In this document: one piece after another, positions 1 through 64,000 of the stretch
How the letters are laid out: the number at the start of each line of letters is the position of its first letter
Numbering within the stretch: the first letter of the stretch is position 1
IMG/VR virus record: IMGVR_UViG_3300036945_000814
Span: 43,026 to 107,025 of that record
Reading direction: 5' to 3' (one strand)
Length of the DNA stretch: 64,000 nt
Source: a virus
The notes under the pieces: generated by a model
The model's database searches: none
What the model saw: the letters and a program-made list of their open reading frames with translations, nothing else
Told to the model about the DNA's origin: nothing
Program-made: the position numbers and the translations under genes

Positions 1-2
1 CC

Positions 3-3000
3 GGTCCCGGCGGAGGCGGGCCGGGCGCGCGCACCGCGGACGAGCACAAGCAGCAGGCGGCGGCCACGGACGCTGTCGCCGACAAGCACGAGGCGGCCGG
101 AAACACCAAGCTGGCGACGGTGTACCGCACCGCCGCTGACGCATCACGCAAGGCAGCGGCCTCGGCCCCGGCGAAGCCCGGCGCGGCGCCTGCGGCGCAC
201 GATGACGACGTGTTCGCACCGATGGGATCGGCCACGAAGTCTCTGTCGGCGGTGTGGGATCGGTTGTCCGCGTGGCACCCGTCGCCCATGTGGGCGGGCG
301 AGGACATCGGCATGAGCTTCGGCCACCTTCTGAGCAAGGCGATGGGCGTCGAGCAGGCCGGGCACAAGTACATCAAGCGCACAGCCAAGGCCGGCGGCGG
401 GTACGACTACGTCTACGCCGACGAGCCCCACAGCAAGGAAACGCTCAAGGGTGCGCCCATCGGGTCGACCTTGACGGCGCTGCACAATGGATCGTCGGCG
501 ACGTACACGAAGAAGGGCAAGGACGACTGGCACGGCGCCACCGGCGGCCCGATCTCGTCGGGATGGTTCGTGGGCAAGCCCGGAATGCTCACGCACGGCC
601 CCGCACACCCCGAGCCCGTCCACGCGCCGGCGCCGGCGCCCGTCGCAGCTCCGCCGGCACCGAAGCCCACGGCCTCGAAGCCTGCCGGCAAGCCCGTGCA
701 GGGCAGCCTGTTTGACATGCTGACGGCGCCCGCCCCGGCGGCCGAGCGCCCCAACAACTTCGAGACGATGCCCGACAAGCCGGCGGCGTCACCGATGGCG
801 GAGGCCGTGAAGGAAGCCGAGAAGCAGCCGGCGACGTTCGAGGTGCAGGCCGCTGCGGCCATCGACGACGCGAACGCCGCCGACGACCGCGGCGACGAGG
901 CCGCCCACCGCGAAGCAAGCAAGCGCCTCGCCGAGATCCGATCTGCGGCCGCCGAGGCCGAAAAGCCCGCAGCGCCCGAGCGCGACCGCCCCAACAACTT
1001 CGTCACCATGCCGGATCCCGAGCCCGGCGAGGCCAAGCCGAAGGCGCCGTCGGCCGCCGAGAAGACGAAGCGCGAGAAGTTCGAGGAAGCCAAGGCCAAG
1101 GCCGGCGCAGCCTCACCGATGGCCGAAGCGACGAAGGAAGCCACCAAGCAGCCCGCCGACGTGAGCGGCGCGTGGAAGCTCACCTACGACGCGGAGGCGG
1201 AAGACGCGGAAGAGGCCAAGATCAGCGAGCGCCACGCGAAGTTTCTGGAGGACAAGAAGAAGGCCCTCGCCGTCGCCGAACGCGCTCAAAAGAGCGCGCA
1301 GCACAGCATCGACTACGACAAAGAGCACTTCAAGATGAAGCGCGACGGCGTGCCGTGGGCCGCGAAGCCGACGCAGCTCAAGTCGCTGCAACTGCGCACC
1401 GCAGAGCTGGCGCACGCCAAGATGGATCTTGAGTACTCCACGCAGCGTTTTGCAGGCGCCGCCAAAGAGCGAGCGGAGCAGCGCGCCACCCGCAAGGCCG
1501 CCGCGGAGCGCCATGTGCGTGAAGCCCCGGAGCGCACGAAGGTCGCAGCCGCGGCCCGCGAGCGCATCGCCGCCGAAGAGGCACGCCAGAAGGCGGCCCG
1601 GCTCGTGATGACCGAGTCGACGAAGACCTCCCGCCAGCGCGAGCGCGAGACGGGTGAGCACATCGCCGCTTCGGCAAAGGACCGCTCAGACGAACGTCGC
1701 ATGATCACGACGGGCGACCTTGGATCGATGACGTTCTCCGACGCGCACCGTCTCGTGAACAAGCGGAACGCGATGCCGGTCTACGGCGCCGACGAGTTCC
1801 AAGCCAAGGGCGCGAGCCCCGGCGCGGCCCACATGGGCCTCGCGCTGGCGAACCTCATCGCGCCGTCGCCGCCCGAGGACAGTGACGACGCCCGCCGCCG
1901 GTACCTTGAGGGCATCCGCCTCGTGCATGGCGTGCTGGACAGCGCGAACACCGTCGCCGACTACGCCGAGGCGCGCAAAGAGCTTGCGGCCATGCACAGC
2001 GGCGACAACGTCCCGAAGACGGAGATCCATTCAGCCGTCAAAAAGACGGCTGACGAAAAGGCGGCTGACGTCAGAAAATACCAAGCGGACTACCGCGCTT
2101 GGCAGTCCTCCCACAGCGGCACTCGCCCCGAGTCGCCGCAGGACTATCACGGCATCACCACCTACCCCGGAAACTACATCCGCGAGGTGTTGACGCCCCG
2201 TGTGAAGGCGCAAGATCCAGACCTTGAGGTCGGCTACGAGTACGTCGATTCTGGCGGCGCCGGTGAGCGTCTGTCGTTCTTCACCTATTCCAAGTCGAGG
2301 AAAGAGGCGATGCGCAAGACCATCGACGCCCTCGGCAAGAGGTTCGTCGATCATGTGGTCGGCGACGGGAAGGTCTGGAACGACGCGAAGGCCAAGGCGC
2401 AGGAAGCCGAAGACATGGGCCTTGCCGGGTGGGATCACCTCGACAAGACCGACGAGGAAAAGGCACGAGCGCGGGAAGCCACCAAAGCCGAGAAGGCGAA
2501 GCTGGCGGAGAACGAGAGTGGCAGCGGCAAGGAAACCAAGCTCCGCTGGCGCCGGTCGATCTCGAAAAAGCCCGCCGTGATCGGCGCCAAGGTCACGATC
2601 ACAGACTCGGACCCCGAGCGGTTCCGCAAGACCTTCAACTTCCGTGGCGAGCAGCCCGGCGAGGCCATCCCCGACGCCGAGCTGAATCACCACCGCAAGT
2701 ACGCCGAAATGGCGTTCCACGACCTCGCCGACGTGCTCGGCATCGAGCCCCGGCAGGTGTCGATGAACGGTCGGCTCGCGATGGCGTTTGCCGCGCGCGG
2801 CAAGGGCGGAGCGATGGCCCACTATGAGCCGGCGGAAAAGGTCATCAACGTCACCCGGTTCGCAGGTGCCGGTACCGTCGCCCACGAGTGGGGGCACTTC
2901 ATGGACAACATCGTCGCCGAGCTGCACCGAGGTGGGTCCACCAAGAGCGCCGTGTACGCATCCGCGGGTGAGGGCGAGGGGATGCCGGCGGAGCTTGCCG

Positions 3001-3593
3001 CGGCCTACGCGAAGTTCAACGCCGCGCTGAAAGAGCCGAACCCCAAGACGATCGAACGCTTGAAGAAGGATCACGCCGACCTCGACAAAGAGTACGAGGA
3101 CACGCGGAAAATGCTGAGAGAACACCCCGCGAACACGAGGGCCGACAAGACACCCGAGCAGCGCAAGGCCGACGTGGACAGCTACAACGTGATCGTCAAG
3201 AACCTTGGGCACATTTCCACGCAGCAAAAGCTCATCCAAAACTTCCTGCGCAACCCGACGTCGGACTACATGCACGACGCCATCGGCCGCGACGGCGGAA
3301 GGCGCGGCAAGTATTGGTCGAACCCGCAGGAGCTTTTCGCCCGCGCCTTTGAGAGTCATGTGCAGCACAAGCTCGAAAGCCAAGGCCGGCGCAACAGCTA
3401 CCTCGTCGACGGCGCTGTCGGCCCCGGCAGCCCCTACCCGCAGGACGATGAGCTGTCGAAGATCCACGGCGCGATCGGTGGCATCATCACGGCCATTCAC
3501 GGCGCCAAGCTCTTCGAGAAGGCCCTCAAGGCGCTATCGTCTGTCCCGCTGACGGCGCGGCGGCGCGGCCCCAAGCTCGTGATCGCCGCTTAG
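3..3593 (+). CDS. Polyvalent phage protein with LPD1-like metallopeptidase domain (5' partial)
   Basis: The reading frame is open from base 3, so the true start lies left of the window; a GTG at 120 is the first candidate start inside it. Residue numbers here count from that GTG. The product is a giant Ala/Lys/Glu-rich protein. It carries a GHKY module near residue 80, two PNNFxTMPD motifs near 210 and 290, long charged coiled-coil stretches, and a C-terminal region with the segment AMAHYEPAEKVINVTRFAGA followed by HEWGH at about 922-926. This matches the LPD1-type domain of phage polyvalent proteins and has a zinc-peptidase HExxH core. Such proteins are thought to travel in the virion and act in the host at entry. 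It is followed 37 bases later by another polyvalent gene. Substrate and packaging are inferred, not shown. Confidence 0.75.
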   Translation, partial: GPGGGGPGARTADEHKQQAAATDAVADKHEAAGNTKLATVYRTAADASRKAAASAPAKPGAAPAAHDDDVFAPMGSATKSLSAVWDRLSAWHPSPMWAGEDIGMSFGHLLSKAMGVEQAGHKYIKRTAKAGGGYDYVYADEPHSKETLKGAPIGSTLTALHNGSSATYTKKGKDDWHGATGGPISSGWFVGKPGMLTHGPAHPEPVHAPAPAPVAAPPAPKPTASKPAGKPVQGSLFDMLTAPAPAAERPNNFETMPDKPAASPMAEAVKEAEKQPATFEVQAAAAIDDANAADDRGDEAAHREASKRLAEIRSAAAEAEKPAAPERDRPNNFVTMPDPEPGEAKPKAPSAAEKTKREKFEEAKAKAGAASPMAEATKEATKQPADVSGAWKLTYDAEAEDAEEAKISERHAKFLEDKKKALAVAERAQKSAQHSIDYDKEHFKMKRDGVPWAAKPTQLKSLQLRTAELAHAKMDLEYSTQRFAGAAKERAEQRATRKAAAERHVREAPERTKVAAAARERIAAEEARQKAARLVMTESTKTSRQRERETGEHIAASAKDRSDERRMITTGDLGSMTFSDAHRLVNKRNAMPVYGADEFQAKGASPGAAHMGLALANLIAPSPPEDSDDARRRYLEGIRLVHGVLDSANTVADYAEARKELAAMHSGDNVPKTEIHSAVKKTADEKAADVRKYQADYRAWQSSHSGTRPESPQDYHGITTYPGNYIREVLTPRVKAQDPDLEVGYEYVDSGGAGERLSFFTYSKSRKEAMRKTIDALGKRFVDHVVGDGKVWNDAKAKAQEAEDMGLAGWDHLDKTDEEKARAREATKAEKAKLAENESGSGKETKLRWRRSISKKPAVIGAKVTITDSDPERFRKTFNFRGEQPGEAIPDAELNHHRKYAEMAFHDLADVLGIEPRQVSMNGRLAMAFAARGKGGAMAHYEPAEKVINVTRFAGAGTVAHEWGHFMDNIVAELHRGGSTKSAVYASAGEGEGMPAELAAAYAKFNAALKEPNPKTIERLKKDHADLDKEYEDTRKMLREHPANTRADKTPEQRKADVDSYNVIVKNLGHISTQQKLIQNFLRNPTSDYMHDAIGRDGGRRGKYWSNPQELFARAFESHVQHKLESQGRRNSYLVDGAVGPGSPYPQDDELSKIHGAIGGIITAIHGAKLFEKALKALSSVPLTARRRGPKLVIAA

Positions 3594-3595
3594 GC

Positions 3596-3632
3596 GTCTC
3601 ACGGTTGACACTACGAATGGAGCGCCTACAAT
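3596..3632 (+). promoter_or_regulatory. Early-type promoter P1, TTGACA-N16-TACAAT
   Basis: GTCTCA at 3596-3601, TTGACA at 3605-3610, a 16-base spacer, then TACAAT at 3627-3632. The arrangement matches three other promoters in the window (57075-57111 minus, 57268-57304, 63566-63602). An ATG at 3640 begins 7 bases after the -10, where transcription should start, so a transcript from here would be leaderless. Confidence 0.75.
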
Positions 3633-6600
3633 GGTTCGCATGACCACACACGACACCATCGAAGACGCTTCCTTCGGTTTGCTGCTCAAGGCCGACATCG
3701 ACGACGCCCTCGACGATCTCGAAAAGGCTTTCGGGTCGGAGCGGGCCGGCCACAAGTACAGCTCCCGCCGACGCAACGCGAAAGGCGAGTGGGAGTACGA
3801 GTACGCCACCGACAAGACGAAGGCGCACGCGCAAATGGCGTTCACCTTCGCCGCGGCGCACGGCACCCCCGAGCAGCAGGATCGCGCCCTCGACGTGCTC
3901 AAGCGCGTCGAGCCGGACAGGTGGCCCGACCACGTCCACGCGGCCAACGTCGCGCACGAGGCCGCGGTCATCCACGCGGCGAACGTCGCCCACGAAGCGG
4001 CCGCCCGACCCCTGCCACCATCGCCAGCGCACGAGCACAGCCCCCCGGCCGCCGCCGCGCCCCCTGCCGTCGTGAGGTTCACGCAGGGCGAGCCCAAGCC
4101 CGCCGTCGCCGCGGCCCGTGCGCTGGATGCCTCCCGTGCGAGCCTGATCCGCGCTGGCATCGGCCTGCGCGCCAACGCAGAAGAGAAGACCCCTATCGAG
4201 GCCGTGGCCGGCCGCGCGGCCGCGCTTCGCAGCTCCGCCTCGTCGCTTTTCAATGAGTCGATCCGCATGGGCATCGTGAACGACGACCCGCGCACCGCGC
4301 GGAAGTTCACGGCCGAGGAACATCGGGCGCTGGCCGCCGCGCACACCGCCCTCTTCGACGAGTTCCGCGAGCTGTACGCGCGCTCGATGACGATGCGCAT
4401 TCGCCCGCCCTCCGGCATGACCGCCGCCGACGCCGATGCGCTCCGCTCCCAGCTCGAACGCGACTTCAAGGGGCACGCCAAGCTCGCTCAAGCCCACAAC
4501 GACGCCGCCAACGCGGCGTCGGGCAAGCCCGCACCCGCGGCCGCTGTGCCGCTCGTGGTCGCGCCTGTGGCGACTTCGGTCGCTCCGGCGCTGGACGCCG
4601 GCCCGGTGCAGCTCATGGACGCCGCCGCCCGCCTCATCGCCGAGCGTGCGAGCGGCGCGCCGCCGGCGTTCAAGGCCGTCGACAACAACCGCGTCACCAT
4701 CGGTGGCGTCAAGATGATCGTGCAGGGTGGCTTCCTCGGCGACGCTCCCGCGCACCGCGCGTGGGCGGAGACGGCCGGCACGTTCTCGGCCGACGCGCAG
4801 CACTTCGACGGCGGCCGGGCCTACCGCGTCGCCACCGAGGCGGAGCGTGTGGCCGCCGTGGCGATGATCCCGCGTCTCCGCGGCTCCGTGAACGTCAACG
4901 CGCCCGCACCGGCCCCTGCCCCGGCGCCCGTCGTCGCCGAGCCCGTGCGCCCCGTCGACGACTTCACCGGCGCGTTCAGGGCGCTGAGTGACGGCAGCGG
5001 CGCCGAAGAGATCGTGACGCTCCCGTCGGGATCCAAGATCGGGCTGTCCTACGTCAGCGGACAGGCCAAGGCGCGCCCCGTCGGAGGCGGCATCGGCCGC
5101 AAATGGGATGCGACCGCGACGAAGCGCGCCCTCGCCGCCTTCGAGGCCAAGGTCGCCGCCCTCGGCCCCGCGTGGCACGCCGCCCACAACGCCATGTACG
5201 GCGTCGCCGCCGCCCCGACGCCGCTCGTGGTGGCGCCCGTGGAGACGGCCGCGCCGAAGCGCAAGCGCGCCAACAACTTCGAGACGATGCCCGACGGCGA
5301 CAGGCCCAACAACTTCGACACGATGCCCGAGGAGATCAAAGACCCGTCGCCGCGCGCCACAAAGATCCGAGAAAACCGCGAAGCTCGCGAAGCCGAAGCC
5401 GCGTTGGAAGCCGGAGCCGAGCGACTGACGGGCGAAGAACGCCACGCCGCCCTGACCCGCATGGGCCAACACTTGCACGAGGTGCAGGACTTCCGGGCCG
5501 GCAAAGACGACACGGGCATGAGCGGCGCCGACATGCTGACGTGGCGCCGATCGACCACCGCACCCCGCAAGGCCAGCGTCCTCCGCAAGTACCGCCGCCA
5601 GCTCGTCGAGAGTTTCGGCGACCTCTACTTCAAGGCCGGGCTGCACGAGAAGGAGCCGATCCCCAAGGGGCACGTTCCTGCCGTCGGCGAATGGACCGAG
5701 CGCGGCGGGCTCGTCATCAAGGCCGACGGCTACCTCGGGACGAAGTTCAACGCATGGAAGAACCTGCTCAAAGAGCACGGCTTTCGCTGGAATGGATCAC
5801 GCGGCGACGAAAGCGCCGACGGGATGCACGCAGAGAAGGCGGCGCTGCTCGACATCCCCGGCTTCATCGAGGCGGCGAACAAGATCGGGATCCATGTCGA
5901 GATCCCCGAGAAGCCCGAGGTCGCCCTCGATGCGCCAGCGGCGGCCAACGAGCCCGAGGCGCCCCTGCCCACGCCCGAGCGGCCGTCGGCGGATCGCCCG
6001 ACGACCACCGAGGACACGCAGCGGGTCATCAACGCCATTCGCGCCAAGCAGGGCCAGCGCGGCACCGTCGCCGTCACCGTGAAGCCCGACGGCAAGTTTG
6101 CTTTCTACGCCGTCGACTACCGCAAGACCGAGGTGCCCGGCTCGTTCAACCACATCATGTCGAACAAGAACGGGCAGATCACCGGGCTCATGGAGGTCGA
6201 CTCCAAGGACGCTTTCTCGCGCACCACCTACGACGCCGCCCTCGTGACCGAGGCGCTTGGCAAGCTCCGCGACGCCAACCCGACCTTCCATTTCTACATC
6301 GACCCGAAGGCCGCCGCCGCCATCGACAAGGCCGGCGCCGACAAGGCCGCAGCCGAGAAGCCGATCCCAGAAGTCGAGGCCCTGCTTGCCGACGGCTTCG
6401 CGCTCAAGCCCTACCAGAACGCGATGGTGCGGTTCCTCGACAGCAACGACGGCAACGCCATCGTCGGCGACGAAATGGGCCTTGGCAAGACGCTGCAATC
6501 GCTCGCGTGGGTGGCGAAGAACAACAAGAAGGCCATCGTCGTCGTCCCCAAGGTCGTGCGCCGCACTTGGATCGAAGAGGCGCACAAGTTTTTCCCCGGA

Positions 6601-7962
6601 CACTTCAACGCGAAAGAGCTGCGATCCAAGGATCTGCTCACGAAGAAGAAGGCCAAGGCCGGCAAGGCCGACGCCGGCGGCCTCTCGTTCATCGACGAGC
6701 TGATGGCAACCGACAGCCCGATGGATCTCACGGGCAAGAACCTCGTGACGGTCAACTACGAGTCGCTTGAGAAGTTCATGCCCTACCTCAAGGCCGCCGG
6801 GTTCGACACGATCATCGTCGACGAATCGCACCGCGCGAAGAACCCGAAGGCGAAGACGACGCAGGTGATCCAAGCCATCGCGAAGACGATGAAGCATCGC
6901 ATCCTCATGTCCGGCACCGCGGTCAAGAACGGCAAGGATGAGCTTTTCACGCAGCTCGAAATGGTGAAGCCCGGCCTGTGGGGCTCGGCGAAGGAGATCA
7001 AGTTTTCCACGCATGGCGCTGCGTGGAACAAGATGCGGGACCACTACCTCGCGCGATCCAAGAAGAACGTGCTCAAGGATCTCCCCGAGAAGACGACCAC
7101 GATCAGCCTGCTCTACGCCCCCGGCGCGCCGGACATCGGCAAGATGAAAGAGCCGACGCCGCCACCGGCGAACGCCACCGCGAAGCAGATTGCGGCCTAC
7201 GAAAAGGCCGCCGAAGAGTGGGAATCGTGGATGGAAGGGGCCGCCGACGGCGACGGCATCAACGAGGACATCGGCGATCTCATGGACGGCGGGTCGTCGA
7301 TCGGCGAGTACAGCCGCGTCCGCGGCCAGCTCGCGCTGGCGAAGGTCGACGGCACCGTCGACATGGTGCAGGAGATCCTTGATAGCTCCGACAGCAAGGT
7401 GCTCGTGTTCACCGAGTCGGTTGCCGCGGCGAAAGCCATCGCCGAAAAGCTCGGCAGCGAGGCGATCCTGCACTACGGGCAGCAGAGCGACGACAAGCGC
7501 GAAGACGCGAAGAAGGAGTTTCAGCGCGAGGGATCCCCCAAGCGCGTGTTCGTCTCGACCCGCCCGTCGCTGGCCGTCGGCGCCACGCTCACGGCCGCCG
7601 ACAAGGTCGTGTTCAACGACCTCCCGTGGACGGCCGCCGACGTGCGCCAAGCCGAGGACCGCGCGCACCGCGTGGGCCAGAAGAACGCCGTCAACGTCTA
7701 CTGGAACGTCGCCGAGGACAACAAGTTCGACGAGAACGTCTCCGCCATCCTCCGCCGGAAGTACGACCTCTCGAAGAAGATCAACGAGGGGCAGCAGCTT
7801 TCGCCCGAAGAAAAGGCGTGGATGAGCAAGCCCGTCACCATGCGCGAAGTCATGGATCGCATCAAGGGCAAGCCCTCCGGCCCGCCCGAGCCCAAGATCG
7901 AAAAGAGCGCCAAGGCGCAGCTCCGCGACATGACCCGCGCGCTGATCAAAGCGGCAAGCTAG
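3631..7962 (+). CDS. SNF2-family helicase fused to a polyvalent-type N-terminus
   Basis: This 1443-residue protein starts with a GHKY module, then Ala/Pro-rich linkers and two PNNFxTMP motifs near residues 546-566. The C-terminal third is a complete SF2/SNF2 ATPase: Walker A GDEMGLGKT near 947, DESH box near 1063, SGT motif III, and QAEDRAHRVGQ near 1345, the SNF2 motif VI. SNF2 proteins translocate on duplex DNA and remodel protein-DNA complexes, so a role in clearing or protecting injected DNA is plausible. Two starts compete: ATG 3631 with GGAG at 3619-3622 for read-through mRNA, and ATG 3640 for leaderless mRNA from P1. It sits between two other polyvalent-type genes. Confidence 0.85.
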   Translation: MVRMTTHDTIEDASFGLLLKADIDDALDDLEKAFGSERAGHKYSSRRRNAKGEWEYEYATDKTKAHAQMAFTFAAAHGTPEQQDRALDVLKRVEPDRWPDHVHAANVAHEAAVIHAANVAHEAAARPLPPSPAHEHSPPAAAAPPAVVRFTQGEPKPAVAAARALDASRASLIRAGIGLRANAEEKTPIEAVAGRAAALRSSASSLFNESIRMGIVNDDPRTARKFTAEEHRALAAAHTALFDEFRELYARSMTMRIRPPSGMTAADADALRSQLERDFKGHAKLAQAHNDAANAASGKPAPAAAVPLVVAPVATSVAPALDAGPVQLMDAAARLIAERASGAPPAFKAVDNNRVTIGGVKMIVQGGFLGDAPAHRAWAETAGTFSADAQHFDGGRAYRVATEAERVAAVAMIPRLRGSVNVNAPAPAPAPAPVVAEPVRPVDDFTGAFRALSDGSGAEEIVTLPSGSKIGLSYVSGQAKARPVGGGIGRKWDATATKRALAAFEAKVAALGPAWHAAHNAMYGVAAAPTPLVVAPVETAAPKRKRANNFETMPDGDRPNNFDTMPEEIKDPSPRATKIRENREAREAEAALEAGAERLTGEERHAALTRMGQHLHEVQDFRAGKDDTGMSGADMLTWRRSTTAPRKASVLRKYRRQLVESFGDLYFKAGLHEKEPIPKGHVPAVGEWTERGGLVIKADGYLGTKFNAWKNLLKEHGFRWNGSRGDESADGMHAEKAALLDIPGFIEAANKIGIHVEIPEKPEVALDAPAAANEPEAPLPTPERPSADRPTTTEDTQRVINAIRAKQGQRGTVAVTVKPDGKFAFYAVDYRKTEVPGSFNHIMSNKNGQITGLMEVDSKDAFSRTTYDAALVTEALGKLRDANPTFHFYIDPKAAAAIDKAGADKAAAEKPIPEVEALLADGFALKPYQNAMVRFLDSNDGNAIVGDEMGLGKTLQSLAWVAKNNKKAIVVVPKVVRRTWIEEAHKFFPGHFNAKELRSKDLLTKKKAKAGKADAGGLSFIDELMATDSPMDLTGKNLVTVNYESLEKFMPYLKAAGFDTIIVDESHRAKNPKAKTTQVIQAIAKTMKHRILMSGTAVKNGKDELFTQLEMVKPGLWGSAKEIKFSTHGAAWNKMRDHYLARSKKNVLKDLPEKTTTISLLYAPGAPDIGKMKEPTPPPANATAKQIAAYEKAAEEWESWMEGAADGDGINEDIGDLMDGGSSIGEYSRVRGQLALAKVDGTVDMVQEILDSSDSKVLVFTESVAAAKAIAEKLGSEAILHYGQQSDDKREDAKKEFQREGSPKRVFVSTRPSLAVGATLTAADKVVFNDLPWTAADVRQAEDRAHRVGQKNAVNVYWNVAEDNKFDENVSAILRRKYDLSKKINEGQQLSPEEKAWMSKPVTMREVMDRIKGKPSGPPEPKIEKSAKAQLRDMTRALIKAAS

Positions 7963-7992
7963 AGTAGATCCGTTCACCCCCGAGGACCGCCC

Positions 7993-10251
7993 ATGAGCAC
8001 CAACGAAGCCACCGCCCTCTTGAACGACTCGCCGCTGCTCAAGTCGGACGACGGCCACAAGTACGTCAAGCGTGAGGGGATGCCCGGCGCCTACAAGTAC
8101 ACCTACGCCGACGGCAGCACCGGCCACACCGAGCACAAGCCCACGTTTCAGCTCGGCGCCGCGGCGCATCAACAGGGCCTCTTCGGCGCCAGCTCCTACG
8201 AGAAGAAGCCGGCGAAGCCGAAGGCCCCCGATCCCTTGGCGCACCGGCAGGTCGATATGTTCGCGCCGAAGCCGGCAGCCGCCACAGCGCCCGCGCCCGC
8301 GCCCGCGCCCGAGCCCGCGTCGAAGTTTGACGAGGTCGTTTCAGCCGCCTACACGCAGCGCGCCCGCGAGGCCGGCGCTGCCTCGGCCCATGCTCGCGAA
8401 ATGGATCAAGCCGGCTACCACGGAGGCATCAGCAACGCCCACAGGCACGCCGCTTCCGCGCATCGTCGAGCCGGCGAGGCCGCCATCGCCCTTGGTCACG
8501 GCGCCAACACCGCCATGCACGGCAAGCAGATGGCGCACCACGAGAAGCAGGCGGATCTCGACGACGACATCGCCGCACGCCACGCCGCAACGCGCAGCGG
8601 TGCCGCAAAGGAGGCTTCCGACCGCGTCATGGCTATCGCCGACAAGGCGAAGAAGACGACGATGGTCGACACGCCCGCGGGGCCGCGTGAGTCCACGCCG
8701 GGCGGGCTCAAATGGTACGGCGACAAGCCCCACAACCCGGAGGCGCTGGCCGCGGCGCGTGAGGCTTACGGCAGCGCCAAGTCCGAAGGCCGCAGCGACA
8801 AGCTGGCCCACAGCAAGGCGTCGAAGGCCGCGCAGAAGCACCTCGGCGGCGTCACCGGCGCGTGGGATCACGCGACGCACGCTCAAGAGCTGCACGATCA
8901 CGCGAACGGGAACCGGCACGAGATCCCCGGCGGCGCCGACCGCGCAGGGCCACCGCCCCGTGCGCCCGCGAAGAAGAAGTCCCCGAAGGCGCAGGCCACG
9001 CACGCGGCCAAGGTCGCCGACGCCGCTTCGGCGAAAGAAAACGCCGCCGATCACGCGCACGACATGGGATCCAAGGCGACCACCCTTTCCACGGCCGCCC
9101 ACCGCCTTTCCAACGCCGGCGGCGACATGGGAAGCGCGAACCACCAAGCCGCGCACGAGGCGCACAAGGCCGCCGCCGCTGCCAACCGCGAGGCCGCCTC
9201 GGCGTTCCAGCAGCCGGGCGCCAGCGTGAGCATTGCAGGCAAGTCGTTCTCGTCGCTGCACGAGGAGCGCGCGAAGGCGCACGACGAGAAGGCCGGCGAT
9301 CACTGGCGCGAGGCGGTCAAGGCGCGCTCCGACGAAGAGGGTGAGCCATTCAGCCAAGCCGCGACGCACAAGGTCGACGGCACGAAGAAGACGGATCTCG
9401 ACAAGCTGCACGAAGGTGTGGCGGACCTCAAGCCATCCGCCATGCGCAGCGACGGGCACTTCACGCGGGCTGCCGACAAGTTCAAGGCGCTGCGCGACCA
9501 CATCCACGAGAAGGTCGGCGCCCATCCCGCGCACGCGCACGCGAGCAAGGCGTTCACCCTCGCCAACACCGCGGCGCAGTCGTCCGGCAGCTACGACGTC
9601 AAGACGCGCCGCGAGCACATGGAAGGCGCGCAGCAGCACGCGCAGAAAGCGATCGACGCGATGAAGGGCATGGGCAAGAGCATGGATCACGAGGTCGGAA
9701 TCTCCCGCTTCCAAGACCGCTCCGCCGGCCGTCCCGCCGCCGGCGGCGTGTACGACGGGCTCGGCTCCGGCATGGTCGATCCCACCGTGGATCGCCCGCG
9801 CTACGCCGGCCGCGCCCCCAATCAGGTGATCGCCGTCGGCGTCGCTGGCGACAGCAACGACCGCAACACCTTCGCCTACCAGAAGGGCCGGCAGTCCGGC
9901 GCCACGTTGGATCTGGCGAAGTCGGCGATGATCGGCGCCGTCAAGGACGGCTACCGGATGCAGCTCATCGCCGTCGCCGACGCCAACCCCGTTGCCTCGC
10001 TCATCATGCGCGGCCGCGTGGAAGGCGAGCGCCCGATGGTGCCCGCCGAGCTGCGCAAGAGTGTGCAGCTTTCCGCGCCCGACCCCGACGCCGTCGTCGC
10101 CTTCGCCGCGGCTGCCCTCAAGGCTGCCAGCGACCGCAACCCGCAGCTTCGGGAAGGGCTCTCGCGCCTCGGCGTCTCCCGTGCCACCCTGTACGCGACC
10201 CTTGAGGCGCTGGCCCTCACACCGGCAGGGATGACCGCCGGCAACCGATAG
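7993..10251 (+). CDS. Ala/His-rich GHKY-module protein, function unknown
   Basis: The 752-residue product opens with a GHKYVKR module followed by YKYTYADG, as in the two preceding genes. It continues with Pro/Ala linkers and a long region packed with Ala-His and Lys repeats that should form helical coiled coils. The C-terminal 150 residues look globular and end in a short helix-turn-helix-like segment (LSRLGVSRATLYATLEAL). No catalytic motif was recognised. ATG 7993 is preceded by GAGGA. The portal gene follows after 8 bases, so this is probably a virion-associated or ejected protein; that is inference from the shared module and position. Confidence 0.6.
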   Translation: MSTNEATALLNDSPLLKSDDGHKYVKREGMPGAYKYTYADGSTGHTEHKPTFQLGAAAHQQGLFGASSYEKKPAKPKAPDPLAHRQVDMFAPKPAAATAPAPAPAPEPASKFDEVVSAAYTQRAREAGAASAHAREMDQAGYHGGISNAHRHAASAHRRAGEAAIALGHGANTAMHGKQMAHHEKQADLDDDIAARHAATRSGAAKEASDRVMAIADKAKKTTMVDTPAGPRESTPGGLKWYGDKPHNPEALAAAREAYGSAKSEGRSDKLAHSKASKAAQKHLGGVTGAWDHATHAQELHDHANGNRHEIPGGADRAGPPPRAPAKKKSPKAQATHAAKVADAASAKENAADHAHDMGSKATTLSTAAHRLSNAGGDMGSANHQAAHEAHKAAAAANREAASAFQQPGASVSIAGKSFSSLHEERAKAHDEKAGDHWREAVKARSDEEGEPFSQAATHKVDGTKKTDLDKLHEGVADLKPSAMRSDGHFTRAADKFKALRDHIHEKVGAHPAHAHASKAFTLANTAAQSSGSYDVKTRREHMEGAQQHAQKAIDAMKGMGKSMDHEVGISRFQDRSAGRPAAGGVYDGLGSGMVDPTVDRPRYAGRAPNQVIAVGVAGDSNDRNTFAYQKGRQSGATLDLAKSAMIGAVKDGYRMQLIAVADANPVASLIMRGRVEGERPMVPAELRKSVQLSAPDPDAVVAFAAAALKAASDRNPQLREGLSRLGVSRATLYATLEALALTPAGMTAGNR

Positions 10252-10259
10252 GAGCCCGC

Positions 10260-12020
10260 GTGGACCTCATCAAGCCCGAGCAGATCCGCGCCATGATGGC
10301 GACGGCCATCGAGTCAAAGCTCTCGCAGGCCGTGCATGACGCGACCGGCGAGGCCATCGAGCGGCTTGTCGAGGCGCAGATCCAAGATCAGCTCGCCCCG
10401 ATGATGGGCGGGCTGCTCGCCAAGGGCAACGGCGGCGACCCCGGCCCGCGCCCCGGCCAGCTCTCGCAGACGACGGCCGCCGACCCCAAGGGCCTGCTCT
10501 ACGATCCGTTCACGGCCCTCGACCAGATGGGCTTTCGCGAGCGCCCGAGCGCCATCACGTTCCGCACGCTCGGCGAAATGGCCCGGCGGGTGCCGCCGTT
10601 CTCGGCGTACCTGCAAACGCGGTTGAACCAGATGGCCGCCTTCTGCGAGCCGCAACCCGACGAGCACAGCGTCGGGTTCAAGTTTGTCCTCAAGGACAAG
10701 CAGGCGAACCTGTCGAAGAAGATGCAGCGCCGCAACGACGAGCTGACCCGGTGGCTCTCGGCGATGGGCGACCCCGAGCTGAACATCAAGCGCGACAAGT
10801 TTGGCGCGTGGATGCGCAAAAGCATGTGGGATTCCCTCGTCTACGATCAGATGACGACGGAGATCGTGCCCCGCAAAGATGGATCGGCGCCGTCGTACAT
10901 CCGCGCGCTCGACGCCGCCACGATCCGTGTTTCCGACACGCTCGACGAGGTCGACTACATCGACGAGACGATCCAATACGTTCAGATTTACGACGACACG
11001 ATCATCGCGGAGTTCAAGGAACACGAAATGATCTTCGGGATCCGAAACCCGCGCAGCGACATTCGCTACAGCGGCTACGGAATGCCCGAGCTGGAAATGC
11101 TGATCAGCATCGTCACCGCGCTCCTTTGGGGCATCGACTACAATGCCAAGTTTTTCTCGCAGGGCTCGGTCGCGAAGGGCCTGCTCAACTTCAAGGGCGC
11201 CATCCCCGAGAAGGAGCTGATCGCGTTCCGCCGTCAGTGGTACTCGATGATCACCGGCGTGCAGAACGCTTGGCGCACTCCCGTCGTCAACGCGGAAGAC
11301 GTGCAATGGCTCAACATGCAGTCGAGCAACCGCGACATGGAGTTTGCGGCTTGGATCGACTGGCTGCTCAAGGTGACGTGCGCCGTCTGCCAGATCGCCC
11401 CCGAAGAGATCGGGTTTCAGTTTGGCAACGCGGGCCAGACCTCGACGATGTCGGAGGGCTCGCAGGCCGACAAGCTGGCGCAGAGCAGGGACAAGGGCCT
11501 CATCCCTCTCGCCAAGTTTGTCTGCGAACAGCTCAACGACAAGGTGATCGACAAGCTCGACAACCGCTTCCGGTTGGAGTTTGCCGGCGTGAACGCACGC
11601 ACCGCCGAGGCGTTGATCGACTTGCAGACCAAAGAGGTCAAGACCGTCAAGACCGTCGACGAGGTCCGCAAAGAGCGCGGCGAAGATCCATTGCCCGACG
11701 GGCTCGGCGCCGTCATCCTCGACTCGGTGTGGTTGCAGTTCATGCAGGCGAAGAACGCCGAGAAGCAGCAACAGCAGCAGGCCGGAGGCGGCGACGGCTA
11801 CGGCGCCCCGCCCGGCTCCCCGCAGATGGACGGCGCGCCCCCGTGGGAAGGCGACGGCACCGATCAGCAGGAGCAACCGGACGATGCCGGCCAAGGCGGC
11901 GACGTTGACGCGGGAGGCGCACCGCCCGACGATGTGCAGAAGAGCGGACGCAGCGGCTTCGGCCTTTCGCCGGCCCAACAGCGCGCGCTCCGCACGTTGG
12001 ATCTTGAGGTCGATCTGTGA
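10260..12020 (+). CDS. Portal protein
   Basis: The 586-residue protein has the features of phage portal proteins: an N-terminal helical region, a central alpha/beta segment (residues about 90-250, including PPFSAYLQTRLNQMAAF), the IPEKELIAFRRQWYSMITG region, and a Gln/Gly/Asp-rich C-terminal tail. The portal is a dodecameric ring at one capsid vertex through which DNA enters and leaves. The GTG start follows AGGAG. Its stop overlaps the next start (GTGA). Position just before the MuF, protease and capsid genes supports the call; no terminase is visible upstream within the window. Confidence 0.8.
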   Translation: MDLIKPEQIRAMMATAIESKLSQAVHDATGEAIERLVEAQIQDQLAPMMGGLLAKGNGGDPGPRPGQLSQTTAADPKGLLYDPFTALDQMGFRERPSAITFRTLGEMARRVPPFSAYLQTRLNQMAAFCEPQPDEHSVGFKFVLKDKQANLSKKMQRRNDELTRWLSAMGDPELNIKRDKFGAWMRKSMWDSLVYDQMTTEIVPRKDGSAPSYIRALDAATIRVSDTLDEVDYIDETIQYVQIYDDTIIAEFKEHEMIFGIRNPRSDIRYSGYGMPELEMLISIVTALLWGIDYNAKFFSQGSVAKGLLNFKGAIPEKELIAFRRQWYSMITGVQNAWRTPVVNAEDVQWLNMQSSNRDMEFAAWIDWLLKVTCAVCQIAPEEIGFQFGNAGQTSTMSEGSQADKLAQSRDKGLIPLAKFVCEQLNDKVIDKLDNRFRLEFAGVNARTAEALIDLQTKEVKTVKTVDEVRKERGEDPLPDGLGAVILDSVWLQFMQAKNAEKQQQQQAGGGDGYGAPPGSPQMDGAPPWEGDGTDQQEQPDDAGQGGDVDAGGAPPDDVQKSGRSGFGLSPAQQRALRTLDLEVDL

Positions 12021-12391
12021 AAGCTCTCCGCTCGCTCAAGCTCACCCTCACCGGCGACACCGACGCCGCCAAGCTCTTTGAGCAGGTCTTTGACCGGCAG
12101 GAGGACGTGGCGACGGTCGTCGCGTGGGAGAACAGCGGGATCCGCCGCGTAGCGGCCGCGGCCATCGGCGCCGCCATCCCCTTCGGCGGCATCACCACCG
12201 CGTCGATGCTGCTCATCGCCAGCGACAAGGACATCGTCGTGCGCATCAACGGCGGCGCCGAGAACATCGCCGTGAAGAAGGCGACCGCTGGCCGCGGCGT
12301 CTTCTACCTTGAGGGCGCTGTCACCTCGGTCGTGATAGACAATCCCGGCACCGAAGACGCGACCATCGTGTACGCCCTCGCGGGCGTGTAG
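12017..12391 (+). CDS. Small structural protein, unknown
   Basis: The 124-residue product starts at a GTG overlapping the portal stop codon, so translation is probably coupled. It is rich in predicted beta strands (VVRINGGAENIAVKKA, GVFYLEGAVTSVVIDNP) and has a small hydrophobic helix. No cysteines or catalytic motif were seen. Position suggests a head accessory or decoration protein. I do not recognise the family. Confidence 0.6.
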   Translation: MKALRSLKLTLTGDTDAAKLFEQVFDRQEDVATVVAWENSGIRRVAAAAIGAAIPFGGITTASMLLIASDKDIVVRINGGAENIAVKKATAGRGVFYLEGAVTSVVIDNPGTEDATIVYALAGV

Positions 12392-12436
12392 CATCGGATC
12401 TCAACACTACGGGCGTGCCCCGAAGGAGAAGCAGCA

Positions 12437-12841
12437 ATGGCCTTGAAGACCACCCTCACCCCTGCCGAGCACGCCAACGTCGTGCAGGGGCTCACCCTCC
12501 CTCTCACCCTCTCCGGCAACGTCGCCGGCGCGATGTCGACCGGCACCAAGGGCCAGATGCTCTTGGATGGCCCCTCGGCCATCCGCAACATCCGCGCGCG
12601 TCTCGGCGTGTGCGGCACCGTCGGCGCCACCGTCGTCGAGGTCAAGAAGAACGGCGCCGTCGTCGCTTCCGTCTCGATCGACAACACGGCCGCCGACCCG
12701 ACGCAGCTCGTGGGCCTCCCCACGTCCGATGCGCTGGCGAAGTGTGACGCGGGCGACCTCATCGAGATCGCCGTGTCGGCCATCGGCACCGGCTCGACGG
12801 ACCTCGTCGCGACGGCCCACATCGACCGCCGCTTCGAGTGA
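12437..12841 (+). CDS. Putative head decoration or fibre-like beta protein
   Basis: The 134-residue product starts at ATG 12437 behind a strong AAGGAG. It reads as a compact beta sandwich: LPLTLSGNVAGAMSTGTKGQ, then RNIRARLGVCGTVGATVVEV and a C-terminal VATAHIDRRFE. This pattern recurs in small phage surface proteins. It lies between portal and MuF genes. The decoration role is inferred only from fold impression and position. Confidence 0.55.
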   Translation: MALKTTLTPAEHANVVQGLTLPLTLSGNVAGAMSTGTKGQMLLDGPSAIRNIRARLGVCGTVGATVVEVKKNGAVVASVSIDNTAADPTQLVGLPTSDALAKCDAGDLIEIAVSAIGTGSTDLVATAHIDRRFE

Positions 12842-13116
12842 GCGACCGCGGCGCCCCAAAGGCCCGCATTCGCGTCGAGCTTTCGCCCGGCGTCGTGGCA
12901 ACGCACGATGTCCGGGCGAAGCTCGTTTCACAGGTGGCCGCACAGCTCGGCGTCGACCCGCACGCGGACTGCACGCACGGCGACCTCGAAAAGAGCGACA
13001 AGCCGGCGCCAAAGCTCCGGCACCGCGCCCCGCAAGAGGGCATCGAGCAGGCAGTCAGGCTCTATGAGGCCATGCTGCGCGCCATGATCGACGACATCGC
13101 CGCGGCCTTGAAGTAG
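12838..13116 (+). CDS. Small hypothetical protein
   Basis: The 92-residue product starts at GTG 12838, which overlaps the preceding stop by four bases. The N-terminal half is predicted beta; the C-terminal half (EGIEQAVRLYEAMLRAMIDD) is an amphipathic helix. No family is recognised. Coupling to the preceding gene and proximity to the MuF gene suggest a head-module role. Confidence 0.5.
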   Translation: MSDRGAPKARIRVELSPGVVATHDVRAKLVSQVAAQLGVDPHADCTHGDLEKSDKPAPKLRHRAPQEGIEQAVRLYEAMLRAMIDDIAAALK

Positions 13117-13137
13117 CGTCGCGGAGGAGATTCCCCC

Positions 13138-16100
13138 GTGGCGCTGTGGACTGCCGATCAGCTTGCGAAAGTCCGCGCCGTCATCGCGCGGCACCATGCG
13201 GCGATCACCATCGCCATCTTCGGACACAAGGCCCTGCCCGACGACCTCGTCAAAGACCTCCGGGCCTCCGGCATCCCCGTGCCCACCGGCCCGCAGCTCA
13301 TCGACGACGCCTTCACCTACGGGCAGCTCGTTGCCCTCCTTCGCGATCCGAAGCTCGCCACCAAGAGCCCCGCCGAGATCGCCGAGCTTGTGGCCGCCCG
13401 CAAGATCCCGTTGCAGCTCACGCCGTCTGAGAAGGCCGCCGTCGAAGTCGCGCGCACGCACGCCGGGCAGTACGTCGTCGGCCTCGGCACCCGCGTCGCG
13501 GGGCAGGTCATGGCCGCCGTCACCGGCGCCGAGGCCAACCTCACCCCCGAGCGCATGGTCGAGATCATTCAGGACAAGACCGCCGGCAACCTCGCCCGGC
13601 GCGAGACGATCGACAGCCTGAGATCCGACCTCGGGCACGCGATGGGCAACTGGACCCGCGACTGGCAGCGCATCGCGATGACCGAGTCGAACAACGCGAT
13701 CCAAGAAGGCACCGCGGCCACCATCGAGAAAGAGCACGGCGTCGACGAGCTTGTGTCGAAGATGCCGCGCCCCGACGCCTGCCCGGACTGCAAGCGCCTG
13801 TACCTCCGCGGCGGCGAGCCCATCATTTTCAAGCTCTCCGAGCTGCGTGCCAACGGCAGCAACGTCGGCCGAAAGAAGCGCGACTGGAAGCCGACCATCG
13901 AGGCCGTCCACCCGTGGTGCGGATGCGTGCTCGTGCGAATCCCCGCGGGCATGGTCTGGGAGGACGGCGAGCTTGTCGTCGACAAGGCGGAGAAAAGCCA
14001 AGCGGGTATTGAAATGCCCGCCCGGCCCGCATTTCAATACCCGCTGCGGAAAGCCGCCCGCAAGCTCCACGGTCGCCTCACGTTTGCCGGGATGCCGATC
14101 AGCATCGAGAACCGCCGGGGCTCGTTCCGCCATTGGTTCGACCCGGTCGCCAAAGAGCACGGCAAGACCAAGGTGCTTTTCCCCTACGGCTACATCCGGC
14201 TCACCGAGGCCGCCGACGGCGACCACGTCGACGTCTACGTCGGCCCGCTCAAGACGGCGCCCAACGTCTACGTCGTCCACCAACGCAAGAAGAAACCGGA
14301 TGGATCTTTCGGCGGCTACGACGAGGACAAGGCCATGCTCGGTTTCCCGTCGGCCAGCGCGGCGAAGCGGGCCTACCTCGCGCACTACAGCGACCCGAGA
14401 TTCTTCGGGGCGATGACGACCATGACCGTCGCCGAGTTCAAGGTAAAGCTCGTGGAGAACCGGGGGCGAAAGATCACGAAGGCATGGCGCGAGCCGACGG
14501 CGCTCGTGATCGACATGCTGGCGAAGAGCTATGCCCCGTGCGTGCGCTGTGGCGAAATGTCGAAGGAGTCGAGCAGCGACGGCGCCGAGCCGTGCTGGAC
14601 GTGTCGCAAGGCGCTCGAAGCCGCCGGTACGCCCTACGTTCGCGCCGGGTGGAAAGACGGCGTGGAGCTGGCGAAAGCCGGCGGCCCGTACATCGGCCCC
14701 AAGGGCGGCAAATGGGCCGACCCCGAGCACACCGTTGCGTGGCAAGAGCCCGGCGGCGTCGAGAGCCTGCCCCACCTTGAGGACGAAAAATGGGATGACG
14801 GCACCGTCGTTCGCTGGCGGCAAAGCCCGTTCGTTCACGCGCCGCCCCGGTCAAAGCCGCAGCTCCCGTCGTCAACGCCAACCTCGATCGAGCACGTTCC
14901 CCTCGACAAGCTGCACGCAACGCAGAAGCGCGTCACCGAGGGGGGCGTGCAGAAGTACCTCGACAAGCCGTTGAACGCGGCCGCCGACGACAAGCTCGAT
15001 CTCCCGCTCGTCACCGTCGACAAAGACGGCAAGCACTTCATTCAGGACGGGCACCACCGTCTCACGGCCGCCAAGCTCCGCGGCGAGGCGTCCGTTCCCG
15101 TCCGGGTGCAGCGAGAAAAGGCCGAGGAGAAGAAAACGCACGAACCGCTGGCGCCCGACTACGAGCCGAAGGTCGGCGACGAGCACGCGATCCCCGGCCC
15201 GCACGGCATGGCCGCGTTCACGGCGCGCATCGAGCACGTCGGCGACGACCATGTGCGGATCTCGCAGAACCACGGCGACGAGCGTCGCGGCACAGGGGCT
15301 CACGGTACAAGGGTGCCGAAAGCGGCGGTGTCGCACTTCGTCAACGACCTCCGCGGCGTCGTTCACGGCCCGCCGTCGAGCGACCCGCGCGTGCAGGCGG
15401 TACTCGACGGCAAGGCCGAGCACCTTGGCAAAGGCGACGACGGCATCGCCTTCCGCGTCGGCGACACCGTCGTCAAGGCGTCGACGACGGTGCCCTACCA
15501 ACCGTTCAACGAAAACTACTTGACGCCGGCGACGGCGGCCGAGCGCATGGTCGAGCAGGTGAACACGTCGAACGCGATGCACGCCGACGGCGTGCCCGGC
15601 ATCATGCGTTCCGAGCTTGTCCACAACGGCGACAAGGCGTTTCAGATCAAGCCCTACGTCGAGATCCCCGACAAGCTCACCCGCGAACAACTCGACAGCG
15701 TCGCCGATTCAGTGCTCAAGGCGCACGCCGCCGGCTACACGTTCAACGACGAGATCCAAGTAGGCGTTCACGAGGGCAAGCTCGTTCACTTCGACACCGG
15801 CAAGGCGGCGAAGGCGCCCGACGAGAAGCGCCTCAAAGAAAGAGCCGAAGACGACGAGGAACGCCTCAAAGACCTCTTCGCCAAGCACGGCGAGAAGTTC
15901 CAGACGACGAAAGAGAAGCACAACCCGCTCATCGAGTGGGAGGAAATGGCGTCGCGAGATCCAAAGAAGATGACAGATGCCGAGCGCAGCAAGCACGCCT
16001 CGCTTCTGTGGATGCACAGCCTCAAGGTGAAGTCGTTTCGCGATCGGGCTGATCCCGTCGACAAAGACTTCTACGACGTGGTCTACAACAACCAAGAGAT

Positions 16101-16596
16101 CGAAGACGCCATCAATCGGTTCAAGTCGCCGATCCGAGAAGCCATCGACGTGCTCAAGTCTGCGTTCGATTCCATGAGCGCCGGTGAATCCATCGAGCAG
16201 CTTGGCCGCTCGACGTCGCGACTCGGTATGATGAGCTGGCGTGGAAACGAAGACTCACCCCGGCCCGAGCGCCCCGCGGACATCGTCGGGATCACCGACG
16301 ACATGGGGCTCACCGTCAAGGGGCGGAAGAAGCGAAAGAAGAAGCACGCCGAGGACAAAGCCGACGCGCGACGCAGCCGGTTGTCGCCCGCAGACCGCTT
16401 CGCCGCCGCCAAGCGGATGCCCAAAAAGGACGCCGTGAAGCCCCTCGCCCCCGACGCGCTCAAGGAAGCCCGTGAGCAGTCGCGAGACGCCGTGGAAGCC
16501 AAGCGCGAGCGCATCCGCGACGACCTCGCTCGGCGGCAGGCGAACAAGCCCCCGATGGATCCCATCCGCATTGCGCGAGCGAAGGGAGAATCGTGA
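13138..16596 (+). CDS. MuF minor head protein fused to pyrophosphatase-like, ParB-like and kinase-like domains
   Basis: This 1152-residue polyvalent protein shows distinct modules. Residues about 1-285 form an SPP1 gp7/MuF-type head morphogenesis domain with Cys pairs DACPDCKRLYL (about 213) and HPWCGC (about 258). Residues about 305-440 resemble the phage InPase domain (YGYIRLTEAADGDHVDVYVG). A CxxC zinc-binding segment lies at 468-490 and GGPYIGPKGGKWADPEHT at about 517. A ParB/sulfiredoxin-like region with DGHHRLTAAKLRG is near 638. A kinase-like segment at about 762-895 has a glycine-rich loop, VVK, HAAGYTFND and HFDTGKA. The C-terminus is basic. ATG 13138 follows GGAGG. The MuF part is well supported; the kinase-like part is inferred. 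Confidence 0.8.
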   Translation: MALWTADQLAKVRAVIARHHAAITIAIFGHKALPDDLVKDLRASGIPVPTGPQLIDDAFTYGQLVALLRDPKLATKSPAEIAELVAARKIPLQLTPSEKAAVEVARTHAGQYVVGLGTRVAGQVMAAVTGAEANLTPERMVEIIQDKTAGNLARRETIDSLRSDLGHAMGNWTRDWQRIAMTESNNAIQEGTAATIEKEHGVDELVSKMPRPDACPDCKRLYLRGGEPIIFKLSELRANGSNVGRKKRDWKPTIEAVHPWCGCVLVRIPAGMVWEDGELVVDKAEKSQAGIEMPARPAFQYPLRKAARKLHGRLTFAGMPISIENRRGSFRHWFDPVAKEHGKTKVLFPYGYIRLTEAADGDHVDVYVGPLKTAPNVYVVHQRKKKPDGSFGGYDEDKAMLGFPSASAAKRAYLAHYSDPRFFGAMTTMTVAEFKVKLVENRGRKITKAWREPTALVIDMLAKSYAPCVRCGEMSKESSSDGAEPCWTCRKALEAAGTPYVRAGWKDGVELAKAGGPYIGPKGGKWADPEHTVAWQEPGGVESLPHLEDEKWDDGTVVRWRQSPFVHAPPRSKPQLPSSTPTSIEHVPLDKLHATQKRVTEGGVQKYLDKPLNAAADDKLDLPLVTVDKDGKHFIQDGHHRLTAAKLRGEASVPVRVQREKAEEKKTHEPLAPDYEPKVGDEHAIPGPHGMAAFTARIEHVGDDHVRISQNHGDERRGTGAHGTRVPKAAVSHFVNDLRGVVHGPPSSDPRVQAVLDGKAEHLGKGDDGIAFRVGDTVVKASTTVPYQPFNENYLTPATAAERMVEQVNTSNAMHADGVPGIMRSELVHNGDKAFQIKPYVEIPDKLTREQLDSVADSVLKAHAAGYTFNDEIQVGVHEGKLVHFDTGKAAKAPDEKRLKERAEDDEERLKDLFAKHGEKFQTTKEKHNPLIEWEEMASRDPKKMTDAERSKHASLLWMHSLKVKSFRDRADPVDKDFYDVVYNNQEIEDAINRFKSPIREAIDVLKSAFDSMSAGESIEQLGRSTSRLGMMSWRGNEDSPRPERPADIVGITDDMGLTVKGRKKRKKKHAEDKADARRSRLSPADRFAAAKRMPKKDAVKPLAPDALKEAREQSRDAVEAKRERIRDDLARRQANKPPMDPIRIARAKGES
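14001..14045. repeat. Perfect 17-bp inverted repeat inside the MuF gene
   Basis: The arms 14001-14017 (AGCGGGTATTGAAATGC) and 14029-14045 are exact reverse complements around an 11-base GC-rich loop. They lie in frame at codons about 288-303, at the junction of the MuF and pyrophosphatase-like domains. The arms are AT-richer than the flanks. In RNA this would be a very stable hairpin within the coding region. Confidence 0.95.
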
Positions 16597-16814
16597 GGTG
16601 CCCCGAGTGCAACGCGCAGCTCATGCAAAAGAGCGAGGGCAAGCTCAAGCTGCGCGTGCCGATCCTCGTCTTTTCCGCCGACGGCGAGTCGTGCGTCACC
16701 AACTGCCAGCGATGCAAGGCAGAGATCCCCCTGCCCCTCACGCTCGCAAAAAGCGCGGTGCCCGCGGATGAACCGCCACCGCGGCTCGTCACCACGCGCT
16801 TGACGCGGTCGTGA
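16593..16814 (+). CDS. Small zinc-ribbon protein
   Basis: The 73-residue product begins at GTG 16593, overlapping the MuF stop. It contains CPEC near the N-terminus and CQRC near residue 36, the four cysteines of a zinc ribbon. Such small ribbons bind nucleic acid or protein partners. No further domain was seen. Its last codons overlap a possible -35 (TTGACG at 16800-16805). Confidence 0.65.
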   Translation: MRCPECNAQLMQKSEGKLKLRVPILVFSADGESCVTNCQRCKAEIPLPLTLAKSAVPADEPPPRLVTTRLTRS

Positions 16815-16829
16815 TCCAGACCCTAGCCT
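16800..16829 (+). promoter_or_regulatory. Possible promoter before the capsid operon
   Basis: TTGACG at 16800-16805 is followed after 18 bases by TAGCCT at 16824-16829. Downstream is an inverted repeat TTGACC/GGTCAA (16851-16868) that could be an operator, and then a terminator hairpin before the protease gene. The spacing and hexamers are only moderate matches. Confidence 0.35.
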
Positions 16830-16875
16830 GACCATCGACACCCAATGGCCTTGACCACGAACGGTCAAAAGAGGC

Positions 16876-16913
16876 GGGCGGTACAGCGAAAGCTGCGCCG
16901 CCCGTTTTCGTTT
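16876..16913 (+). terminator. Intrinsic terminator or attenuator before prohead protease
   Basis: GGGCGG (16876-16881) pairs with CCGCCC (16898-16903). An inner CAGC-GAAA-GCTG stem carries a GNRA tetraloop, and GTTTTCGTTT follows. The T-rich tail ends 13 bases before the TTG start at 16927, leaving no room for a promoter after it. Confidence 0.75.
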
Positions 16914-16926
16914 CAGGAGATCCATT

Positions 16927-17769
16927 TTGCAGGAATCAGACGCTCCGGCATTCAACTTCGACTTCGACATCGAAGTGTTCGAGAAGGCCGGCGTCGCTCC
17001 TGAGAAGGCGCGCCGCATCGGCGGCTTCGTGTCCACGAGCGCCCTCGACAAGCAGGGCGAGCGCGTCTTGCAGGAAGGGCTCGACTTTTCCCCGTTCCTG
17101 CAAGACGGGTGGTTCAACGACAACCACAGCAAGGCCACCGCCGACATCGTCGGCTTCCCCGAGACGGCCAAGCTCATCCGCAAGGGCGAGCGCCTGCCGA
17201 GCGGCACGTCGGCCGACAAGACCGGATGGTTCGTCGAGGGCTACCTCCTGCAAGGGCACCCGCCGAGCGACCGTATCTGGGAGCTGGCGAAGGCGTTGCA
17301 GAAGACGCCGCGGCGTCTCGGGTTCTCCGTCGAGGGCCGCGTCACGCAGCGGATGAACAAGGCCGGCGAGCCCATCGTCGCCCGCGCCGTCGTCAAAAAC
17401 GTCGCGGTCACCAACTGCCCCGTCAACAATCAGACGTCGCTCGAAGTGCTCGCCAAGAGCCTGAGCGCCATCGAAATGAGCAAGGCGCTTGAGGTCGGGC
17501 CGCCGCCCGGTCCCGCGAGCGACCCCGGCTCCATCCCCGCCGGCGTGCCCCTGTCGGGCATGGGCGCGGGCCGCGTGCTCATGCCTGAGTCGATCGGCGG
17601 CTACGCCGGCGCCTTCGGCAACCCCAACGGTGCGCAGCCCCGGAAGAAGAAGAAGAAGAAGCTCACCAAGAGCGCCGCGTTGGATCTCATTCACAGCCGC
17701 TATCCGGGCATCACCAACCACACGGCGGCGCGGATCTTCCGCTTCGCTGTCGCACACGCCTCTCACTGA
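16927..17769 (+). CDS. Prohead maturation protease
   Basis: The 280-residue protein starts at TTG 16927 behind AGGAG. The N-terminal 180 residues have the look of phage prohead proteases: RRIGGFVSTSALDKQGERVL, WFNDNHSKATADIVGFP with a candidate catalytic His, and RRLGFSVEGRV with a candidate Ser. These enzymes cleave scaffold and capsid delta regions during head maturation. The C-terminus has a Pro/Gly linker, a run of lysines and a helical end. It lies directly before scaffold and capsid genes, the usual order. Confidence 0.75.
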   Translation: MQESDAPAFNFDFDIEVFEKAGVAPEKARRIGGFVSTSALDKQGERVLQEGLDFSPFLQDGWFNDNHSKATADIVGFPETAKLIRKGERLPSGTSADKTGWFVEGYLLQGHPPSDRIWELAKALQKTPRRLGFSVEGRVTQRMNKAGEPIVARAVVKNVAVTNCPVNNQTSLEVLAKSLSAIEMSKALEVGPPPGPASDPGSIPAGVPLSGMGAGRVLMPESIGGYAGAFGNPNGAQPRKKKKKKLTKSAALDLIHSRYPGITNHTAARIFRFAVAHASH

Positions 17770-17789
17770 GAGAGCAGGAGAAGAACCAC

Positions 17790-18698
17790 ATGGCGAAGAA
17801 GCACCCCACCCTCGACACCGAGCCCCTTTTCAAGAGCGACGACGGCGACCTCGACGACGAGCCCGGTATGCCCGAAGCCGAGGACGCCGACGAGGACGAC
17901 GAGGACGAGGACGGCGACGGCGTCGACGACGAGGAAGAGGAGCAGATGAAGTCGGATCTCACCGAGGACACGCTCATCAAGGCGCTCGACGAGATGGACA
18001 GCATCGCCGTCGCCGCGTCCAACGGAATCTCGCCGCGGGAGCAGGCCCTCGCCTCCAAGCTCGCGTCTGGCACCCCCCTCACCAAGTCGGAGCGTGCCGA
18101 GCTGGCCGCGGCCGGCGAACCGATGGCCAAAAGCCACAAGGAGTCTTTCGTGGAGAATCCGCAGATCGCGCAGGGTTTCGAGGTTTCCGAGTTCCTCGAC
18201 GCCGCGCTCACCAAGGTCGCCGAAGCCCTCGACACCAACCGCGAGGAAATGACCAAGTCCTTCGGCGAGGTCGGCGAGTTCAACCGCGCCCTCGCCAAGT
18301 CGCTCAACGCCCTCGGCGCCGTCGTCATCGCGCAGGACAAGAAGATCCGGCAGCTCGAAAAGAGCCTCGCCGGTGAAGCTCCCCGGCGCGTGGTCGAAGC
18401 GGCCCCCGCCAAGGGCGTCACCTCCTCGCGCAGCTCCGTCGGCCAGCGGGTCAACGACAGCGGCGGGATGCGCAAGTCGCAGGCCGCCGGCGGCGCCACG
18501 CTCACCAAGGGCATGATCCTCGACACCCTCGACGATCAGATCGCCAAGAGCGACGGCCAGCGCGGCGTGGTCGACGGCGTCGACCTCGTGCTCGAAAGCT
18601 CGCGCTACGAGACGACGCAGCTCCTCTCCCCCGACGCCATGCGCCTCGTCTGCAAGGCGCGCGGGATCGACCCCTCCACCCTCGGGCTGAACGGCTGA
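17790..18698 (+). CDS. Scaffold-like acidic protein
   Basis: The 302-residue product starts at ATG 17790 behind CAGGAGAAG. Residues about 20-55 are almost entirely Asp and Glu. The middle is helical, including VIAQDKKIRQLEKSL, and the C-terminal 80 residues look more ordered. An acidic, helical protein between prohead protease and major capsid genes fits a scaffolding protein that guides capsid assembly and is then removed. No direct family match is claimed. Confidence 0.6.
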   Translation: MAKKHPTLDTEPLFKSDDGDLDDEPGMPEAEDADEDDEDEDGDGVDDEEEEQMKSDLTEDTLIKALDEMDSIAVAASNGISPREQALASKLASGTPLTKSERAELAAAGEPMAKSHKESFVENPQIAQGFEVSEFLDAALTKVAEALDTNREEMTKSFGEVGEFNRALAKSLNALGAVVIAQDKKIRQLEKSLAGEAPRRVVEAAPAKGVTSSRSSVGQRVNDSGGMRKSQAAGGATLTKGMILDTLDDQIAKSDGQRGVVDGVDLVLESSRYETTQLLSPDAMRLVCKARGIDPSTLGLNG

Positions 18699-18760
18699 TC
18701 GCCGGCTGAATCCCGTTCACGACCACCGTTCACTTCACAGAAGATCCAAGGAGAATCACC

Positions 18761-20200
18761 ATGAGCTACGGTACTTTTGTCGGCGCTTCCGACTACGACG
18801 GCATCGAAGGCTTCGGCTCGGCGAGCGCCGAGGAAATGCAGAACCTCAACAAAGCCTTGCGCTCCGGTCAGGACCGCAACGCCCCCGGCACCGTCGTCGC
18901 TGGCGACGGCTTCACCCTCAAGCCTGAGAGCTTGGATCGCACGTTGAAGAACGTGACGTACCGGATGGAGCACATCCAGTTCTGGAAGTTCCTCGACAAG
19001 ACCCCGGCCTACAACACGGTCGAGGAGTACAGCCGGCTCCGTGAGTACGGCAACGGCGTCGCGGCCTTCATCGAGGAAGGCGAGCTGCCCGCCGAGGACG
19101 ACGCGACCTACTCGCGTGAGTTCAACATCGTGAAGTACATGGGCACGACCCGGCGCATCACGCATGTGATGCAGACCGTGCGCACCCACATCGGCTCCGC
19201 GGTCGCGCAGGAGACGGTCAACGGCACCATGTGGCTGCTCCGGCAGGTCGAGAAGGCGCTGTTCTACGCCGACTCGTCGATGGTCCCGGCCGAGTTCGAC
19301 GGCCTCTTCACGCAGCTCGAAGCGCAGTCGCCGAACATCGTCGACATGCGCGGCAAGCCGCTCAACCAAGACGTGATCGAGGAAGCCGCGCACGTCATCC
19401 GGGCTTCGCCCAACTACGGCATCCCGACGGATCTGTGGATGGCCGACGGCGTCTACAGCGACCTCGCGCGCCTGTTCTACCCCACGCAGCGCAGCGAGAT
19501 CCCGACCCCGGCCAGCGCCGGTGACGGGTACGTCGGCTTCGCGGTGAAGGGGATGCGCACGCAGGCCGGCCCGATCCGGTTCCAGCCCGACGTGTTCATC
19601 GAGCCCGGTCGCGCCCCCGCGGCCGCTGGCATCGGCGACATCGCCAAGCGCCCCGGCCTCCCCACCATCGGCGTCGCCGCCGCTGGCGCCCCCGGTGGCG
19701 GTGAGGTGTCCCTGTTCGTCGGCGCCAGCGAGGACTTCCGCTACCGCGTGGTCGCGAAGAACCGCTACGGCCTGAGCGTCCCCGTGGACGTGAACGGCGG
19801 CGCCGCGATCACCGTGGCCGCCGGCCAGAAGGTGTCGTTCACGATCACCGACGGTTCGCCGTTGGCCTCGTGCTACGTCATCTACCGCACCAAGGCGAAC
19901 GGCCTGCTCGTCGACGCCGTCGAAATGATCACCGTGCGTCGCACCGGCGCCGTCACGGCTTTCGGCGATCTCAACAAGGATCTGCCCGGCACCACGAAGG
20001 CCGCGCTGTTGCAGGGCAACCGCGAGAACATCATGGTCAAGCAGCTCGCGCCGTTCACGCGCATCCCGCTCGCCACCGTCGACACGTCGATGCGTTGGTC
20101 GCAGGTGCTCTACCTGACGCTCACCCTGCACAGCCCGAACAAGAACGTGCTGTTCAAGAACGTCGGCCGCATCGAGGGCACCAAGAACCTCGCCGTCTGA
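18761..20200 (+). CDS. Major capsid protein with probable Ig-like insertion
   Basis: The 479-residue protein follows protease and scaffold genes and has a strong AAGGAG before ATG 18761. The first 290 residues (RMEHIQFWKFLDKTPAYNTV, an E-loop-like charged stretch, YGIPTDLWMADGVYSDLARL) resemble HK97-fold major capsid proteins. Residues about 297-393 form a Gly/Ala/Val-rich beta segment with RYRVVAKNRYGLSVPV and CYVIYRT, typical of an Ig/fibronectin-like domain. The shell fold resumes in the last 80 residues. The insert would decorate the capsid surface. Two hairpins follow the stop. Confidence 0.75.
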   Translation: MSYGTFVGASDYDGIEGFGSASAEEMQNLNKALRSGQDRNAPGTVVAGDGFTLKPESLDRTLKNVTYRMEHIQFWKFLDKTPAYNTVEEYSRLREYGNGVAAFIEEGELPAEDDATYSREFNIVKYMGTTRRITHVMQTVRTHIGSAVAQETVNGTMWLLRQVEKALFYADSSMVPAEFDGLFTQLEAQSPNIVDMRGKPLNQDVIEEAAHVIRASPNYGIPTDLWMADGVYSDLARLFYPTQRSEIPTPASAGDGYVGFAVKGMRTQAGPIRFQPDVFIEPGRAPAAAGIGDIAKRPGLPTIGVAAAGAPGGGEVSLFVGASEDFRYRVVAKNRYGLSVPVDVNGGAAITVAAGQKVSFTITDGSPLASCYVIYRTKANGLLVDAVEMITVRRTGAVTAFGDLNKDLPGTTKAALLQGNRENIMVKQLAPFTRIPLATVDTSMRWSQVLYLTLTLHSPNKNVLFKNVGRIEGTKNLAV

Positions 20201-20207
20201 TGGTGAC

Positions 20208-20225
20208 GCCGGGGTGAACCCCGGC
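20208..20225 (+). repeat. Hairpin after the capsid gene
   Basis: GCCGGGG and CCCCGGC pair around TGAA, just after the capsid stop codon. No T tract follows directly, but a full terminator starts 9 bases later. It may protect or process the abundant capsid mRNA. Confidence 0.6.
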
Positions 20226-20233
20226 TAGGATGA

Positions 20234-20272
20234 GGGCCGTTGCGCGATCCGTGCAACGGCCCTTTCCCTTTT
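20234..20272 (+). terminator. Intrinsic terminator after the capsid gene
   Basis: GGGCCGTTGC (20234-20243) is the exact reverse complement of 20253-20262. The loop is 9 bases and TTTCCCTTTT follows. This is the clearest intrinsic terminator in the window. It ends 12 bases before the next GTG start, so downstream genes rely on read-through. Confidence 0.85.
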
Positions 20273-20284
20273 CGCGGAGACAAC

Positions 20285-20812
20285 GTGGCGAAGAAACTGT
20301 TTTGCAAGTTCACCCACGAGCGCGGCGAAAAAGTGTTCGTCGGCGGCAAGCTCTACGTCATCGGCGCTGACGGGTTCCTTGAGGTGGACGACGCGCACGC
20401 GCCGCTGCTCCTGCTCAACGACGCGAAGTGGGCCGACCCCGCGGTGACGTCCCCCTACAAGCGCCCCACCGGGCCGCCGGCGCTCATCCTCGCCGACGCC
20501 CAAGGCCGCGAGCTTCCCCCGGCCGAGGCGGCCAAGATTCAGCAGGCAGCCGCCCTCAAGGCCGTGGAGCTTGCCACCAAGGCGCCCGAGCCCGAGCCCG
20601 CCCCGGTCCCGCCCGAGCCCGAGGTCGTCGAGCCTGAGCCCGCCCCGGCGGAATGGCCGACCATGAGCACCGACAGCTCGAAGCGCGACATGCTGGCGAA
20701 CCTCGAAAAGCTCAAGGCCGCGGGTCATGTGGCCGCCGCCGACTTCCACGACAAGATGAGCAAGATGGATCTGCTTGAGGTCATCGAGCGCGCCTACGAC
20801 TCGATGGCCTGA
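20285..20812 (+). CDS. Head-completion region protein, unknown
   Basis: The start is GTG 20285 (VAKKLFCKFTHERG), 6 bases after GGAG; the open frame extends upstream into the terminator but those codons are unlikely to be used. The 175-residue product has an N-terminal beta domain (KVFVGGKLYVIGADGFLEV), a Pro/Glu/Val-rich linker and a C-terminal helix pair (KRDMLANLEKLKAAG and KMDLLEVIERAYDSM). It has no recognised family. Position directly after the capsid gene suggests a head or connector role. Confidence 0.55.
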   Translation: MAKKLFCKFTHERGEKVFVGGKLYVIGADGFLEVDDAHAPLLLLNDAKWADPAVTSPYKRPTGPPALILADAQGRELPPAEAAKIQQAAALKAVELATKAPEPEPAPVPPEPEVVEPEPAPAEWPTMSTDSSKRDMLANLEKLKAAGHVAAADFHDKMSKMDLLEVIERAYDSMA

Positions 20813-20873
20813 TCGCGTTGCGCTCACGCGCACGCACCGTGATACTTGAACCACCACCCCACCGGAGGCACCC

Positions 20874-21110
20874 ATGTCCAACCTTTCCGCCGAGCAGAAG
20901 GCCGCGCTCAACAAGCTCGGTGATCACTTCCCCGGCCTCGGTCGCACCGACGGCATCGTCCCCGCGCAGCTCGGCAGCTTCCTCGGTGCCCTCGGCCCGG
21001 TGACGAGCCCCGATGCGGTCGACCTCCCCACGGCGCTCGTCCTGCTCAACGAGATCAAGACGAAGATCAACGCCGCTTGCGCCGCCTCTGCCGTCATCGC
21101 GGCGAGCTGA
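20874..21110 (+). CDS. Small hypothetical protein
   Basis: This 78-residue Ala/Leu-rich helical protein starts at ATG 20874 behind CGGAGG. The 60-base gap before it holds no recognisable feature except the ribosome site. Nothing in the sequence indicates function. The next gene starts 3 bases after its stop. Confidence 0.55.
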   Translation: MSNLSAEQKAALNKLGDHFPGLGRTDGIVPAQLGSFLGALGPVTSPDAVDLPTALVLLNEIKTKINAACAASAVIAAS

Positions 21111-21113
21111 TCC

Positions 21114-21443
21114 ATGATCATCCGAAGCGGGATTCCCAAGCCGCTCCGCGGCACGGCTCCGGCCGTGCCCGGAGCGCCCCTCGCCGACGTGAACGCGCTG
21201 GCGCCGTTTCAGTTTCTGTCGGAGTGCAAGACGTTCTCGGTCTTGCTCGTGAACACCGGGGCCGTCCCGCTGCGCGTGTTCCCGCAGAACCCCGGCCTCG
21301 ATCCGGCACGTTGGATCGAATACTACGAGCTGGCGGTTGGCGAGCGGTTCGATGGGCTGCTTTTCGAGTTCACCGACATGTGGCTCGCCGGCGTCGGTGG
21401 TCCCTGCACGTTCAAGGCCCTGCTTGGCTTGCGCGTGCTGTAG
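21114..21443 (+). CDS. Small structural protein, unknown
   Basis: The 109-residue product contains LSECKTFSVLLVNTGAVPLR and ends in a hydrophobic beta stretch. The composition resembles phage surface proteins with a beta-sandwich fold. It is part of a tight run of small genes between capsid and neck. No family recognised. Confidence 0.5.
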   Translation: MIIRSGIPKPLRGTAPAVPGAPLADVNALAPFQFLSECKTFSVLLVNTGAVPLRVFPQNPGLDPARWIEYYELAVGERFDGLLFEFTDMWLAGVGGPCTFKALLGLRVL

Positions 21444-21461
21444 CGCGCCGAGAGGTGCGCT

Positions 21462-21749
21462 GTGCCGCTTGTTCGACGTAGAGCCATCCCCGCAGCCGAC
21501 GCCCGAGAGGGCGTCGTGCTTTCGGGCGTCGTGAACGGCGTCAACGTCACCTTCACGACGCCCGAGAAGTTTCTGCACGCGGTGCCCGGACTGTCAGTGC
21601 GCGTCCACCTCAACGGCCAGCGGTTGCTTCGCGTCGACGACTACACGATCGCTGAATCAGGCGGACCCGGCACCGGCTTTGATACCGTGGTGCTGCTTCA
21701 CGCGCCGGTGAGCGGCGACAAGGTTTTCGCGGACTACTATTCCGCTTAG
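21462..21749 (+). CDS. Small structural protein, unknown
   Basis: The 95-residue product starts at GTG 21462 behind GAGAGGTG. It has the pattern GVVNGVNVTFTTPEKFLH, VHLNGQRLLRVDDYTIAE and a terminal DKVFADYYSA, a short beta-rich motif common in phage fibre and tail proteins. It directly precedes a 636-residue structural protein that ends with a related DVFLNGELLRPGANS segment, so the two may work together. Confidence 0.55.
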   Translation: MPLVRRRAIPAADAREGVVLSGVVNGVNVTFTTPEKFLHAVPGLSVRVHLNGQRLLRVDDYTIAESGGPGTGFDTVVLLHAPVSGDKVFADYYSA

Positions 21750-21760
21750 GAGGTTGGATC

Positions 21761-23671
21761 ATGGCTCGCACGTTCATCCGGCAGGAATCGCAGATTCGCC
21801 CGTCGTTCACCTACGTCGACAACGTCGCCCCCTCCGCGACGATGGAGTCGGGCGCCGCCTCGATCGAGGACGACCTCAACAACCTGCGGTCCATCGCGTC
21901 GCTGCTTCGCGACGTGCAGACGGGCAACTGGTACGACGACCTCGCCGCCCCGGTGACGTTCGAGGGCGGCATCAAGCGCGGCGTGCAGAACCTCAACCAA
22001 GAGCTGCACGACCTTGAGCGCAAGCGCGTGCTCGTCGAAGTGTTCGACCTCGCCGACATCCGCGTCGGCGTCAGCGCGATCGGCACGCTCACGGCCACAG
22101 CCGACTTCGCCAACGGCGAGACGGTGACGATCGGGACCAAGACCTACACGTTCCAGACGGTTCTGACCAACGTCGACGGCAACGTGCTCATCGGCGGAAG
22201 CGCCAGCGCCAGCCTCGACAACCTGATCGCCGCCATCGTTCTCGGAGCTGGCAGCGGCACGCTGTACGCCGCCGCCACCACCTTGCACCCGACGGTGCGT
22301 GCGGAAGCCGGCGCTGGCGACACGATGCTTGCCATCGCCAAGGCGGGCGGCACGGGCGGCAACGCCATCGCCACGACCGACGTCGCGACGAATGCGTCGT
22401 GGGGCGGCGCCACGCTGGCGGGCGGCCTCGACAACACGGTGCTCATCCTCGACACCGCGGCCAAGCTCCCCGCCAACACGACCGCGGCCATCGGCTCGGT
22501 CACGACCCGCGGCACGGTCGCCGCGGCTCATGGTGGCGTCTTCGGTGCGCACAGCCTGTCGCTCGTGAGCGGCAGCAACCCGCTGAATCCGAAGAACCTC
22601 GTGCCCCTCGTGGACAGCGTCACGCACGATCCCGTCCTGAGCGGTCAGCGGCGCGTGTGGGGCTTGTTCCAGACGGAATCGAGCACCGACGGCAGCACGA
22701 TCACGACGGCGACCCCCAACCGGGCGCAGGTGAGCCTCGTGCGCCAGAACGGCGCGGGCACGGCGTTGGAAGCCGTGCCGTTCGCCGATGTCTCGTCGAT
22801 GACGCTGCACTACAGCGCCATCGAGCGGAAGGCGCTCGAAGACCTCAACGAGCAGGACTTTCTCAAGGGCAGCACGGTCGACGTCGCCGCCGGCAGCACG
22901 GTCACGCGCCAGATCGGCTACGACAACCAAGGCACCGTTCCCGTCGAGCAGACGACGGACGCTTTCTTGGATCTGGCCGCCGGATTCAAGTGGTCGCTGC
23001 GCGACCTCTTGAACGCCGAGCTTTTCACCGTCCGCGAAGGCAGCGGCGGCGCCACAAGCGAAGTGCAGATCCGAGGTGACGTCGACGTGTTCCGCGCCGA
23101 AGCCCTCGTAAACGACTTCAACGCCGGCATCAACGTCCGCACAGGGGGCACTCGGCCTATCAGGGTCGGCGTCAACGACGGCCTCATCGAGACGACGGCC
23201 GGCGATCTCGGCGTCTCGGCGTTCGCCGAGCTGCTTCTCGACGACGGCAATCAGGCCGGCTCGTCGTGGGCGCAGACCACGGGCGTCAAGCTGTCGGACA
23301 CCTCGGCGGAGTGGAGCGACGTCGAAACCGCCTTCGGCGGCGAGTTCTCGATCCTGCGGATGCTGTATCTCGCGAAGACGACGGGCACCGAGACGAAGAC
23401 GTACCACAACGTCACCGCCAACGTGAACGAAGACCTCGACATCAGCCTCGCCGCCGGCAACATCGACGTCGCGTTCCCCGACATGAGCGCGGGCTCGTTC
23501 CTGAACGACTACGACGTGTTCCTGAACGGCGAGCTGCTTCGCCCCGGCGCCAACAGCGGCGCGAACAACGACTACTACCCCGGCTCGACTCTCACGCCCG
23601 CGGCGGCGTTGCGCTTCGAGTTCAAGCTCAAGAGCGGCGACGTGATCTGCGTCGTCAAGAAGACCGCGTAG
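21761..23671 (+). CDS. Large virion structural or fibre protein
   Basis: The 636-residue protein starts at ATG 21761 behind TAGGAGG. Residues about 105-225 form a domain often seen in phage fibres (ANGETVTIGTKTYTFQTVL, then GGNAIATTDVATNASWGG). The remainder is Gly/Thr/Ser-rich beta structure with a C-terminal binding-type segment (NDYDVFLNGELLRPGANS). It lies in the head-completion cluster rather than with the tail fibres, so a head or collar fibre is possible. Assignment to the virion is strong; the exact location is inferred. Confidence 0.6.
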   Translation: MARTFIRQESQIRPSFTYVDNVAPSATMESGAASIEDDLNNLRSIASLLRDVQTGNWYDDLAAPVTFEGGIKRGVQNLNQELHDLERKRVLVEVFDLADIRVGVSAIGTLTATADFANGETVTIGTKTYTFQTVLTNVDGNVLIGGSASASLDNLIAAIVLGAGSGTLYAAATTLHPTVRAEAGAGDTMLAIAKAGGTGGNAIATTDVATNASWGGATLAGGLDNTVLILDTAAKLPANTTAAIGSVTTRGTVAAAHGGVFGAHSLSLVSGSNPLNPKNLVPLVDSVTHDPVLSGQRRVWGLFQTESSTDGSTITTATPNRAQVSLVRQNGAGTALEAVPFADVSSMTLHYSAIERKALEDLNEQDFLKGSTVDVAAGSTVTRQIGYDNQGTVPVEQTTDAFLDLAAGFKWSLRDLLNAELFTVREGSGGATSEVQIRGDVDVFRAEALVNDFNAGINVRTGGTRPIRVGVNDGLIETTAGDLGVSAFAELLLDDGNQAGSSWAQTTGVKLSDTSAEWSDVETAFGGEFSILRMLYLAKTTGTETKTYHNVTANVNEDLDISLAAGNIDVAFPDMSAGSFLNDYDVFLNGELLRPGANSGANNDYYPGSTLTPAAALRFEFKLKSGDVICVVKKTA

Positions 23672-23687
23672 TCGGTGAGGTGATCCC

Positions 23688-24188
23688 GTGAGCGTCGACA
23701 AGACAAGAGCGAGAATGGAAATGGCGCACGCCGTGGGCGCGCGCATTGACGACGCTGTCGAAGCGACTGAACGGGAAGCCCTGCGGGCAGAGGGGGGCAT
23801 GGAGTGGCTTTTGCGCGCCATGCCCCTCATCGTCGCTGCGCAGAAGCGCGTCGAAGACGACGTCGAGGCGGGCAAGATCGACCTCGACACATCCAAGCTC
23901 ATGAAGGACGCGCTTGGGCGCGTGTCCGCCGATCTGGCGAAGGTCGTGACCGCCGCGCAAGGCGACATGCAAGTCGCGCGCGGCAAGACCGTCGGCCTTC
24001 GCGTCGCCGTCGCCATCGCCAAGCAGGCGTTCGACGTCGAGGCCGCCAAAGCCGCTGCCGTCGCGCAAGCCGAGGCGGAGGCCGCGGCCGTCCCCACCTC
24101 CGTCCCCGAAGCCACACCACCTCGCAAGGCCGGCCAGCGCCCGGACGCCACCGCCAAGTCGAAGCGAGCTGCGCGCGGAGGCAAGTAG
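23688..24188 (+). CDS. Helical Ala/Glu-rich protein
   Basis: The 166-residue product starts at GTG 23688 behind GAGGTGA. It is almost wholly helical (EWLLRAMPLIVAAQKRVEDD, then Ala/Glu runs) and ends in a Pro/Lys tail. There is no membrane segment or catalytic motif. Its stop TAG shares its last base with the next GTG start, so translation is coupled. Confidence 0.5.
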   Translation: MSVDKTRARMEMAHAVGARIDDAVEATEREALRAEGGMEWLLRAMPLIVAAQKRVEDDVEAGKIDLDTSKLMKDALGRVSADLAKVVTAAQGDMQVARGKTVGLRVAVAIAKQAFDVEAAKAAAVAQAEAEAAAVPTSVPEATPPRKAGQRPDATAKSKRAARGGK

Positions 24189-24661
24189 TGCCCCGCACAC
24201 CCGATCGCAGGCCGGGGGCGCTTGAGGAGGATGAGGAGATCCGCCTCGGCGCAAACGCCGTGCCCCCGACAGTGCCCGGCGCCGTCAGCTTTGACGGCTC
24301 CGCCTTCCAGTTTCGCGACGCCGCCGGCATCTTCGACCCGCGATCGAGCGCAGGCGTCTCCGAGGCCGCGCACAAGGCGCTGCTCCAGCTCATTCACTTC
24401 ATCGACGAAGGCCCCGCCGAAGGCTTTGCCTCCGGTGCTACGCGCACGACGACGGGCACCGTGTTCCCGTCGCAGGTTCTTTGGCGCCGCGCCGACAACA
24501 CCAAGCTCGTCGAGCAGAACGTCACATGGACGGGCGCGAAAGCGACGACGGTGGAATGGAAGGTCTACGCCGCCGACGGCACCACCGTTCTCGCCACGGT
24601 GACAGACACGATCACCTACAGCGGCGCGTTTGAGACGAGTAGAACGCGGGCAATCGCATGA
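24188..24661 (+). CDS. Small structural protein, unknown
   Basis: The frame is open upstream, but GTG 24188 immediately at the previous stop is the sensible start, giving 157 residues. The N-terminus is Arg/Glu-rich. The C-terminal half (RRADNTKLVEQNVTWTGAKA, then VEWKVYAADGTTVLATVTDT) is beta-rich, like phage tail or fibre modules. It overlaps the next gene by four bases (ATGA). Function unknown. Confidence 0.5.
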   Translation: MPRTPDRRPGALEEDEEIRLGANAVPPTVPGAVSFDGSAFQFRDAAGIFDPRSSAGVSEAAHKALLQLIHFIDEGPAEGFASGATRTTTGTVFPSQVLWRRADNTKLVEQNVTWTGAKATTVEWKVYAADGTTVLATVTDTITYSGAFETSRTRAIA

Positions 24662-25542
24662 GCAACCTGTCGCCCGCCTCGATCCTGTACGACTCCGCTG
24701 GCGTCGAGAAGGGCACGGGCGCGAACCCCGTGCGCACCGACCCCACGGGCACCACGACGCAGCCCGTGAGCGCGGCCAGCCTCCCGTTGCCCGTGGGCGC
24801 TGCCACCGAAGCCACGGCGCTCACGCTGCTCACGCAGGCCGACTTCGCCGCGCGTACGGGCGCCGTCACGGCAAGCCCCGCCGCAAACACGGTGCTCGCC
24901 CGCCTCAAGGACATCGTCGACACGCTCGTCGCGCGCCTCGGCACCCTCGGGCAGAAGGCGATGGGCGCGTCGACACCCGTGGTGATCGCCAGCGATCAGA
25001 CGCCGGTGCTTGTGCGCGGGTTTGACGAGCCGACGTTTGTTGTCGTTGCTGCCGGAGTCGTGATCGGCAACGGCAAGTCGATGCTCTCGCTATTCAGCAC
25101 GGGCACCAACCCCATCCGCTTGCGCGAGCTGTGGCTGATCAACGCGCAGACGATCGCCGTCACCGGCGTCGTCGGCGAGTTCCAGATCCGTCGCATGACC
25201 GCGCACAGCGCGGGCACCGACCTCACGACGAGCCTGCGTACGCACGACACCACCGACACAATCCCCGCCACGCTGACCGCGCGCACAGGCGCGACCCTCG
25301 TGGGAGAGGACACCGTGTCGCTCTTTCGGCGCCTGATTTCCACGGACGAGTACGGCACCGGATCCCTCGACGTCGAGGCGAGCGACCACGCACAGGCCAA
25401 CCACCGCCCCGTGTACCGGGCGGCGACGCCCGCGAAACCGATCACCATCCGCAACGGGCAGGGGATCTCTGTGCGGTTCAACACCAACAGCACAGCGGGG
25501 GCGTTTGACGTCGTCGCCGTGCTGACAGAAGCGGTACCCTGA
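24658..25542 (+). CDS. Virion structural protein
   Basis: The 294-residue product has an N-terminal segment typical of phage virion proteins (VRTDPTGTTTQPVSAASLP) and a helix (ARLKDIVDTLVARLG). A C-terminal beta-sandwich region follows, with RLRELWLINAQTIAVTGVVG and ISVRFNTNSTAGAFDVVAVL. This layout resembles neck or surface fibre proteins of tailed phages. Start and stop overlap both neighbours. Confidence 0.55.
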   Translation: MSNLSPASILYDSAGVEKGTGANPVRTDPTGTTTQPVSAASLPLPVGAATEATALTLLTQADFAARTGAVTASPAANTVLARLKDIVDTLVARLGTLGQKAMGASTPVVIASDQTPVLVRGFDEPTFVVVAAGVVIGNGKSMLSLFSTGTNPIRLRELWLINAQTIAVTGVVGEFQIRRMTAHSAGTDLTTSLRTHDTTDTIPATLTARTGATLVGEDTVSLFRRLISTDEYGTGSLDVEASDHAQANHRPVYRAATPAKPITIRNGQGISVRFNTNSTAGAFDVVAVLTEAVP

Positions 25543-26003
25543 TGGCTGCCCCAAAGAACACCGACGGTGTCCCGATCACGGCGCCCACCTTCCTCTTCGC
25601 CAGCGAGCAGGCGCGCTTGGAGGGCTACAGCCTGACGTGCGAGCCGGCATCGACCACGATCCTCGACGTCGAGGTGACGTCGCAGATGCTCGTGCAGGGC
25701 GGGCAGTTTTGGATCATGGACGGCGTCGTCGGCGACAAGGCGCAGTTTGCCGTCGTCGACAAAAACGACGTGCTCGGGCTCCACACGCAGCTCGGTCTTC
25801 CCCTCGGCACGCCCATCGAGCTTGTGCGGTACGTCAAAAACTACGCCGTGCCGACGGCGGCGCTGTGGCGCGAAGAGATCATCATGCCGACGGTGGCGCC
25901 CGTCGCGCCCGGCCTCTTCCTCCGCGCCATCTATGAGGCCGTCGCAGGTGGCAGCACGCGGCGGCTCGGCACCCTCTACCGCTGGTACATCGGAGGCGCA
26001 TGA
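25542..26003 (+). CDS. Virion-region protein, unknown
   Basis: The 153-residue product shares its first base with the previous stop codon. It contains DVEVTSQMLVQGGQFWIMDG and a C-terminal beta stretch LFLRAIYEAVAGGSTRRL. Possibly an adhesin or neck component paired with the preceding protein. No family recognised. Confidence 0.5.
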   Translation: MAAPKNTDGVPITAPTFLFASEQARLEGYSLTCEPASTTILDVEVTSQMLVQGGQFWIMDGVVGDKAQFAVVDKNDVLGLHTQLGLPLGTPIELVRYVKNYAVPTAALWREEIIMPTVAPVAPGLFLRAIYEAVAGGSTRRLGTLYRWYIGGA

Positions 26004-26164
26004 TGGATCCCGTGATCAAGGTCATCGAGGTCGGCTCGAACGGCGTTGCATCCGACAAGTCGGGAGCTGCCATCCCCAAGGTGCGGGCCACCGACACACT
26101 CACACCGCAGGAGGTCGAAGCCCTCATCAAGCAGAGGCAGAAGCCCAAGCCCGGCGCGCCGTAG
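26000..26164 (+). CDS. Small 54-residue protein
   Basis: ATG 26000 overlaps the previous stop (ATGA) and sits behind GGAGG. The short product begins MMDPVIKVIEVGSNGVASDK and ends in a Lys/Pro tail. Coupling to the upstream gene, a good ribosome site and matching codon use support it as a real gene. Function unknown. Confidence 0.45.
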   Translation: MMDPVIKVIEVGSNGVASDKSGAAIPKVRATDTLTPQEVEALIKQRQKPKPGAP

Positions 26165-26199
26165 TACAACTGTGCAGGCGTCTCGCCGGAAAGGTTCGC

Positions 26200-26448
26200 A
26201 TGGCCGAGCTACTTGATCTTCTCATGCGCGGCGGCCCGTGGACCCTGCTTCTGGCGGCCGGGTTCACCATTCGCTTCCTCTTCATCGAAATGCGCCGACG
26301 CGACCTTGAGCACGCCGCGCAGACGCAGGCGCTCAACGACCGCATCGTCGCCAGCGTCGAAAAGCAGATCCCGCTCTTGCAGGCATCAAACGAGCAGAGC
26401 CGCAAGCTCGTCGACGCGCTCACGCGCATGGAGGAACAACACCGATGA
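26200..26448 (+). CDS. Single-pass membrane protein with coiled coil
   Basis: The start is ATG 26200 behind GGAAAGG; the same frame is open upstream but overlaps two better genes. The 82-residue product has one membrane segment (residues about 12-29, GPWTLLLAAGFTIRFLFIEM), then a charged coiled coil to the end. The layout recalls holin-associated XhlA-type proteins, although its place in the neck cluster is odd. It overlaps the next gene. Confidence 0.5.
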   Translation: MAELLDLLMRGGPWTLLLAAGFTIRFLFIEMRRRDLEHAAQTQALNDRIVASVEKQIPLLQASNEQSRKLVDALTRMEEQHR

Positions 26449-26858
26449 TGAGCCTTTTCCGCAAGAAGCCGAAGAACGTCGAGGCGAAGAAAAGCCCATT
26501 CGACGATTCTTCCACCTTGGGATCCATCCTGCTCCGCATGGGCAAGCTCACACGCGAGCAGCTTCACCGCGCCGTCGGGGTGCAGGCCCGCGCCGATGAG
26601 TTCCTGCTCGGCGCCCTCCTCGTCGATCAGGGCGCGGTGTCACAGGGCGACGTGGCGAAAGCCCTTGAGATCCAACATCAACTTCGCACAGGCTCCGGCG
26701 CTGACGCCGAGCTGTCCCTGCTCGAAACGGCGATGGACGAGGCGACCGAGGCGAACATCGCCCTCGCCGCGGCCATCGAACGTCGGAAGCAAGGGCAGCG
26801 CCGCCGGGGCGAGAACACGGGGCTCTTTCTCGTCCCCCCGAGACTGCGCACCGCATGA
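26445..26858 (+). CDS. MshEN-like domain protein
   Basis: The 137-residue product has LGSILLRMGKLTREQLHRAV followed by LGALLVDQGAVSQGDVAKAL. These two copies of a helical motif match the N-terminal MshEN/GspE-type domain, which in bacteria binds cyclic di-GMP or partner proteins. No ATPase domain follows. Its job in a phage neck cluster is unclear. Both ends overlap neighbours. Confidence 0.55.
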   Translation: MMSLFRKKPKNVEAKKSPFDDSSTLGSILLRMGKLTREQLHRAVGVQARADEFLLGALLVDQGAVSQGDVAKALEIQHQLRTGSGADAELSLLETAMDEATEANIALAAAIERRKQGQRRRGENTGLFLVPPRLRTA

Positions 26859-27367
26859 TCCTCGGCACCGTCGGCAAGCCCTTGCTGCTTGAGCTTGTGC
26901 TCGCCGACCGTGCCGGCGGGAAGTTCCCGCGCGCCCGCATCATCGACACCGTCGGCGCGCAGATCGGAAGCCCCATCGACCTCGTCGGCGCTCCGGCATG
27001 GACGGGGCTCTATCAGGGCTCGTGGGCGCTCCCTGCGGCCGGGCACTACTCGGTGGTCTTCGAGACGTACAACGACGCGCTGCACACGCTCCCGACCGAC
27101 CACGAGCCCGGCGTCGAGCACGTCCGCATCGTCTCCGACTTCGAGCTGTCGCTGCTCAAGCTGCTCGCCCACCAAGGCGAGAACGTGCGCGACACCATGA
27201 TCACCCCCGACCCGGCCACAGGCCGCCCGATCACAGCTCGGCGCAAGCTCTACGCCACCAAGGCCGACGCGCTGGCCGACGTGAACGTGGTCGCCACCAT
27301 CGACGTAGCCGCCAGCTACCCCGGCCCCCTGACGTGGACCGAGCTTGTGCGGGTGCTCACGCCATGA
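26855..27367 (+). CDS. Virion-region protein, unknown
   Basis: The 170-residue product has an N-terminal beta sandwich (VGKPLLLELVLADRAGGKFP, then PAAGHYSVVFETYNDALH) and a C-terminal region with RKLYATKADALADVNVVATI. It resembles accessory virion proteins but I cannot name a family. It overlaps both neighbours by four bases. Confidence 0.5.
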   Translation: MILGTVGKPLLLELVLADRAGGKFPRARIIDTVGAQIGSPIDLVGAPAWTGLYQGSWALPAAGHYSVVFETYNDALHTLPTDHEPGVEHVRIVSDFELSLLKLLAHQGENVRDTMITPDPATGRPITARRKLYATKADALADVNVVATIDVAASYPGPLTWTELVRVLTP

Positions 27368-27648
27368 GCACAGGCCCGAGCCCCCTCATGACCGGCGGGT
27401 GGATTCCCGACCAAGACGCGGGATCCGTGGTCACCCTGCTCGTTTCCGAGCGCGTGACCGGCGCCGTGGGTGGGGATACGCTCATCGGGGCGGCGCTTGT
27501 CGCCCCTCGCCTGTCGGGTGCCGTGTCGTCTGACACTTCGCTCGGCGGCGTGGTATCCGAGGGCCGGGTGTCGGGCGCTGTGCGCGACGACCGGCTCACC
27601 GCGCGGATCGTGAGCCTGCGGGCCACCGCGCGGATCAAGGAGTGCTGA
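27364..27648 (+). CDS. Small repetitive beta protein
   Basis: The start is ATG 27364, overlapping the preceding stop. The 94-residue product contains repeats of about 16 residues around SERVTGAV, APRLSGAV, EGRVSGAV and RDDRLTARI. This suggests a small beta-helix or fibre-like fold. It lies in the neck cluster. Function unknown. Confidence 0.5.
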   Translation: MSTGPSPLMTGGWIPDQDAGSVVTLLVSERVTGAVGGDTLIGAALVAPRLSGAVSSDTSLGGVVSEGRVSGAVRDDRLTARIVSLRATARIKEC

Positions 27649-27651
27649 CGA

Positions 27652-28308
27652 ATGGCAACGAAGGCGCCTGCGATCGTGGACATCGAGCTTGTTCGAGGCG
27701 ACTCGGACGACATCCTCGTCACGATCACTGACGACGCCTCGCCCACGCCGAACCTCATCGATCTGTCCCTCGCCACCGACGGCACCGCCGGCCGGCCGGC
27801 CATCGTCCGCTTCGCGGTCAAAAAAGATCCGAGCAAAGAGCTGAATCTCAAGGCCGCGGTGCTCAAGCTGTCCTACGACGCGAGCGAGATCGAGATCCTT
27901 TCCCAAGCCACGCCGTCGACGCGCGGCCAATGCAGGGTGAAGCTCGACAAGCCCGACACGTCCGACAACAAGGCCGGCGCCTACTCGTGGGATCTGGAGG
28001 TCACGCGACAAGACGTGCTCCGACCCGGTGCCAGCGTGGGCACGTTGGCCCTTGCGGCAGGAAACGCCGTGCCAATCGGCACAGGCACGTCGATCACCAA
28101 GGCCAAGGTCGGCGACGTCGTGCAGATCACGAGCGGAGCCAACCTCGGCCTCGCGTCGCTGATCACAAAGATCACCTCGGCGACGTCGTTCGAGACGGAG
28201 CGTGTGTGGGAAAACACAGACCCGAGCGCGACGTTTGAGATCCGAAGAGGCAAGAGCAAGACCGCCGTGCGCGGCGTCTTCACGCTCGTGCAGGACGTGG
28301 TGCTGTAG
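27652..28308 (+). CDS. Virion-region protein, unknown
   Basis: ATG 27652 follows AAGGAG. The 218-residue product starts with IVDIELVRGDSDDILVTITD, a pattern seen in phage baseplate or neck proteins. Near residue 110 it has AGAYSWDLEVTRQDVLRPGA, and its C-terminal half is a beta barrel-like segment. Its stop shares a base with the next start. Confidence 0.5.
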   Translation: MATKAPAIVDIELVRGDSDDILVTITDDASPTPNLIDLSLATDGTAGRPAIVRFAVKKDPSKELNLKAAVLKLSYDASEIEILSQATPSTRGQCRVKLDKPDTSDNKAGAYSWDLEVTRQDVLRPGASVGTLALAAGNAVPIGTGTSITKAKVGDVVQITSGANLGLASLITKITSATSFETERVWENTDPSATFEIRRGKSKTAVRGVFTLVQDVVL

Positions 28309-29345
28309 TGGCTTTCCAGCAGACGATGAGGGTCTATTTCTACTCGAACACGCCCGCGGCGCTGCTCACGAGCGGCTTCAACCGCATCCGCGTGCAGAGA
28401 AGCACCGACCGCGGCACGACGTGGGAAGACCTCACCGACGACACAACGGATCTCGTCATCGAGGCCACGCGGTTCAACTATTGGTTCAACGTCGACGGCG
28501 TGGTCGACTCGACCGACTACTTCCGCCCCGTGCTTCATGCCGTCTCGGGCATTCCCGCCGACTCGCCGCAAGCGCCGACCCAAGCCATCGACACGACGTT
28601 CGAGGCTGTGCTCACGATCGAATCGCTCAAGGCGGTCTACCTCTACGGCATCAACCTCACCGAAGACACGGGCGCCCCCTATCCCGACGAGCTTTACGCC
28701 CACTACATCCGGCAGGCGATCGACCTCACCGAACGCGAGCTGGACATCAAGCTCACGCCCACGAAGATTGTCGGCGAGCGGTACGACTTCTATCGCCGCG
28801 ACTACTCCAACTTCGCCTTCTTGCAGCTCCGCGAGTACCCGGTGCTTTCCGTCGAGAGGTACGCGCTTCAATACCCCGGAGCGCAGAACACGATCATCGA
28901 GTTCGACAAGGATTGGATCCAAGTCGACAAGAGCGCAGGACACTTGCAGGTGTACCCATCGACGGGCATCTACACCAACGCCTTCATCGCCAGCGGGGGC
29001 GGGTTCCTGCCCCTCATCTACGGCGGCGCCGACTACCTGCCGAACCTCATCGTCGTCGACTACACGGCTGGGTTCGAGCTTGGGAAGCTCCCGCCGGGCA
29101 TCCTTGAGATCGTGGGCAAGAAGGCGAGCACAGGCCCGCTCAACACCGCAGGCGACCTCATCGCCGGTGCCGGCATCGCGACCAAGAGCTTGTCGATCGA
29201 CGGCCTTTCACAGTCCGTCGGCACCACCTCGTCGGCGACGAACGCCGGTTACGGCGCTCGCCTGATCCAATATGAGAAGGAAGTCAAAACGCAGATGAAG
29301 CTCATGCGCGCCTATCTCAAGGGGAACCGCCTCACGGCGGTCTGA
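28308..29345 (+). CDS. Head-tail connector-like protein
   Basis: The 345-residue product starts at GTG 28308, which overlaps the previous stop. Residues about 130-180 (YIRQAIDLTERELDIKLTPT and RDYSNFAFLQLREYPVL) and the later VVDYTAGFELGKLPPGILEI resemble the helical connector fold of gp6/gp15-type adaptor proteins. An N-terminal beta domain is added. It precedes other neck proteins, which supports the call. Confidence 0.6.
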   Translation: MAFQQTMRVYFYSNTPAALLTSGFNRIRVQRSTDRGTTWEDLTDDTTDLVIEATRFNYWFNVDGVVDSTDYFRPVLHAVSGIPADSPQAPTQAIDTTFEAVLTIESLKAVYLYGINLTEDTGAPYPDELYAHYIRQAIDLTERELDIKLTPTKIVGERYDFYRRDYSNFAFLQLREYPVLSVERYALQYPGAQNTIIEFDKDWIQVDKSAGHLQVYPSTGIYTNAFIASGGGFLPLIYGGADYLPNLIVVDYTAGFELGKLPPGILEIVGKKASTGPLNTAGDLIAGAGIATKSLSIDGLSQSVGTTSSATNAGYGARLIQYEKEVKTQMKLMRAYLKGNRLTAV

Positions 29346-29348
29346 GCG

Positions 29349-30146
29349 ATGGCAACGCGCTTTCTCGGGCCACAGAAACCGCGTGTCGACTTCGAGCGAA
29401 GCGACTTCGATCGGCTCATCCGCGAGAAGGGCTATCGCATCATGTGGCAGGCCGCCGAGCTGTGCCCCTGCCGTCTCAACAGCGACACCGATCAGCCCGA
29501 TCCAAGCTGCCCGATCTGTGACGCCTCCGGCTACGTCTACACGTTCCCTGACCCCGCCGAGAAAGAGCTTGAGGACTACACGCGCGAGGTGCCGCCGTTC
29601 CAGTCGACGCCGACGGAGCGCGCGACGCAAGGGATCATGACGTCGATGACGCATGACCCGCAGATTTTCGAGAAGTTTGGCGAGTGGCTGCTCGGCACCG
29701 CGGCGCTGACGACGTTCTCGTGGAACAAGGTCGGGTTCCGAGATCGATTCAAGGTGTTGGACCACACGCAGGTCTACCGGCAGGTTCTCGTCGTCCCGCC
29801 GTCGCAGATTGTGCCCGTGAAGCGCGCCGCGCGAGCTTCGCTGCGCTACCCCGTCGTCCGTCTCCGCCGCGTCTTCGCCGTGACGGCGGCCGGCGTGTCC
29901 GTCGACTACACGGAATCGACGACGATCCAAGACGACGGGTCGCTGCTCGTGACGGCGCCGCCGGGCACCCGCCTGTCGATCAGCTACGAAATGAACCCGG
30001 TGTGGATCGTCGTCGACTATCCGCACATCCTGCGGGGCACGCTCATCCGCTTCAAGACCACGAAGATCCTCGGCGACAACGAAGTGCTGCCGATTCAGGC
30101 GATGGTCAAGCTCGACTACCTCTTGTCGGAAGGCAAAGAGCTGTGA
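29349..30146 (+). CDS. Neck protein with cysteine cluster
   Basis: The 265-residue product contains CPCRLNSDTDQPDPSCPICD near residues 38-57, a four-cysteine metal-binding type cluster. It then has SMTHDPQIFEKFGEWLLGTA and a beta-rich C-terminus. Similar Cys clusters occur in head-completion proteins of contractile-tailed phages. It overlaps the next gene by four bases. Confidence 0.55.
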   Translation: MATRFLGPQKPRVDFERSDFDRLIREKGYRIMWQAAELCPCRLNSDTDQPDPSCPICDASGYVYTFPDPAEKELEDYTREVPPFQSTPTERATQGIMTSMTHDPQIFEKFGEWLLGTAALTTFSWNKVGFRDRFKVLDHTQVYRQVLVVPPSQIVPVKRAARASLRYPVVRLRRVFAVTAAGVSVDYTESTTIQDDGSLLVTAPPGTRLSISYEMNPVWIVVDYPHILRGTLIRFKTTKILGDNEVLPIQAMVKLDYLLSEGKEL

Positions 30147-31033
30147 TCACCGAGATCAGCGTCGACGCCTTTGTGCCCCCCGGACTTGTCGCGCAGCTCG
30201 ACGAGGGCGCCGCACGCGCCGTGGTCCGCGACATCGCCGCGGCTGCGCGCGCGAAATGGATCTCGCTGGCAGGCGAGCACCTTCGGCGGACGGAGCAGGA
30301 CTACACGCGCGGGATTCAGCCGGTCGTCTTCGGCCAAGGCGGCATCATCGTCGCCAGCATCACGCTGCTCGGCGCGTGGCCGAACATGCTTGAGGCGGGG
30401 TTTCCCCCCTTCGACATGCGCACCACCCTCCTCGGCTCCAGCGTCCCCATCGTGCCGCGCGGCCAACGGGGCAAGCACGCGGCCAAGGGCGGCGGCTTCT
30501 ACCGCACCATCGCCTTTCGCATGACGGGTCCGTCGTCGACCGGCCGGAACGCCCAACGGGTCACCGACGTCTACGCCAAGCAGCTCGGCGCCGAGCGCGC
30601 GAAGAAGCTCGGGCGGGTCGCGTGGAAGGCGATGGGGGATCTCAACAAGAACCCGAGCACGTCGAACCCCGGCGAGAAGACGCGCCACGGCGCGCGGCTC
30701 AAGACGGAGGGCACCGTGCTCGACGTGCGCGGCCACAGCCACAAGCTCATCACGGCCGCGGACGGCTCGACGAGCATCATCCGCCACGGCGGGAGGCAGC
30801 ACGCGGTGCCGCTCTTTGAGGGCGCGATGAAGCACGCGCAGACCTACGCGCGGGCGACGCAGGCGTTCACCGGGACCATGCGCACGATCTCGACGAACCA
30901 ACCCGAGGGATGGATCCACCCCGGCTTCCACGGCGCCCACCTCGTTCCCGAGGTCACGCACTACATCAACCGCGTCGGGCCAGATATGGTCGCGGCGACG
31001 ATGGAACGAATCTCGGAGAAGCCCCGTGTTTGA
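30143..31033 (+). CDS. Tail completion or minor tail protein
   Basis: The start is GTG 30143, overlapping the previous stop. The 296-residue protein has an N-terminal helix (AARAVVRDIAAAARAKWISL), a basic central segment and GWIHPGFHGAHLVPEV near the end. WxHPGxxG is typical of HK97 gp10-like and neck proteins that complete the tail top. The call rests on this motif and gene order. Confidence 0.6.
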   Translation: MITEISVDAFVPPGLVAQLDEGAARAVVRDIAAAARAKWISLAGEHLRRTEQDYTRGIQPVVFGQGGIIVASITLLGAWPNMLEAGFPPFDMRTTLLGSSVPIVPRGQRGKHAAKGGGFYRTIAFRMTGPSSTGRNAQRVTDVYAKQLGAERAKKLGRVAWKAMGDLNKNPSTSNPGEKTRHGARLKTEGTVLDVRGHSHKLITAADGSTSIIRHGGRQHAVPLFEGAMKHAQTYARATQAFTGTMRTISTNQPEGWIHPGFHGAHLVPEVTHYINRVGPDMVAATMERISEKPRV

Positions 31034-31721
31034 GCGTGCGCTGCACCGCGTGATCGAGGAAGGGCTCGCCGTGCTCGACGCGACGCCGCCCCTGCTCGCG
31101 CGCTTCCTGCGCGCCCCCGGATGGACCGACGACGAGGTCGCCCGCATCGTCGCCTTCTGGCAGACCGAAGGCGGCCACCCGAGCATCGTCCACAACTACG
31201 CGCGGGCGGCCGCGTCGCTCCCCTGCTACGCCATCGTGCTCATGAGCGAGACGGAGACGGATGACTACCTCGGGCATTCCGAGGGCGCCGTCATGCTCGA
31301 CGAGGTCACGCAGCTCATGGCGGAGATCGAGGCGGAGATCGGCCGCCGCGTCAACGTCAACATCCGCGGCTTGCAGTTCACCTTTCAGATTTTCGTCTAC
31401 ACCGAGAACCCCGACGTCACCGCGGCGTACTTCAACGTGCTGCGATCCATCTTCCTCGGCGCGAACAAGAAGCTGCTCGACTTCGGCCTTGAGCGCCCGA
31501 CGTACAGCGGGATGGATCTTACGCAGATGCCGGCCTACCTGCCGGAGAACGTGTTTGCGCGCGTGCTGCAAGTCGTGGGCTATGCTCACATCCTGACGGC
31601 GACCGATCTGGATCTGACCCCTTGGGATCAGCTCTTTTCTCGGATCGAGGGCTTGCACGTCGCCAACGCCGTTGTCGGCGCCGACGCTCGGGTTCATCCG
31701 TTTGCAGAAGGGCAGGAGTGA
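31026..31721 (+). CDS. Tail terminator-like protein
   Basis: GTG 31026 overlaps the preceding gene. The 231-residue product (ALHRVIEEGLAVLDATPPLL, RRVNVNIRGLQFTFQIFVYT, VVGYAHILTATDLDLTPWD) lies two genes before the sheath, where tail-terminator and sheath-capping proteins usually sit. The mixed alpha/beta pattern is compatible. A firm family match is not claimed. Confidence 0.5.
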   Translation: MFERALHRVIEEGLAVLDATPPLLARFLRAPGWTDDEVARIVAFWQTEGGHPSIVHNYARAAASLPCYAIVLMSETETDDYLGHSEGAVMLDEVTQLMAEIEAEIGRRVNVNIRGLQFTFQIFVYTENPDVTAAYFNVLRSIFLGANKKLLDFGLERPTYSGMDLTQMPAYLPENVFARVLQVVGYAHILTATDLDLTPWDQLFSRIEGLHVANAVVGADARVHPFAEGQE

Positions 31722-31723
31722 TC

Positions 31724-32017
31724 ATGGCGCGACGAGACAAGCCCGAAGAGAACGAGCCGGCCGCGGAGCCCGAAGCCGCTCCCGCGGCGCCCGTGTCGCA
31801 TGTGCTCGTCGGAGCTGCCGCGCACGACCCTCTCGCCCACCGAGAGCAGGCCGGCCCGTCGCTCCTCACCGCGGCGACGTGGGCCGCGGCCAAGAAGCTG
31901 CGCGCGGTCGACATCGCCGGCTTCCTCATGTGGACGAAGGCGAACGCGCCCGATCTCCTCTCCGCCGATGAGTGGGCCACCACCCTCGCGACGTTCCAGC
32001 AGACCCCCATCAAGTAG
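31724..32017 (+). CDS. Small protein before the sheath
   Basis: ATG 31724 follows GGCAGGAGTG; the frame continues upstream but only out of frame with the previous gene. The 97-residue product has a Glu/Pro/Ala-rich N-terminus and a helical C-terminus (TAATWAAAKKLRAVDIAGFL). Small proteins at this position occur in several myoviruses. Function unknown. Confidence 0.5.
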   Translation: MARRDKPEENEPAAEPEAAPAAPVSHVLVGAAAHDPLAHREQAGPSLLTAATWAAAKKLRAVDIAGFLMWTKANAPDLLSADEWATTLATFQQTPIK

Positions 32018-32025
32018 GAGCCCCC

Positions 32026-34299
32026 ATGCCGGCCACGCAGCTCTTTTTCAACGGTCGTCTCACCCCCCGTCCCGGCGCCTACAGCAAGGTCGACGCCTCG
32101 GGCTTCGACTCCGCTGGCCTCGGTGCCAGCGGCATCATCGCGCTGCTCGGCGAGAGCGTGGGCGGCAAGCCCTACACGGCCGTCGAGATCCCGCGCGACG
32201 ACTTGCAGCGCGCATCGAACACGGGGCAGGTGAAGCGCCTGTTTCGCTCGGGCGATCTGCTCGAAATGTCGCTGCCCATGTTCACGCCGGCGAAAGACCC
32301 TGAGATCCAAGCCGGAGCGCAGCAGGTCGTCTTCGTCAAGGTGAATCCGGCCACGCAGTCGCAGGCCGACTTCAACAACGCCGACGGCGCCGCCCTCCGC
32401 CTCAAGAGCGCCGACTTCGGCGCCTTCACCACGCAGATCAAGGCGACCATCGCGAACGCCACGAGCGGCGTCGGCAAGCTCGTCACCCTCAACTTCGAGG
32501 ACACGACCGAGACGTTCGATCTGCTCGGGAACATCGCCAAGTTCTCGCTCACCTACAACGGCGGCGCCGACGGTGCGACGGCCGTGCGAGCCAACACGCT
32601 CGCCACCGGCATCACGATCGAGTTCGACCGATCCGACCTCGGCCAAGACACGGCCGTCGTGCAGGCGCCCGCGGCAAGCGCGCTTGAGCTTGTGTCGTCC
32701 TCCGCGGGCGACACCACGCAAACCGCGACCGTCTACGGCCTCAACGGCAGCAACGTGCCCACGATCGCCGTCGTGCCGCTCACGGGCACCGTCGCCGCGG
32801 CGCTCGCGGGAACGTGGAACCTCGTGACGGCCATCGTCCTGTCGGCCGTCGCCGTGGGAACGGTCACCCTCCGCATCGGCGGCGCCGGCGCCACCGTTGT
32901 CACGCTGTCGCCCGGACAGGTGAACAAGGGCCGCGTCACGCTCGACATCCCGGCTGCCAGCAGCCTCACCGTCGAAGCGGATGGCGCGACCGTGCGCAAG
33001 ATCGTCTACCGGGGCCTGACCGCCGCCGGTGCTTCGCTGGCGGAGGTGGCGACGCTCAACGGGACCACCCCGGTCGCGCTCGCCGGGGCTTTCGCCCGGC
33101 TGACCTCGGTCGAGGTGTTGAACGTCGAGACGGCGCGCACGGCGGCCGTCAAGGGGCTCACCATCGACGCCCCGGTCGCGACCTACCCCAACTTGCAGAA
33201 GGCGAAGGACTTGATCTCGGCCAACCCCGACTTCACGTTCACGTCGATCATCGGCAACGCCAAGGACTTCCTCGTCGCCGACCTCGACTACGTCAGCGAC
33301 GTCAGCGTGCTCACGCCGACGACGGCGTCGTTCTTCGCCAAGCTCTTTGACATCGTGTCGGAGCTGAACAGCAAGTCGTCGCTCGTGATCGCGTCTCGTC
33401 TCTCGCCCGGCACAGGCGCGCCGACGAACACGGTCGGCGGGGTCTTCCTCGCCGGCGGCGCCGAGAACAGCCCGGCCAGCGCCGGCGACTGGCAGGCGGC
33501 CCTCGACAAGCTCAAGCAGGTGTTCGTCAACACGATCGTGCTCGGCACCGACGACGCCGCTACCCACGCCGCGGGCGTGGCGCACTGTGCGTTCATGGGC
33601 GGCGCGGGCAAGATGGAGCGGGACATCGTCGTCGGCGCCGCGGCCAACGAGACGAAGGCGCAGCTCAAGGCTCGCGCCCTCGCGCTCAACAGCCGGCACG
33701 TCCGTCTCGTCGGGCAAGAGGTGTCGATGTTCAACGCGGCTGGCGAGACGGCGTGGCAGCCGCCGAAGTTTCTCGCGGGCCTCGTGGCGGCCATGCAGGC
33801 GGGCACGTCCGTCGGCAACCCGCTCACGAACAAGTACGTCAACGTCCTCGGCTTCCGCCAGAACGCCACGATCAACGGGTGGAACCCGATCGACACGGGC
33901 GACGAAATGCTGCTCGCGGGCCTGCACTTCGTGCAGCTCGAAGAGGGCAAGGGCTTCAAGATCGTGCGGAACATCACCACGCACCTCGTCGACGACAACC
34001 TCGTCTTCGTCGAAGCGTCGATGAACCAAGCGGTCAACTTCGCGGTCTACAACCTGCGCACGCGCATGGAGACGATCGTCGGCAAGAAGGGGTTTGCGCG
34101 CACCATCAACGCGGCCAAGGCCGCCGCCGACGGCGTGCTCGAAGCCCTCGTGCGCGAGGAGATCATCGCGGCGTACAAGAAGCCGGCTTTCGAGCTGGCC
34201 CTCGACGTCCTGCGGATGGACGTCGCCCTCGCCGTCATCGCCCCCGTCAACTTCGTCCCGATCACCGTGAACCTCTACCCCCTGTCGATCACGGCGTAG
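32026..34299 (+). CDS. Contractile tail sheath protein
   Basis: The start is ATG 32026 behind AGGAG, giving 757 residues. The N-terminus (RLTPRPGAYSKVDASGF) and the C-terminal third have the sheath fold: FKIVRNITTHLVDDNLVFVE, VNFAVYNLRTRMETIVGKKG and a beta end FVPITVNLYPLSITA. These form the interlocking subunit handshake. A large beta-rich insertion at about residues 150-380 makes it longer than the usual 400-500 residues. It contracts to drive the tube through the cell envelope. The tube gene follows. Confidence 0.85.
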   Translation: MPATQLFFNGRLTPRPGAYSKVDASGFDSAGLGASGIIALLGESVGGKPYTAVEIPRDDLQRASNTGQVKRLFRSGDLLEMSLPMFTPAKDPEIQAGAQQVVFVKVNPATQSQADFNNADGAALRLKSADFGAFTTQIKATIANATSGVGKLVTLNFEDTTETFDLLGNIAKFSLTYNGGADGATAVRANTLATGITIEFDRSDLGQDTAVVQAPAASALELVSSSAGDTTQTATVYGLNGSNVPTIAVVPLTGTVAAALAGTWNLVTAIVLSAVAVGTVTLRIGGAGATVVTLSPGQVNKGRVTLDIPAASSLTVEADGATVRKIVYRGLTAAGASLAEVATLNGTTPVALAGAFARLTSVEVLNVETARTAAVKGLTIDAPVATYPNLQKAKDLISANPDFTFTSIIGNAKDFLVADLDYVSDVSVLTPTTASFFAKLFDIVSELNSKSSLVIASRLSPGTGAPTNTVGGVFLAGGAENSPASAGDWQAALDKLKQVFVNTIVLGTDDAATHAAGVAHCAFMGGAGKMERDIVVGAAANETKAQLKARALALNSRHVRLVGQEVSMFNAAGETAWQPPKFLAGLVAAMQAGTSVGNPLTNKYVNVLGFRQNATINGWNPIDTGDEMLLAGLHFVQLEEGKGFKIVRNITTHLVDDNLVFVEASMNQAVNFAVYNLRTRMETIVGKKGFARTINAAKAAADGVLEALVREEIIAAYKKPAFELALDVLRMDVALAVIAPVNFVPITVNLYPLSITA

Positions 34300-34334
34300 G
34301 CCGCCCGCCGACCTCCCGCTGAAAGGAAAGATCC

Positions 34335-34775
34335 ATGACCATCAATGTCTTCACAGGCCCGCGGTGTCGGTTCACCCTGAACGGCACCGTCATCGCCCTC
34401 GGGCGATCCGTGCAGGTGCAGGATGAGCTTGTGTACGACGCGATCAAGGTGCTCGACAACCTTGAGGTGCTGGAGCACGAGCCCATCGACTACAACTGCT
34501 CGATGAGCGCGGCCGAAGTGCTCATCGTCGGCAAGACCCTTGAGGCGCTTGGCTTCACGGCGCTCAAGGGGCAGACCCCCGCGGACCACCTCCGCAACGT
34601 GCTGGCGCTGCCGGACATCACGGCGCAGATCGAGGACAACCAAGGCGACACCATCGTCGCGCGCGTCTTCGGCTGCAAGATCAGCTCGCGGAGCTTCGCC
34701 GTCGACGCCCGCACGAGCGTCGCCCGCGACATTCAGTTTGTCGCCCGGCGCGTGGTTGAAGCGTCCGAGCTGTAG
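34335..34775 (+). CDS. Tail tube protein
   Basis: This 146-residue protein directly follows the sheath, the standard place for the inner tube protein. It shows the compact beta-barrel pattern of gp19/FII-type tubes (RCRFTLNGTVIALGRSVQVQ, SMSAAEVLIVGKTLEALGF, TIVARVFGCKISSRSF). ATG 34335 follows GAAAGGAAAG. The call rests on size, fold and order. Confidence 0.7.
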   Translation: MTINVFTGPRCRFTLNGTVIALGRSVQVQDELVYDAIKVLDNLEVLEHEPIDYNCSMSAAEVLIVGKTLEALGFTALKGQTPADHLRNVLALPDITAQIEDNQGDTIVARVFGCKISSRSFAVDARTSVARDIQFVARRVVEASEL

Positions 34776-34804
34776 AAGCCGCGCCTTCCTTTTCAGTCTC
34801 TTGC

Positions 34805-34832
34805 GTGATACCTCCGACAGCGGAGGCATCAC
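34805..34832 (+). promoter_or_regulatory. Hairpin sequestering the ribosome site of the tail chaperone gene
   Basis: GTGAT-A-CCTCC (34805-34815) pairs with GGAGG-C-ATCAC (34822-34832) around GACAGC, with one A/C mismatch. The GGAGG at 34822-34826 is the ribosome site for ATG 34836, so the hairpin should hide it. The preceding CAGTCTC at 34794 resembles the element upstream of the early promoters, but no good -35/-10 pair follows. Confidence 0.7.
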
Positions 34833-34835
34833 CCA

Positions 34836-35300
34836 ATGGCGAAGCAGAACGAAGCCCCGAGCACCCCGATCCTCGGAATGCCGGACCCCGAGCGCGCGCT
34901 CAAAGAGATCACGAGCGCCGACATCGTCGAGGCAAGCGCCTCGACGCCCTCGCCGATGGCGTCCGAAGAATACGCCTTCACCATCGATCACACCGACGGC
35001 GCCGGCGTGCGTCGCAAGGGCGAGTTCAAGAACCGCATCCTGACGATCGAGCAGCGGCTCAACATTTCCCTCCTGCAAGCCAAGCTCACGCGCAACACGC
35101 CGTGGGAAGCCTTGGATCCCGAGGGGCAGTACCTCACCACCGTCGTCGCGCACCTCACGTCGTCGCTCATCGAAAAGCCGGCATGGTTCAAGGTGAGCGA
35201 AATGCGCAACGTCGCCCTGCTCAACCTCGTCTATGCGGAGGTGGCGCGGCACGAGAGCTACTTTCGTGGCGAGCGCCCGATTGAAGGCGCTGGCGCGTAG
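34836..35300 (+). CDS. Tail assembly chaperone, N-terminal frame
   Basis: The 154-residue product lies between tube and tape-measure genes, the conserved place of the G/GT-type chaperone pair. It is mostly helical in its second half (IEQRLNISLLQAKLTRNTPW, LTTVVAHLTSSLIEKPAWF). It overlaps by 68 bases an open frame in the +1 register that has no good start. The pair is expected to yield a short and a frameshift-extended chaperone that wrap the tape measure. Confidence 0.7.
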   Translation: MAKQNEAPSTPILGMPDPERALKEITSADIVEASASTPSPMASEEYAFTIDHTDGAGVRRKGEFKNRILTIEQRLNISLLQAKLTRNTPWEALDPEGQYLTTVVAHLTSSLIEKPAWFKVSEMRNVALLNLVYAEVARHESYFRGERPIEGAGA

Positions 35301-35670
35301 CGAGGCCGTCAACGTCGTCGACCTTCTGCGCGAGTGGTGGACGACGACGCTTGGCCGCCCTGACGACGACCGTCCGTTTCTCAAGCAGCCGCCGGGCACT
35401 GTGCTGCTCCGGTTCTATCGGCACGCGGCCAACGACCTCCGCCAGCTCAAGCAAAAGAGCGGCAAGGACTTCGCCGAGCTGCGCGAAATGGATCGCCTTG
35501 AGGCCATGCTCGACCCGACCGAGGTGACCGAGACGTTCGTGCAGCGCCTTGAGGCCGCTTGGCGCGGTACGCTCACCACCAGCGGCGACAAGATTTGGGA
35601 CGGCTGGCTTGAGGCCGTGCGGCTCGGCGAGATCCCCGCCGCGTGGTACGGGCCGGTGCAGAAGGGCTGA
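35233..35670 (+). CDS. Tail assembly chaperone, frameshift extension
   Basis: This frame is open from before 35233 to 35670. The only ATG (35233) and TTG (35281) lack ribosome sites, so expression by frameshift from the upstream chaperone is likely. The real extension would then start near 35265. The encoded 130-residue tail (EAVNVVDLLREWWTTTLGRP, RFYRHAANDLRQLKQKSG) is helical and charged. Position and architecture match the T part of GT-type chaperones. Confidence 0.6.
   Translation: MRRWRGTRATFVASARLKALARSEAVNVVDLLREWWTTTLGRPDDDRPFLKQPPGTVLLRFYRHAANDLRQLKQKSGKDFAELREMDRLEAMLDPTEVTETFVQRLEAAWRGTLTTSGDKIWDGWLEAVRLGEIPAAWYGPVQKG
35262..35267 (+). other. Candidate +1 programmed frameshift site UUU CGU
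   Basis: In the chaperone frame the codons TAC TTT CGT lie at 35259-35267. A one-base forward slip on TTT re-pairs tRNA-Phe with TTC and enters the second frame at GTG GCG. TTT followed by CGT is the core of the influenza PA-X +1 site. The second frame needs +1 or -2, so a normal -1 site would not serve. Confidence 0.5.
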
Positions 35671-35675
35671 GAGCG

Positions 35676-37997
35676 ATGACGACGAACAAGGTCGAAACGA
35701 CAATCGCCTACAAGCTCGATGCCCGCGGCCTTCGGGACGCGAAGCGCGAGCTTGAAAAGTCGTTCAAGCCCGACAGCATCACCGCCCTCAACAGCGCCCT
35801 CAAAGATGCCCGCACGCGGGTGAAGGATCTGAGCGCCGAGTACGCGAACGCGGCGAAGCAGACCGGGGCGATGGCGGAGTTTCCGAAGACGCTCCGCGAG
35901 GGCCTGCGCACGGCGCGCGAGGAGGTCCGGCGGCTGACCGACGACCTCGGCAAGCAGCTCGGCGCCGAGCAAAAGCTGCACGACCTCCGGGTGAAGTCGG
36001 CGATGCTCGCCAAGGTCACGCGCGCGCGGGAACAGCTCGCCGCCGCGGTGGCCGACGGCAAGTTCAAGAAGGGCGGCGCCGGCGTCGGCCGCATGACCGA
36101 CAGCGAGGCCCTGCACGCCGCGTCGGCGATGAACCGGGGCACCGCTTTCCGACAGGGCATCTACCAAGGGCTCGGCGGCCCGATCTCGCAGTTCATGCAG
36201 CGCCGGGACGGCGCGACGACGGCCGAGCAGCGCGCGGAAATGCGCTCGCAGTTCACCGGGCAGATGATCGGCGGCGCGGTATCCACCATCGGCCGCGGGA
36301 CGATGCAGGCCGGCCGCACGGCCCTCAACATGGGCTCGGCGATGGCCGGCGGCGCTGGCCCGATGAGCACCGTGCTCGGGAGCATCCCCTTTCTCGGCGG
36401 CGCGGCGGCGCTGGCCGAAGGCGCCGTCGGCTCTTTCGTCGACCGCCAGCGGGCCAACCTCGGTGCCCTCCCGTTCATGGGCGGGGCCATCGCCGAAAGC
36501 CAAGCTCGGGGCAATGCAGCCCGCGCAGCGGTCATGCGTAGCGGCGCCGCCGGGGATGCCGGCGTCACCGCCGGCGGCCGCGATGCCTTCCTCAACAACA
36601 TGGTCGGCGCAGGCACGGGCGCTCGAAACCGCGCCGCGGCCATGCAGGAGGCCGTTGCGGGCGTCTATGGCAAGCGCCCGGATGCCGACTACGACGTTTT
36701 CAACGACATCCGGGCAGGCAAGGTCGGCGTCTCCCAGATTCCCGGCCTGAGCCCCGGCGAGCGCGCCGAGATCGCCAACGCCGCCCGGACCCGCATCGCC
36801 GACAAGGGCGTGGCCGCCCTCTCCGGGCAGAGCGCCGACCGGGCCGGGCAAGTCGCGCTCGAAGAACACCGCAAGGCCACAGTGAAGCGCGCCGACGAGG
36901 CATACGCCGAAGCCGCGGGCGATCCCTTTGCCGGCGCCAAGGCCGCGGTCCACGGGCTCATGACAGGAACCGAGGCGATCCAAGCAAGCACGGCGTTCAC
37001 GCGGAAAGTCGGGGGCGGCGTCAACGACGATCAGTTCGCCCAAGCCTTCGCCGGCGAAACCCTGTCAGGTGTCGATCAAGGCACGAGCGCGGCCTTGTTC
37101 AAGGCGCAGCGCGCTGGCCGCGGTGGCACATCGAAGAACGAGCGGGACATGCTCGCCAAGGCCATCGGCGCGGCGACGGCGCAGGGCCTCGAAGGGTCCG
37201 AGATCGGCGAGTTTCTGGACGTCATCGCCAGCGCACAGGCGGAGTCTTCGCAGAAGGGCCTTTCCCTCGACACCGACGCGCTCGGCGACATGGCCGTCGC
37301 GCTTTCGCGCGCAGGGCTCGCAGGGCCGCAGGCCGGGCGGGTCATGGCGGGCGTGTCGAGCTTCGCCGAGGACCAGCTCACGAGCGGCGTGAAGGGTCCG
37401 CTCGGCATCGCGCTCATGCGCTCGCAGGGCTTCGATCCAAGCAAAGGCAACTTCCTCGAAACGCGCGCCAAGCTCGCAGGGGGCATGGACGCCGGCGGCT
37501 TGTTCGACTTCCTCAAGCAGATCGCTCCGGGTGAAGGATCCGAGCTGCAAAGAGGGTTCAACATGGAATCCGCGCTGCGCTCGGGAGGCATCAACCTCGG
37601 CCAGCAGGGCGGCGTTTCACTGGCGAACATGGTGAGCGGCGGCAAAGACGCCTTCATGGCTTCCATCGGCGACCGCAAGGGCACGGCCGACGAGCTGCTT
37701 GCCTCAATGGCGATGAAGGATTCTGCGGGCAACGCGACCACGCTCGGGCAGATGACCGGAGGCATCCGGGGGCAGAACGCCGTGCAGGATGCGCTCGTCG
37801 GCGCCGGCGGCGCTGCCGCAGGCAATGTGCAGGCGCTTCAACAGCAGGCGGCGAGCTTGGCGTCGACGCTGGCAACCAAGCTCGACGTTCCCCTGTCCGC
37901 GGTGACAAACGGCGTCATCACGATGTCGAAGAACATCGAGCGGATTCTAGGTTGGATCGACGCAGTCGCGGCCACAGGAAAGAGCGGGATGCCATGA
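35676..37997 (+). CDS. Tape measure protein
   Basis: The start is ATG 35676, giving 773 residues; the frame extends upstream to a GTG but overlaps the chaperone. The N-terminus is a coiled coil (LRDAKRELEKSFKPDSITAL and onward). Gly/Ala/Met-rich stretches about residues 180-300 include likely membrane-active segments (STVLGSIPFLGGAAALAEGA), and the rest is helical. Tape measures set tail length and help DNA pass the membrane. The gene directly follows the chaperones, as expected. Confidence 0.75.
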   Translation: MTTNKVETTIAYKLDARGLRDAKRELEKSFKPDSITALNSALKDARTRVKDLSAEYANAAKQTGAMAEFPKTLREGLRTAREEVRRLTDDLGKQLGAEQKLHDLRVKSAMLAKVTRAREQLAAAVADGKFKKGGAGVGRMTDSEALHAASAMNRGTAFRQGIYQGLGGPISQFMQRRDGATTAEQRAEMRSQFTGQMIGGAVSTIGRGTMQAGRTALNMGSAMAGGAGPMSTVLGSIPFLGGAAALAEGAVGSFVDRQRANLGALPFMGGAIAESQARGNAARAAVMRSGAAGDAGVTAGGRDAFLNNMVGAGTGARNRAAAMQEAVAGVYGKRPDADYDVFNDIRAGKVGVSQIPGLSPGERAEIANAARTRIADKGVAALSGQSADRAGQVALEEHRKATVKRADEAYAEAAGDPFAGAKAAVHGLMTGTEAIQASTAFTRKVGGGVNDDQFAQAFAGETLSGVDQGTSAALFKAQRAGRGGTSKNERDMLAKAIGAATAQGLEGSEIGEFLDVIASAQAESSQKGLSLDTDALGDMAVALSRAGLAGPQAGRVMAGVSSFAEDQLTSGVKGPLGIALMRSQGFDPSKGNFLETRAKLAGGMDAGGLFDFLKQIAPGEGSELQRGFNMESALRSGGINLGQQGGVSLANMVSGGKDAFMASIGDRKGTADELLASMAMKDSAGNATTLGQMTGGIRGQNAVQDALVGAGGAAAGNVQALQQQAASLASTLATKLDVPLSAVTNGVITMSKNIERILGWIDAVAATGKSGMP

Positions 37998-39538
37998 CGC
38001 GAACCCCGATCACGCCAGCCCCTCGCTACCTCTCGTTCACGACGAGGTGCTTCGCGCGCGTCTACAGGCACGACGGCGAGCCGCTTGACCTCAAGGCCCA
38101 CATCGAACACGGCAAGGTCGAAGGCGCGCCGACCATCATCGCCTGCACGACCAGCAAGACGCTCGCAGCGGCGAGCGGGACGTTCTCGCTCACCCTCCGC
38201 CTGCCGCACGACTACCCCATCCGCGACGAGATCCGCAACGCGGATTGGATCTCGATCTGGTGGCAGCGTGGCGACCAGACCTTCCACGGGATGCTCGGGA
38301 ACATCGACGGCGTGCGCCGCTCACGCGGCGTCTCGGAGGGAGCGACCACCGAAGATTGGATCGTGAACGGTCGCGACGTCGGCAAGGTGTTCGAGACGGC
38401 CGAAGTCTGGTTCAACGAGTACGCGAAGTTCGAGACGAACGTCGGCGGCCAGATTTTCGGCGGCCGCCTCAACTACATCCCCGGCGGCTCCCCTGACCGC
38501 GTCGTCGAGAATCTGATCTCCGCCTTCATCGGCGGAGACGGCAACGTCGGGGGCGCGTGGCGCTGGCCGCAGGGCTTGCGCGGCCGCTTCGGCACCTTCG
38601 TCGCCGACGGGCTCAAGCTCCGCATCCTCGGGACAAAGGAGCGGCGCGCGACCACGATCACCATCGGCGACTCGTTCGTGCTGGCAGGCGGCGCCGGCCT
38701 TCTCCGCGGCGAAATGATCGATCAGGTGAGCCTCTTTCAGCCCGAGGTCGGCACCAAGCTGCACGACATGGTCACGCAATGGTCGAACCCGGTCCTCAAC
38801 GAGCTGTACTACGACCTCTACACCGAGGACGACGCGGAGAGCCCGCCCGACCGACCGAAGCCGATGGTGTTCTTGCGCGAGCGCCCTTTCGTCAACAGCA
38901 TCCAAGGCATCGACTCGCCGTGGTTCAAGATCCCCACCGTGCGCGTCGACCGGAGCGAATGCGGACCCGACGACCTTGGATCGAGCGACCAAGAGCGGGT
39001 CAACATGATCATGCTCTACGCGCGCTCGTCACAGAACACGCAGGCCGAGCAGTTTGCGGCCTACCCGCCAGCGATCGACCAGCTCGACGCTCAAGTCGCA
39101 GGGCTCCGGCGGTGGGAGCGCACGATCGACTTCGCTGGCATCGGATCGACGGGCACGGGCGTCTCGTGGGGCGAGGAGATCAAGACGTGGGAAACGCTCT
39201 TGCAGTCGTGGTACGGGCTCAACCATGAGTGGTTGAATGGATCGGTCAACTTCAACTTCATTCTCGCCGAAGCGCGGATCGGATATCGCCTCATCATGCA
39301 AGGCAAGGCCGACGAGGACACAACGCAGGCGTACATCGAGGGCGTCTCGACGTCGTGGCGGTACCCGAGCGGCGGCACGACGTCGCTTTCGCTCACGCGC
39401 GGTTTCATCGGCTCCGACGCCGAGCTTGTGCGCGCTGTGAAGGCGAAGCAGGAACGCTTCGCCCGCCCTGTGCTCGTGGGCACGGGCGACTTTGTCGGGC
39501 CGTCGGCCGGGCCGGGCGCGCCGGAGGTCACGGTATGA
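37994..39538 (+). CDS. Baseplate hub or tail tip protein
   Basis: ATG 37994 overlaps the tape-measure stop. The 514-residue product has LHDMVTQWSNPVLNELYYDL near residue 255, LTLRLPHDYPIRDEIRNADW near 65 and a C-terminal GVSTSWRYPSGGTTSLSLTR. These are hallmarks of gpD/gp27-like hub proteins. It precedes the spike gene, as in P2 and Mu relatives. The hub joins tube, spike and wedges. Confidence 0.65.
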   Translation: MTRTPITPAPRYLSFTTRCFARVYRHDGEPLDLKAHIEHGKVEGAPTIIACTTSKTLAAASGTFSLTLRLPHDYPIRDEIRNADWISIWWQRGDQTFHGMLGNIDGVRRSRGVSEGATTEDWIVNGRDVGKVFETAEVWFNEYAKFETNVGGQIFGGRLNYIPGGSPDRVVENLISAFIGGDGNVGGAWRWPQGLRGRFGTFVADGLKLRILGTKERRATTITIGDSFVLAGGAGLLRGEMIDQVSLFQPEVGTKLHDMVTQWSNPVLNELYYDLYTEDDAESPPDRPKPMVFLRERPFVNSIQGIDSPWFKIPTVRVDRSECGPDDLGSSDQERVNMIMLYARSSQNTQAEQFAAYPPAIDQLDAQVAGLRRWERTIDFAGIGSTGTGVSWGEEIKTWETLLQSWYGLNHEWLNGSVNFNFILAEARIGYRLIMQGKADEDTTQAYIEGVSTSWRYPSGGTTSLSLTRGFIGSDAELVRAVKAKQERFARPVLVGTGDFVGPSAGPGAPEVTV

Positions 39539-40587
39539 AGGCGACGCAAGTCGGGCTCGGCAACCCGAAGTCGTTTTCGACTCCCGTGGTTCGCGGCGTC
39601 GTCGTCGCCGTCTATTTCTCCGACGGACAGCAAGAGCGCGTCGAAGCAGTCAGGCAGCAAGATCCAAAGTTCTACGGGATGAAAAGCGTCGCGGTGGACG
39701 TGCTCACCTACGGCGGCCGCTTTCGTTCGTACTTGCAGAAGGTCGTCGTCGTCCCCCGGCGGCACGCGCTCAACGACTACGACGGGCTTTGGATCCCGCG
39801 GGCCGCGACCATCGACTTGAGCACGGGCGACGCGCCGATCTACGACAACAAGGACGGCACGCCGTCGGACCCGCGCGACCTCGACGGTGACCACGTCCTC
39901 GTCGAGTTTCTGGAGAACGATCCAAGGCAGCCGTTCATCCGCGACGAGCTGCCCCACCCGCGAACCAACTACACGCAGGTCAAAGCCGCCGGCGACGCCG
40001 TCGAAAGCCGATTCCGCGGCGTCGTCACGCGCATCGACACCGACGGCAACGTCACGCTCGACACGACGAAGGCCAACAGCGGCGCCGTGAATGCACAAGG
40101 CGCTGAAACGTCCGCCCTCGACGCGACGCACGGCAAGGTCACTGTGCGGATGGGCCGCCTCGCCACGTTCACGCTCATCGGCCTCGACGACGCCGGCGGC
40201 GCCGAGACGTTCAAGGTCGACATCGACCCGGCGGCCAAGAAGTTTCGCATCCGCCTCGACGCCGGCGCCGCCCTCGACCTCACCGACAAGGACGGCAACA
40301 CCGTCACGCTGCTCGGGAACGCCACCGTCAAGGCCGTGCGTGAGGATCTGCTCAACACGCTGTGGGGGCAGCTCAAGGTCTACCTCGACGCCCACGTCCA
40401 TCCCGAGGCGGCGCTCCGGGCCGCCTTGGGCGTGGCCGGCGTTGACCCGACCTTGGTCGGCCTCGCACCGCTGGCCGCCGCCGGGCTCGTCACCGCGAGC
40501 GCGAGCCCGCCAACCCCGCCGGCCGCTCCTGCGCCAGCGTGGGATCCCGCCATCGGCTCGAACAAGCTCAAGTTCCCCGCGGGATGA
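39535..40587 (+). CDS. Baseplate central spike protein
   Basis: The start is ATG 39535, overlapping the hub stop. The 350-residue protein has an OB-fold-like N-terminus (GLWIPRAATIDLSTGDAPIY, GDHVLVEFLENDPRQPFIRD), a beta-helix middle (VTRIDTDGNVTLDTTKANSG, VTVRMGRLATFTLIGLDDAG) and the segment LDAHVHPEA. An HxH motif like this can bind metal in spike tips. It would pierce the outer surface of the host during contraction. Confidence 0.7.
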   Translation: MKATQVGLGNPKSFSTPVVRGVVVAVYFSDGQQERVEAVRQQDPKFYGMKSVAVDVLTYGGRFRSYLQKVVVVPRRHALNDYDGLWIPRAATIDLSTGDAPIYDNKDGTPSDPRDLDGDHVLVEFLENDPRQPFIRDELPHPRTNYTQVKAAGDAVESRFRGVVTRIDTDGNVTLDTTKANSGAVNAQGAETSALDATHGKVTVRMGRLATFTLIGLDDAGGAETFKVDIDPAAKKFRIRLDAGAALDLTDKDGNTVTLLGNATVKAVREDLLNTLWGQLKVYLDAHVHPEAALRAALGVAGVDPTLVGLAPLAAAGLVTASASPPTPPAAPAPAWDPAIGSNKLKFPAG

Positions 40588-40622
40588 GGGCAGCGTAGGC
40601 TCGGGGCAGAAGGAGGTAGCGC

Positions 40623-42413
40623 ATGGGGCTCTTTGAGCAACTTCGGGAGGACGTGCGGGCCTCGGACGCGGCCGCGGTGCTGGCGGGCAAGGTGCCCCGC
40701 CTCGGCCCCGACGATCGCTACACGCAGCCCGGCAGCTACGCCTTCACCCTGCACACCGGCGAGGGCGAGACGGTCTTTCCGCTCGTCCTCAACCCAATGA
40801 ACCTCCGCAAGACGCACCCGTTCGCTGTCGAGCTGACGCCGACGCAGGAAAGCGGCGTCATGGCCGAAGAGAACGGCGTGCTCATTTCCGAGCTGACGAT
40901 CTCCGGCCACACCGGCGTGCGACCCAAGGAAAGCAAGCTCGACGGCGCGCCGCCCATCGCCCTCTCAGGGCAAGCGCATTTTCTGTGGCTGCAAGACGCT
41001 TGCTTTCTCGAATACTCGCGCCTGAAAAAAGATCCAAAGACTGCCGCGAAGACGTGGATGTCGTTCCACAACTTCAAGGATTCAGAGCATTGGGTTTGCG
41101 TCCCGCGAAGCCTCACCTTGGATCGCAATCAGGGCAAAAACTTCTACTACAACTACACGATCGCCGTCTCGCTCATCGAGCAGATCGAGAACCAAAGCAA
41201 GGCGCCCTCCGAGGACAACGAGCTTTTCTCGGCGATGAAAGACGCGATCCGAAACATCGCCCTCGCCGTCGCCACCATCCAAGGTGTCGTCACAGACATC
41301 GAGAAGATCGAGTCGGTGATCAGCGGGACCGTGACGGGCGTGCTCGCCAACGTCACGGCCATGCTCGGCTTCGTCAATGCGTTCGTCACGGGGCAGTCGA
41401 CGTTCATCCGCTTCCCGCAACGCGCCATGCTCACCCTCGCGACCGACATCGACACGATCATGCAGCTCGCAGATCCGAACAAGGTTCTGTCGCTGCCTTA
41501 CGACTACGTCTCGGCGTTCCTCGAAATGCAGGACGGGATCCTGCGGCTGGCCGCCTACCCCGAGAAGTTTTCCGAAGACTTCACCTCGGCAGGCGAGCGC
41601 CTTCGGCAACTGACGCTCGGCCCCGCAGCCTTCGACGCCGCAGACCTCGACGCCGCGGCCGCCAGCTCCATCACGCAGGCGACGCAGCTTGAGGACAGCG
41701 GGCTTCGCCCCGGTGACCGTGCGCGAGTCGATGCCGGCCTTTTCACCCTGCCTGTGACCTTCCCTCGCTACCTCGGCTTCCGCGAGATCAGCGTGGCCCA
41801 CGGTGACAGCCTGCCGTCGATTGCAGCGCGTGAGCTGGGCGACGCCCGCCGGTGGCTCGACCTCGCCGTCGCGAACGCGCTCAAGGCGCCCTATATCTCC
41901 GACGAGGGCCTGCCGTTCACGCTCCGCCCCGGAGCGCCCATCCTCATCCCCACAACCGAGGCCAACCAAGCCGCGGACACCGTGCGGACAGCCGGCGACC
42001 CCGAGGACGGCGCCTCGCAGCTCGACGCCCTCTTCGGCTCCGACTTCGCCCTCGCGCCGCAGGTGGACGGCACCTACGACTTCGTCGTCGACCCCGGCAC
42101 GTTGACGGATCTCGTCGTTGTGAGCGGCGTCTCGAACATCGAGCAGGCGATCAACACGATCTTGTCGACGGACAGGGGCAGCTACTTGCTGCACCTCAAC
42201 GTCGGGATCGCACGCATCATCGGACGGCCCGGCACCGTCGAGCGCGTCATCGAGGCCCGAGCCCGCGTCATCGAGGCCGTGCAACGGGATCCGCGCGTCG
42301 CCAAGGTCAAGAACGCAAGTTTCAAGCTGGCGGGCGATGCGCTTGAGATTGGCCTCGAAGTCGACACCGTCGACTCAAGCCCGATCCGAGTCATCGGCCG
42401 CGTGATCAGCTAG
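40623..42413 (+). CDS. Baseplate protein with LysM-like and gp25-like domains
   Basis: ATG 40623 follows a perfect AAGGAGGT. Of 596 residues, the first 350 form a helical/beta region, the segment at about 386-425 (FREISVAHGDSLPSIAARE, then GDARRWLDLAVANAL) is LysM-like, and the last 115 match gp25/gpW wedge proteins (SNIEQAINTILSTDRGSYLL, ARARVIEAVQRDPRVAKVKN). gp25-type proteins nucleate the sheath and share a fold with T6SS TssE. In most phages these domains are separate genes. Confidence 0.7.
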   Translation: MGLFEQLREDVRASDAAAVLAGKVPRLGPDDRYTQPGSYAFTLHTGEGETVFPLVLNPMNLRKTHPFAVELTPTQESGVMAEENGVLISELTISGHTGVRPKESKLDGAPPIALSGQAHFLWLQDACFLEYSRLKKDPKTAAKTWMSFHNFKDSEHWVCVPRSLTLDRNQGKNFYYNYTIAVSLIEQIENQSKAPSEDNELFSAMKDAIRNIALAVATIQGVVTDIEKIESVISGTVTGVLANVTAMLGFVNAFVTGQSTFIRFPQRAMLTLATDIDTIMQLADPNKVLSLPYDYVSAFLEMQDGILRLAAYPEKFSEDFTSAGERLRQLTLGPAAFDAADLDAAAASSITQATQLEDSGLRPGDRARVDAGLFTLPVTFPRYLGFREISVAHGDSLPSIAARELGDARRWLDLAVANALKAPYISDEGLPFTLRPGAPILIPTTEANQAADTVRTAGDPEDGASQLDALFGSDFALAPQVDGTYDFVVDPGTLTDLVVVSGVSNIEQAINTILSTDRGSYLLHLNVGIARIIGRPGTVERVIEARARVIEAVQRDPRVAKVKNASFKLAGDALEIGLEVDTVDSSPIRVIGRVIS

Positions 42414-42423
42414 AGGATCCAAC

Positions 42424-43824
42424 ATGGCGAAGTTCATCCCGAAGACCTACGAGCAGATTTTGCAGCGCGAGATTGATCGCGCCGTCGCGCGATCCACCCT
42501 CTCGGATCTCACCGAGACGAGCGCGCTCAAGGCCGTGCTCGCCGCGACGGCGCGCGAGGTCGCCGACGCCTACTTCCAGATGAAGAACCTGATCGATCTG
42601 TTTTCGATCGACCGGGCCGCCGGCGCCGACCTCGACGAGCGCGCCAAGGACTACAACCCCGCCGTCATTTCCCGCATCTTGGCGACCGTGGCGGTGGGCA
42701 ACCTCGTCTTCACACGCGCCATCGCCGGCCCGATCGTCGTTCCCGCGGGCACGCGCGTCGAGGTGCCGGGATCCAACCCCGCCATCGTCGCCGTGACGCA
42801 AGCCCCGGTGAACATCGTGTCGGGCACCACGAGCGGCAACGTGTCGAGCACGATGGAGCTGGCGGGCCTCCGGGGCAACGTGGCGGCCGCCACGCTCACC
42901 AAGTTCAAGGGCCTCCGACCGTCCGGCGTGGACGCTGTGACGAACCCCGCAGGCTTCGTGGGCGGCGCCGACAAGGAAACCGACGACAGCTTCCGCGCGC
43001 GCATCAAGGCGTTCGTCTCGACCCTGTCGCGCTGCACGCCGCAGGCCCTTGAGGTCGCGGCGAAGCTCGTGCAGATGCCCTCCGGCCAGCGCATCGTCTT
43101 CGCCAAGACCGTCGAAGACCCGATCAAGCTCGGGCTCGTCTACCTGTTTGTCGACGACGGCACGGGCGCCGCTCAAACGACCGACAGCGGCACGGGTGAA
43201 GTGCTCACCGTCGGCGTGGAGTACCCCGGCGACGTCGCTCAAGGCGGCGAGCAGTACCTCTACACCGACAACTTCCCGATCCTCGAAAGCGCCACGATCA
43301 ACGTCGTGCGCCTCGCCGGCCCGACCACGCTCACCCGCGACGATCCCGGCCCCGACGGCTACCGCCTCAACCCGGCGTCGGGGCAGATTTACCTCAACAC
43401 GCCGCTCGTTGCCGGGCAGAGCGTGACGATCGACTACACATGGATCACGGGCATCGTGAAAGAAGTGCAGAAGGTCATCGACGGCGACGTGCTGGACCCG
43501 GTCAACTATCCCGGCTGGCGCGCCGCGGGCGTGCTCGTGGTGACGCGCGTGCCGACCGTGCTGTCGGTCGTCATCGTCGCGAACATCACCGTGCTCGACG
43601 GCTACAGCCAAGCCACCGTCGGCGCCAACGTCGAAACCGAGCTGGCGGCCTACGTCAACAGCCTCGGGATCGGCAACGACGTCGTCTTCGCCGAAATGGT
43701 GCAGCGCGCGATGGGCGTTGAAGGCATGTACGACATCGCCATCACGGCACCTCTGAGCAACATCGTCGTTCTCGACGATCAGCTTCCGCGCACCAACACC
43801 GTCACCGACATCACGATCACATGA
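42424..43824 (+). CDS. Baseplate J-like wedge protein
   Basis: The 466-residue product has the J/gp47 pattern: SALKAVLAATAREVADAYFQ and DLDERAKDYN at the N-terminus, VVPAGTRVEVPGSNPAIVAV, ADKETDDSFRARIKAFVSTL, and a C-terminal EMVQRAMGVEGMYDIAITAP. J proteins form the wedge ring around the hub and link to fibres. It follows the gp25-like gene, as usual. Confidence 0.8.
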   Translation: MAKFIPKTYEQILQREIDRAVARSTLSDLTETSALKAVLAATAREVADAYFQMKNLIDLFSIDRAAGADLDERAKDYNPAVISRILATVAVGNLVFTRAIAGPIVVPAGTRVEVPGSNPAIVAVTQAPVNIVSGTTSGNVSSTMELAGLRGNVAAATLTKFKGLRPSGVDAVTNPAGFVGGADKETDDSFRARIKAFVSTLSRCTPQALEVAAKLVQMPSGQRIVFAKTVEDPIKLGLVYLFVDDGTGAAQTTDSGTGEVLTVGVEYPGDVAQGGEQYLYTDNFPILESATINVVRLAGPTTLTRDDPGPDGYRLNPASGQIYLNTPLVAGQSVTIDYTWITGIVKEVQKVIDGDVLDPVNYPGWRAAGVLVVTRVPTVLSVVIVANITVLDGYSQATVGANVETELAAYVNSLGIGNDVVFAEMVQRAMGVEGMYDIAITAPLSNIVVLDDQLPRTNTVTDITIT

Positions 43825-44774
43825 CGTTTAGCCGTACCAAGATCACCACGTCGAACGACACGGATCTTCCCCGTGTCGTCCACCTTGGATTGAACGTGAT
43901 CTGGTACGTCTATCGCCGCGCCGATCGCAAGCTCTACCTGCAACGGGAAGCCGCCGGCGCGCGTGGCGCCGAAGTCGAGATCGCACAGTTTGTGTCGGCC
44001 GTCGACGTCGCCATCGACCCCGGCGGCCTCAAGGCTTGGATCTACTTCGTCACCGACGGCTCGTTGCGTCGCATCGAAGTGACGACGACGTCGGAAACGC
44101 CATCGACGCAGGCGGTGCAGCGCAATGACGGATGGTACGAGCGCGTCCTCGTGCGCCCGTCGATGGGCACCGACAGCGCCTTCACGCCGACAGAGATCGG
44201 AGCGCCGACCATCGCTCTTTTCGATTCAGGGTCGCCGCTGACGAGAACGCTCGTCGCTATCCCACCGTCGGTGAACATCGGCCGCGTGAGCTTCCTGCGG
44301 ATCTACCGCGCCCTGTCGATCGCTGGAGCCGGCTTCCAGCTCTACGCTACGCTGCCCCTCCTCGGGGCGCCCTACGCCGTCGTCGACGTCCCCGCGGCGA
44401 CGAGCCCCGCGGCGCCGGTGTCGTGGATTGCTGACGCTGTGCGCGACGAAAGTGGCCGATACCTCGTGTCGCGATTCTCCAGCGTGGTTGTCGACAAGGC
44501 GCAAGCCGATGGCGACATTGTGCGGATGCGCTTGAGCATGGGATCGGAGTCTGGGTGGACTTCGGTCGATCGACCGCCGATCAAGTTTGCTGCACCGACG
44601 GACAGCTACCCCTTCGCAGGTCCGAGCATGGGATCGGAGTCTGGGTGGACTTCGGTCGATCGGCCGCCGATCAAGTTCGCTGCACCGACGGACAGCTACC
44701 TATTTGCAGGCGTTCCGAGCATGGGATCGGATTCGCGATGGACCTCAAACGGCATTGACGTGCTGAACCCGTAG
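43821..44774 (+). CDS. Tail protein with tandem C-terminal repeats
   Basis: The 317-residue product overlaps the J-like gene. Its N-terminus (VVHLGLNVIWYVYRRADRKL) resembles the N-terminus of the gene at 48887, suggesting related exposed tail components. The C-terminus holds two nearly identical 30-residue repeats beginning SMGSESGWTSVDRPPIKFAA and a partial third. Base use is less GC-rich than in the baseplate genes. A receptor-facing role is likely but inferred. Confidence 0.55.
   Translation: MTFSRTKITTSNDTDLPRVVHLGLNVIWYVYRRADRKLYLQREAAGARGAEVEIAQFVSAVDVAIDPGGLKAWIYFVTDGSLRRIEVTTTSETPSTQAVQRNDGWYERVLVRPSMGTDSAFTPTEIGAPTIALFDSGSPLTRTLVAIPPSVNIGRVSFLRIYRALSIAGAGFQLYATLPLLGAPYAVVDVPAATSPAAPVSWIADAVRDESGRYLVSRFSSVVVDKAQADGDIVRMRLSMGSESGWTSVDRPPIKFAAPTDSYPFAGPSMGSESGWTSVDRPPIKFAAPTDSYLFAGVPSMGSDSRWTSNGIDVLNP
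44535..44740 (+). repeat. Tandem direct repeats of 90 and 93 bp plus partial copy
   Basis: Copies begin at 44535, 44625 and 44718, each with AGCATGGGATCGGA. The first two are nearly identical apart from a few substitutions and a 3-base length change that keeps frame; the third is truncated. They encode the C-terminal repeats of the tail gene. Confidence 0.9.
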
Positions 44775-44783
44775 GATGGATCT

Positions 44784-47700
44784 ATGACAACGAAGATCAG
44801 CGTTCTCAACAACATCGTCGGGTGGTGCGAGTGGACGTTGCGGAACGAAGACGGTTCAATCGCGACGAAGGGGGAAGGCCCCAACTTGTTCACGCGCGTC
44901 GGCCGTCGCCAGATCCCCGGCTACATGGGACTTCCGACGTACATCGTCCTGCTCGACGACGAGAGGCCGGCCGGCATCAAAGAAGGCCTGACCACATTCA
45001 AGGTCGATCAGCTCTCCCCGTCGCCGATCAATGCGGCCGCGGTTTCCGTTTCTGGATTCATCCGCACCCTCACCACGTCATTCTCCTCGCCAAGCGGCGT
45101 GCGCACGATCCGAAAGATCGGCCTTCAAGGGATCGAGGGTTCGGTTTTCGGTCCCGAAGAGGGAGGACAGTCGCAAGTGAGTGCCTACCTTGAGCTGTCG
45201 CCGGCCATCGTGCAGCAGCCGGGGCAGTCTTTCGAGATCGTCTACCGGCTCGCCGTTGTGGTGAATCCGGCGAAGAATCTCAAGCGATGGCAGACGACGA
45301 CGCCGATCGACGAATCGTACTTCGCCGCTGATCTCGTCAACGGCGGCATCCCCGCTGGAAACTTTTTCCATTTTCTGCACAACGTGGTCGGTTCTCATTT
45401 CTTCGTCGACCAAGGCGCCGAGTACCGCGGCGTCCACATCGCCAATGGCGCTCAAAACTTCAACACCGGCGGCGGTGCGACGTTCTCGGACGGCACCATC
45501 CAACGACGAGGACGCGACACGACGCACCTCACCACCTCCGGCGAAAACGATCAGGTGGTTGGCGCCTACGGCATGAGCGCGGCCTCGCGAGGCAGCGTCA
45601 ACGGCAACAGCGACGCCGCATTGCTGGACGCCAGCAAGAGCTACGGTTTCTTCCCGCTCGTCGCCTACGAGGGCACGCTCACCAGCGTGTTCAAGCACCC
45701 TGCCGGGGAGACTTACCCGTTCAACGTGATCGGGTCGGTGGCGCTCTCGCAAGGAGCGATGGAAGTGCGAGGCCCATTCCGGCCTGACGACAGCAAGACC
45801 CCGTTCCATTGGGGCCACCACGTTGTCATTCAAGACAGTGGCGACACCGACCCCGGCACGGAGGGCACCTACACCGTGCTGCGCCACGGATGGGTCAGCT
45901 ACCCGTACCCGAGCTACTACGCGAACCCAAGCGACGACACCAACAGCCCTTGCCTCGGCCACGGCGGTCTTGCGATACCGGGCGACGTGGCCCTCGGGGC
46001 ACCGCGGCCGCAGCTCGTGTTCGATGGCGTGGACACCTATTGGTACGCCGGGCAGTTTGGCGGCATCAACGCTCGCCTCGCGCGGCAGCGAGCAGGAACC
46101 AACGAGCAGCAGTTTCTCGACGTGGTGGGCGATCTCACGAGGTACTACGGGTTCGACGTGAGAAATGCGAACACGGCTGAGTACAGCCTCGCCACCGACG
46201 GCGCGGGCATCGTGTTCATGGTGGAGGCCAGCACCCTTCTGGCGCAGCAGAAGGTCTATCAGATCGACAATCGCAAACCGGGCCGCCACTACCAACGGCC
46301 GAGCGGAGTCGTGCTCACGGCCAGCCCGCAGACGTTCACCGTTGACGCTGCCGACGAGATCCACGCCATGTTCCCGTTCGTGATCGGCGATGTCGGACGG
46401 AAGATCCGAACAGTGTCGACGCTCAACAACGGCGCCGACGTCGTTCGCACGATCACCGCGTACAACGGACCCAACAGCGTTGACGTTGACGGCGCGCCTT
46501 TCATCACCGAAAGCGCGATGCTTTGGCACTTCGTTACCGTCACGAAGGTTTCAACGGGCGCGCTCACGGGCATCGTGCGCCGAGGAAACTGCGAGTACGA
46601 CGCCACGAACGGCCGCCTCTGGCAGCTCACCGCCGCGGGCCTTGAGTTTTCTCTCAACGGCGGCGTGACGTGGACAAAGATCGACGAGACAAACGGGCTC
46701 ACAACGGCGCTGGCGAAAACCGTGATCTTGCAGCAGGGCAATGAGACACCCCGCGCCTTCGTCATCGGCAACGGCGGCAAGCTCTATTGGATCGACACGA
46801 GCAATGCGATCAACAAGTACACGCCCGTCCCTGTGACCGTGGTGAGCGGGACGCATGAGCGCGTGCTCATCGCCTCCTTGCCGGGGTTCGCCAACGGGTT
46901 CACCAAGGGCACGCTCACGTCTCTCTGCTACGACGGCACGGCGCCCGACCAGACAACGCACACCGACGGCGTGCTGTGGCTCGGACAGGACCGTACCTAT
47001 CAGCGCGGCCTGTGGCGCATGGCGTGCGGTCCGACGTTCATCGCCGGGGGCGCGACGCCCTACGACAACTGGACGATTCGCGGCTCGAACGTGAACGACT
47101 ACTTGGATCACAGTTTTCAAGAAGCTGTCGTGCTGTCCGATGGGCGCGTAATGCTATGCACCGCCGTGCGTAATCAGTGGGCGGTCGCCCGCGTGTCGGA
47201 AACGACGGGCCTTATCACATGGAGCTTCGAGGGTGCCGCCATATCGGCGACGACAAACGGCTTCTACGGCATGATCCACAGTAGGCCGGACGGCCGCGTT
47301 GCCTTTTTTGGCGGCACTTCACGGGCCGACGGGGGAACCCTCTCGGGCAAGCCCATTCAATACAGGTACAACGACCTCCTCGACGTCTGGGTGCCGTGGC
47401 ATGGCACCGCCGCGCAGTTCGATGCCCGCTTCGGGACGACGAACGGAGGAAAGCGCAAGTGTCACGCCGCCTTCCAACCCATCCTCGGGGTCGGAAAGAG
47501 CCACGGCATTTCCATCCGGTTTGTGCAGCTCGGCGTCGCCCCCGCTGACGAGTTCAAGGCTGCGGAGCGGTTCACCTTCATGGCGGCATGGGGCGTCGCC
47601 CGCACCAACGTGCAGGATGTGACGTGGCGCCACGACTGGAGCCAAGCTCTCACAGAGACGAAAGTCGAGGCAGAGGCAATCAAGATCGCGACCGGGAGGG

Positions 47701-48890
47701 GCGCGATTCAGGTGTTTTACCAACGCTACACCAGCGTCGGTCCCGGCCTGCCTCTCGCTCTTGGCGGCGGCGGTATCCCGTCCCTCGACAACCTCGGCGT
47801 CAACTACGGATGGCTGCCGGTAAAGGGGGATCTTCGCCTCTTGGGGGGCGGGGATGCCCCGGACACGAGCGTCGTCGGCGGGGCTGTAAGCTACTCGATC
47901 GCAAGGATCGGCCTCGACCTCGGTGTAGGGCCGCCGCCGATTTCCCGTCTTCACACTCTTTGGAGGGACGGCCAGTGGTACATTGGCCAGCGGTTCCATC
48001 GCGCCAGCGCCGATCGAGCTGACTTCCGTGTTTTCTTTTCCGACGACAACAGCATCTGGACCGAAGCGACCGCGGTTCGCTTCAAGTTCAACGGTGCTTC
48101 ACAGCCGGACGCTGGCTACAGATACGCCTACTTCGCAGAATACCCATATGGCGGTGCCATCGCCGAAAATGTCGGCGGCGCGCGGTCGATGATCTTCGAC
48201 CTTGAGTCGGCGGGATTGTCCGTCGGCGCACGCACACACCGCTACTGGCAGATCCATCTTGGCGTATCCGGCGCAGGCAACAACTTCGGCACCCCGTCTT
48301 TCGGTGGTGTGTGGGCGGAGGACGCCTCGTCGAATCCCATCGGGTTCACATCGAATCACAGGACCGACGAAGCCCACGACGTCGACCACGGTGGTAGCTG
48401 GATTCGTGAAGTCGACTTCATCCAGACGCGCACCGGCCTTTCGGGGCAGGGCGGGATCAACACCGTCGACGACGGTGACGGCAACGGCTACACCGACACG
48501 GTCACAATCGCCGCCGGCTCCTTCGATACCGGGGTCATTTCCACCGTGACTGACCTCCTTGCGTGGAAAGAATCGCCCGGCAGCGGCAACGGCTTTGTGC
48601 GCAGCGGGCCAGCAGCGGCAGCGAGTCGAGGTATGCCGTGGAGTCTCGGCCACCAAGCGAGATCACGGATCATCGCGGTGAGCCCTACGACGATCCAAGT
48701 CGCGAGCCCCATCATCCCCGACAATCTTGCGGCGGTGGACTTCGAGATCAGAAGGCCGGGAACCACAGCGTCGTTCGTCGCAGGTTGCTCTCCGCGGTAC
48801 GACATCCAAAGTGGCTACGTTCAGTTTCACAACGCAGACTTTGGCCGTGAGTTTCGGATCACGCGGAAAGTGATCATCCGCCTCCCATGA
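44784..48890 (+). CDS. Large receptor-binding or tail fibre protein
   Basis: This 1368-residue protein is the largest in the tail module. The first 170 residues (VGWCEWTLRNEDGSIATKGE, FEIVYRLAVVVNPAKNLKRW) look like a virion attachment domain. The rest is Gly/Asp/Tyr-rich beta structure with blade-like repeats (NGRLWQLTAAGLEFSLNGGV, KLYWIDTSNAINKYTP), compatible with a beta-propeller or lectin-like tip. Its codons carry more A and T than flanking genes, suggesting acquisition or fast evolution. ATG 44784 follows TAGGATGG. No depolymerase motif was seen. Confidence 0.6.
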   Translation: MTTKISVLNNIVGWCEWTLRNEDGSIATKGEGPNLFTRVGRRQIPGYMGLPTYIVLLDDERPAGIKEGLTTFKVDQLSPSPINAAAVSVSGFIRTLTTSFSSPSGVRTIRKIGLQGIEGSVFGPEEGGQSQVSAYLELSPAIVQQPGQSFEIVYRLAVVVNPAKNLKRWQTTTPIDESYFAADLVNGGIPAGNFFHFLHNVVGSHFFVDQGAEYRGVHIANGAQNFNTGGGATFSDGTIQRRGRDTTHLTTSGENDQVVGAYGMSAASRGSVNGNSDAALLDASKSYGFFPLVAYEGTLTSVFKHPAGETYPFNVIGSVALSQGAMEVRGPFRPDDSKTPFHWGHHVVIQDSGDTDPGTEGTYTVLRHGWVSYPYPSYYANPSDDTNSPCLGHGGLAIPGDVALGAPRPQLVFDGVDTYWYAGQFGGINARLARQRAGTNEQQFLDVVGDLTRYYGFDVRNANTAEYSLATDGAGIVFMVEASTLLAQQKVYQIDNRKPGRHYQRPSGVVLTASPQTFTVDAADEIHAMFPFVIGDVGRKIRTVSTLNNGADVVRTITAYNGPNSVDVDGAPFITESAMLWHFVTVTKVSTGALTGIVRRGNCEYDATNGRLWQLTAAGLEFSLNGGVTWTKIDETNGLTTALAKTVILQQGNETPRAFVIGNGGKLYWIDTSNAINKYTPVPVTVVSGTHERVLIASLPGFANGFTKGTLTSLCYDGTAPDQTTHTDGVLWLGQDRTYQRGLWRMACGPTFIAGGATPYDNWTIRGSNVNDYLDHSFQEAVVLSDGRVMLCTAVRNQWAVARVSETTGLITWSFEGAAISATTNGFYGMIHSRPDGRVAFFGGTSRADGGTLSGKPIQYRYNDLLDVWVPWHGTAAQFDARFGTTNGGKRKCHAAFQPILGVGKSHGISIRFVQLGVAPADEFKAAERFTFMAAWGVARTNVQDVTWRHDWSQALTETKVEAEAIKIATGRGAIQVFYQRYTSVGPGLPLALGGGGIPSLDNLGVNYGWLPVKGDLRLLGGGDAPDTSVVGGAVSYSIARIGLDLGVGPPPISRLHTLWRDGQWYIGQRFHRASADRADFRVFFSDDNSIWTEATAVRFKFNGASQPDAGYRYAYFAEYPYGGAIAENVGGARSMIFDLESAGLSVGARTHRYWQIHLGVSGAGNNFGTPSFGGVWAEDASSNPIGFTSNHRTDEAHDVDHGGSWIREVDFIQTRTGLSGQGGINTVDDGDGNGYTDTVTIAAGSFDTGVISTVTDLLAWKESPGSGNGFVRSGPAAAASRGMPWSLGHQARSRIIAVSPTTIQVASPIIPDNLAAVDFEIRRPGTTASFVAGCSPRYDIQSGYVQFHNADFGREFRITRKVIIRLP

Positions 48891-49405
48891 GCACCATCGC
48901 CCCTGTCGTCGACGCCGTCGCGGACGTGAAAGCCTTTGGCCTCTTCGCGTACCGCGGCGCGTTGTGGTCGATCTACGTCCGCGAGAGCGGCGAGCTTGAG
49001 CTGCACCGGACAGGCGATGCCGTGATGGCCCACACGTCCATCGACGTGCCTTTCCGCAAGAGGCAGCCGACGGCCACGGCCATCGGCGACGAGCTGTGCA
49101 TCGCATGGGCGGAGCCGACCTCTGGGGCGATCTTTTTCTCGCGGTGGGATCTCTCCGCGGGCAGGTACAGCGCGCAACCGTCGTCGATGGCGGTTGGATC
49201 TTCGCCGTCGATCAAGGTCTACAAGACGACGCGCTTGGTGCTCGGCTACCGTGACGGCGTCAACCGCTTCGTCTATCGGATCTCGGCGAACCTCGGGCTC
49301 ACATGGAGCGACGAGATCGTGGTTGATCCGCTGGCGATCACCGAGGTCGACATCGACGTGTTCCCGACGAGCGACAACAGTGCTTTCTTCGCCGAGACAA
49401 ACTGA
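48887..49405 (+). CDS. Small sialidase-like tail protein
   Basis: The 172-residue product overlaps the large fibre gene (ATGA). It contains YRGALWSIYVRESGELELHR and SANLGLTWSDEIVVDP, the latter like an Asp-box beta-propeller blade. It resembles the protein at 43821 at its N-terminus. Probably an accessory fibre or fibre chaperone; the fold is inferred from a few motifs. Confidence 0.5.
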   Translation: MSTIAPVVDAVADVKAFGLFAYRGALWSIYVRESGELELHRTGDAVMAHTSIDVPFRKRQPTATAIGDELCIAWAEPTSGAIFFSRWDLSAGRYSAQPSSMAVGSSPSIKVYKTTRLVLGYRDGVNRFVYRISANLGLTWSDEIVVDPLAITEVDIDVFPTSDNSAFFAETN

Positions 49406-49416
49406 AAAGGTGATCC

Positions 49417-49842
49417 ATGTCTGACGTCATCGTTGGCGGGTTCTTCGTCGACACCCTTGAGCTGACGTCGGTGCTCCCCGGCGAGGTCGAGGACAACGGC
49501 GGAACCGTGCTTGAGTTTGTGGGCAAGTTTGCCAACGCGCCCATTCAGATTTTCGTCGTCGTCTCCGGCGTCGAGGTGCCGTGCTACTCCGGCGTCTCCG
49601 GCAACGGCTACTCGCCGCGGCCGGTCACGGGCACGCAGCTCTTTGCCGTTACGCCGCCGCTGCCCAAGGGAGGCCCCTACACGATCCGAGGAAAGCAGGG
49701 CATCTTCGAGGCCGAGATCCCCGCCGCCCTCACCGTGCGCAACCGCAACTTCCGATCGCGCACCAGCGCACTCCGGCAGCTCATGCCGCCGCTTCTCCGC
49801 GCCGGTCCCCGGCGGCTGGATGTGACCGACCCGCTCGCATAG
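49417..49842 (+). CDS. Tail accessory protein, unknown
   Basis: The 141-residue product starts at ATG 49417 behind AAGGTG. It is a beta-rich N-terminal domain (DTLELTSVLPGEVEDNGGTV, IQIFVVVSGVEVPCYSGVSG) and a basic C-terminus (RTSALRQLMPPLLRAGPRRL). It lies among fibre genes. No family recognised. Confidence 0.5.
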   Translation: MSDVIVGGFFVDTLELTSVLPGEVEDNGGTVLEFVGKFANAPIQIFVVVSGVEVPCYSGVSGNGYSPRPVTGTQLFAVTPPLPKGGPYTIRGKQGIFEAEIPAALTVRNRNFRSRTSALRQLMPPLLRAGPRRLDVTDPLA

Positions 49843-49854
49843 GATCTGCCCGAC

Positions 49855-52215
49855 ATGCCTTCCAACGTCCTCACCTTCCCGCTCGGACCCGCCGAGGCCG
49901 TCCTCGACGGCATCGGCGACGAGCTGAATGAGCTGGCGGGCCTTCGGGTCACGCGGCTCGCGGCCCCGGCGTTGGCGTCGGCGACCTCGGTGACGACCGA
50001 AACGACGTTCACATGGCCGGACACGGGCGCGTTCTACATGGCGGGCGTGCTCTACGCCTACACCGGCAAGACCACGTCGAGCTTCACAGGGCTTACGCCG
50101 CCGGTGGCCGAGGATCTGCGGGCCATGACCCCGCTCGTCGACTGGAGCCAATCGTACAGCGCCTACGACCTCGCTCGGCGCGCGCTCCTCGTCGACTTCG
50201 CCGAGGACGAGTACCTTGATGCCCTCGGGCGAAACTACGGCGTGTTCCGGTTCCCCGGCCTGACCGACGACAGCTTCCGCTCGGCGATCAAGGCGCTCGC
50301 CTTCGCCCCCAAGGGCACCCTCGCCACGATCACGACGGTGCTCAACTACCTCGTCGGGCCGGGCAACTTCGACGTCTTCGAGGACTTGGTCAACTTCCCC
50401 AACTGCGTCTTCATCACGCTCGACGCCACCGTCGGCGCCGGCTCACAGGCAGGCAAGACGTTTTTCGGCGCGCGCGAGACGCAGACGTCGCTCACCGCTG
50501 CGACAGTGCAGACGCAGTACGAGCCCGTCGGCCTCGACGTCGACAGCGTCGCGTCGATCTTCCTCGCCCCCTTCCTGCACCACGCCTACTTCGACGTCGG
50601 CCCCTCGGCCGAGCCTGAGACGCCGTGGACGTACACCGGGGCGCAAGCCGAAGCCTCCGTCGTCACGCCCAACAACGACGGCTCTTTCCGCTTGCAGGAC
50701 ACGGGCGGCGCCCTCATCGGCGCGCAGTATCAGCGGACCCTGAACGCGACGACGACGACAGACGTCTTCGTGAAGGCCGCCGTGCGCCGTGTGTCGTCGA
50801 CGGTCAACGACGCCCTACAGATCCGCTTCGCCGACGGCGCGCGCGAGATCGCAGTCGGGTGGAACGCAACGCAGCTCTTTTTCTACAACACGACGACGCT
50901 GGCGCAGCTCGGCACCCCGTTCCTGCTCGACGTCGCTTCGCACACCATCGAGGTGCGCAAGCTCGGCGGCATCGACGGCCCCACCGCGGCCGTCGAGCTG
51001 TGGGTCGACGGCGTGCTGCGTGACAGCGCCCCCTACGCGAGCTTCCCCACCAGCGTCACGCGCCTTGTGCGGTTTGGATCGTTCTCGTCCGCGGGCCTGA
51101 TGGATTCGTCGTGGGCGACGTTGGAGGTGTTCACGCGCGACGAGAACACAAACTACTGGAACCAACGCAGGGTCGCCGACGGCACGGTCGCAATCGCCAA
51201 CCCTGCGCGCCTGACGAGCACAGGGTCGTTCTTCGATGCGATCTTCTCCGCCGGCCGGCCGGTGCAGGTTCGCGGCGGCACGGCGCTCCACGGGCGCCAC
51301 AACGGCCGCTACAAGGTCACGGCCGTCGGGCCGGCAGGCGCTTACGTCGACGTGACGGGCCTTGAGCACGCGGGCCTTGAGATCCTTTCCGCCGACACGG
51401 TTCGCTGTCCCGTGAACCACTACAACGGCTTCACAGCCGAAGACGCGGGCGTCGTCGCCACGCGCACCACCGGCGCCGGGGCCGCGGGCCTGATCTGGAA
51501 GGCACGCTACGGCGGCGGCGACGGCAACCTCATCACAGTCACGATCGTCGACCCGCCGGGCAACCTCGTTCCGCTGACGGTGAACGTCGTCGGCCCTGCC
51601 ATCACCGTCACGCTCGCCACAGACGGCGCGAGCACGCCGATCTCGACGGCAGCACAGGTGAAGGCGCTGATCGACGGCAACGTCACCGCGGCCGCCCTCG
51701 TCGAGATTGACCTCGTGCAATCGCCCGGCGGCGGCGTGGTCGCGCCCATCGCCGTCGGCAACCTCGCAGGCGGCGAGGACGGAAAGATCCTCTCGATTGC
51801 CAGCGCCGGCGCGCCTGCGAACAACGGGCTCCGCAAGATCGCCACGCTCATCGACTCACGCACCGTGCGCCTCGGATCTCACGTCACGCCAGCGGCCCTC
51901 TCCGTCCCTGACGTTGTGCAAGCGCGATGGAAGAAGAACCCCAACTTCGACACCGAGGCCGGGCTGACGTGGGAGGTCTTCGGGGCGGCCACCGTCGCCG
52001 CCGGCAACAACCTCACGATCCAACGTCAGCTCTATGCGGCGCTCGTTCCCGTCGAGGTCGTCTATCTCACGACGCGCACAGGCTCGGTGCTGCTCAACGA
52101 GTTTGACGTCAACACGGGCGCCCTTTTCCCGTTCTACTTGGCCGACCCGCTGGCGTTCGTTCGTGCGATCATCGACGCGATCACAGTGGCCGGCGTGACC
52201 CCGAAGTACAGGTGA
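49855..52215 (+). CDS. Baseplate tail protein fused to lectin-like domain
   Basis: Residues about 95-165 of 786 (ALLVDFAEDEYLDALGRNYG, LTDDSFRSAIKALAFAPKGT) match the Mu gp48/tail protein I family, which links baseplate and fibres. A concanavalin/LamG-like jelly roll follows at about 260-430 (AVELWVDGVLRDSAPYASFP, RLVRFGSFSSAGLMDSSWAT). A phage fibre domain lies at about 530-650. The fusion suggests a baseplate arm carrying its own carbohydrate-binding head. Confidence 0.65.
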   Translation: MPSNVLTFPLGPAEAVLDGIGDELNELAGLRVTRLAAPALASATSVTTETTFTWPDTGAFYMAGVLYAYTGKTTSSFTGLTPPVAEDLRAMTPLVDWSQSYSAYDLARRALLVDFAEDEYLDALGRNYGVFRFPGLTDDSFRSAIKALAFAPKGTLATITTVLNYLVGPGNFDVFEDLVNFPNCVFITLDATVGAGSQAGKTFFGARETQTSLTAATVQTQYEPVGLDVDSVASIFLAPFLHHAYFDVGPSAEPETPWTYTGAQAEASVVTPNNDGSFRLQDTGGALIGAQYQRTLNATTTTDVFVKAAVRRVSSTVNDALQIRFADGAREIAVGWNATQLFFYNTTTLAQLGTPFLLDVASHTIEVRKLGGIDGPTAAVELWVDGVLRDSAPYASFPTSVTRLVRFGSFSSAGLMDSSWATLEVFTRDENTNYWNQRRVADGTVAIANPARLTSTGSFFDAIFSAGRPVQVRGGTALHGRHNGRYKVTAVGPAGAYVDVTGLEHAGLEILSADTVRCPVNHYNGFTAEDAGVVATRTTGAGAAGLIWKARYGGGDGNLITVTIVDPPGNLVPLTVNVVGPAITVTLATDGASTPISTAAQVKALIDGNVTAAALVEIDLVQSPGGGVVAPIAVGNLAGGEDGKILSIASAGAPANNGLRKIATLIDSRTVRLGSHVTPAALSVPDVVQARWKKNPNFDTEAGLTWEVFGAATVAAGNNLTIQRQLYAALVPVEVVYLTTRTGSVLLNEFDVNTGALFPFYLADPLAFVRAIIDAITVAGVTPKYR

Positions 52216-52224
52216 GGGTGATAC

Positions 52225-54156
52225 ATGGATCTACCTAAGTTTCATCCGAACGAGCGCGTCGACCTCGGCGACATCGAGTTCCTGTCCACCGGGCAGCTCG
52301 GCGAGTTTCAGCGGTTGCAGACGAACCTCATTGTCGGCGAGGCCGTCAAGCGCATCCTCGACGGATTCAGCTTCGCCATCTTCTCGCCCACGGTCATGAC
52401 CATTTCCTTCGGCAAGGCGATCCTCGCCGAGAACCGACAGACCGCCGTGCGCTACGGGCAGCTCGTCGGCGGCGGGAGCCCCGTCGAGGGTGTGGCCTCG
52501 CAGAACGTCTCATTCTCGGGCATCGCCGCGGCCTACAGCGTCTTCGTCCGCTTCGTCTACGGCGACGGCGTGCAGTCCAACCGCGCCTTCTGGGACACGA
52601 TCCTCGCTCAAGAGGAAGTGCAGGCCGTCAACACGCGCAAGGTCGCCGGATGGCAGGCCATCGTCGCGCTCACCGTGAACGACCCCGGCGCCGACTGGCT
52701 GCGCATCGTCGACATCGCGTGGGATGGATCTGCGCTCGGTTCTTCGGTGATCACCGACAAGCGCACGTTCTTGTTCGAGGGGCCGGCCGACTCGACGCCG
52801 CAGAGCTTCCGCCCGACGTGGGGTGGCGGCGCAGACCGCAACGCCGCCCGCGCCACCAACGGCGTCAAGACGCTCGAACGCTTCGCCTCGGCCGTGCTCA
52901 AAAAGATCGAGGAGATCCAAAGCGACACGCCGACGACGCGATGGTGGGATGCCCCCGTCGAGCCCTTGAGCAAGAAGGTGAGCCGCTTCGGTGACCTCTT
53001 GCTCGTGGGCAACTACAAGATCACGGGCGGCTTCGAGGTCGACGGCGGCACGTCCGTCTTCGAGCAGATCAACCCCGACGTGACCAACCGGGGGATGGGC
53101 ACGTCGCTGCTCCGGTGGGATGCGTTTCTGCGCGACCTCAACACGACAGGGGCCGTGACGGTCACGGGCACTCTCTCGCTCGCGGGCGGCGGCCGTACCT
53201 CCAGCTCGATCATCCCCGACTTCGACGACGGCTACACCTTCGGCGATGCGTCGTTCAAGTGGAGCGACGTCTACACCAACTTCCTGCACGCCGGGCAGAT
53301 CCGCCGACAGCCGGCGATCCTCACCGCCGACATCGGCACAAGCGTCGCGCGGTTCCGAAAACTGTGGTTTGAGAGCGGAGACTTTTCCGCGGGACTGACG
53401 GCCTTCGGCCCGATCTCTTTCGGGTCCACGCTGACGACCGACGGCAGCATCTTCACGTCGGGCGCAACGAGGGATCTCGGCACCGTGACGTCGGCGGGCA
53501 CCCGGTGGAATGTATTTGCCAACACGCTCAACGTGCTGGCCGCTGCCACGTTCGCCGGCACGCTGGCGCCATCGGCCTCCGGCGTCGACCTCGGCTCGCT
53601 CGCGGCCCGCTGGGATGTCTTCGGCGGCACCGGCAACTTCTCCGGCACGCTCACGTCTGATGACATCGAGCCGAGCGGGTCGGGGAAGAACATCGGCAGC
53701 GGCAACACCGCCGCGACCCGCTACAGCAATGTCTACTGCACCAACATCAATGTCGGCACGCTGTTGGTTATCGGCGCCGGCTCCGGCACCGACATCAACC
53801 TTGCCAGCGCCGGTAACGTCCTCAACGTCGGCGGCCGTGTGTGGTTCTTCGGCGGCACCAACAACAAGGAGTCGCAGATCCAACTTGATCAGGACTTCAT
53901 TGGCCCTGACGACGACGGCAACACTTCCCTCGGCGCCGCCGGCGTGACGAGCGATGTCGGCATCATGATGACCTTCCGCTCAAGCAACGCGCGCGTTGCC
54001 GGAACGGTGAGCCCGACCGCCGACCGGCAACTTCACATCGCAACGACGTTTGGCCCGACTTCCCAATGCGGCGCCATCAAAGTTCAGCTACAGGACGGGG
54101 CCGGCGGCACACAAACACGCGGATTCATTCGCGTGTGGTTCACGCCCGTCGGATGA
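52225..54156 (+). CDS. Tail fibre protein with shaft repeats
   Basis: The 643-residue protein has an N-terminal attachment domain (residues 1-200) and then shaft repeats of about 37 residues around DLGTVTSAGTRWNVFANTLN, DLGSLAARWDVFGGTGNFSG and IGSGNTAATRYSNVYCTNIN. The C-terminus is globular. Such repeats form trimeric shafts in long tail fibres. A small coiled-coil protein follows. Confidence 0.7.
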   Translation: MDLPKFHPNERVDLGDIEFLSTGQLGEFQRLQTNLIVGEAVKRILDGFSFAIFSPTVMTISFGKAILAENRQTAVRYGQLVGGGSPVEGVASQNVSFSGIAAAYSVFVRFVYGDGVQSNRAFWDTILAQEEVQAVNTRKVAGWQAIVALTVNDPGADWLRIVDIAWDGSALGSSVITDKRTFLFEGPADSTPQSFRPTWGGGADRNAARATNGVKTLERFASAVLKKIEEIQSDTPTTRWWDAPVEPLSKKVSRFGDLLLVGNYKITGGFEVDGGTSVFEQINPDVTNRGMGTSLLRWDAFLRDLNTTGAVTVTGTLSLAGGGRTSSSIIPDFDDGYTFGDASFKWSDVYTNFLHAGQIRRQPAILTADIGTSVARFRKLWFESGDFSAGLTAFGPISFGSTLTTDGSIFTSGATRDLGTVTSAGTRWNVFANTLNVLAAATFAGTLAPSASGVDLGSLAARWDVFGGTGNFSGTLTSDDIEPSGSGKNIGSGNTAATRYSNVYCTNINVGTLLVIGAGSGTDINLASAGNVLNVGGRVWFFGGTNNKESQIQLDQDFIGPDDDGNTSLGAAGVTSDVGIMMTFRSSNARVAGTVSPTADRQLHIATTFGPTSQCGAIKVQLQDGAGGTQTRGFIRVWFTPVG

Positions 54157-54166
54157 GGAATGACGC

Positions 54167-54463
54167 ATGACGATCCAAGCATTCAACGCAGACAAGTACC
54201 TCGACACCTTGCTCGCCAGTGACGGCAAGCAGCTCAACGAGGCCGAGCAGAAGATCCTCGCCAAGCTCAAGGCGGCCGACGCCGCCATGCCCCGGATCCG
54301 AGCGCGCATCGAGCAGATCGAGCAGGAACGCCAGCAGCTCACGGGCAAGCTCAATCAGATCGCGGGGCAGGCGCAGGTGTGCTCGGCGCTCCTGATCGAA
54401 GCGGAGCAGGACAGGCAGCCGGTCGTGCCGCTGGCCGACATCACCGCCGCGCTCGTGCCGTGA
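54167..54463 (+). CDS. Coiled-coil protein after fibre gene
   Basis: The 98-residue product is mostly a coiled coil (RIEQIEQERQQLTGKLNQIA). Small helical proteins next to fibre genes are sometimes fibre assembly chaperones, which is a guess here. It sits 10 bases after the fibre stop. Confidence 0.5.
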   Translation: MTIQAFNADKYLDTLLASDGKQLNEAEQKILAKLKAADAAMPRIRARIEQIEQERQQLTGKLNQIAGQAQVCSALLIEAEQDRQPVVPLADITAALVP

Positions 54464-54489
54464 GGTAGGCTCAAGGCACGAGGTGCTTT

Positions 54490-54930
54490 GTGGAACCAGA
54501 CCAGATCGACATGCCCGCAGCCGTCGTTTCGATGACGCCCGAGCCGGCGGCGCCGCAACTCGCGGCGATCTTCGACGTGAACGCCCTGCTCACGCACTGG
54601 AACGTGCTGCTCATCGTGGCGGTGTGGGCCGGGATCCAGTCGGTCAAGCGCGCCTGCCCCGACGAGTGGTTCGACGCCGGCAAGCCGCTGGCGCGGCTTC
54701 TGCCGCTGGCGCCGCTCGTGGTCTGCTCGGTCGCCGTGTGGATCCCCGGCCCGTGGCTCGATCCCGCCGAGACGCCGGCGCAGAAGCTCATCCTCGGCGT
54801 CATCCTCGGCACCGTCACGAGCAACTTCCACACGATCGCCAGCCGGCTCGGGCTGCACTCGATCCTCGGCATCGAGGCGGACACGCGCAAGCTCAAGCCG
54901 TCGTCGTCGGATGAGGCGCCTGCCCCATGA
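54490..54930 (+). CDS. Holin-like membrane protein
   Basis: The 146-residue product starts at GTG 54490 behind GAGGTG. It has two or three membrane segments (NVLLIVAVWAGIQSV near 38-53, LLPLAPLVVCSVAVWIPGP near 70-88, and a weaker one near 100-115) and a charged tail. Position at the end of the tail module, before spanin-like genes, fits a holin. No endolysin is adjacent. Confidence 0.5.
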   Translation: MEPDQIDMPAAVVSMTPEPAAPQLAAIFDVNALLTHWNVLLIVAVWAGIQSVKRACPDEWFDAGKPLARLLPLAPLVVCSVAVWIPGPWLDPAETPAQKLILGVILGTVTSNFHTIASRLGLHSILGIEADTRKLKPSSSDEAPAP

Positions 54931-55271
54931 CGAAGCTCAAAGCGGCATGGACGTGGGTCAAGGCGCACTGGCCCGTCGTCGTCGCCATCGTCGTCGGCGC
55001 CATCGGCTTCGCCCTCGGCGGCGCCTTTGTCCGCGAGCTGCGCTTTCCCGACAAGCGCGTGCGACGCGAGCTTGAAGCCGCCCGCGAGGGCGAAATGGCG
55101 GCCCGCGTCGCCATCGACCACGGCACCGAGCACGCCGTCAAAGCCATCGAGGAGCAGCATGAATCCACGATCCAAGCCCTCGACGCCGCACAGAAGGCCA
55201 AGTACGAGCGCCTGCGCGCGGATCCTCGCGCTCTTGCTGCTCACCTCTCACGCCTCTCCGACAAGGGCTGA
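54927..55271 (+). CDS. Inner-membrane spanin-like protein
   Basis: The 114-residue product has one N-terminal membrane segment (VVVAIVVGAIGFALGGAFV) followed by a charged coiled coil (RRELEAAREGEMAARVAIDH and on). This is the i-spanin (Rz) layout. Its 3' part overlaps by 113 bases a secreted protein in another frame, similar in arrangement to Rz/Rz1. Overlap with the holin-like gene supports a lysis cassette. Confidence 0.5.
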   Translation: MTKLKAAWTWVKAHWPVVVAIVVGAIGFALGGAFVRELRFPDKRVRRELEAAREGEMAARVAIDHGTEHAVKAIEEQHESTIQALDAAQKAKYERLRADPRALAAHLSRLSDKG

Positions 55272-55653
55272 CGAGCCCGACGCCGTCTTCGTCGAAGAGG
55301 GCGGCCGCGCGCCGTTCGATGCGATCTGCTTCCCGCCCGCTCGCGCGGAACGCCTCGGGGCCAAGGCCGAGACGTGCGAGCTTCGACGACAGCTCGACGG
55401 CCAGCTCGCCACCGACAGGGCCGCGCTACAGCTCGACGCCTGCAACGCCAAGCTCAAGCTCGCCGACGAGGCCGGCAAAGCCCGTGAGGCGCTGCTCGTG
55501 AAGGCGCTGGAGGACGCGCGCGAGGCCGGGCGTCGTGAGGTGTGGGAGGAGCCCGCAGCCGTGCTCGCCGTGGGCGTCGTGGCGGGAATCGCCGCCACGG
55601 TCGGCGCCGTCCTGCTTGTCGGCCAGCTTCGGCCGTTGGTTCCCGCGCCGTGA
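55159..55653 (+). CDS. Secreted, membrane-anchored coiled-coil protein nested in the spanin-like gene
   Basis: ATG 55159 sits behind a perfect GAGGAG, inside the previous gene in another frame. The 164-residue product has a signal peptide (ACARILALLLLTSHASPTRA), then a periplasmic-type coiled coil with cysteines, and a C-terminal membrane segment (AVLAVGVVAGIAATVGAVLL). There is no lipobox cysteine, so it is not a classic Rz1 lipoprotein. It may be an unusual outer spanin partner. Confidence 0.5.
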   Translation: MNPRSKPSTPHRRPSTSACARILALLLLTSHASPTRADEPDAVFVEEGGRAPFDAICFPPARAERLGAKAETCELRRQLDGQLATDRAALQLDACNAKLKLADEAGKAREALLVKALEDAREAGRREVWEEPAAVLAVGVVAGIAATVGAVLLVGQLRPLVPAP

Positions 55654-55772
55654 GCTGGACGTGCGTGCTCATCGGGTTCGCCGCCGGGCTCGTGACGGCC
55701 CTGCCCCTGCTCGCCATCCGCCGGGGGCACCCGCGGGGGCGCCGCCGCGGCGACGTTGACCCGCCGCGTTAG
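55650..55772 (+). CDS. Tiny membrane peptide
   Basis: GTG 55650 overlaps the preceding stop. The 40-residue product is a single hydrophobic segment (CVLIGFAAGLVTALPLLAI) and a strongly basic tail. It ends four bases before the converging operon. Too short for confident assignment; coupling and hydrophobicity suggest a lysis accessory. Confidence 0.35.
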   Translation: MSWTCVLIGFAAGLVTALPLLAIRRGHPRGRRRGDVDPPR

Positions 55773-55776
55773 AAGA

Positions 55777-56601
55777 TCAGCCTTCGGTCGGCGACGCGGC
55801 GAGGGTTTCCCCTTCGGCCGGCGGTGGGGCTTTCGGCATTCCGGCTTCGGCCGGCGGCGCATTCCGCGCTGCTCGACGCGCGCGCACGGCGCGAGTGTGA
55901 TCGAGCCAGACCGTTCGCCCGGCCGGCATACACCATTTCTTGCGCAGCTCGACGACGATGAGGTCGTCGAGCACATAGCGGTGCTGCGGGATCGTGGGCT
56001 CGTCGATGCCCCACAAGCGCACGGCGGCGGCGCGCAGCACCTTGCGGAAGGTCATCCCGTGCGCGCCTTCGGCCCGGTTCAAGGCAGCGCAGGCGCCATG
56101 ACAAAGCTCGTGCAACAGAAGCTCAAGAGCGGCGGCTCGATCCACGCCGGGACCGAAGCGGAGGTGCGTGCGCCGGCGTGAGCCCGTGCCTCGGTAGTAG
56201 CCGGCTCGCGTGCTGCGAGCGACCACGAGCGAAGGCGGGGCGTCATGCGCCGGGATGAAGGTGCCGCGCGGCGCGGCCTTGCGCGCTTCGTCGCAGAGCA
56301 CATGCCAGTAGGACGGCACACGCTCCGGCAGGTAGGCGCCGTCGATCGTGAGCTTCGAGCGGTCGGCGGCCTTTGCCACCGATCGGGTCGCCTTGCGGCG
56401 CTCGGCGGCCTTGCCGGCCTTGGCCTTGGCCGCTTCGGCGCGGGCCTCGCGCTCGCTGTCCAGCGCCGGACAGGTGCGCTCGACGAGGCGGCCCGTTTTC
56501 TCGCTGCACGCGAGGCAGTAGCGCCGGGCGTCGTCGCGGCGGGGCTTGCTCGGGGCGAGCTTGCCCCCGGCGCACAGGGGACAGATCCATCGCTTCATCA
56601 T
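55777..56601 (-). CDS. SprT-like metallopeptidase with zinc ribbon
   Basis: The start is the first of two ATGs at 56601, overlapping the upstream gene; this gives 274 residues. The N-terminus has CPLC (about 7-10) and CLAC (about 29-32), a zinc ribbon. HELCH at about 164-168, followed by HGMTFRKVL, is the SprT/Spartan-type zinc-peptidase core. Such enzymes cleave DNA-bound proteins or crosslinks. It ends the leftward operon driven by the promoter at 57075-57111. Confidence 0.7.
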   Translation of the reverse strand: MMKRWICPLCAGGKLAPSKPRRDDARRYCLACSEKTGRLVERTCPALDSEREARAEAAKAKAGKAAERRKATRSVAKAADRSKLTIDGAYLPERVPSYWHVLCDEARKAAPRGTFIPAHDAPPSLVVARSTRAGYYRGTGSRRRTHLRFGPGVDRAAALELLLHELCHGACAALNRAEGAHGMTFRKVLRAAAVRLWGIDEPTIPQHRYVLDDLIVVELRKKWCMPAGRTVWLDHTRAVRARRAARNAPPAEAGMPKAPPPAEGETLAASPTEG

Positions 56602-56834
56602 CGAGCGGCCTTCTCTTTCTTCGCCGCGAGCTTCGCCTTTCGCGCGGCCGCGGCTTCGATCTTGATCCCCATCCACGCGATCGACTCGATCGGCACGAGG
56701 TAGCGCATCCGCCGTCCCTTCTCTCGGATCTCGACGAGGTCGCCGGGCAAGAGCGTCACGATCAGGACACGGCCGCCTGAGCGGAGCGCGCTGTAGGTTT
56801 CGCGAGAAACGGGCTTGGTGAGCTTGGTTGCCAT
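56598..56834 (-). CDS. Small basic protein
   Basis: The 78-residue product contains GGRVLIVTLLPGDLVEIREK and a Lys/Ala-rich C-terminal helix. A small beta barrel with a basic tail suggests nucleic-acid binding. It overlaps the SprT-like gene by four bases and is second in the leftward operon. Confidence 0.55.
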   Translation of the reverse strand: MATKLTKPVSRETYSALRSGGRVLIVTLLPGDLVEIREKGRRMRYLVPIESIAWMGIKIEAAAARKAKLAAKKEKAAR

Positions 56835-56842
56835 GCAGACTC

Positions 56843-57067
56843 CTAGAGGAAGCGGACAGTCGCGACGGCGCCGGTGACGAAGGCGCCGCCGAAGTGGCCG
56901 GTGAGCCCGATCGTGACCTCGGCTGACTTACCGACGGTGGCGAAAACGAGGTCGTGAGCAGCCCGGATGACCGCAACGCGCGCCGCTTCCACGTCGGGCG
57001 CCGTCGCCGTGAAGTAGACGGTGCTGCCGAAGTCGGCGACGTGAACGGCGGGGGCGGTGTGGTTCAT
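56843..57067 (-). CDS. Small early protein, leaderless start
   Basis: Two in-frame ATGs exist. The one at 57076 lies inside the -10 hexamer and cannot be transcribed from that promoter, so 57067 is chosen, 7 bases after the -10. The 74-residue product (FGSTVYFTATAPDVEAARVA) is a small alpha/beta protein of unknown function and leads the leftward operon. Confidence 0.6.
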   Translation of the reverse strand: MNHTAPAVHVADFGSTVYFTATAPDVEAARVAVIRAAHDLVFATVGKSAEVTIGLTGHFGGAFVTGAVATVRFL

Positions 57068-57074
57068 GCGCTCC

Positions 57075-57111
57075 ATTCTACAGATCGCATTTGTAGTGTC
57101 AAGCGTGAGAC
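57075..57111 (-). promoter_or_regulatory. Early-type promoter P2 (leftward)
   Basis: On the minus strand, GTCTCA (57111-57106), TTGACA (57102-57097), a 16-base spacer and TAGAAT (57080-57075) precede the ATG at 57067 by 7 bases. The layout matches the other three promoters of this set, so the mRNA should be leaderless. Confidence 0.8.
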
Positions 57112-57267
57112 TGAAAATAAATGGATCGGCGCCGCGGATCTGCGCAAATGCTTGGATCTTCGGATGATCTTTCGAGATCCATCGGCGTGTCGCGTTTGGA
57201 TCTTTCGAGGCTGATCCTCCTGATCTGTCGTAAATGTGCGGATCTGCGCAGATCCGCATTATTTTGC
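57112..57267. promoter_or_regulatory. GATC-rich divergent control region, possible origin
   Basis: No gene lies here. About ten GATC sites occur within 57123-57255. A perfect 22-bp palindrome spans 57237-57258, with core GCGGATCTGCGCAGATCCGC. GATCTTTCGAG occurs twice as a direct repeat, and a partial palindrome copy (GCGGATCTGCGCA) lies near 57135. The region is AT-richer than the surroundings and separates divergent promoters. It could bind a repressor or replication initiator. Confidence 0.55.
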
Positions 57268-57304
57268 GTCTCATGCTTGACACCGGAAACGAAGCGCGTA
57301 TGAT
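57268..57304 (+). promoter_or_regulatory. Early-type promoter P3 (rightward)
   Basis: GTCTCA (57268), TTGACA (57277-57282), a 16-base spacer and TATGAT (57299-57304). Unlike the others, the gene start used is ATG 57345 with AGGAG upstream, leaving a leader of roughly 35 bases. Confidence 0.8.
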
Positions 57305-57344
57305 GGTTCTCACGGCACTACCGCCGCAGCACAGGAGCCCGCCA

Positions 57345-57854
57345 ATGACGACCACCACCGCTTCCGTCTCTGCCCGCCGCGCCGCCATCGCCCGCGAGAA
57401 CGCCCGCGCCGACGCCTACCTCGCGAGCGTCGAGAACCAGACCAACCGCTTCATCAAGGCCATCGTCGAGGCCGCCAAGCTGACCGAAGAGAACACGCCC
57501 GTCGTCGGCGGCGGCGCCAACGTCTACGGCTACTCCGACGTCATGGCTCACACCGTGATCTCGGTGAACAAGACCGGCACCGTCGCCATCATCCAGCGCG
57601 ACACCGCGACCCTGCTCAACGGTCACGGCTCGGACGCCGCGGACAAGCTGTCGTTCGAGCCCGGCGGCTTCTGCGGCCACACCTCGGGCCGGCAGCGTTA
57701 CAGCTACGAGCGCAATCCCAACGGCGAAACGCTGCGCATCACCCTCCGCGCCAAGGGCCAGCACGCCGGCACATGGCGCACCAAGGGCGCTGGCACCGGC
57801 GCCGCCCGCGTCCGCTTCGGCACCCGCTCCGAGCACTGCGACTTCAACTTCTGA
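57345..57854 (+). CDS. Early protein, unknown
   Basis: The start is ATG 57345 behind ACAGGAG; an in-frame ATG at 57303 overlaps the -10 and is rejected. The 169-residue product has an N-terminal helix (ARRAAIARENARADAYLASV) and a C-terminal mixed region ending GTRSEHCDFNF. It is the first rightward gene from the GATC-rich region and is probably expressed early. No family recognised. Confidence 0.55.
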   Translation: MTTTTASVSARRAAIARENARADAYLASVENQTNRFIKAIVEAAKLTEENTPVVGGGANVYGYSDVMAHTVISVNKTGTVAIIQRDTATLLNGHGSDAADKLSFEPGGFCGHTSGRQRYSYERNPNGETLRITLRAKGQHAGTWRTKGAGTGAARVRFGTRSEHCDFNF

Positions 57855-57916
57855 TCGCCCGCCGCCCGCGCGCTCGACGCGACGCTTGCCCCGGCCTTGC
57901 GCGGGGCTTTCGGCGT

Positions 57917-58501
57917 ATGACGAAGAGAATCAAAGCCGGCCGCCCCAACTTTGCGCCCACCTTTGCGTCGTGGGAGCACTTCGAGGACAGCAGGAAAGCG
58001 CGCATCGTGGCCCGCGCGGAACAGCTCTACCGCAAGCACCTTGTCGGCGACGAGCATGTGCCCGGCTCGTGCCTGTATTGGGCCGTGAGCGTGATCGCCG
58101 CGGCGGCCGAGACGGGGCTGCGGCTCATCCCCCAAGCCGGCACCGCGTCCTTCCAGCGGCTCCCCGGCCACCTCGACGACGGCGCCCCGACGACGCTGAC
58201 GCACTTCGGCTACGAATGGCAGCCCGGCTCCCGCTCGCTCGTGAACCTCGGCGGCCGGCTCGTGCTGCCGGAAATGCACGTCTGGGCGGCTGACCCCGTC
58301 GCCGGCGAGATCGTGGATCTCTCCACGCGGCACCTCGTCGAAATGTGCCAGACCGTCGGCGGGCTGCCGTGGCTTGAAGCCGCCCCGCCGCGGTTCCTGT
58401 GGGCGCGTCAGCTCCCCGCCGGCTGGCACTACGCGCCGACGCGCGAGGCGACGGAGCTGGCCGTGCGCTTCGCCACCGAAGCCCTCGCAGAAGAAAAATA
58501 G
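57917..58501 (+). CDS. Putative Cys-His hydrolase or transglutaminase-like protein
   Basis: The start is ATG 57917; 194 residues. VPGSCLYWAVSVIAAAAETG followed later by EMHVWAADPVAGEIVDLS gives a Cys-helix then His and Asp order, as in papain-like and transglutaminase-like enzymes. Substrate is unknown. A weak GC hairpin (57886-57905, GCCCCG/CGGGGC) with a short TTT lies between it and the previous gene. Confidence 0.5.
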   Translation: MTKRIKAGRPNFAPTFASWEHFEDSRKARIVARAEQLYRKHLVGDEHVPGSCLYWAVSVIAAAAETGLRLIPQAGTASFQRLPGHLDDGAPTTLTHFGYEWQPGSRSLVNLGGRLVLPEMHVWAADPVAGEIVDLSTRHLVEMCQTVGGLPWLEAAPPRFLWARQLPAGWHYAPTREATELAVRFATEALAEEK

Positions 58502-58821
58502 GGCCGGGCTGCATCATCGCGACAGGGCGGCGATAGGTACTTGCGGGATAGGGATCCGCCCGGCGCGCAACCGCCATTGATCAAGCCCCCGCACAGACCG
58601 CACCAAGCCGATCCAAAACCGCCACCCCTGACTCACCCATCGCCCCCGCCTTTGGGGGTTGGGGGTCGCACCTCGCTTCACGATCGTTACACGTCGATCC
58701 AACCTGTAAGGATCATAAACGTCTACTGTCGTTTTTCTTGGATCTTGGAACGGCGCTGGCGGTGTTTGTGGCGAAGCGCCACAAACACGCAGAAGCTCGC
58801 TTCGCTCGCTTCGGAGGATTC
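58502..58821. other. Intergenic region with hairpins before the helicase gene
   Basis: No convincing gene is seen in these 320 bases. It holds G/C runs (CCCCC and GGGGG near 58656-58670), a short AAACG/CGTTT hairpin with a T tract near 58719-58740, and the perfect hairpin at 58762-58788. No copy of the early promoter motif is present. Confidence 0.5.
58762..58788 (+). repeat. Perfect 12-bp hairpin in the helicase leader
   Basis: GTGTTTGTGGCG (58762-58773) pairs exactly with 58777-58788 around AAG. It ends 24 bases before the ribosome site GGAGG (58813-58817) of the helicase. No T tract follows, so regulation of translation or mRNA stability is more likely than termination. Confidence 0.85.
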
Positions 58822-60282
58822 TTGGACCCGCAGATCCGCATCGTCATGGAGAACAGCTCGGCGCGAATCGTCTTCGCGCCGCCAGCGTTGATCCAGCTCT
58901 TGCGCTACGACCTCTCGTACCTCGCCACCGAGGCGTTCACGCCGTCGGACGACGACGGCTGGGACGGCTGGATCAGGCTTATGGACGCAACCGGCTTCAT
59001 GCCAGCGGGCCTCGTGCCGACCGTGCGGCGCCTGCTCGCCAAGTACCAGATCCCCTACGCCTTCAACGATGCTCGGGAGCGCCCCGACGACGATCTGCCG
59101 CTGCACAGCGGCTTCCAGCTCCGCGACTACCAGCGCCACCTTGTCGACCGCGCCTTGAGCATGGGCCGCGGCGTGCTCGACTCCCCGCCGCGCAGCGGCA
59201 AGACGCTCATGGGCGCGGCCATCATCGACGCGAACCCGCTACACACGCTTTGGATCGCGCCTACCAAGGGCATCGTCGCGCAGACGACCCGCGCGCTCGG
59301 CAAGCTCGCGCTCGGCCCCCGTGGCGTCGTCGGCCTCACCGGAGGCTGGCCGAAGACGGCCACCGTGCCCGGCAAGCGGCGATCCGACGAGCTGCACGAC
59401 ACGCGCGTGGTCGTGACGACGGCGGCGACGGCCGTCAAGGCGCCTGAGAGTTTCTACCGATCGCGCAAGATCCTCGTCGTCGACGAGTTTCACCACGCCG
59501 CCGCGTCGACGTACCAAGAGATCAACAAGCGGGCGTCGCCGATCTACTACCGCTACGGCATGACCGGGACGCACTTCCGCAGCGACGAGAACAGCGAGAT
59601 CCTGATGGACGCGGTGCTGTCCGACGTGATCGGGCGCGTCGAGGTCAAGCAGCTCATCGACCTCGGCTTCCTCGCCCCCGTCGACTTCGTCTTCGTCCCC
59701 GTCGAGGAGCCGAAGCTCGGCCCTTGTGCCCTCGACACGGCCTACCGCATGGGCATCGTGAACCATGAGCGCCGAAACCAATGGGCCGCGTGGGCGGCGC
59801 AGACGCTCATGGCGATGGGCAAGCGGGTCATCGTCCTCGTCAAGCACGTCGCGCACGGCGCCAAGCTGGCAGGGATGATCCCCGGCGCGCAGTTTGTGCA
59901 GGGCGCCGGCGGCAGCGGCGACGACACCGTCACCGACGAAGAGGTCGAAGCGAAGATCCACGACTTCAACGCCGGTGCCTGCCCGTGCCTCGTCGGGACG
60001 TCGGTGCTTGGCGAGGGCATCGACCTCCCGGCGGCCGACGCCCTCGTCTACGCCAAGGGCGGCTCGGCGGCCGTCACCGTCACGCAAGACGTGTTTCGCG
60101 TGCTCACGGCGAGCCCCGGAAAGGCGCGCGCCATCGTCGTCGACTTCGCCGATCGGCACCACGACGGGCTCATCGCGCAGTCGGCGAACCGGGGCAGGAT
60201 CTACTCGCGCGAGGATTCATTTTCGGTGGACGTGCTCGGGCAGCCGATGGATCTCGTCGCGTGGCTCGCCCGCCGGCAATGA
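58822..60282 (+). CDS. SF2 DNA helicase (UvsW/DEAD-like)
   Basis: TTG 58822 with GGAGG four bases upstream is preferred; ATG 58846 lacks a ribosome site. The 486-residue protein has a QLRDYQRHLV Q-type motif, Walker A SPPRSGKT (about 121-128), DEFH (about 220-223), MTGTHF motif III, and GTSVLGEGIDLPAADALVYA plus VTQDVFRVLTASPGKARAIV for motifs V and VI. It is probably involved in replication initiation, branch migration or recombination. Confidence 0.8.
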   Translation: MDPQIRIVMENSSARIVFAPPALIQLLRYDLSYLATEAFTPSDDDGWDGWIRLMDATGFMPAGLVPTVRRLLAKYQIPYAFNDARERPDDDLPLHSGFQLRDYQRHLVDRALSMGRGVLDSPPRSGKTLMGAAIIDANPLHTLWIAPTKGIVAQTTRALGKLALGPRGVVGLTGGWPKTATVPGKRRSDELHDTRVVVTTAATAVKAPESFYRSRKILVVDEFHHAAASTYQEINKRASPIYYRYGMTGTHFRSDENSEILMDAVLSDVIGRVEVKQLIDLGFLAPVDFVFVPVEEPKLGPCALDTAYRMGIVNHERRNQWAAWAAQTLMAMGKRVIVLVKHVAHGAKLAGMIPGAQFVQGAGGSGDDTVTDEEVEAKIHDFNAGACPCLVGTSVLGEGIDLPAADALVYAKGGSAAVTVTQDVFRVLTASPGKARAIVVDFADRHHDGLIAQSANRGRIYSREDSFSVDVLGQPMDLVAWLARRQ

Positions 60283-60330
60283 CGACAAGCGCGTGCGATG
60301 CCGATTGATCAAGGCAGGGATTGTGGTGTA

Positions 60331-60381
60331 CGTTGCGGTTGCTCGCCCCTTCAACGCACGTTGGTTCGAGCAACCGCAACG
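60331..60381 (+). repeat. Perfect 15-bp inverted repeat before the next gene
   Basis: 60331-60345 (CGTTGCGGTTGCTCG) is the exact reverse complement of 60367-60381 around a 21-base loop. Its 3' arm shares 60377-60381 with the 5' arm of the terminator that follows, so the two hairpins exclude each other. Confidence 0.9.
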
Positions 60382-60420
60382 GCCCCTCTCTCCCCCCGGA
60401 GGTGGCCGTTGTTTCTTTTT
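60377..60420 (+). terminator. Terminator or attenuator upstream of the gene at 60429
   Basis: CAACGGCC (60377-60384) pairs with GGCCGTTG (60404-60411), with an inner CCTC/GAGG extension, followed by TTTCTTTTT (60412-60420). The T tract ends 8 bases before ATG 60429. Confidence 0.75.
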
Positions 60421-60428
60421 GGTGCGCC

Positions 60429-61091
60429 ATGAAAGCCAAGCCCAAGCCCAAAAAGGCGAAGAGGGCTCCCGCGCCGCGGTGGACGCTGGCCGCGTGCCCC
60501 GTGGATGCCCCGGCCCGCGAGCTGTGGCGGCCGGAGTGGCGCGATCACGCCACGAGCCTGCTCGTGGCCTACAACGCCGGCCTGCTCAACAACCCGACCC
60601 GTCGGCGCGTGGCAGACGCCGGCCACGTCTCGGTCACGCTCTCCAGCTCGGAGGACGTGCTTGAGGCCCTGTACGCGGTGAGGGTGTGGGCGAAGGCGCA
60701 GGGGGTCGAGCCCGTGGCGTGGGTCCGGTGGAATGGCCGCCGGGTGCGCACGGCCGACAGCGCCGTCGCGCGTCTGCTCCATCTTTTCGACACCGAGCGC
60801 GTGGTGGCGTACCGCTCGGACGCCATGACGAGCGTCAACGAAGCCGACGCGCAGGATGCGGCCCTACACGCTCGTCTCGGGGCGAGCGGGTTCGTTCCGG
60901 GCCGGGATCTGCACGCTGGCGCCGAGCTGGCGAAGCTCCATTTCCTCGATCGAGGCCGCGAGATCCTTTGTCTCGATGCCCACGACATCACTTTTGGGTT
61001 CCACGCCGCGTCCCCCTCGTGTTTGAGGTGTTCGTTGCGCGACCGTTGCAAGGCTGAGACGACGTTTCGTCTCGGAAAGAACCGCCCGTGA
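60429..61091 (+). CDS. Basic Cys-cluster protein next to replication helicase, unknown
   Basis: ATG 60429 is chosen; the upstream part of the frame is inside the terminator. The 220-residue product has a Lys/Pro-rich N-terminus (MKAKPKPKKAKRAPAPRWTL), a central alpha/beta region and CLRCSLRDRC near the C-terminus, a metal- or Fe-S-binding type pattern. It is translationally coupled to the DnaB-like gene (GTGA overlap), suggesting a replication accessory. No family recognised. Confidence 0.55.
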   Translation: MKAKPKPKKAKRAPAPRWTLAACPVDAPARELWRPEWRDHATSLLVAYNAGLLNNPTRRRVADAGHVSVTLSSSEDVLEALYAVRVWAKAQGVEPVAWVRWNGRRVRTADSAVARLLHLFDTERVVAYRSDAMTSVNEADAQDAALHARLGASGFVPGRDLHAGAELAKLHFLDRGREILCLDAHDITFGFHAASPSCLRCSLRDRCKAETTFRLGKNRP

Positions 61092-62461
61092 GCTACCAGC
61101 TTGGCCCGGAGTACCAGCGTGCGCTTCTCCGCTTGTGCCTCGACAACGAGGCTTTCGCGGTGCTCGCCGCGCGGCACCTCAAGCCGGCGTTCTTCGAGAC
61201 GCCGGCCCTGTCGTGGATCTTCTCGACGGTGCAATGGTACCTGTCGACCTACGCGCGGCCGCCGACGGCGCTCGTTGTGCTCGACGCTTGTCGACGTCTC
61301 GACCCGCAGCTCGCCGCGCAGTATTTCCCGACTGTCGAGGGCGTGTGCCTGTCCGTCGTCGTCGAGGAAAAGTACATCGGCGACAAGCTCGTCGAGTTCA
61401 TCAAGCGCAACCTCGTCGTCGACGGCGTCGAGAAACTGCGGCTGCTCTACAACGGCGGCGACGTCGATGCCACGGTCGACTTTTTCCAACAGCGCGCGGA
61501 CGAGATCCAACAAGTAAACGTCGGCGCCGTCGACCGCAGCTTTTTCTTCGAGGAGATTGAGCAGCGCACGGCGCGTCGTCAGCGCGAGGCCGCGCAGGGC
61601 CACCTCTACACGTTCTCGACGGGCGTGCCCGACCTCGACGCCGTGCTCAACGGCGGCTTGAGCAAGGGCGAGCTTGGGATCTGGGTGGCCTACCCGAAGG
61701 TGGGCAAGTCGCACATGCTGCAATGGCTGGCCTACTACGCCGTGCGCGCGCTTCGGATCCCCGTGCTCTACGTCGTCCTCGAAGGCGGCCGGGAGCAGGC
61801 CGAGGACCGTTTCGAGGCGGCTTTCACCTACTCGACGGCAATGGATCTCAAGCACGGCGTCGTCGACGTGAACCGCATGAAGGCGATTCGCGACGAGTAC
61901 CGCGAGCTGAAAGACCTCCTCGTCATCCGCGGCTACACCAAAGACGCAGCGTGGAACGCGAGCGTCAACGACGTCTACGCCGAGATCGTGGACCTTCGCC
62001 AGCGTCGAGGATTCCGCCCGCGGCTCATCGTGATCGACTACGGCGACCTCCTGCACCCTCGCGAGAAGCAAGAGAACGAGGTGCGCTCGCAGGCGGCGGC
62101 GTTCCGCGACATGAAGGCCCTGTGCGACCGTGACGAGGGCTACGCCTTGTGGACGGCTTCGCAGGCGCAGCGGCCAACCAAGGGCGCCGCCGACAACGTC
62201 GACCACATCGTGCGCAGCTCGCAGATCGCCGACTGCTACGAGAAGGTCCGTTGCGCCGACTTCATTGGATCGCTGAATCGCACGAGCGAGGAAGCGCGCA
62301 CCGAGAAAATGCGGATCTTCGCCGAGCTGTACCGCTCGGCGCCGGCGGGCCGGCTGATCGAGGTCCGTACCGACTTCGCCCACCACCGCGCAGTCACGAC
62401 GACGCTGCGCTCGACGCAGTTTGAGGCGGCACATGAGCAGGAGCAGCTTGAGGCATGGTGA
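61088..62461 (+). CDS. DnaB-like replicative helicase
   Basis: The start is GTG 61088; 457 residues. The N-terminal 150 residues resemble a DnaB N-domain. The RecA-like core has a Walker A AYPKVGKS (about 201-208), FSTGVPDLDAVLNGGLSKGE before it, LYVVLEGG, LIVIDYGD as Walker B (about 312-319) and WTASQAQRPTKG. It unwinds the fork as a hexamer. The glycine-poor Walker A is slightly unusual. The primase gene overlaps its 3' end. Confidence 0.75.
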   Translation: MSYQLGPEYQRALLRLCLDNEAFAVLAARHLKPAFFETPALSWIFSTVQWYLSTYARPPTALVVLDACRRLDPQLAAQYFPTVEGVCLSVVVEEKYIGDKLVEFIKRNLVVDGVEKLRLLYNGGDVDATVDFFQQRADEIQQVNVGAVDRSFFFEEIEQRTARRQREAAQGHLYTFSTGVPDLDAVLNGGLSKGELGIWVAYPKVGKSHMLQWLAYYAVRALRIPVLYVVLEGGREQAEDRFEAAFTYSTAMDLKHGVVDVNRMKAIRDEYRELKDLLVIRGYTKDAAWNASVNDVYAEIVDLRQRRGFRPRLIVIDYGDLLHPREKQENEVRSQAAAFRDMKALCDRDEGYALWTASQAQRPTKGAADNVDHIVRSSQIADCYEKVRCADFIGSLNRTSEEARTEKMRIFAELYRSAPAGRLIEVRTDFAHHRAVTTTLRSTQFEAAHEQEQLEAW

Positions 62462-63506
62462 CGACGCCGACTTCGCCCTCGCGCTGTCGAAGTTTCCTCT
62501 CGTGCCGTGGCTTGTGCGGCACGGCTTCGTCGCGCAAGGCCGGGCGAAGCTGGAGTGGCTGCACGACTGCCCGTGGTGCGGCGGCGAAGACAAGCTGTCG
62601 GTGAATCCGTCGCGGAAGTTCTGGCGCTGCTTCGTGTGCGCCAAGCAGTTTCAGCTCTTGGATCTGCTCGCGGCGTTCGACGGCGGCCACGCCGCTGCCG
62701 CCGAGATCGTGCGGGCCTCGTCAGGCGGCCGGTCGCTCACGCTCATCCCCGAGGACTACCTTGAGGCGGCGGCGCCGTCGCGGCCGTCGACGTGGGAGCC
62801 GGAGCCCATCGCGCCGCCGGAGAGTTTTGCGCCGCTGCACGCCCACATCGAGTACACCGCGCGCCGCGGGCTCGACCTCGACAACATGCGCCGGCTCGGC
62901 GTGGGCGTGTGCTCGTGGGGGCGCTATCAGGATCGGCTCGTGTTCCCCGTCCGCCGGTGGGATGGACATTGGATCTACTTCCAGTCCCGCGCGACGTGGG
63001 AGAAGCGCGACCACGACGAGCTGACGAGCGGCAAGTACCGCAAGAACCTCAACCCGGCCAACGACAACCCGCTCCGCTTCGCGTCGGCGGGCGACGTGGT
63101 GCTCGGCTTGGAGCTGGCCTCCGCCTACCAGCGCATCGCCATCGTCGAGGGGCCGACGGACTGGATCCAGAGCGGACCCGACGCCGTGGCCCTCTTCGGC
63201 AAGGCGCTGTCCGATCGCCAGATCATGCTTCTGGCGCGCGCTGGCGTGCGTGAGGTCGACGTGTGCCTCGACCCCGACGCATGGGAGCGCCCGACCATGA
63301 AAGACCGGGCAGGGCACGTCGTGATCCTCGACAAGCCCCCGCCGGCGAAGCTCGTGGCCGACCGGCTCGCGCAGCATTTTGTCGTGCGTGTCGTGCGTTA
63401 TGCCGATGGAATGGATCCCGGCGCGCACACCCCGGTCGAGAACCACGCCATGCGGGCGACGGCCGAGCTGTGGGGCAACGGATCCAGACTGGCGCAGATC
63501 CCGTAG
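62433..63506 (+). CDS. DNA primase (zinc ribbon and Toprim)
   Basis: ATG 62433 is the first ATG of the frame and overlaps the helicase gene by 29 bases; TTG 62421 is an alternative. The 357-residue protein has a CPWC and CFVC zinc ribbon (about residues 47-70) and a DnaG-like Toprim core with IAIVEGPTDW (about 235) and DVCLDPDAW (about 277). It would make RNA primers alongside the DnaB-like helicase. Confidence 0.8.
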   Translation: MSRSSLRHGDDADFALALSKFPLVPWLVRHGFVAQGRAKLEWLHDCPWCGGEDKLSVNPSRKFWRCFVCAKQFQLLDLLAAFDGGHAAAAEIVRASSGGRSLTLIPEDYLEAAAPSRPSTWEPEPIAPPESFAPLHAHIEYTARRGLDLDNMRRLGVGVCSWGRYQDRLVFPVRRWDGHWIYFQSRATWEKRDHDELTSGKYRKNLNPANDNPLRFASAGDVVLGLELASAYQRIAIVEGPTDWIQSGPDAVALFGKALSDRQIMLLARAGVREVDVCLDPDAWERPTMKDRAGHVVILDKPPPAKLVADRLAQHFVVRVVRYADGMDPGAHTPVENHAMRATAELWGNGSRLAQIP

Positions 63507-63522
63507 CAGATCCATGCAAGGT

Positions 63523-63542
63523 GGCGGATCTGCGAGAGATCC
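63523..63542. promoter_or_regulatory. GATC-containing imperfect palindrome upstream of P4
   Basis: The sequence GGCGGATCTGCGAGAGATCC resembles the 57237-57258 palindrome (GCGGATCTGCG...GATCC). It lies 32 bases before the P4 -35, within a 65-base stretch holding five GATC sites, and may bind the same regulator. Confidence 0.5.
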
Positions 63543-63565
63543 AATGAATCGCCATGCCGCGCACA

Positions 63566-63602
63566 GTCTCATGCTTGACACCATAAACGCGGCGTGTAGA
63601 AT
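63566..63602 (+). promoter_or_regulatory. Early-type promoter P4
   Basis: GTCTCA (63566), TTGACA (63575-63580), a 16-base spacer and TAGAAT (63597-63602), with the ATG 6 bases later at 63609. This is the closest match to the shared consensus and implies a leaderless mRNA. Confidence 0.8.
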
Positions 63603-63608
63603 GGACTC

Positions 63609-64000
63609 ATGAACACCACCGACCGCACCGCCATCTTCGCCTCCGCCCTCCGCCACCTCGCGGCCAACTTCGGGACCGACCGGGCGTTGACCCTCACCAA
63701 CGACGAGGCAAAGGCGGTCTACGCGCTCCTCTTGGTGCAGCCGGGCGTCGTCGCCGCGTCGGAGGAGCAGGAGGCCGAGATCGAGCGCCAGCGTGTCGCG
63801 CACATCGCCGGCATCAAGGCCGTCACCGAGAAGTCCCTGCCCGCCGGCAGCACGTTCACGGTCACGGCCGAGGGGCAGCTCGACTACAAGAACACGCCGT
63901 GGATGCGCCCTGTCGTCGACGGCGCCGTCTGCACCGTCCGCCGTTACCGGATGCGCTCCAGCAACGGCTGGAAGACGCGCGAGCTGTCTTTCACCTTCAC
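63609..64000 (+). CDS. Early protein, unknown (3' partial)
   Basis: The frame from ATG 63609 is open to the window end. An ATG at 63601 is rejected because it stops after three codons. The visible 130 residues have an N-terminal helical region (TAIFASALRHLAANFGTD, AKAVYALLLVQPGVVAA), a coiled coil and a beta-rich C-terminal part (GSTFTVTAEGQLDYKNTP). No family recognised. It has its own early-type promoter. Confidence 0.55.
   Translation, partial: MNTTDRTAIFASALRHLAANFGTDRALTLTNDEAKAVYALLLVQPGVVAASEEQEAEIERQRVAHIAGIKAVTEKSLPAGSTFTVTAEGQLDYKNTPWMRPVVDGAVCTVRRYRMRSSNGWKTRELSFTF

Follow-up and report, generated by a model that had tools for sequence, protein, structure and literature searches.

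In the temperate Streptomyces phage phiC31, the early promoters carry conserved inverted repeats that are bound by the c repressor. In phages lambda and 434, the HTH_3-type proteins Cro and CI bind as dimers to sites of about 14-17 bp that overlap the -35 or the -10 of early promoters, where Cro turns the early genes down; in such temperate phages the lambdoid operators form triplets within a single switch region, and the lambda cI message made from PRM is leaderless. Leaderless transcripts are also made by the Thermus phages P23-45 and phiYS40, while SPO1 relies on phage sigma factors for its later gene classes. In the Cluster A mycobacteriophages (L5/TipsyHippo), a helix-turn-helix repressor acts at the early lytic promoter and at many stoperators, binding as a monomer to an asymmetric site and also stopping elongation away from promoters (PMC9283540). 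Leaderless transcripts have likewise been reported in mycobacterial hosts (PMC4633059).

The phage described here carries seven copies of a promoter whose -35 lies within a palindrome, and we consider it somewhat probable that these form a regulon of host-sigma-70 promoters with a putative dimeric operator over the -35, which would be shut off by the phage's own HTH_3 protein, g022. As in phiC31, palindromic sites stand at several phage promoters (predicted early ones here) and would, as proposed here, be read by one phage protein; phiC31 differs in being temperate, in the form of its early promoters, and in having operators and a regulator that are, as far as is known, unrelated in sequence to those described here. 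There was no sign of lysogeny genes among the proteins scanned, and an immunity-type repressor is therefore not implied. The Cluster A system shares with this one a helix-turn-helix phage protein (a candidate here) and repeated sites, whereas the site in this phage is symmetric, with all exact copies at promoters; as opposed to the lambdoid triplets, one operator would serve each of several dispersed promoters. What is shared with the leaderless transcripts of Thermus phages and mycobacteria is a start codon that coincides with the (predicted) transcription start or lies a few bases from it at most, its place being set by the distance from the -10, although here most genes are SD-led and leaderless starts occur only in this promoter family. 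They are absent in a diverged relative, G001 (IMGVR_UViG_3300049489_000993, 89 kb), which is syntenic with this phage and has a capsid protein 78% and a DnaB protein 67% identical to its own.

The gene content is that of a myovirus, with a major capsid protein of the SPO1-like family, portal, tail sheath, DnaB-like helicase, primase, DNA polymerase and UvsX-like recombinase. All but the last of these are points of likeness to SPO1-like (Herelleviridae-type) phages, and the capsid protein is about 34% identical to those of Bacillus phage relatives. Unlike SPO1, this phage (G000) gave no Sigma70_r4 match, and neither did G001, controls being positive; the SPO1-type middle/late scheme is thus not seen, and a phage sigma factor as driver of the regulon was rejected on the same ground. 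Scans of parts of the record detected neither a structured RNA family nor a tRNA. The kind of system is known, and the family described here is a new, well-defined member of it in a little-known phage group.

The 107,025-bp record contains seven exact copies of GTCTCAYGSTTGACA, as opposed to no match for the reversed-pattern control. Six are on the plus strand (record starts 18974, 23606, 24584, 46621, 100293 and 106591) and one is on the minus strand (record start 100136); four of the seven lie in the window, which is the whole 64-kb stretch of DNA analysed here, and three lie outside it in the same record. All seven have the -35 TTGACA, a 16-bp spacer and a -10 of the form TAnnAT, as in sigma-70-type promoters, and they are the record's only TTGACA/TAnnWT promoters. 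The conserved element is GTCTCAYGSTTGACAC, one base longer than originally noted. Exact matches to GTCTCAYGSTTGACA in the window are confined to the four sites, and six further matches each need three mismatches, with about 4.7 expected by chance at up to three mismatches. TTGACA-N15..18-TAnnAT occurs four times in the window against a mean of 0.01 in shuffled sequence, and none of 100 shuffles reached four. With a 40-bp weight matrix the seven copies score 50-68 bits, the next-best genome site 6.6 and reversed sequence below 0, a gap that is informative but not independent, the matrix having been trained on the same seven copies. The four window sites are as the sequence-only reading had described them in sequence, strand, 16-bp spacer and TAnnAT, with nothing comparable in shuffles, and at three of the four the ATG does lie 6 or 7 bases past the -10. 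The promoters and their genes are arranged in the window as follows.

3596..3632, plus strand: promoter copy 1; palindrome 3596-3611, -35 at 3605-3610, -10 TACAAT at 3627-3632; ATG at 3640, 7 bases past the -10
3640..7962, plus strand: SNF2/DEAD-type helicase gene, 1440 aa, read from copy 1 and predicted leaderless; its start agrees with the N-terminus of the G001 orthologue
56843..57067, minus strand: 74-aa gene, no function assigned, predicted leaderless; heads a minus-strand group, one of whose products is weakly SprT-like
57075..57111, minus strand: promoter copy 2, divergent from copy 3; palindrome 57096-57111, -10 TAGAAT at 57080-57075; ATG at 57067, 7 bases past the -10
57236..57259, plus strand: terminator-like hairpin with GATC, then TATTTT, directly upstream of copy 3; leaves an A+T-rich stretch before the promoter
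57268..57304, plus strand: promoter copy 3; palindrome 57268-57283, -10 TATGAT; leader of about 33 nt with AGGAG, ATG at 57345; not leaderless
57345..57854, plus strand: 169-aa gene (phrog_19789), no function assigned, downstream of copy 3
63566..63602, plus strand: promoter copy 4, after the primase gene, as in G001; palindrome 63566-63581, -10 TAGAAT; ATG at 63609, 6 bases past the -10
63609..64000, plus strand: gene with no function assigned, predicted leaderless; runs off the window

At copy 1 another ATG (3631) overlaps the -10 and is not usable as a start if this promoter is used. Several copies have A+T-rich bases before GTCTCA and, just upstream, hairpins of the form GGATCTGCGCAGATCC with T-rich sequence, so that some resemble an insulated promoter placed behind a terminator. 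GATC, which is present in intergenic hairpins beside the promoters, occurs 953 times in the record, about three times above the 327 predicted from base composition, and is also raised in G001 and other relatives. The sequence at 63609..64000 recurs at the start of the record, where it leads into DNA polymerase and recombination genes; record positions 1-377 and 106649-107025 (the end of the window) are repeats of each other with small differences. The record is therefore terminally redundant, though classed as being without end repeats, and is probably close to complete.

The GTCTCA that precedes the -35 lies outside the usual sigma contacts. Together with TGACAC, which holds most of the -35 box, it makes up a 16-bp imperfect palindrome, GTCTCA-N4-TGACAC. 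About an axis between bases 8 and 9 of the element, 6 of 8 pairs are symmetric in six copies and 5 of 8 in one, and if the A of the ATG is numbered +1, the palindrome runs from about -43 to -28, with its centre at about -35.5. TTGACA occurs 11 times in the whole genome, counting both strands; 7 of the 11 are symmetric about this axis at 5/8 pairs or more, as is each of the seven promoter copies, while about 1% of genome positions reach 6/8. In two phages GTSTCA-N4-TGASAC lies over the -35 at 10 of 10 sites (seven here and three in G001), a two-fold symmetric site overlapping the promoter core elements in every case, with the left half GTCTCA invariant throughout. Exact matches to the palindrome are found in this phage and in G001 at promoters only, so that L5-like stoperator sites away from promoters were not seen among the exact palindromes of either phage; with one mismatch, only two matches in 107 kb lie off the promoters.

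The first of the three exact palindromes in G001 follows the primase gene and the second lies between the structural and replication modules, both matching positions in this phage by gene order, while the third stands ahead of the SNF2 helicase gene, as in this phage, though in G001 that gene lies downstream of portal and head genes. The helicase gene is thus at different places in two syntenic phages (window 3640-7962; G001 locus L041, 9827 onward), with a palindromic promoter each time, and the gene seems to have moved along with its promoter. Two of the G001 copies have TTGACA with 17-bp spacers and one has TTGAGA with 18 bp; the -10s are weaker than here, one of the three being CAATCT, and all three copies have SD leaders. 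At the helicase copy, TTGAGA is a worse -35, yet the outer six palindrome pairs are perfect, a change that selection for a two-fold symmetric site, and not for the -35 alone, would leave.

When viral contigs were scanned with the motif, the promoter pattern GTCTCAYGCTTGASACN{14,17}TANNNT matched G001 only among 2.9 million contigs, a search from which the window's own record was possibly excluded. The 15-mer GTCTCATGCTTGACA alone gave 30 matches in the 2.9 million contigs, none with a matching promoter behind it, and these were set aside as chance; CTTGACACCGGAAACGA was found in three contigs, all without the palindrome or a similar promoter. A search for relatives with the DnaB protein alone gave no match, and a two-sequence alignment gave ten contigs. 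Two fragments with a capsid protein 94% identical (L058 and L059) end short of any promoter site. The sole lead to a host from the genome scans is a capsid protein 48% identical to this phage's, encoded on a Myxococcales MAG chromosome (CP070713.1; L072, 10001-11419); the gene possibly belongs to a prophage or a mis-binned phage, and the hint at a host group is weak.

In the mechanism that we favour, the host's main RNA polymerase (sigma-70-type) would use the seven elements as strong promoters, and the set would become active immediately on DNA entry, supplying replication, helicase and small host-takeover-type genes; early expression of such a regulon is plausible. A dimeric helix-turn-helix protein bound to the 16-bp GTSTCA-N4-TGASAC would then cover the -35 and block sigma region 4, turning the whole set down together once the regulator had accumulated. 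The best candidate for this binder is g022, a 142-aa HTH_3 protein (record 20022-20450; HTH at 81-133, Pfam E = 1.7e-8). It is encoded by the third gene of a run from the promoter copy at record 18974, followed by DNA methyltransferase and dUTPase genes, and being transcribed from that copy it would limit its own synthesis. This arrangement of an HTH_3 gene directly before a DNA methyltransferase gene (record 20022-21341) recalls the controller proteins of restriction-modification systems.

HTH_3 (Cro/CI-type) matches number exactly one each in this phage and in G001, in a DNA-binding-domain scan that covered part of the phage proteins. The two proteins are 36% identical overall, with the recognition-helix sequence GVSRATxAR conserved, and the solved structure nearest to g022 by sequence is 3b7h, Prophage Lp1 protein 11 (E = 3.5e-4). 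No HTH_3 protein was found in four more distant relatives, which likewise lack an exact palindrome match, although this co-occurrence sets two related phages against four distant ones and is confounded by ancestry. No palindrome lies just upstream of the g022 orthologue in G001, and autoregulation is therefore not conserved there.

Five of the seven copies have the ATG 6-7 bases after the -10, at the expected +1, and their transcripts should be leaderless. Three of the five genes have an in-frame stop 9-30 bases before the ATG, and within 40 codons of the five ATGs no SD-led alternative start was found. The remaining two copies are followed by leaders that carry an AGGAG/GGAG ribosome-binding site and end in GGAGCCCGCCAATG. 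An SD-like site precedes 89 of 115 predicted genes, while a control interval gives 12. The genes were predicted with a simple codon-usage caller in which SD sites carried some weight in the choice of start, which somewhat inflates the 89. Leaderless starts are thus likely a feature of most promoter copies and not of the phage's translation in general.

The sequence-only reading had proposed a phage-specific regulon with leaderless translation and had left open whether GTCTCA was an activator site or an operator half-site. The repeated sigma-70-type regulon stands, as do start codons at the expected transcription start in most copies, and GTCTCA as an operator half-site gains from its pairing with the -35 as a palindrome. 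That leaderless translation defines the regulon, with GTCTCA as an upstream activator site, is very unlikely in spite of the five ATGs at the expected +1, because two of the seven copies in this phage and each of the three G001 copies are followed by SD leaders, whereas the palindrome persists at 10 of 10 sites; leaderless translation is best read as a secondary, lineage-specific addition, by which the first genes at five copies would be read as leaderless mRNAs. An activator, of phage or host origin, could also bind the palindrome itself and switch the regulon on, and not off, which would suit the invariant upstream half and the imperfect -10s (TAGGAT, TATGAT). Classical class II activator sites are centred near -41.5, however, and a single site per promoter that covers the whole -35 hexamer, itself the consensus TTGACA, makes activation unlikely: binding would more probably repress.

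The regulator could be a host protein instead, its operator being exploited by the phage to sense the state of the cell, as lytic phages can borrow host sites. With the pattern in no other phage but G001 among the contigs scanned, and with an HTH_3 protein encoded by each of the two phages, we regard this as decidedly unlikely. The likeness among the copies might also be ancestry, a promoter-start cassette having been duplicated recently with its leaderless ATG copied along and with no common regulator. Four copies do share nearly the whole spacer (CCGGAAACGAWGYGCG, with ATGAACACC common to three) and may be recent duplicates, which would inflate the apparent conservation; but the palindrome is kept at record copies 46621 and 100136, where the spacers have diverged, and at the three G001 copies despite changed spacer and leader, and positions are conserved between the two phages, so that ancestry without a regulator is highly improbable. 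Repression through a dimeric operator over the -35, with g022 as the candidate binder, is accordingly the reading that we retain.

A parallel is found in a more distant relative, G004 (109 kb; DnaB 39% identical), which has five promoter-like sites, four of them exact (G004:C1 16565-16590, 16899-16924, 29206-29231, 33494-33519 and 106654-106679 (minus strand)). There TATAAT is the centre of a different, near-perfect palindrome, CTTGATTCTG-TATAAT-CAGAATCAAG, with TTGACA 16 bp upstream at three sites, whose genes have SD leaders. The same general design, host-type promoters with a built-in symmetric, putative operator, is thus present in another sequence and at another place, which raises the likelihood of the operator reading for the window sites and makes the leaderless one less central. 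No obvious repeated promoter family of their own was seen in three other relatives (G002, G003 and G005). It is possible, if doubtful, that phages of the SPO1-like clade each have an operator-promoter family of their own, whose sequence and position change rapidly.

An uncultivated, poorly known SPO1-like group thereby gains a readable regulon, with seven promoters, one operator sequence and one candidate regulator. Across two phages the putative operator is conserved and the leaderless starts are not, and leaderless starts should therefore not define such regulons, while the finding of another palindrome in G004 hints at a general design with quick turnover. If a separate regulator does serve each such family, the early genes of virulent myoviruses would be under a fast-diversifying, immunity-like switch in the absence of lysogeny, and such a switch could also shut out superinfecting relatives.

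Follow-up and report, generated by a model that had tools for sequence, protein, structure and literature searches.

Here, we report that the intergenic gap at positions 57068-57344 is, at a probability of roughly 0.7, the divergent promoter/operator of a regulon that extends through a whole phage genome. The DNA analyzed, i.e., the window, is 64,000 nucleotides long and covers positions 43026-107025 of the 107,025-bp virus record IMGVR_UViG_3300036945_000814, the genome of which is called G000; positions are those of the window unless given as genome positions. The original prediction had offered a candidate origin or master operator at this place. The master operator stands in substance, given a divergent promoter pair, an operator-like array, and a promoter family present at five other places and partly in the relative G003; the origin lacks support. 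As we picture it, host RNA polymerase would read the promoters of this family, a sequence-specific DNA-binding protein would sit on sites with a GATC core that lie shortly before the -35 elements, and the bound protein would set the transcription timing of the linked genes.

G000 is a bacterial virus, a myophage of about 106.6 kb, which codes for a contractile tail sheath, baseplate proteins, and T4-like replication proteins, and its capsid protein has a distant likeness to SPO1-type phage capsids (~34% identity). The first 380 bases of the record recur at its end with 98.9% identity (genome 1-380 and 106649-107025, the latter being window 63624-64000); G000, with a length of about 106.6 kb, is therefore either closed or circularly permuted; its database class, however, is linear. 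Nucleotide comparison against named phages gave zero matches, close or remote, viral contigs scanned for the promoter pattern and for the dyad plus TTGACA pattern gave no occurrence, and protein scans with UvsW, the polymerase, the DnaB-like helicase, and the first-gene product gave distant relatives or nothing. True relatives were recovered by the capsid scan only, and a methyltransferase scan again yielded G003 alone. A Myxococcales MAG carries, at ~2.90 Mb of CP070713.1 (L039), a capsid gene that is 48% identical and one adjoining gene, the rest of the phage being absent. It was considered as the host of G000 and rejected: these two capsid-region genes are all that the two have in common, and the Myxococcales genome has no excess of the word GATCCAW described below.

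The divergent gap and its GATC array

Both strands of the gap carry an outward sigma70-type promoter, i.e., TTGACA and a TATAAT-like hexamer within the 16-18 bp spacing of this class, and each matches 11 of the 12 consensus bases (0.2 expected by chance). The leftward promoter (57075-57102, minus strand) consists of TTGACA at 57102-57097, a 16-bp spacer, and TAGAAT at 57080-57075, with an ATG at 57067 and a transcript predicted to be leaderless; the rightward promoter (57277-57304, plus strand) consists of TTGACA at 57277-57282, again a 16-bp spacer, and TATGAT at 57299-57304. The divergent promoters originally proposed are thus borne out in the sequence, and the early timing that was ascribed to them is putative. 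The first gene of the leftward transcript (56843-57067, minus strand) encodes 74 aa without a family match, and that of the rightward transcript (57345-57854, plus strand) encodes 169 aa belonging to phrog_19789 (unknown function). The replication genes said to adjoin the region are there as well, all to the right of the gap and on the plus strand: a UvsW-like DNA helicase in the rightward cluster (58762-60282), a DnaB-like replicative helicase (61088-62461), and a DNA primase (62433-63506).

Between the two start codons, from 57068 to 57344, there are 11 GATCs, one at 57083 and ten starting in 57124-57251. By site count, these ten form an unstranded array of 131 bp (57124-57254), which is the densest GATC cluster of the 107-kb record; the runner-up 135-bp stretch holds seven. 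Most sites of this array, and of the arrays at the related promoters described below, are GGATCT or AGATCC half-sites, compared with ~22% of GATCs genome-wide (counted from listed contexts). The ten or so sites of the original prediction were therefore correctly seen, and its expectation of 0.5 was too low because G000 itself is GATC-rich: the record has 953 GATCs in 107,025 bp, which gives ~1.2 for the span of the cluster. Among 5000 trials with 953 uniformly placed sites, 0.1% had at least ten sites within a span of this length.

Repeat analysis agreed with the remaining claims on the gap. The 22-bp palindrome at 57237-57258 (TGCGGATCTGC/GCAGATCCGCA, no strand assigned) is perfect, and its 16-bp core, GGATCTGCGCAGATCC, has an exact second copy at genome 23567 and a one-mismatch copy at genome 24557, both upstream of promoters of the same family. 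The direct repeat GATCTTTCGAG is present exactly twice (57166-57209, unstranded), with starts at 57166 and 57199, 33 bp apart. GC content is indeed lower: the intergenic gap has 53% and the array 55%, versus 67% for the genome. An element absent from the original prediction is a 25-bp inverted repeat with 88% identity, the arms of which are the -35 regions of both promoters: the left arm (57096-57120, minus strand) contains a TTATTTT tract, an GTCTCACGC box, and the leftward -35 region, and the right arm (57259-57283, plus strand) contains a TTATTTT tract, an GTCTCATGC box, and the rightward -35 region. A further repeat, GCAGTACGCGCC, was set aside as an unrelated coding repeat. Rfam gave zero matches.

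A promoter family in G000 and in a relative

The two promoters of the gap belong to a family of seven in G000 with a common cassette design, i.e., GTCTCAYGSTTGACAC, a 16-bp spacer, and TANRAT. When G000 was scanned with a matrix derived from the family itself, the seven promoters scored 51-75 bits and the next match 4.9; they are located at genome 18983, 23615, 24593, 46630, 100302, and 106600 on the plus strand and 100127 on the minus strand, and all of them share GTCTCAYG(C/G)TTGACAC. Besides the pair in the gap, there are thus five other places, which the original prediction did not include. One of them is a second full cassette in the window (63480-63602, plus strand), with GATC sites at 63481-63541, an GTCTCATGC box, TTGACA at 63575, and TAGAAT at 63597-63602. 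Another has no GATC array (3596-3632, plus strand; GTCTCACGG, TTGACA at 3605, TACAAT at 3627-3632) and stands before the gene (3640-7962) of a protein of 1440 aa that has an SNF2-type helicase at its C-terminal end. In five of the seven family promoters, the distance between the first T of TTGACA and an ATG is 34-35 nt, which puts the ATG at the predicted start site, so leaderless mRNAs are predicted for these five (window 57075, 63597, and 3627; genome 23637 and 24615). The G003 homologues have leaders.

GATC sites stand upstream of six of the seven promoters, and at four of the five places outside the gap, as would be expected of an operator used by multiple promoters. The array is longest in the gap because two upstream site sets stand back to back there. 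Copies of the dyad GGATCTGYGCAGATCC with zero or one mismatch are confined to the upstream regions of three promoters of the family; with two mismatches there are just two copies, and these precede family promoters too. In the six promoters, the nearest GATC is 25, 25, 26, 33, 37, and 37 bp upstream of the -35 element; a simple simulation gave P ~0.01-0.03 for the phasing at -25, a post hoc value from promoters that are not independent. The spacers of four G000 cassettes are near-identical, and this similarity could stem from recent duplication rather than from constraint.

G003 is a distant relative of 89 kb found via the capsid gene; its capsid protein is 78% identical to that of G000, UvsW is 57-60% identical, and its proteins are ~60% identical to those of G000. 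The three best matrix matches in G003 are upstream of genes whose G000 orthologs also follow a family promoter: the UvsW cluster, the gene after the primase, and the large helicase. Two of them (5213 and 14043) have GATC sites, one exactly 25 bp before the -35 element in each, as in G000 (25, 25, and 26 bp), so an operator-type site is conserved at equivalent promoters; the promoter of the large helicase is without a GATC array in both phages. Three of the six AAGATCCAAG copies of G003 are within the two GATC-bearing promoters. The -10 elements of the G003 promoters are poor. In the gap before the UvsW cluster, G003 keeps the rightward promoter and the GATC sites without the divergent layout, which speaks for a role of the sites at the promoter. 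Given the sites and distances that recur in both phages, the GATCs resemble the half-sites, here AGATCC/GGATCT, at which a transcription regulator would act.

Replication origin, methylation switch, or terminator

An AT-richer and GATC-rich gap may also suggest a phage replication origin, e.g., a transcript-primed (R-loop) one as in T4, in which such origins exist and are located at promoters. The GC of 53%, the repeats, and the neighboring UvsW-like helicase, DnaB-like helicase, and primase are consistent with this. However, GC skew has neither a minimum nor a maximum in the gap, i.e., no inflection at this position, and after detrending the skew has its extremes, which are small, at 78.2 kb and 20.5 kb; a DnaA box within one mismatch is absent from the gap, the best match having two mismatches of nine; the elements recur at other genome loci; and G003 retains promoter and sites without a divergent gap. 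An origin here is therefore quite improbable. GATC-rich control sites are also known from Mu mom and the P1 origin, and in Mu mom in E. coli, GATC methylation alters regulator binding and times the promoter. G000 resembles both in that GATCs are clustered in a phage control region, and methylation by a host or phage methyltransferase could likewise alter regulator binding and time the promoters. Ten GATCs in a putative operator would suit such a switch, as would an orphan N6/N4 DNA methyltransferase of the phage (genome 20472-21341, L010:5672-6541), which lies beside an XRE gene in both phages and is 68% identical in G003. The weak matches of this enzyme (RsrI, CcrM, MboIIA), however, have other targets, and the conserved unit, MGATCCRW, is longer than GATC, a difference from Mu mom and the P1 origin as well; we regard the switch as improbable.

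It might further be argued that the palindrome and the TTATTTT behind it make up an intrinsic terminator insulating the promoter, with the GATC count as a by-product. There is a terminator-like call at 57236-57259 with an RNA hairpin of -15.3 kcal/mol (z -2.9), and a similar dyad plus TATTTT follows the end of the upstream gene at genome 23567 and 24557. Yet the gap is divergent, so that no sense transcript should come from the left, the remaining dyads form weak hairpins (-7.5 kcal/mol), the T-run is absent at genome 106551 and 18942, and G003 keeps the GATC at -25 without a comparable hairpin. A stable hairpin with a T-run is thus not a property of all copies, being strong at 57236-57259 only, and a terminator is the explanation to which we give very little credence.

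Candidate regulator and the dispersed word

For the divergent promoter/operator reading, the best candidate binder is a phage XRE-type protein. Its own gene (genome 20022-20450) is downstream of a family promoter and adjoins the orphan methyltransferase gene in both phages. Its role as the DNA binder of the sites is only a guess. The HTH is the sole confident part of its AlphaFold model, and the recognition helix GVSRAT(I/L)AR is kept in G003 even though the protein is just 36% identical; the matrix scan found no family promoter directly before the G003 gene. The phasing of the nearest sites, 25-26 or 37 bp, leans slightly toward an activator touching polymerase over a looping repressor. At class I activator promoters, CRP sites are located at -61.5/-71.5; the G000 sites are similarly upstream of -35 and helically spaced, at roughly -58 and -70 relative to the predicted start. 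The differences are that the G000 promoters are near-consensus, that they have an additional conserved box, GTCTCAYGC, directly next to the -35 element, and that the activator has candidate standing only.

The core of the sites is also part of a word, MGATCCRW, that is dispersed through the genome. GATCCAA and GATCCAT together occur 154 times in G000 coding DNA versus 21.8 expected from a synonymous-codon shuffle (~7-fold), with the excess in all three reading frames and on both strands, i.e., a strong, frame-independent over-representation as for HIP-like words. G000 has 186 GATCCAW sites, 99 on the plus and 87 on the minus strand, 154 of them inside predicted genes. In both G000 and G003, single-base changes in the GATCC core mostly remove the excess; it is weaker in G003 (50 vs 22 expected). 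L026, a close relative with ~80% DNA identity in the aligned parts, keeps up the word density (28 vs 2.8 expected). The sites themselves seem to turn over: 10-11 of ~22 aligned sites are shared between G000 and L026, many of the others differing by at least two bases, and positional conservation of the dispersed sites in L026 is not significant (11/22 vs 39% for permuted words). Control phages have enriched 7-mers too (z 5.8-8 in ~45 kb), so the z of 19 in ~100 kb of G000 is high but not unique in kind. We rejected the idea that the GATC excess is purely a side effect of avoided restriction palindromes, as GATCCAA is over-represented in frames needing rare codons. As a separate observation, CCWGG is wholly absent from G000 (0 vs 347 expected in genes), and GAGCTC, CCCGGG, CTCGAG, AATT, TTAA, and AGATCT are missing from G000 as well; G003 lacks GAGCTC, CCCGGG, and AATT but has 162 CCWGG.

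Two known systems are close to this picture. The operators and stoperators of mycobacteriophage L5 are more than 20 asymmetric 13-bp sites at promoters and in short intergenic gaps, oriented with transcription (PMC9283540). As in L5, one sequence-specific site is found in G000 at promoters and at many dispersed genome places. In contrast to the asymmetric, transcription-oriented, intergenic stoperators, the G000 core is GATC-based and often dyadic, the dispersed copies are mostly intragenic and divided 99/87 between the strands, and at promoters the arrays are upstream of -35. The HIP1 words of cyanobacteria are linked to orphan methyltransferases (PMC4390886), and in G000, likewise, a word that contains GATC is repeated along the genome, which also encodes an orphan DNA methyltransferase. 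The G000 word differs from HIP1 in being non-palindromic, in a phage, enriched ~7-fold, and concentrated in arrays at promoters.

The dispersed word may be the site of the same protein, a methylation-linked HIP-like word, or something else. A bolder suggestion, which we think rather unlikely but worth stating, is that MGATCCRW would be a lineage-wide mark recognized by a protein or a methylase, with ~190 GATCCAW sites that arise and disappear while their density stays constant and that are concentrated at early promoters. Such a mark would be the phage equivalent of HIP1, with one word linking transcription control and, perhaps, the marking of DNA by the orphan methyltransferase. If the dispersed word is functional, G000 would offer a case, open to testing, in which a phage keeps a short DNA mark genome-wide.

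Taken as a promoter/operator, the gap is a new example of an ordinary kind of system, the dispersed word being the odd part. The regulon gives a transcription logic for a lineage of uncultured phages to which none of the named phage records searched is closely related: a single cassette would mark the points at which the control genes of the phage are switched on, and it may be used for reading the genomes of its relatives.
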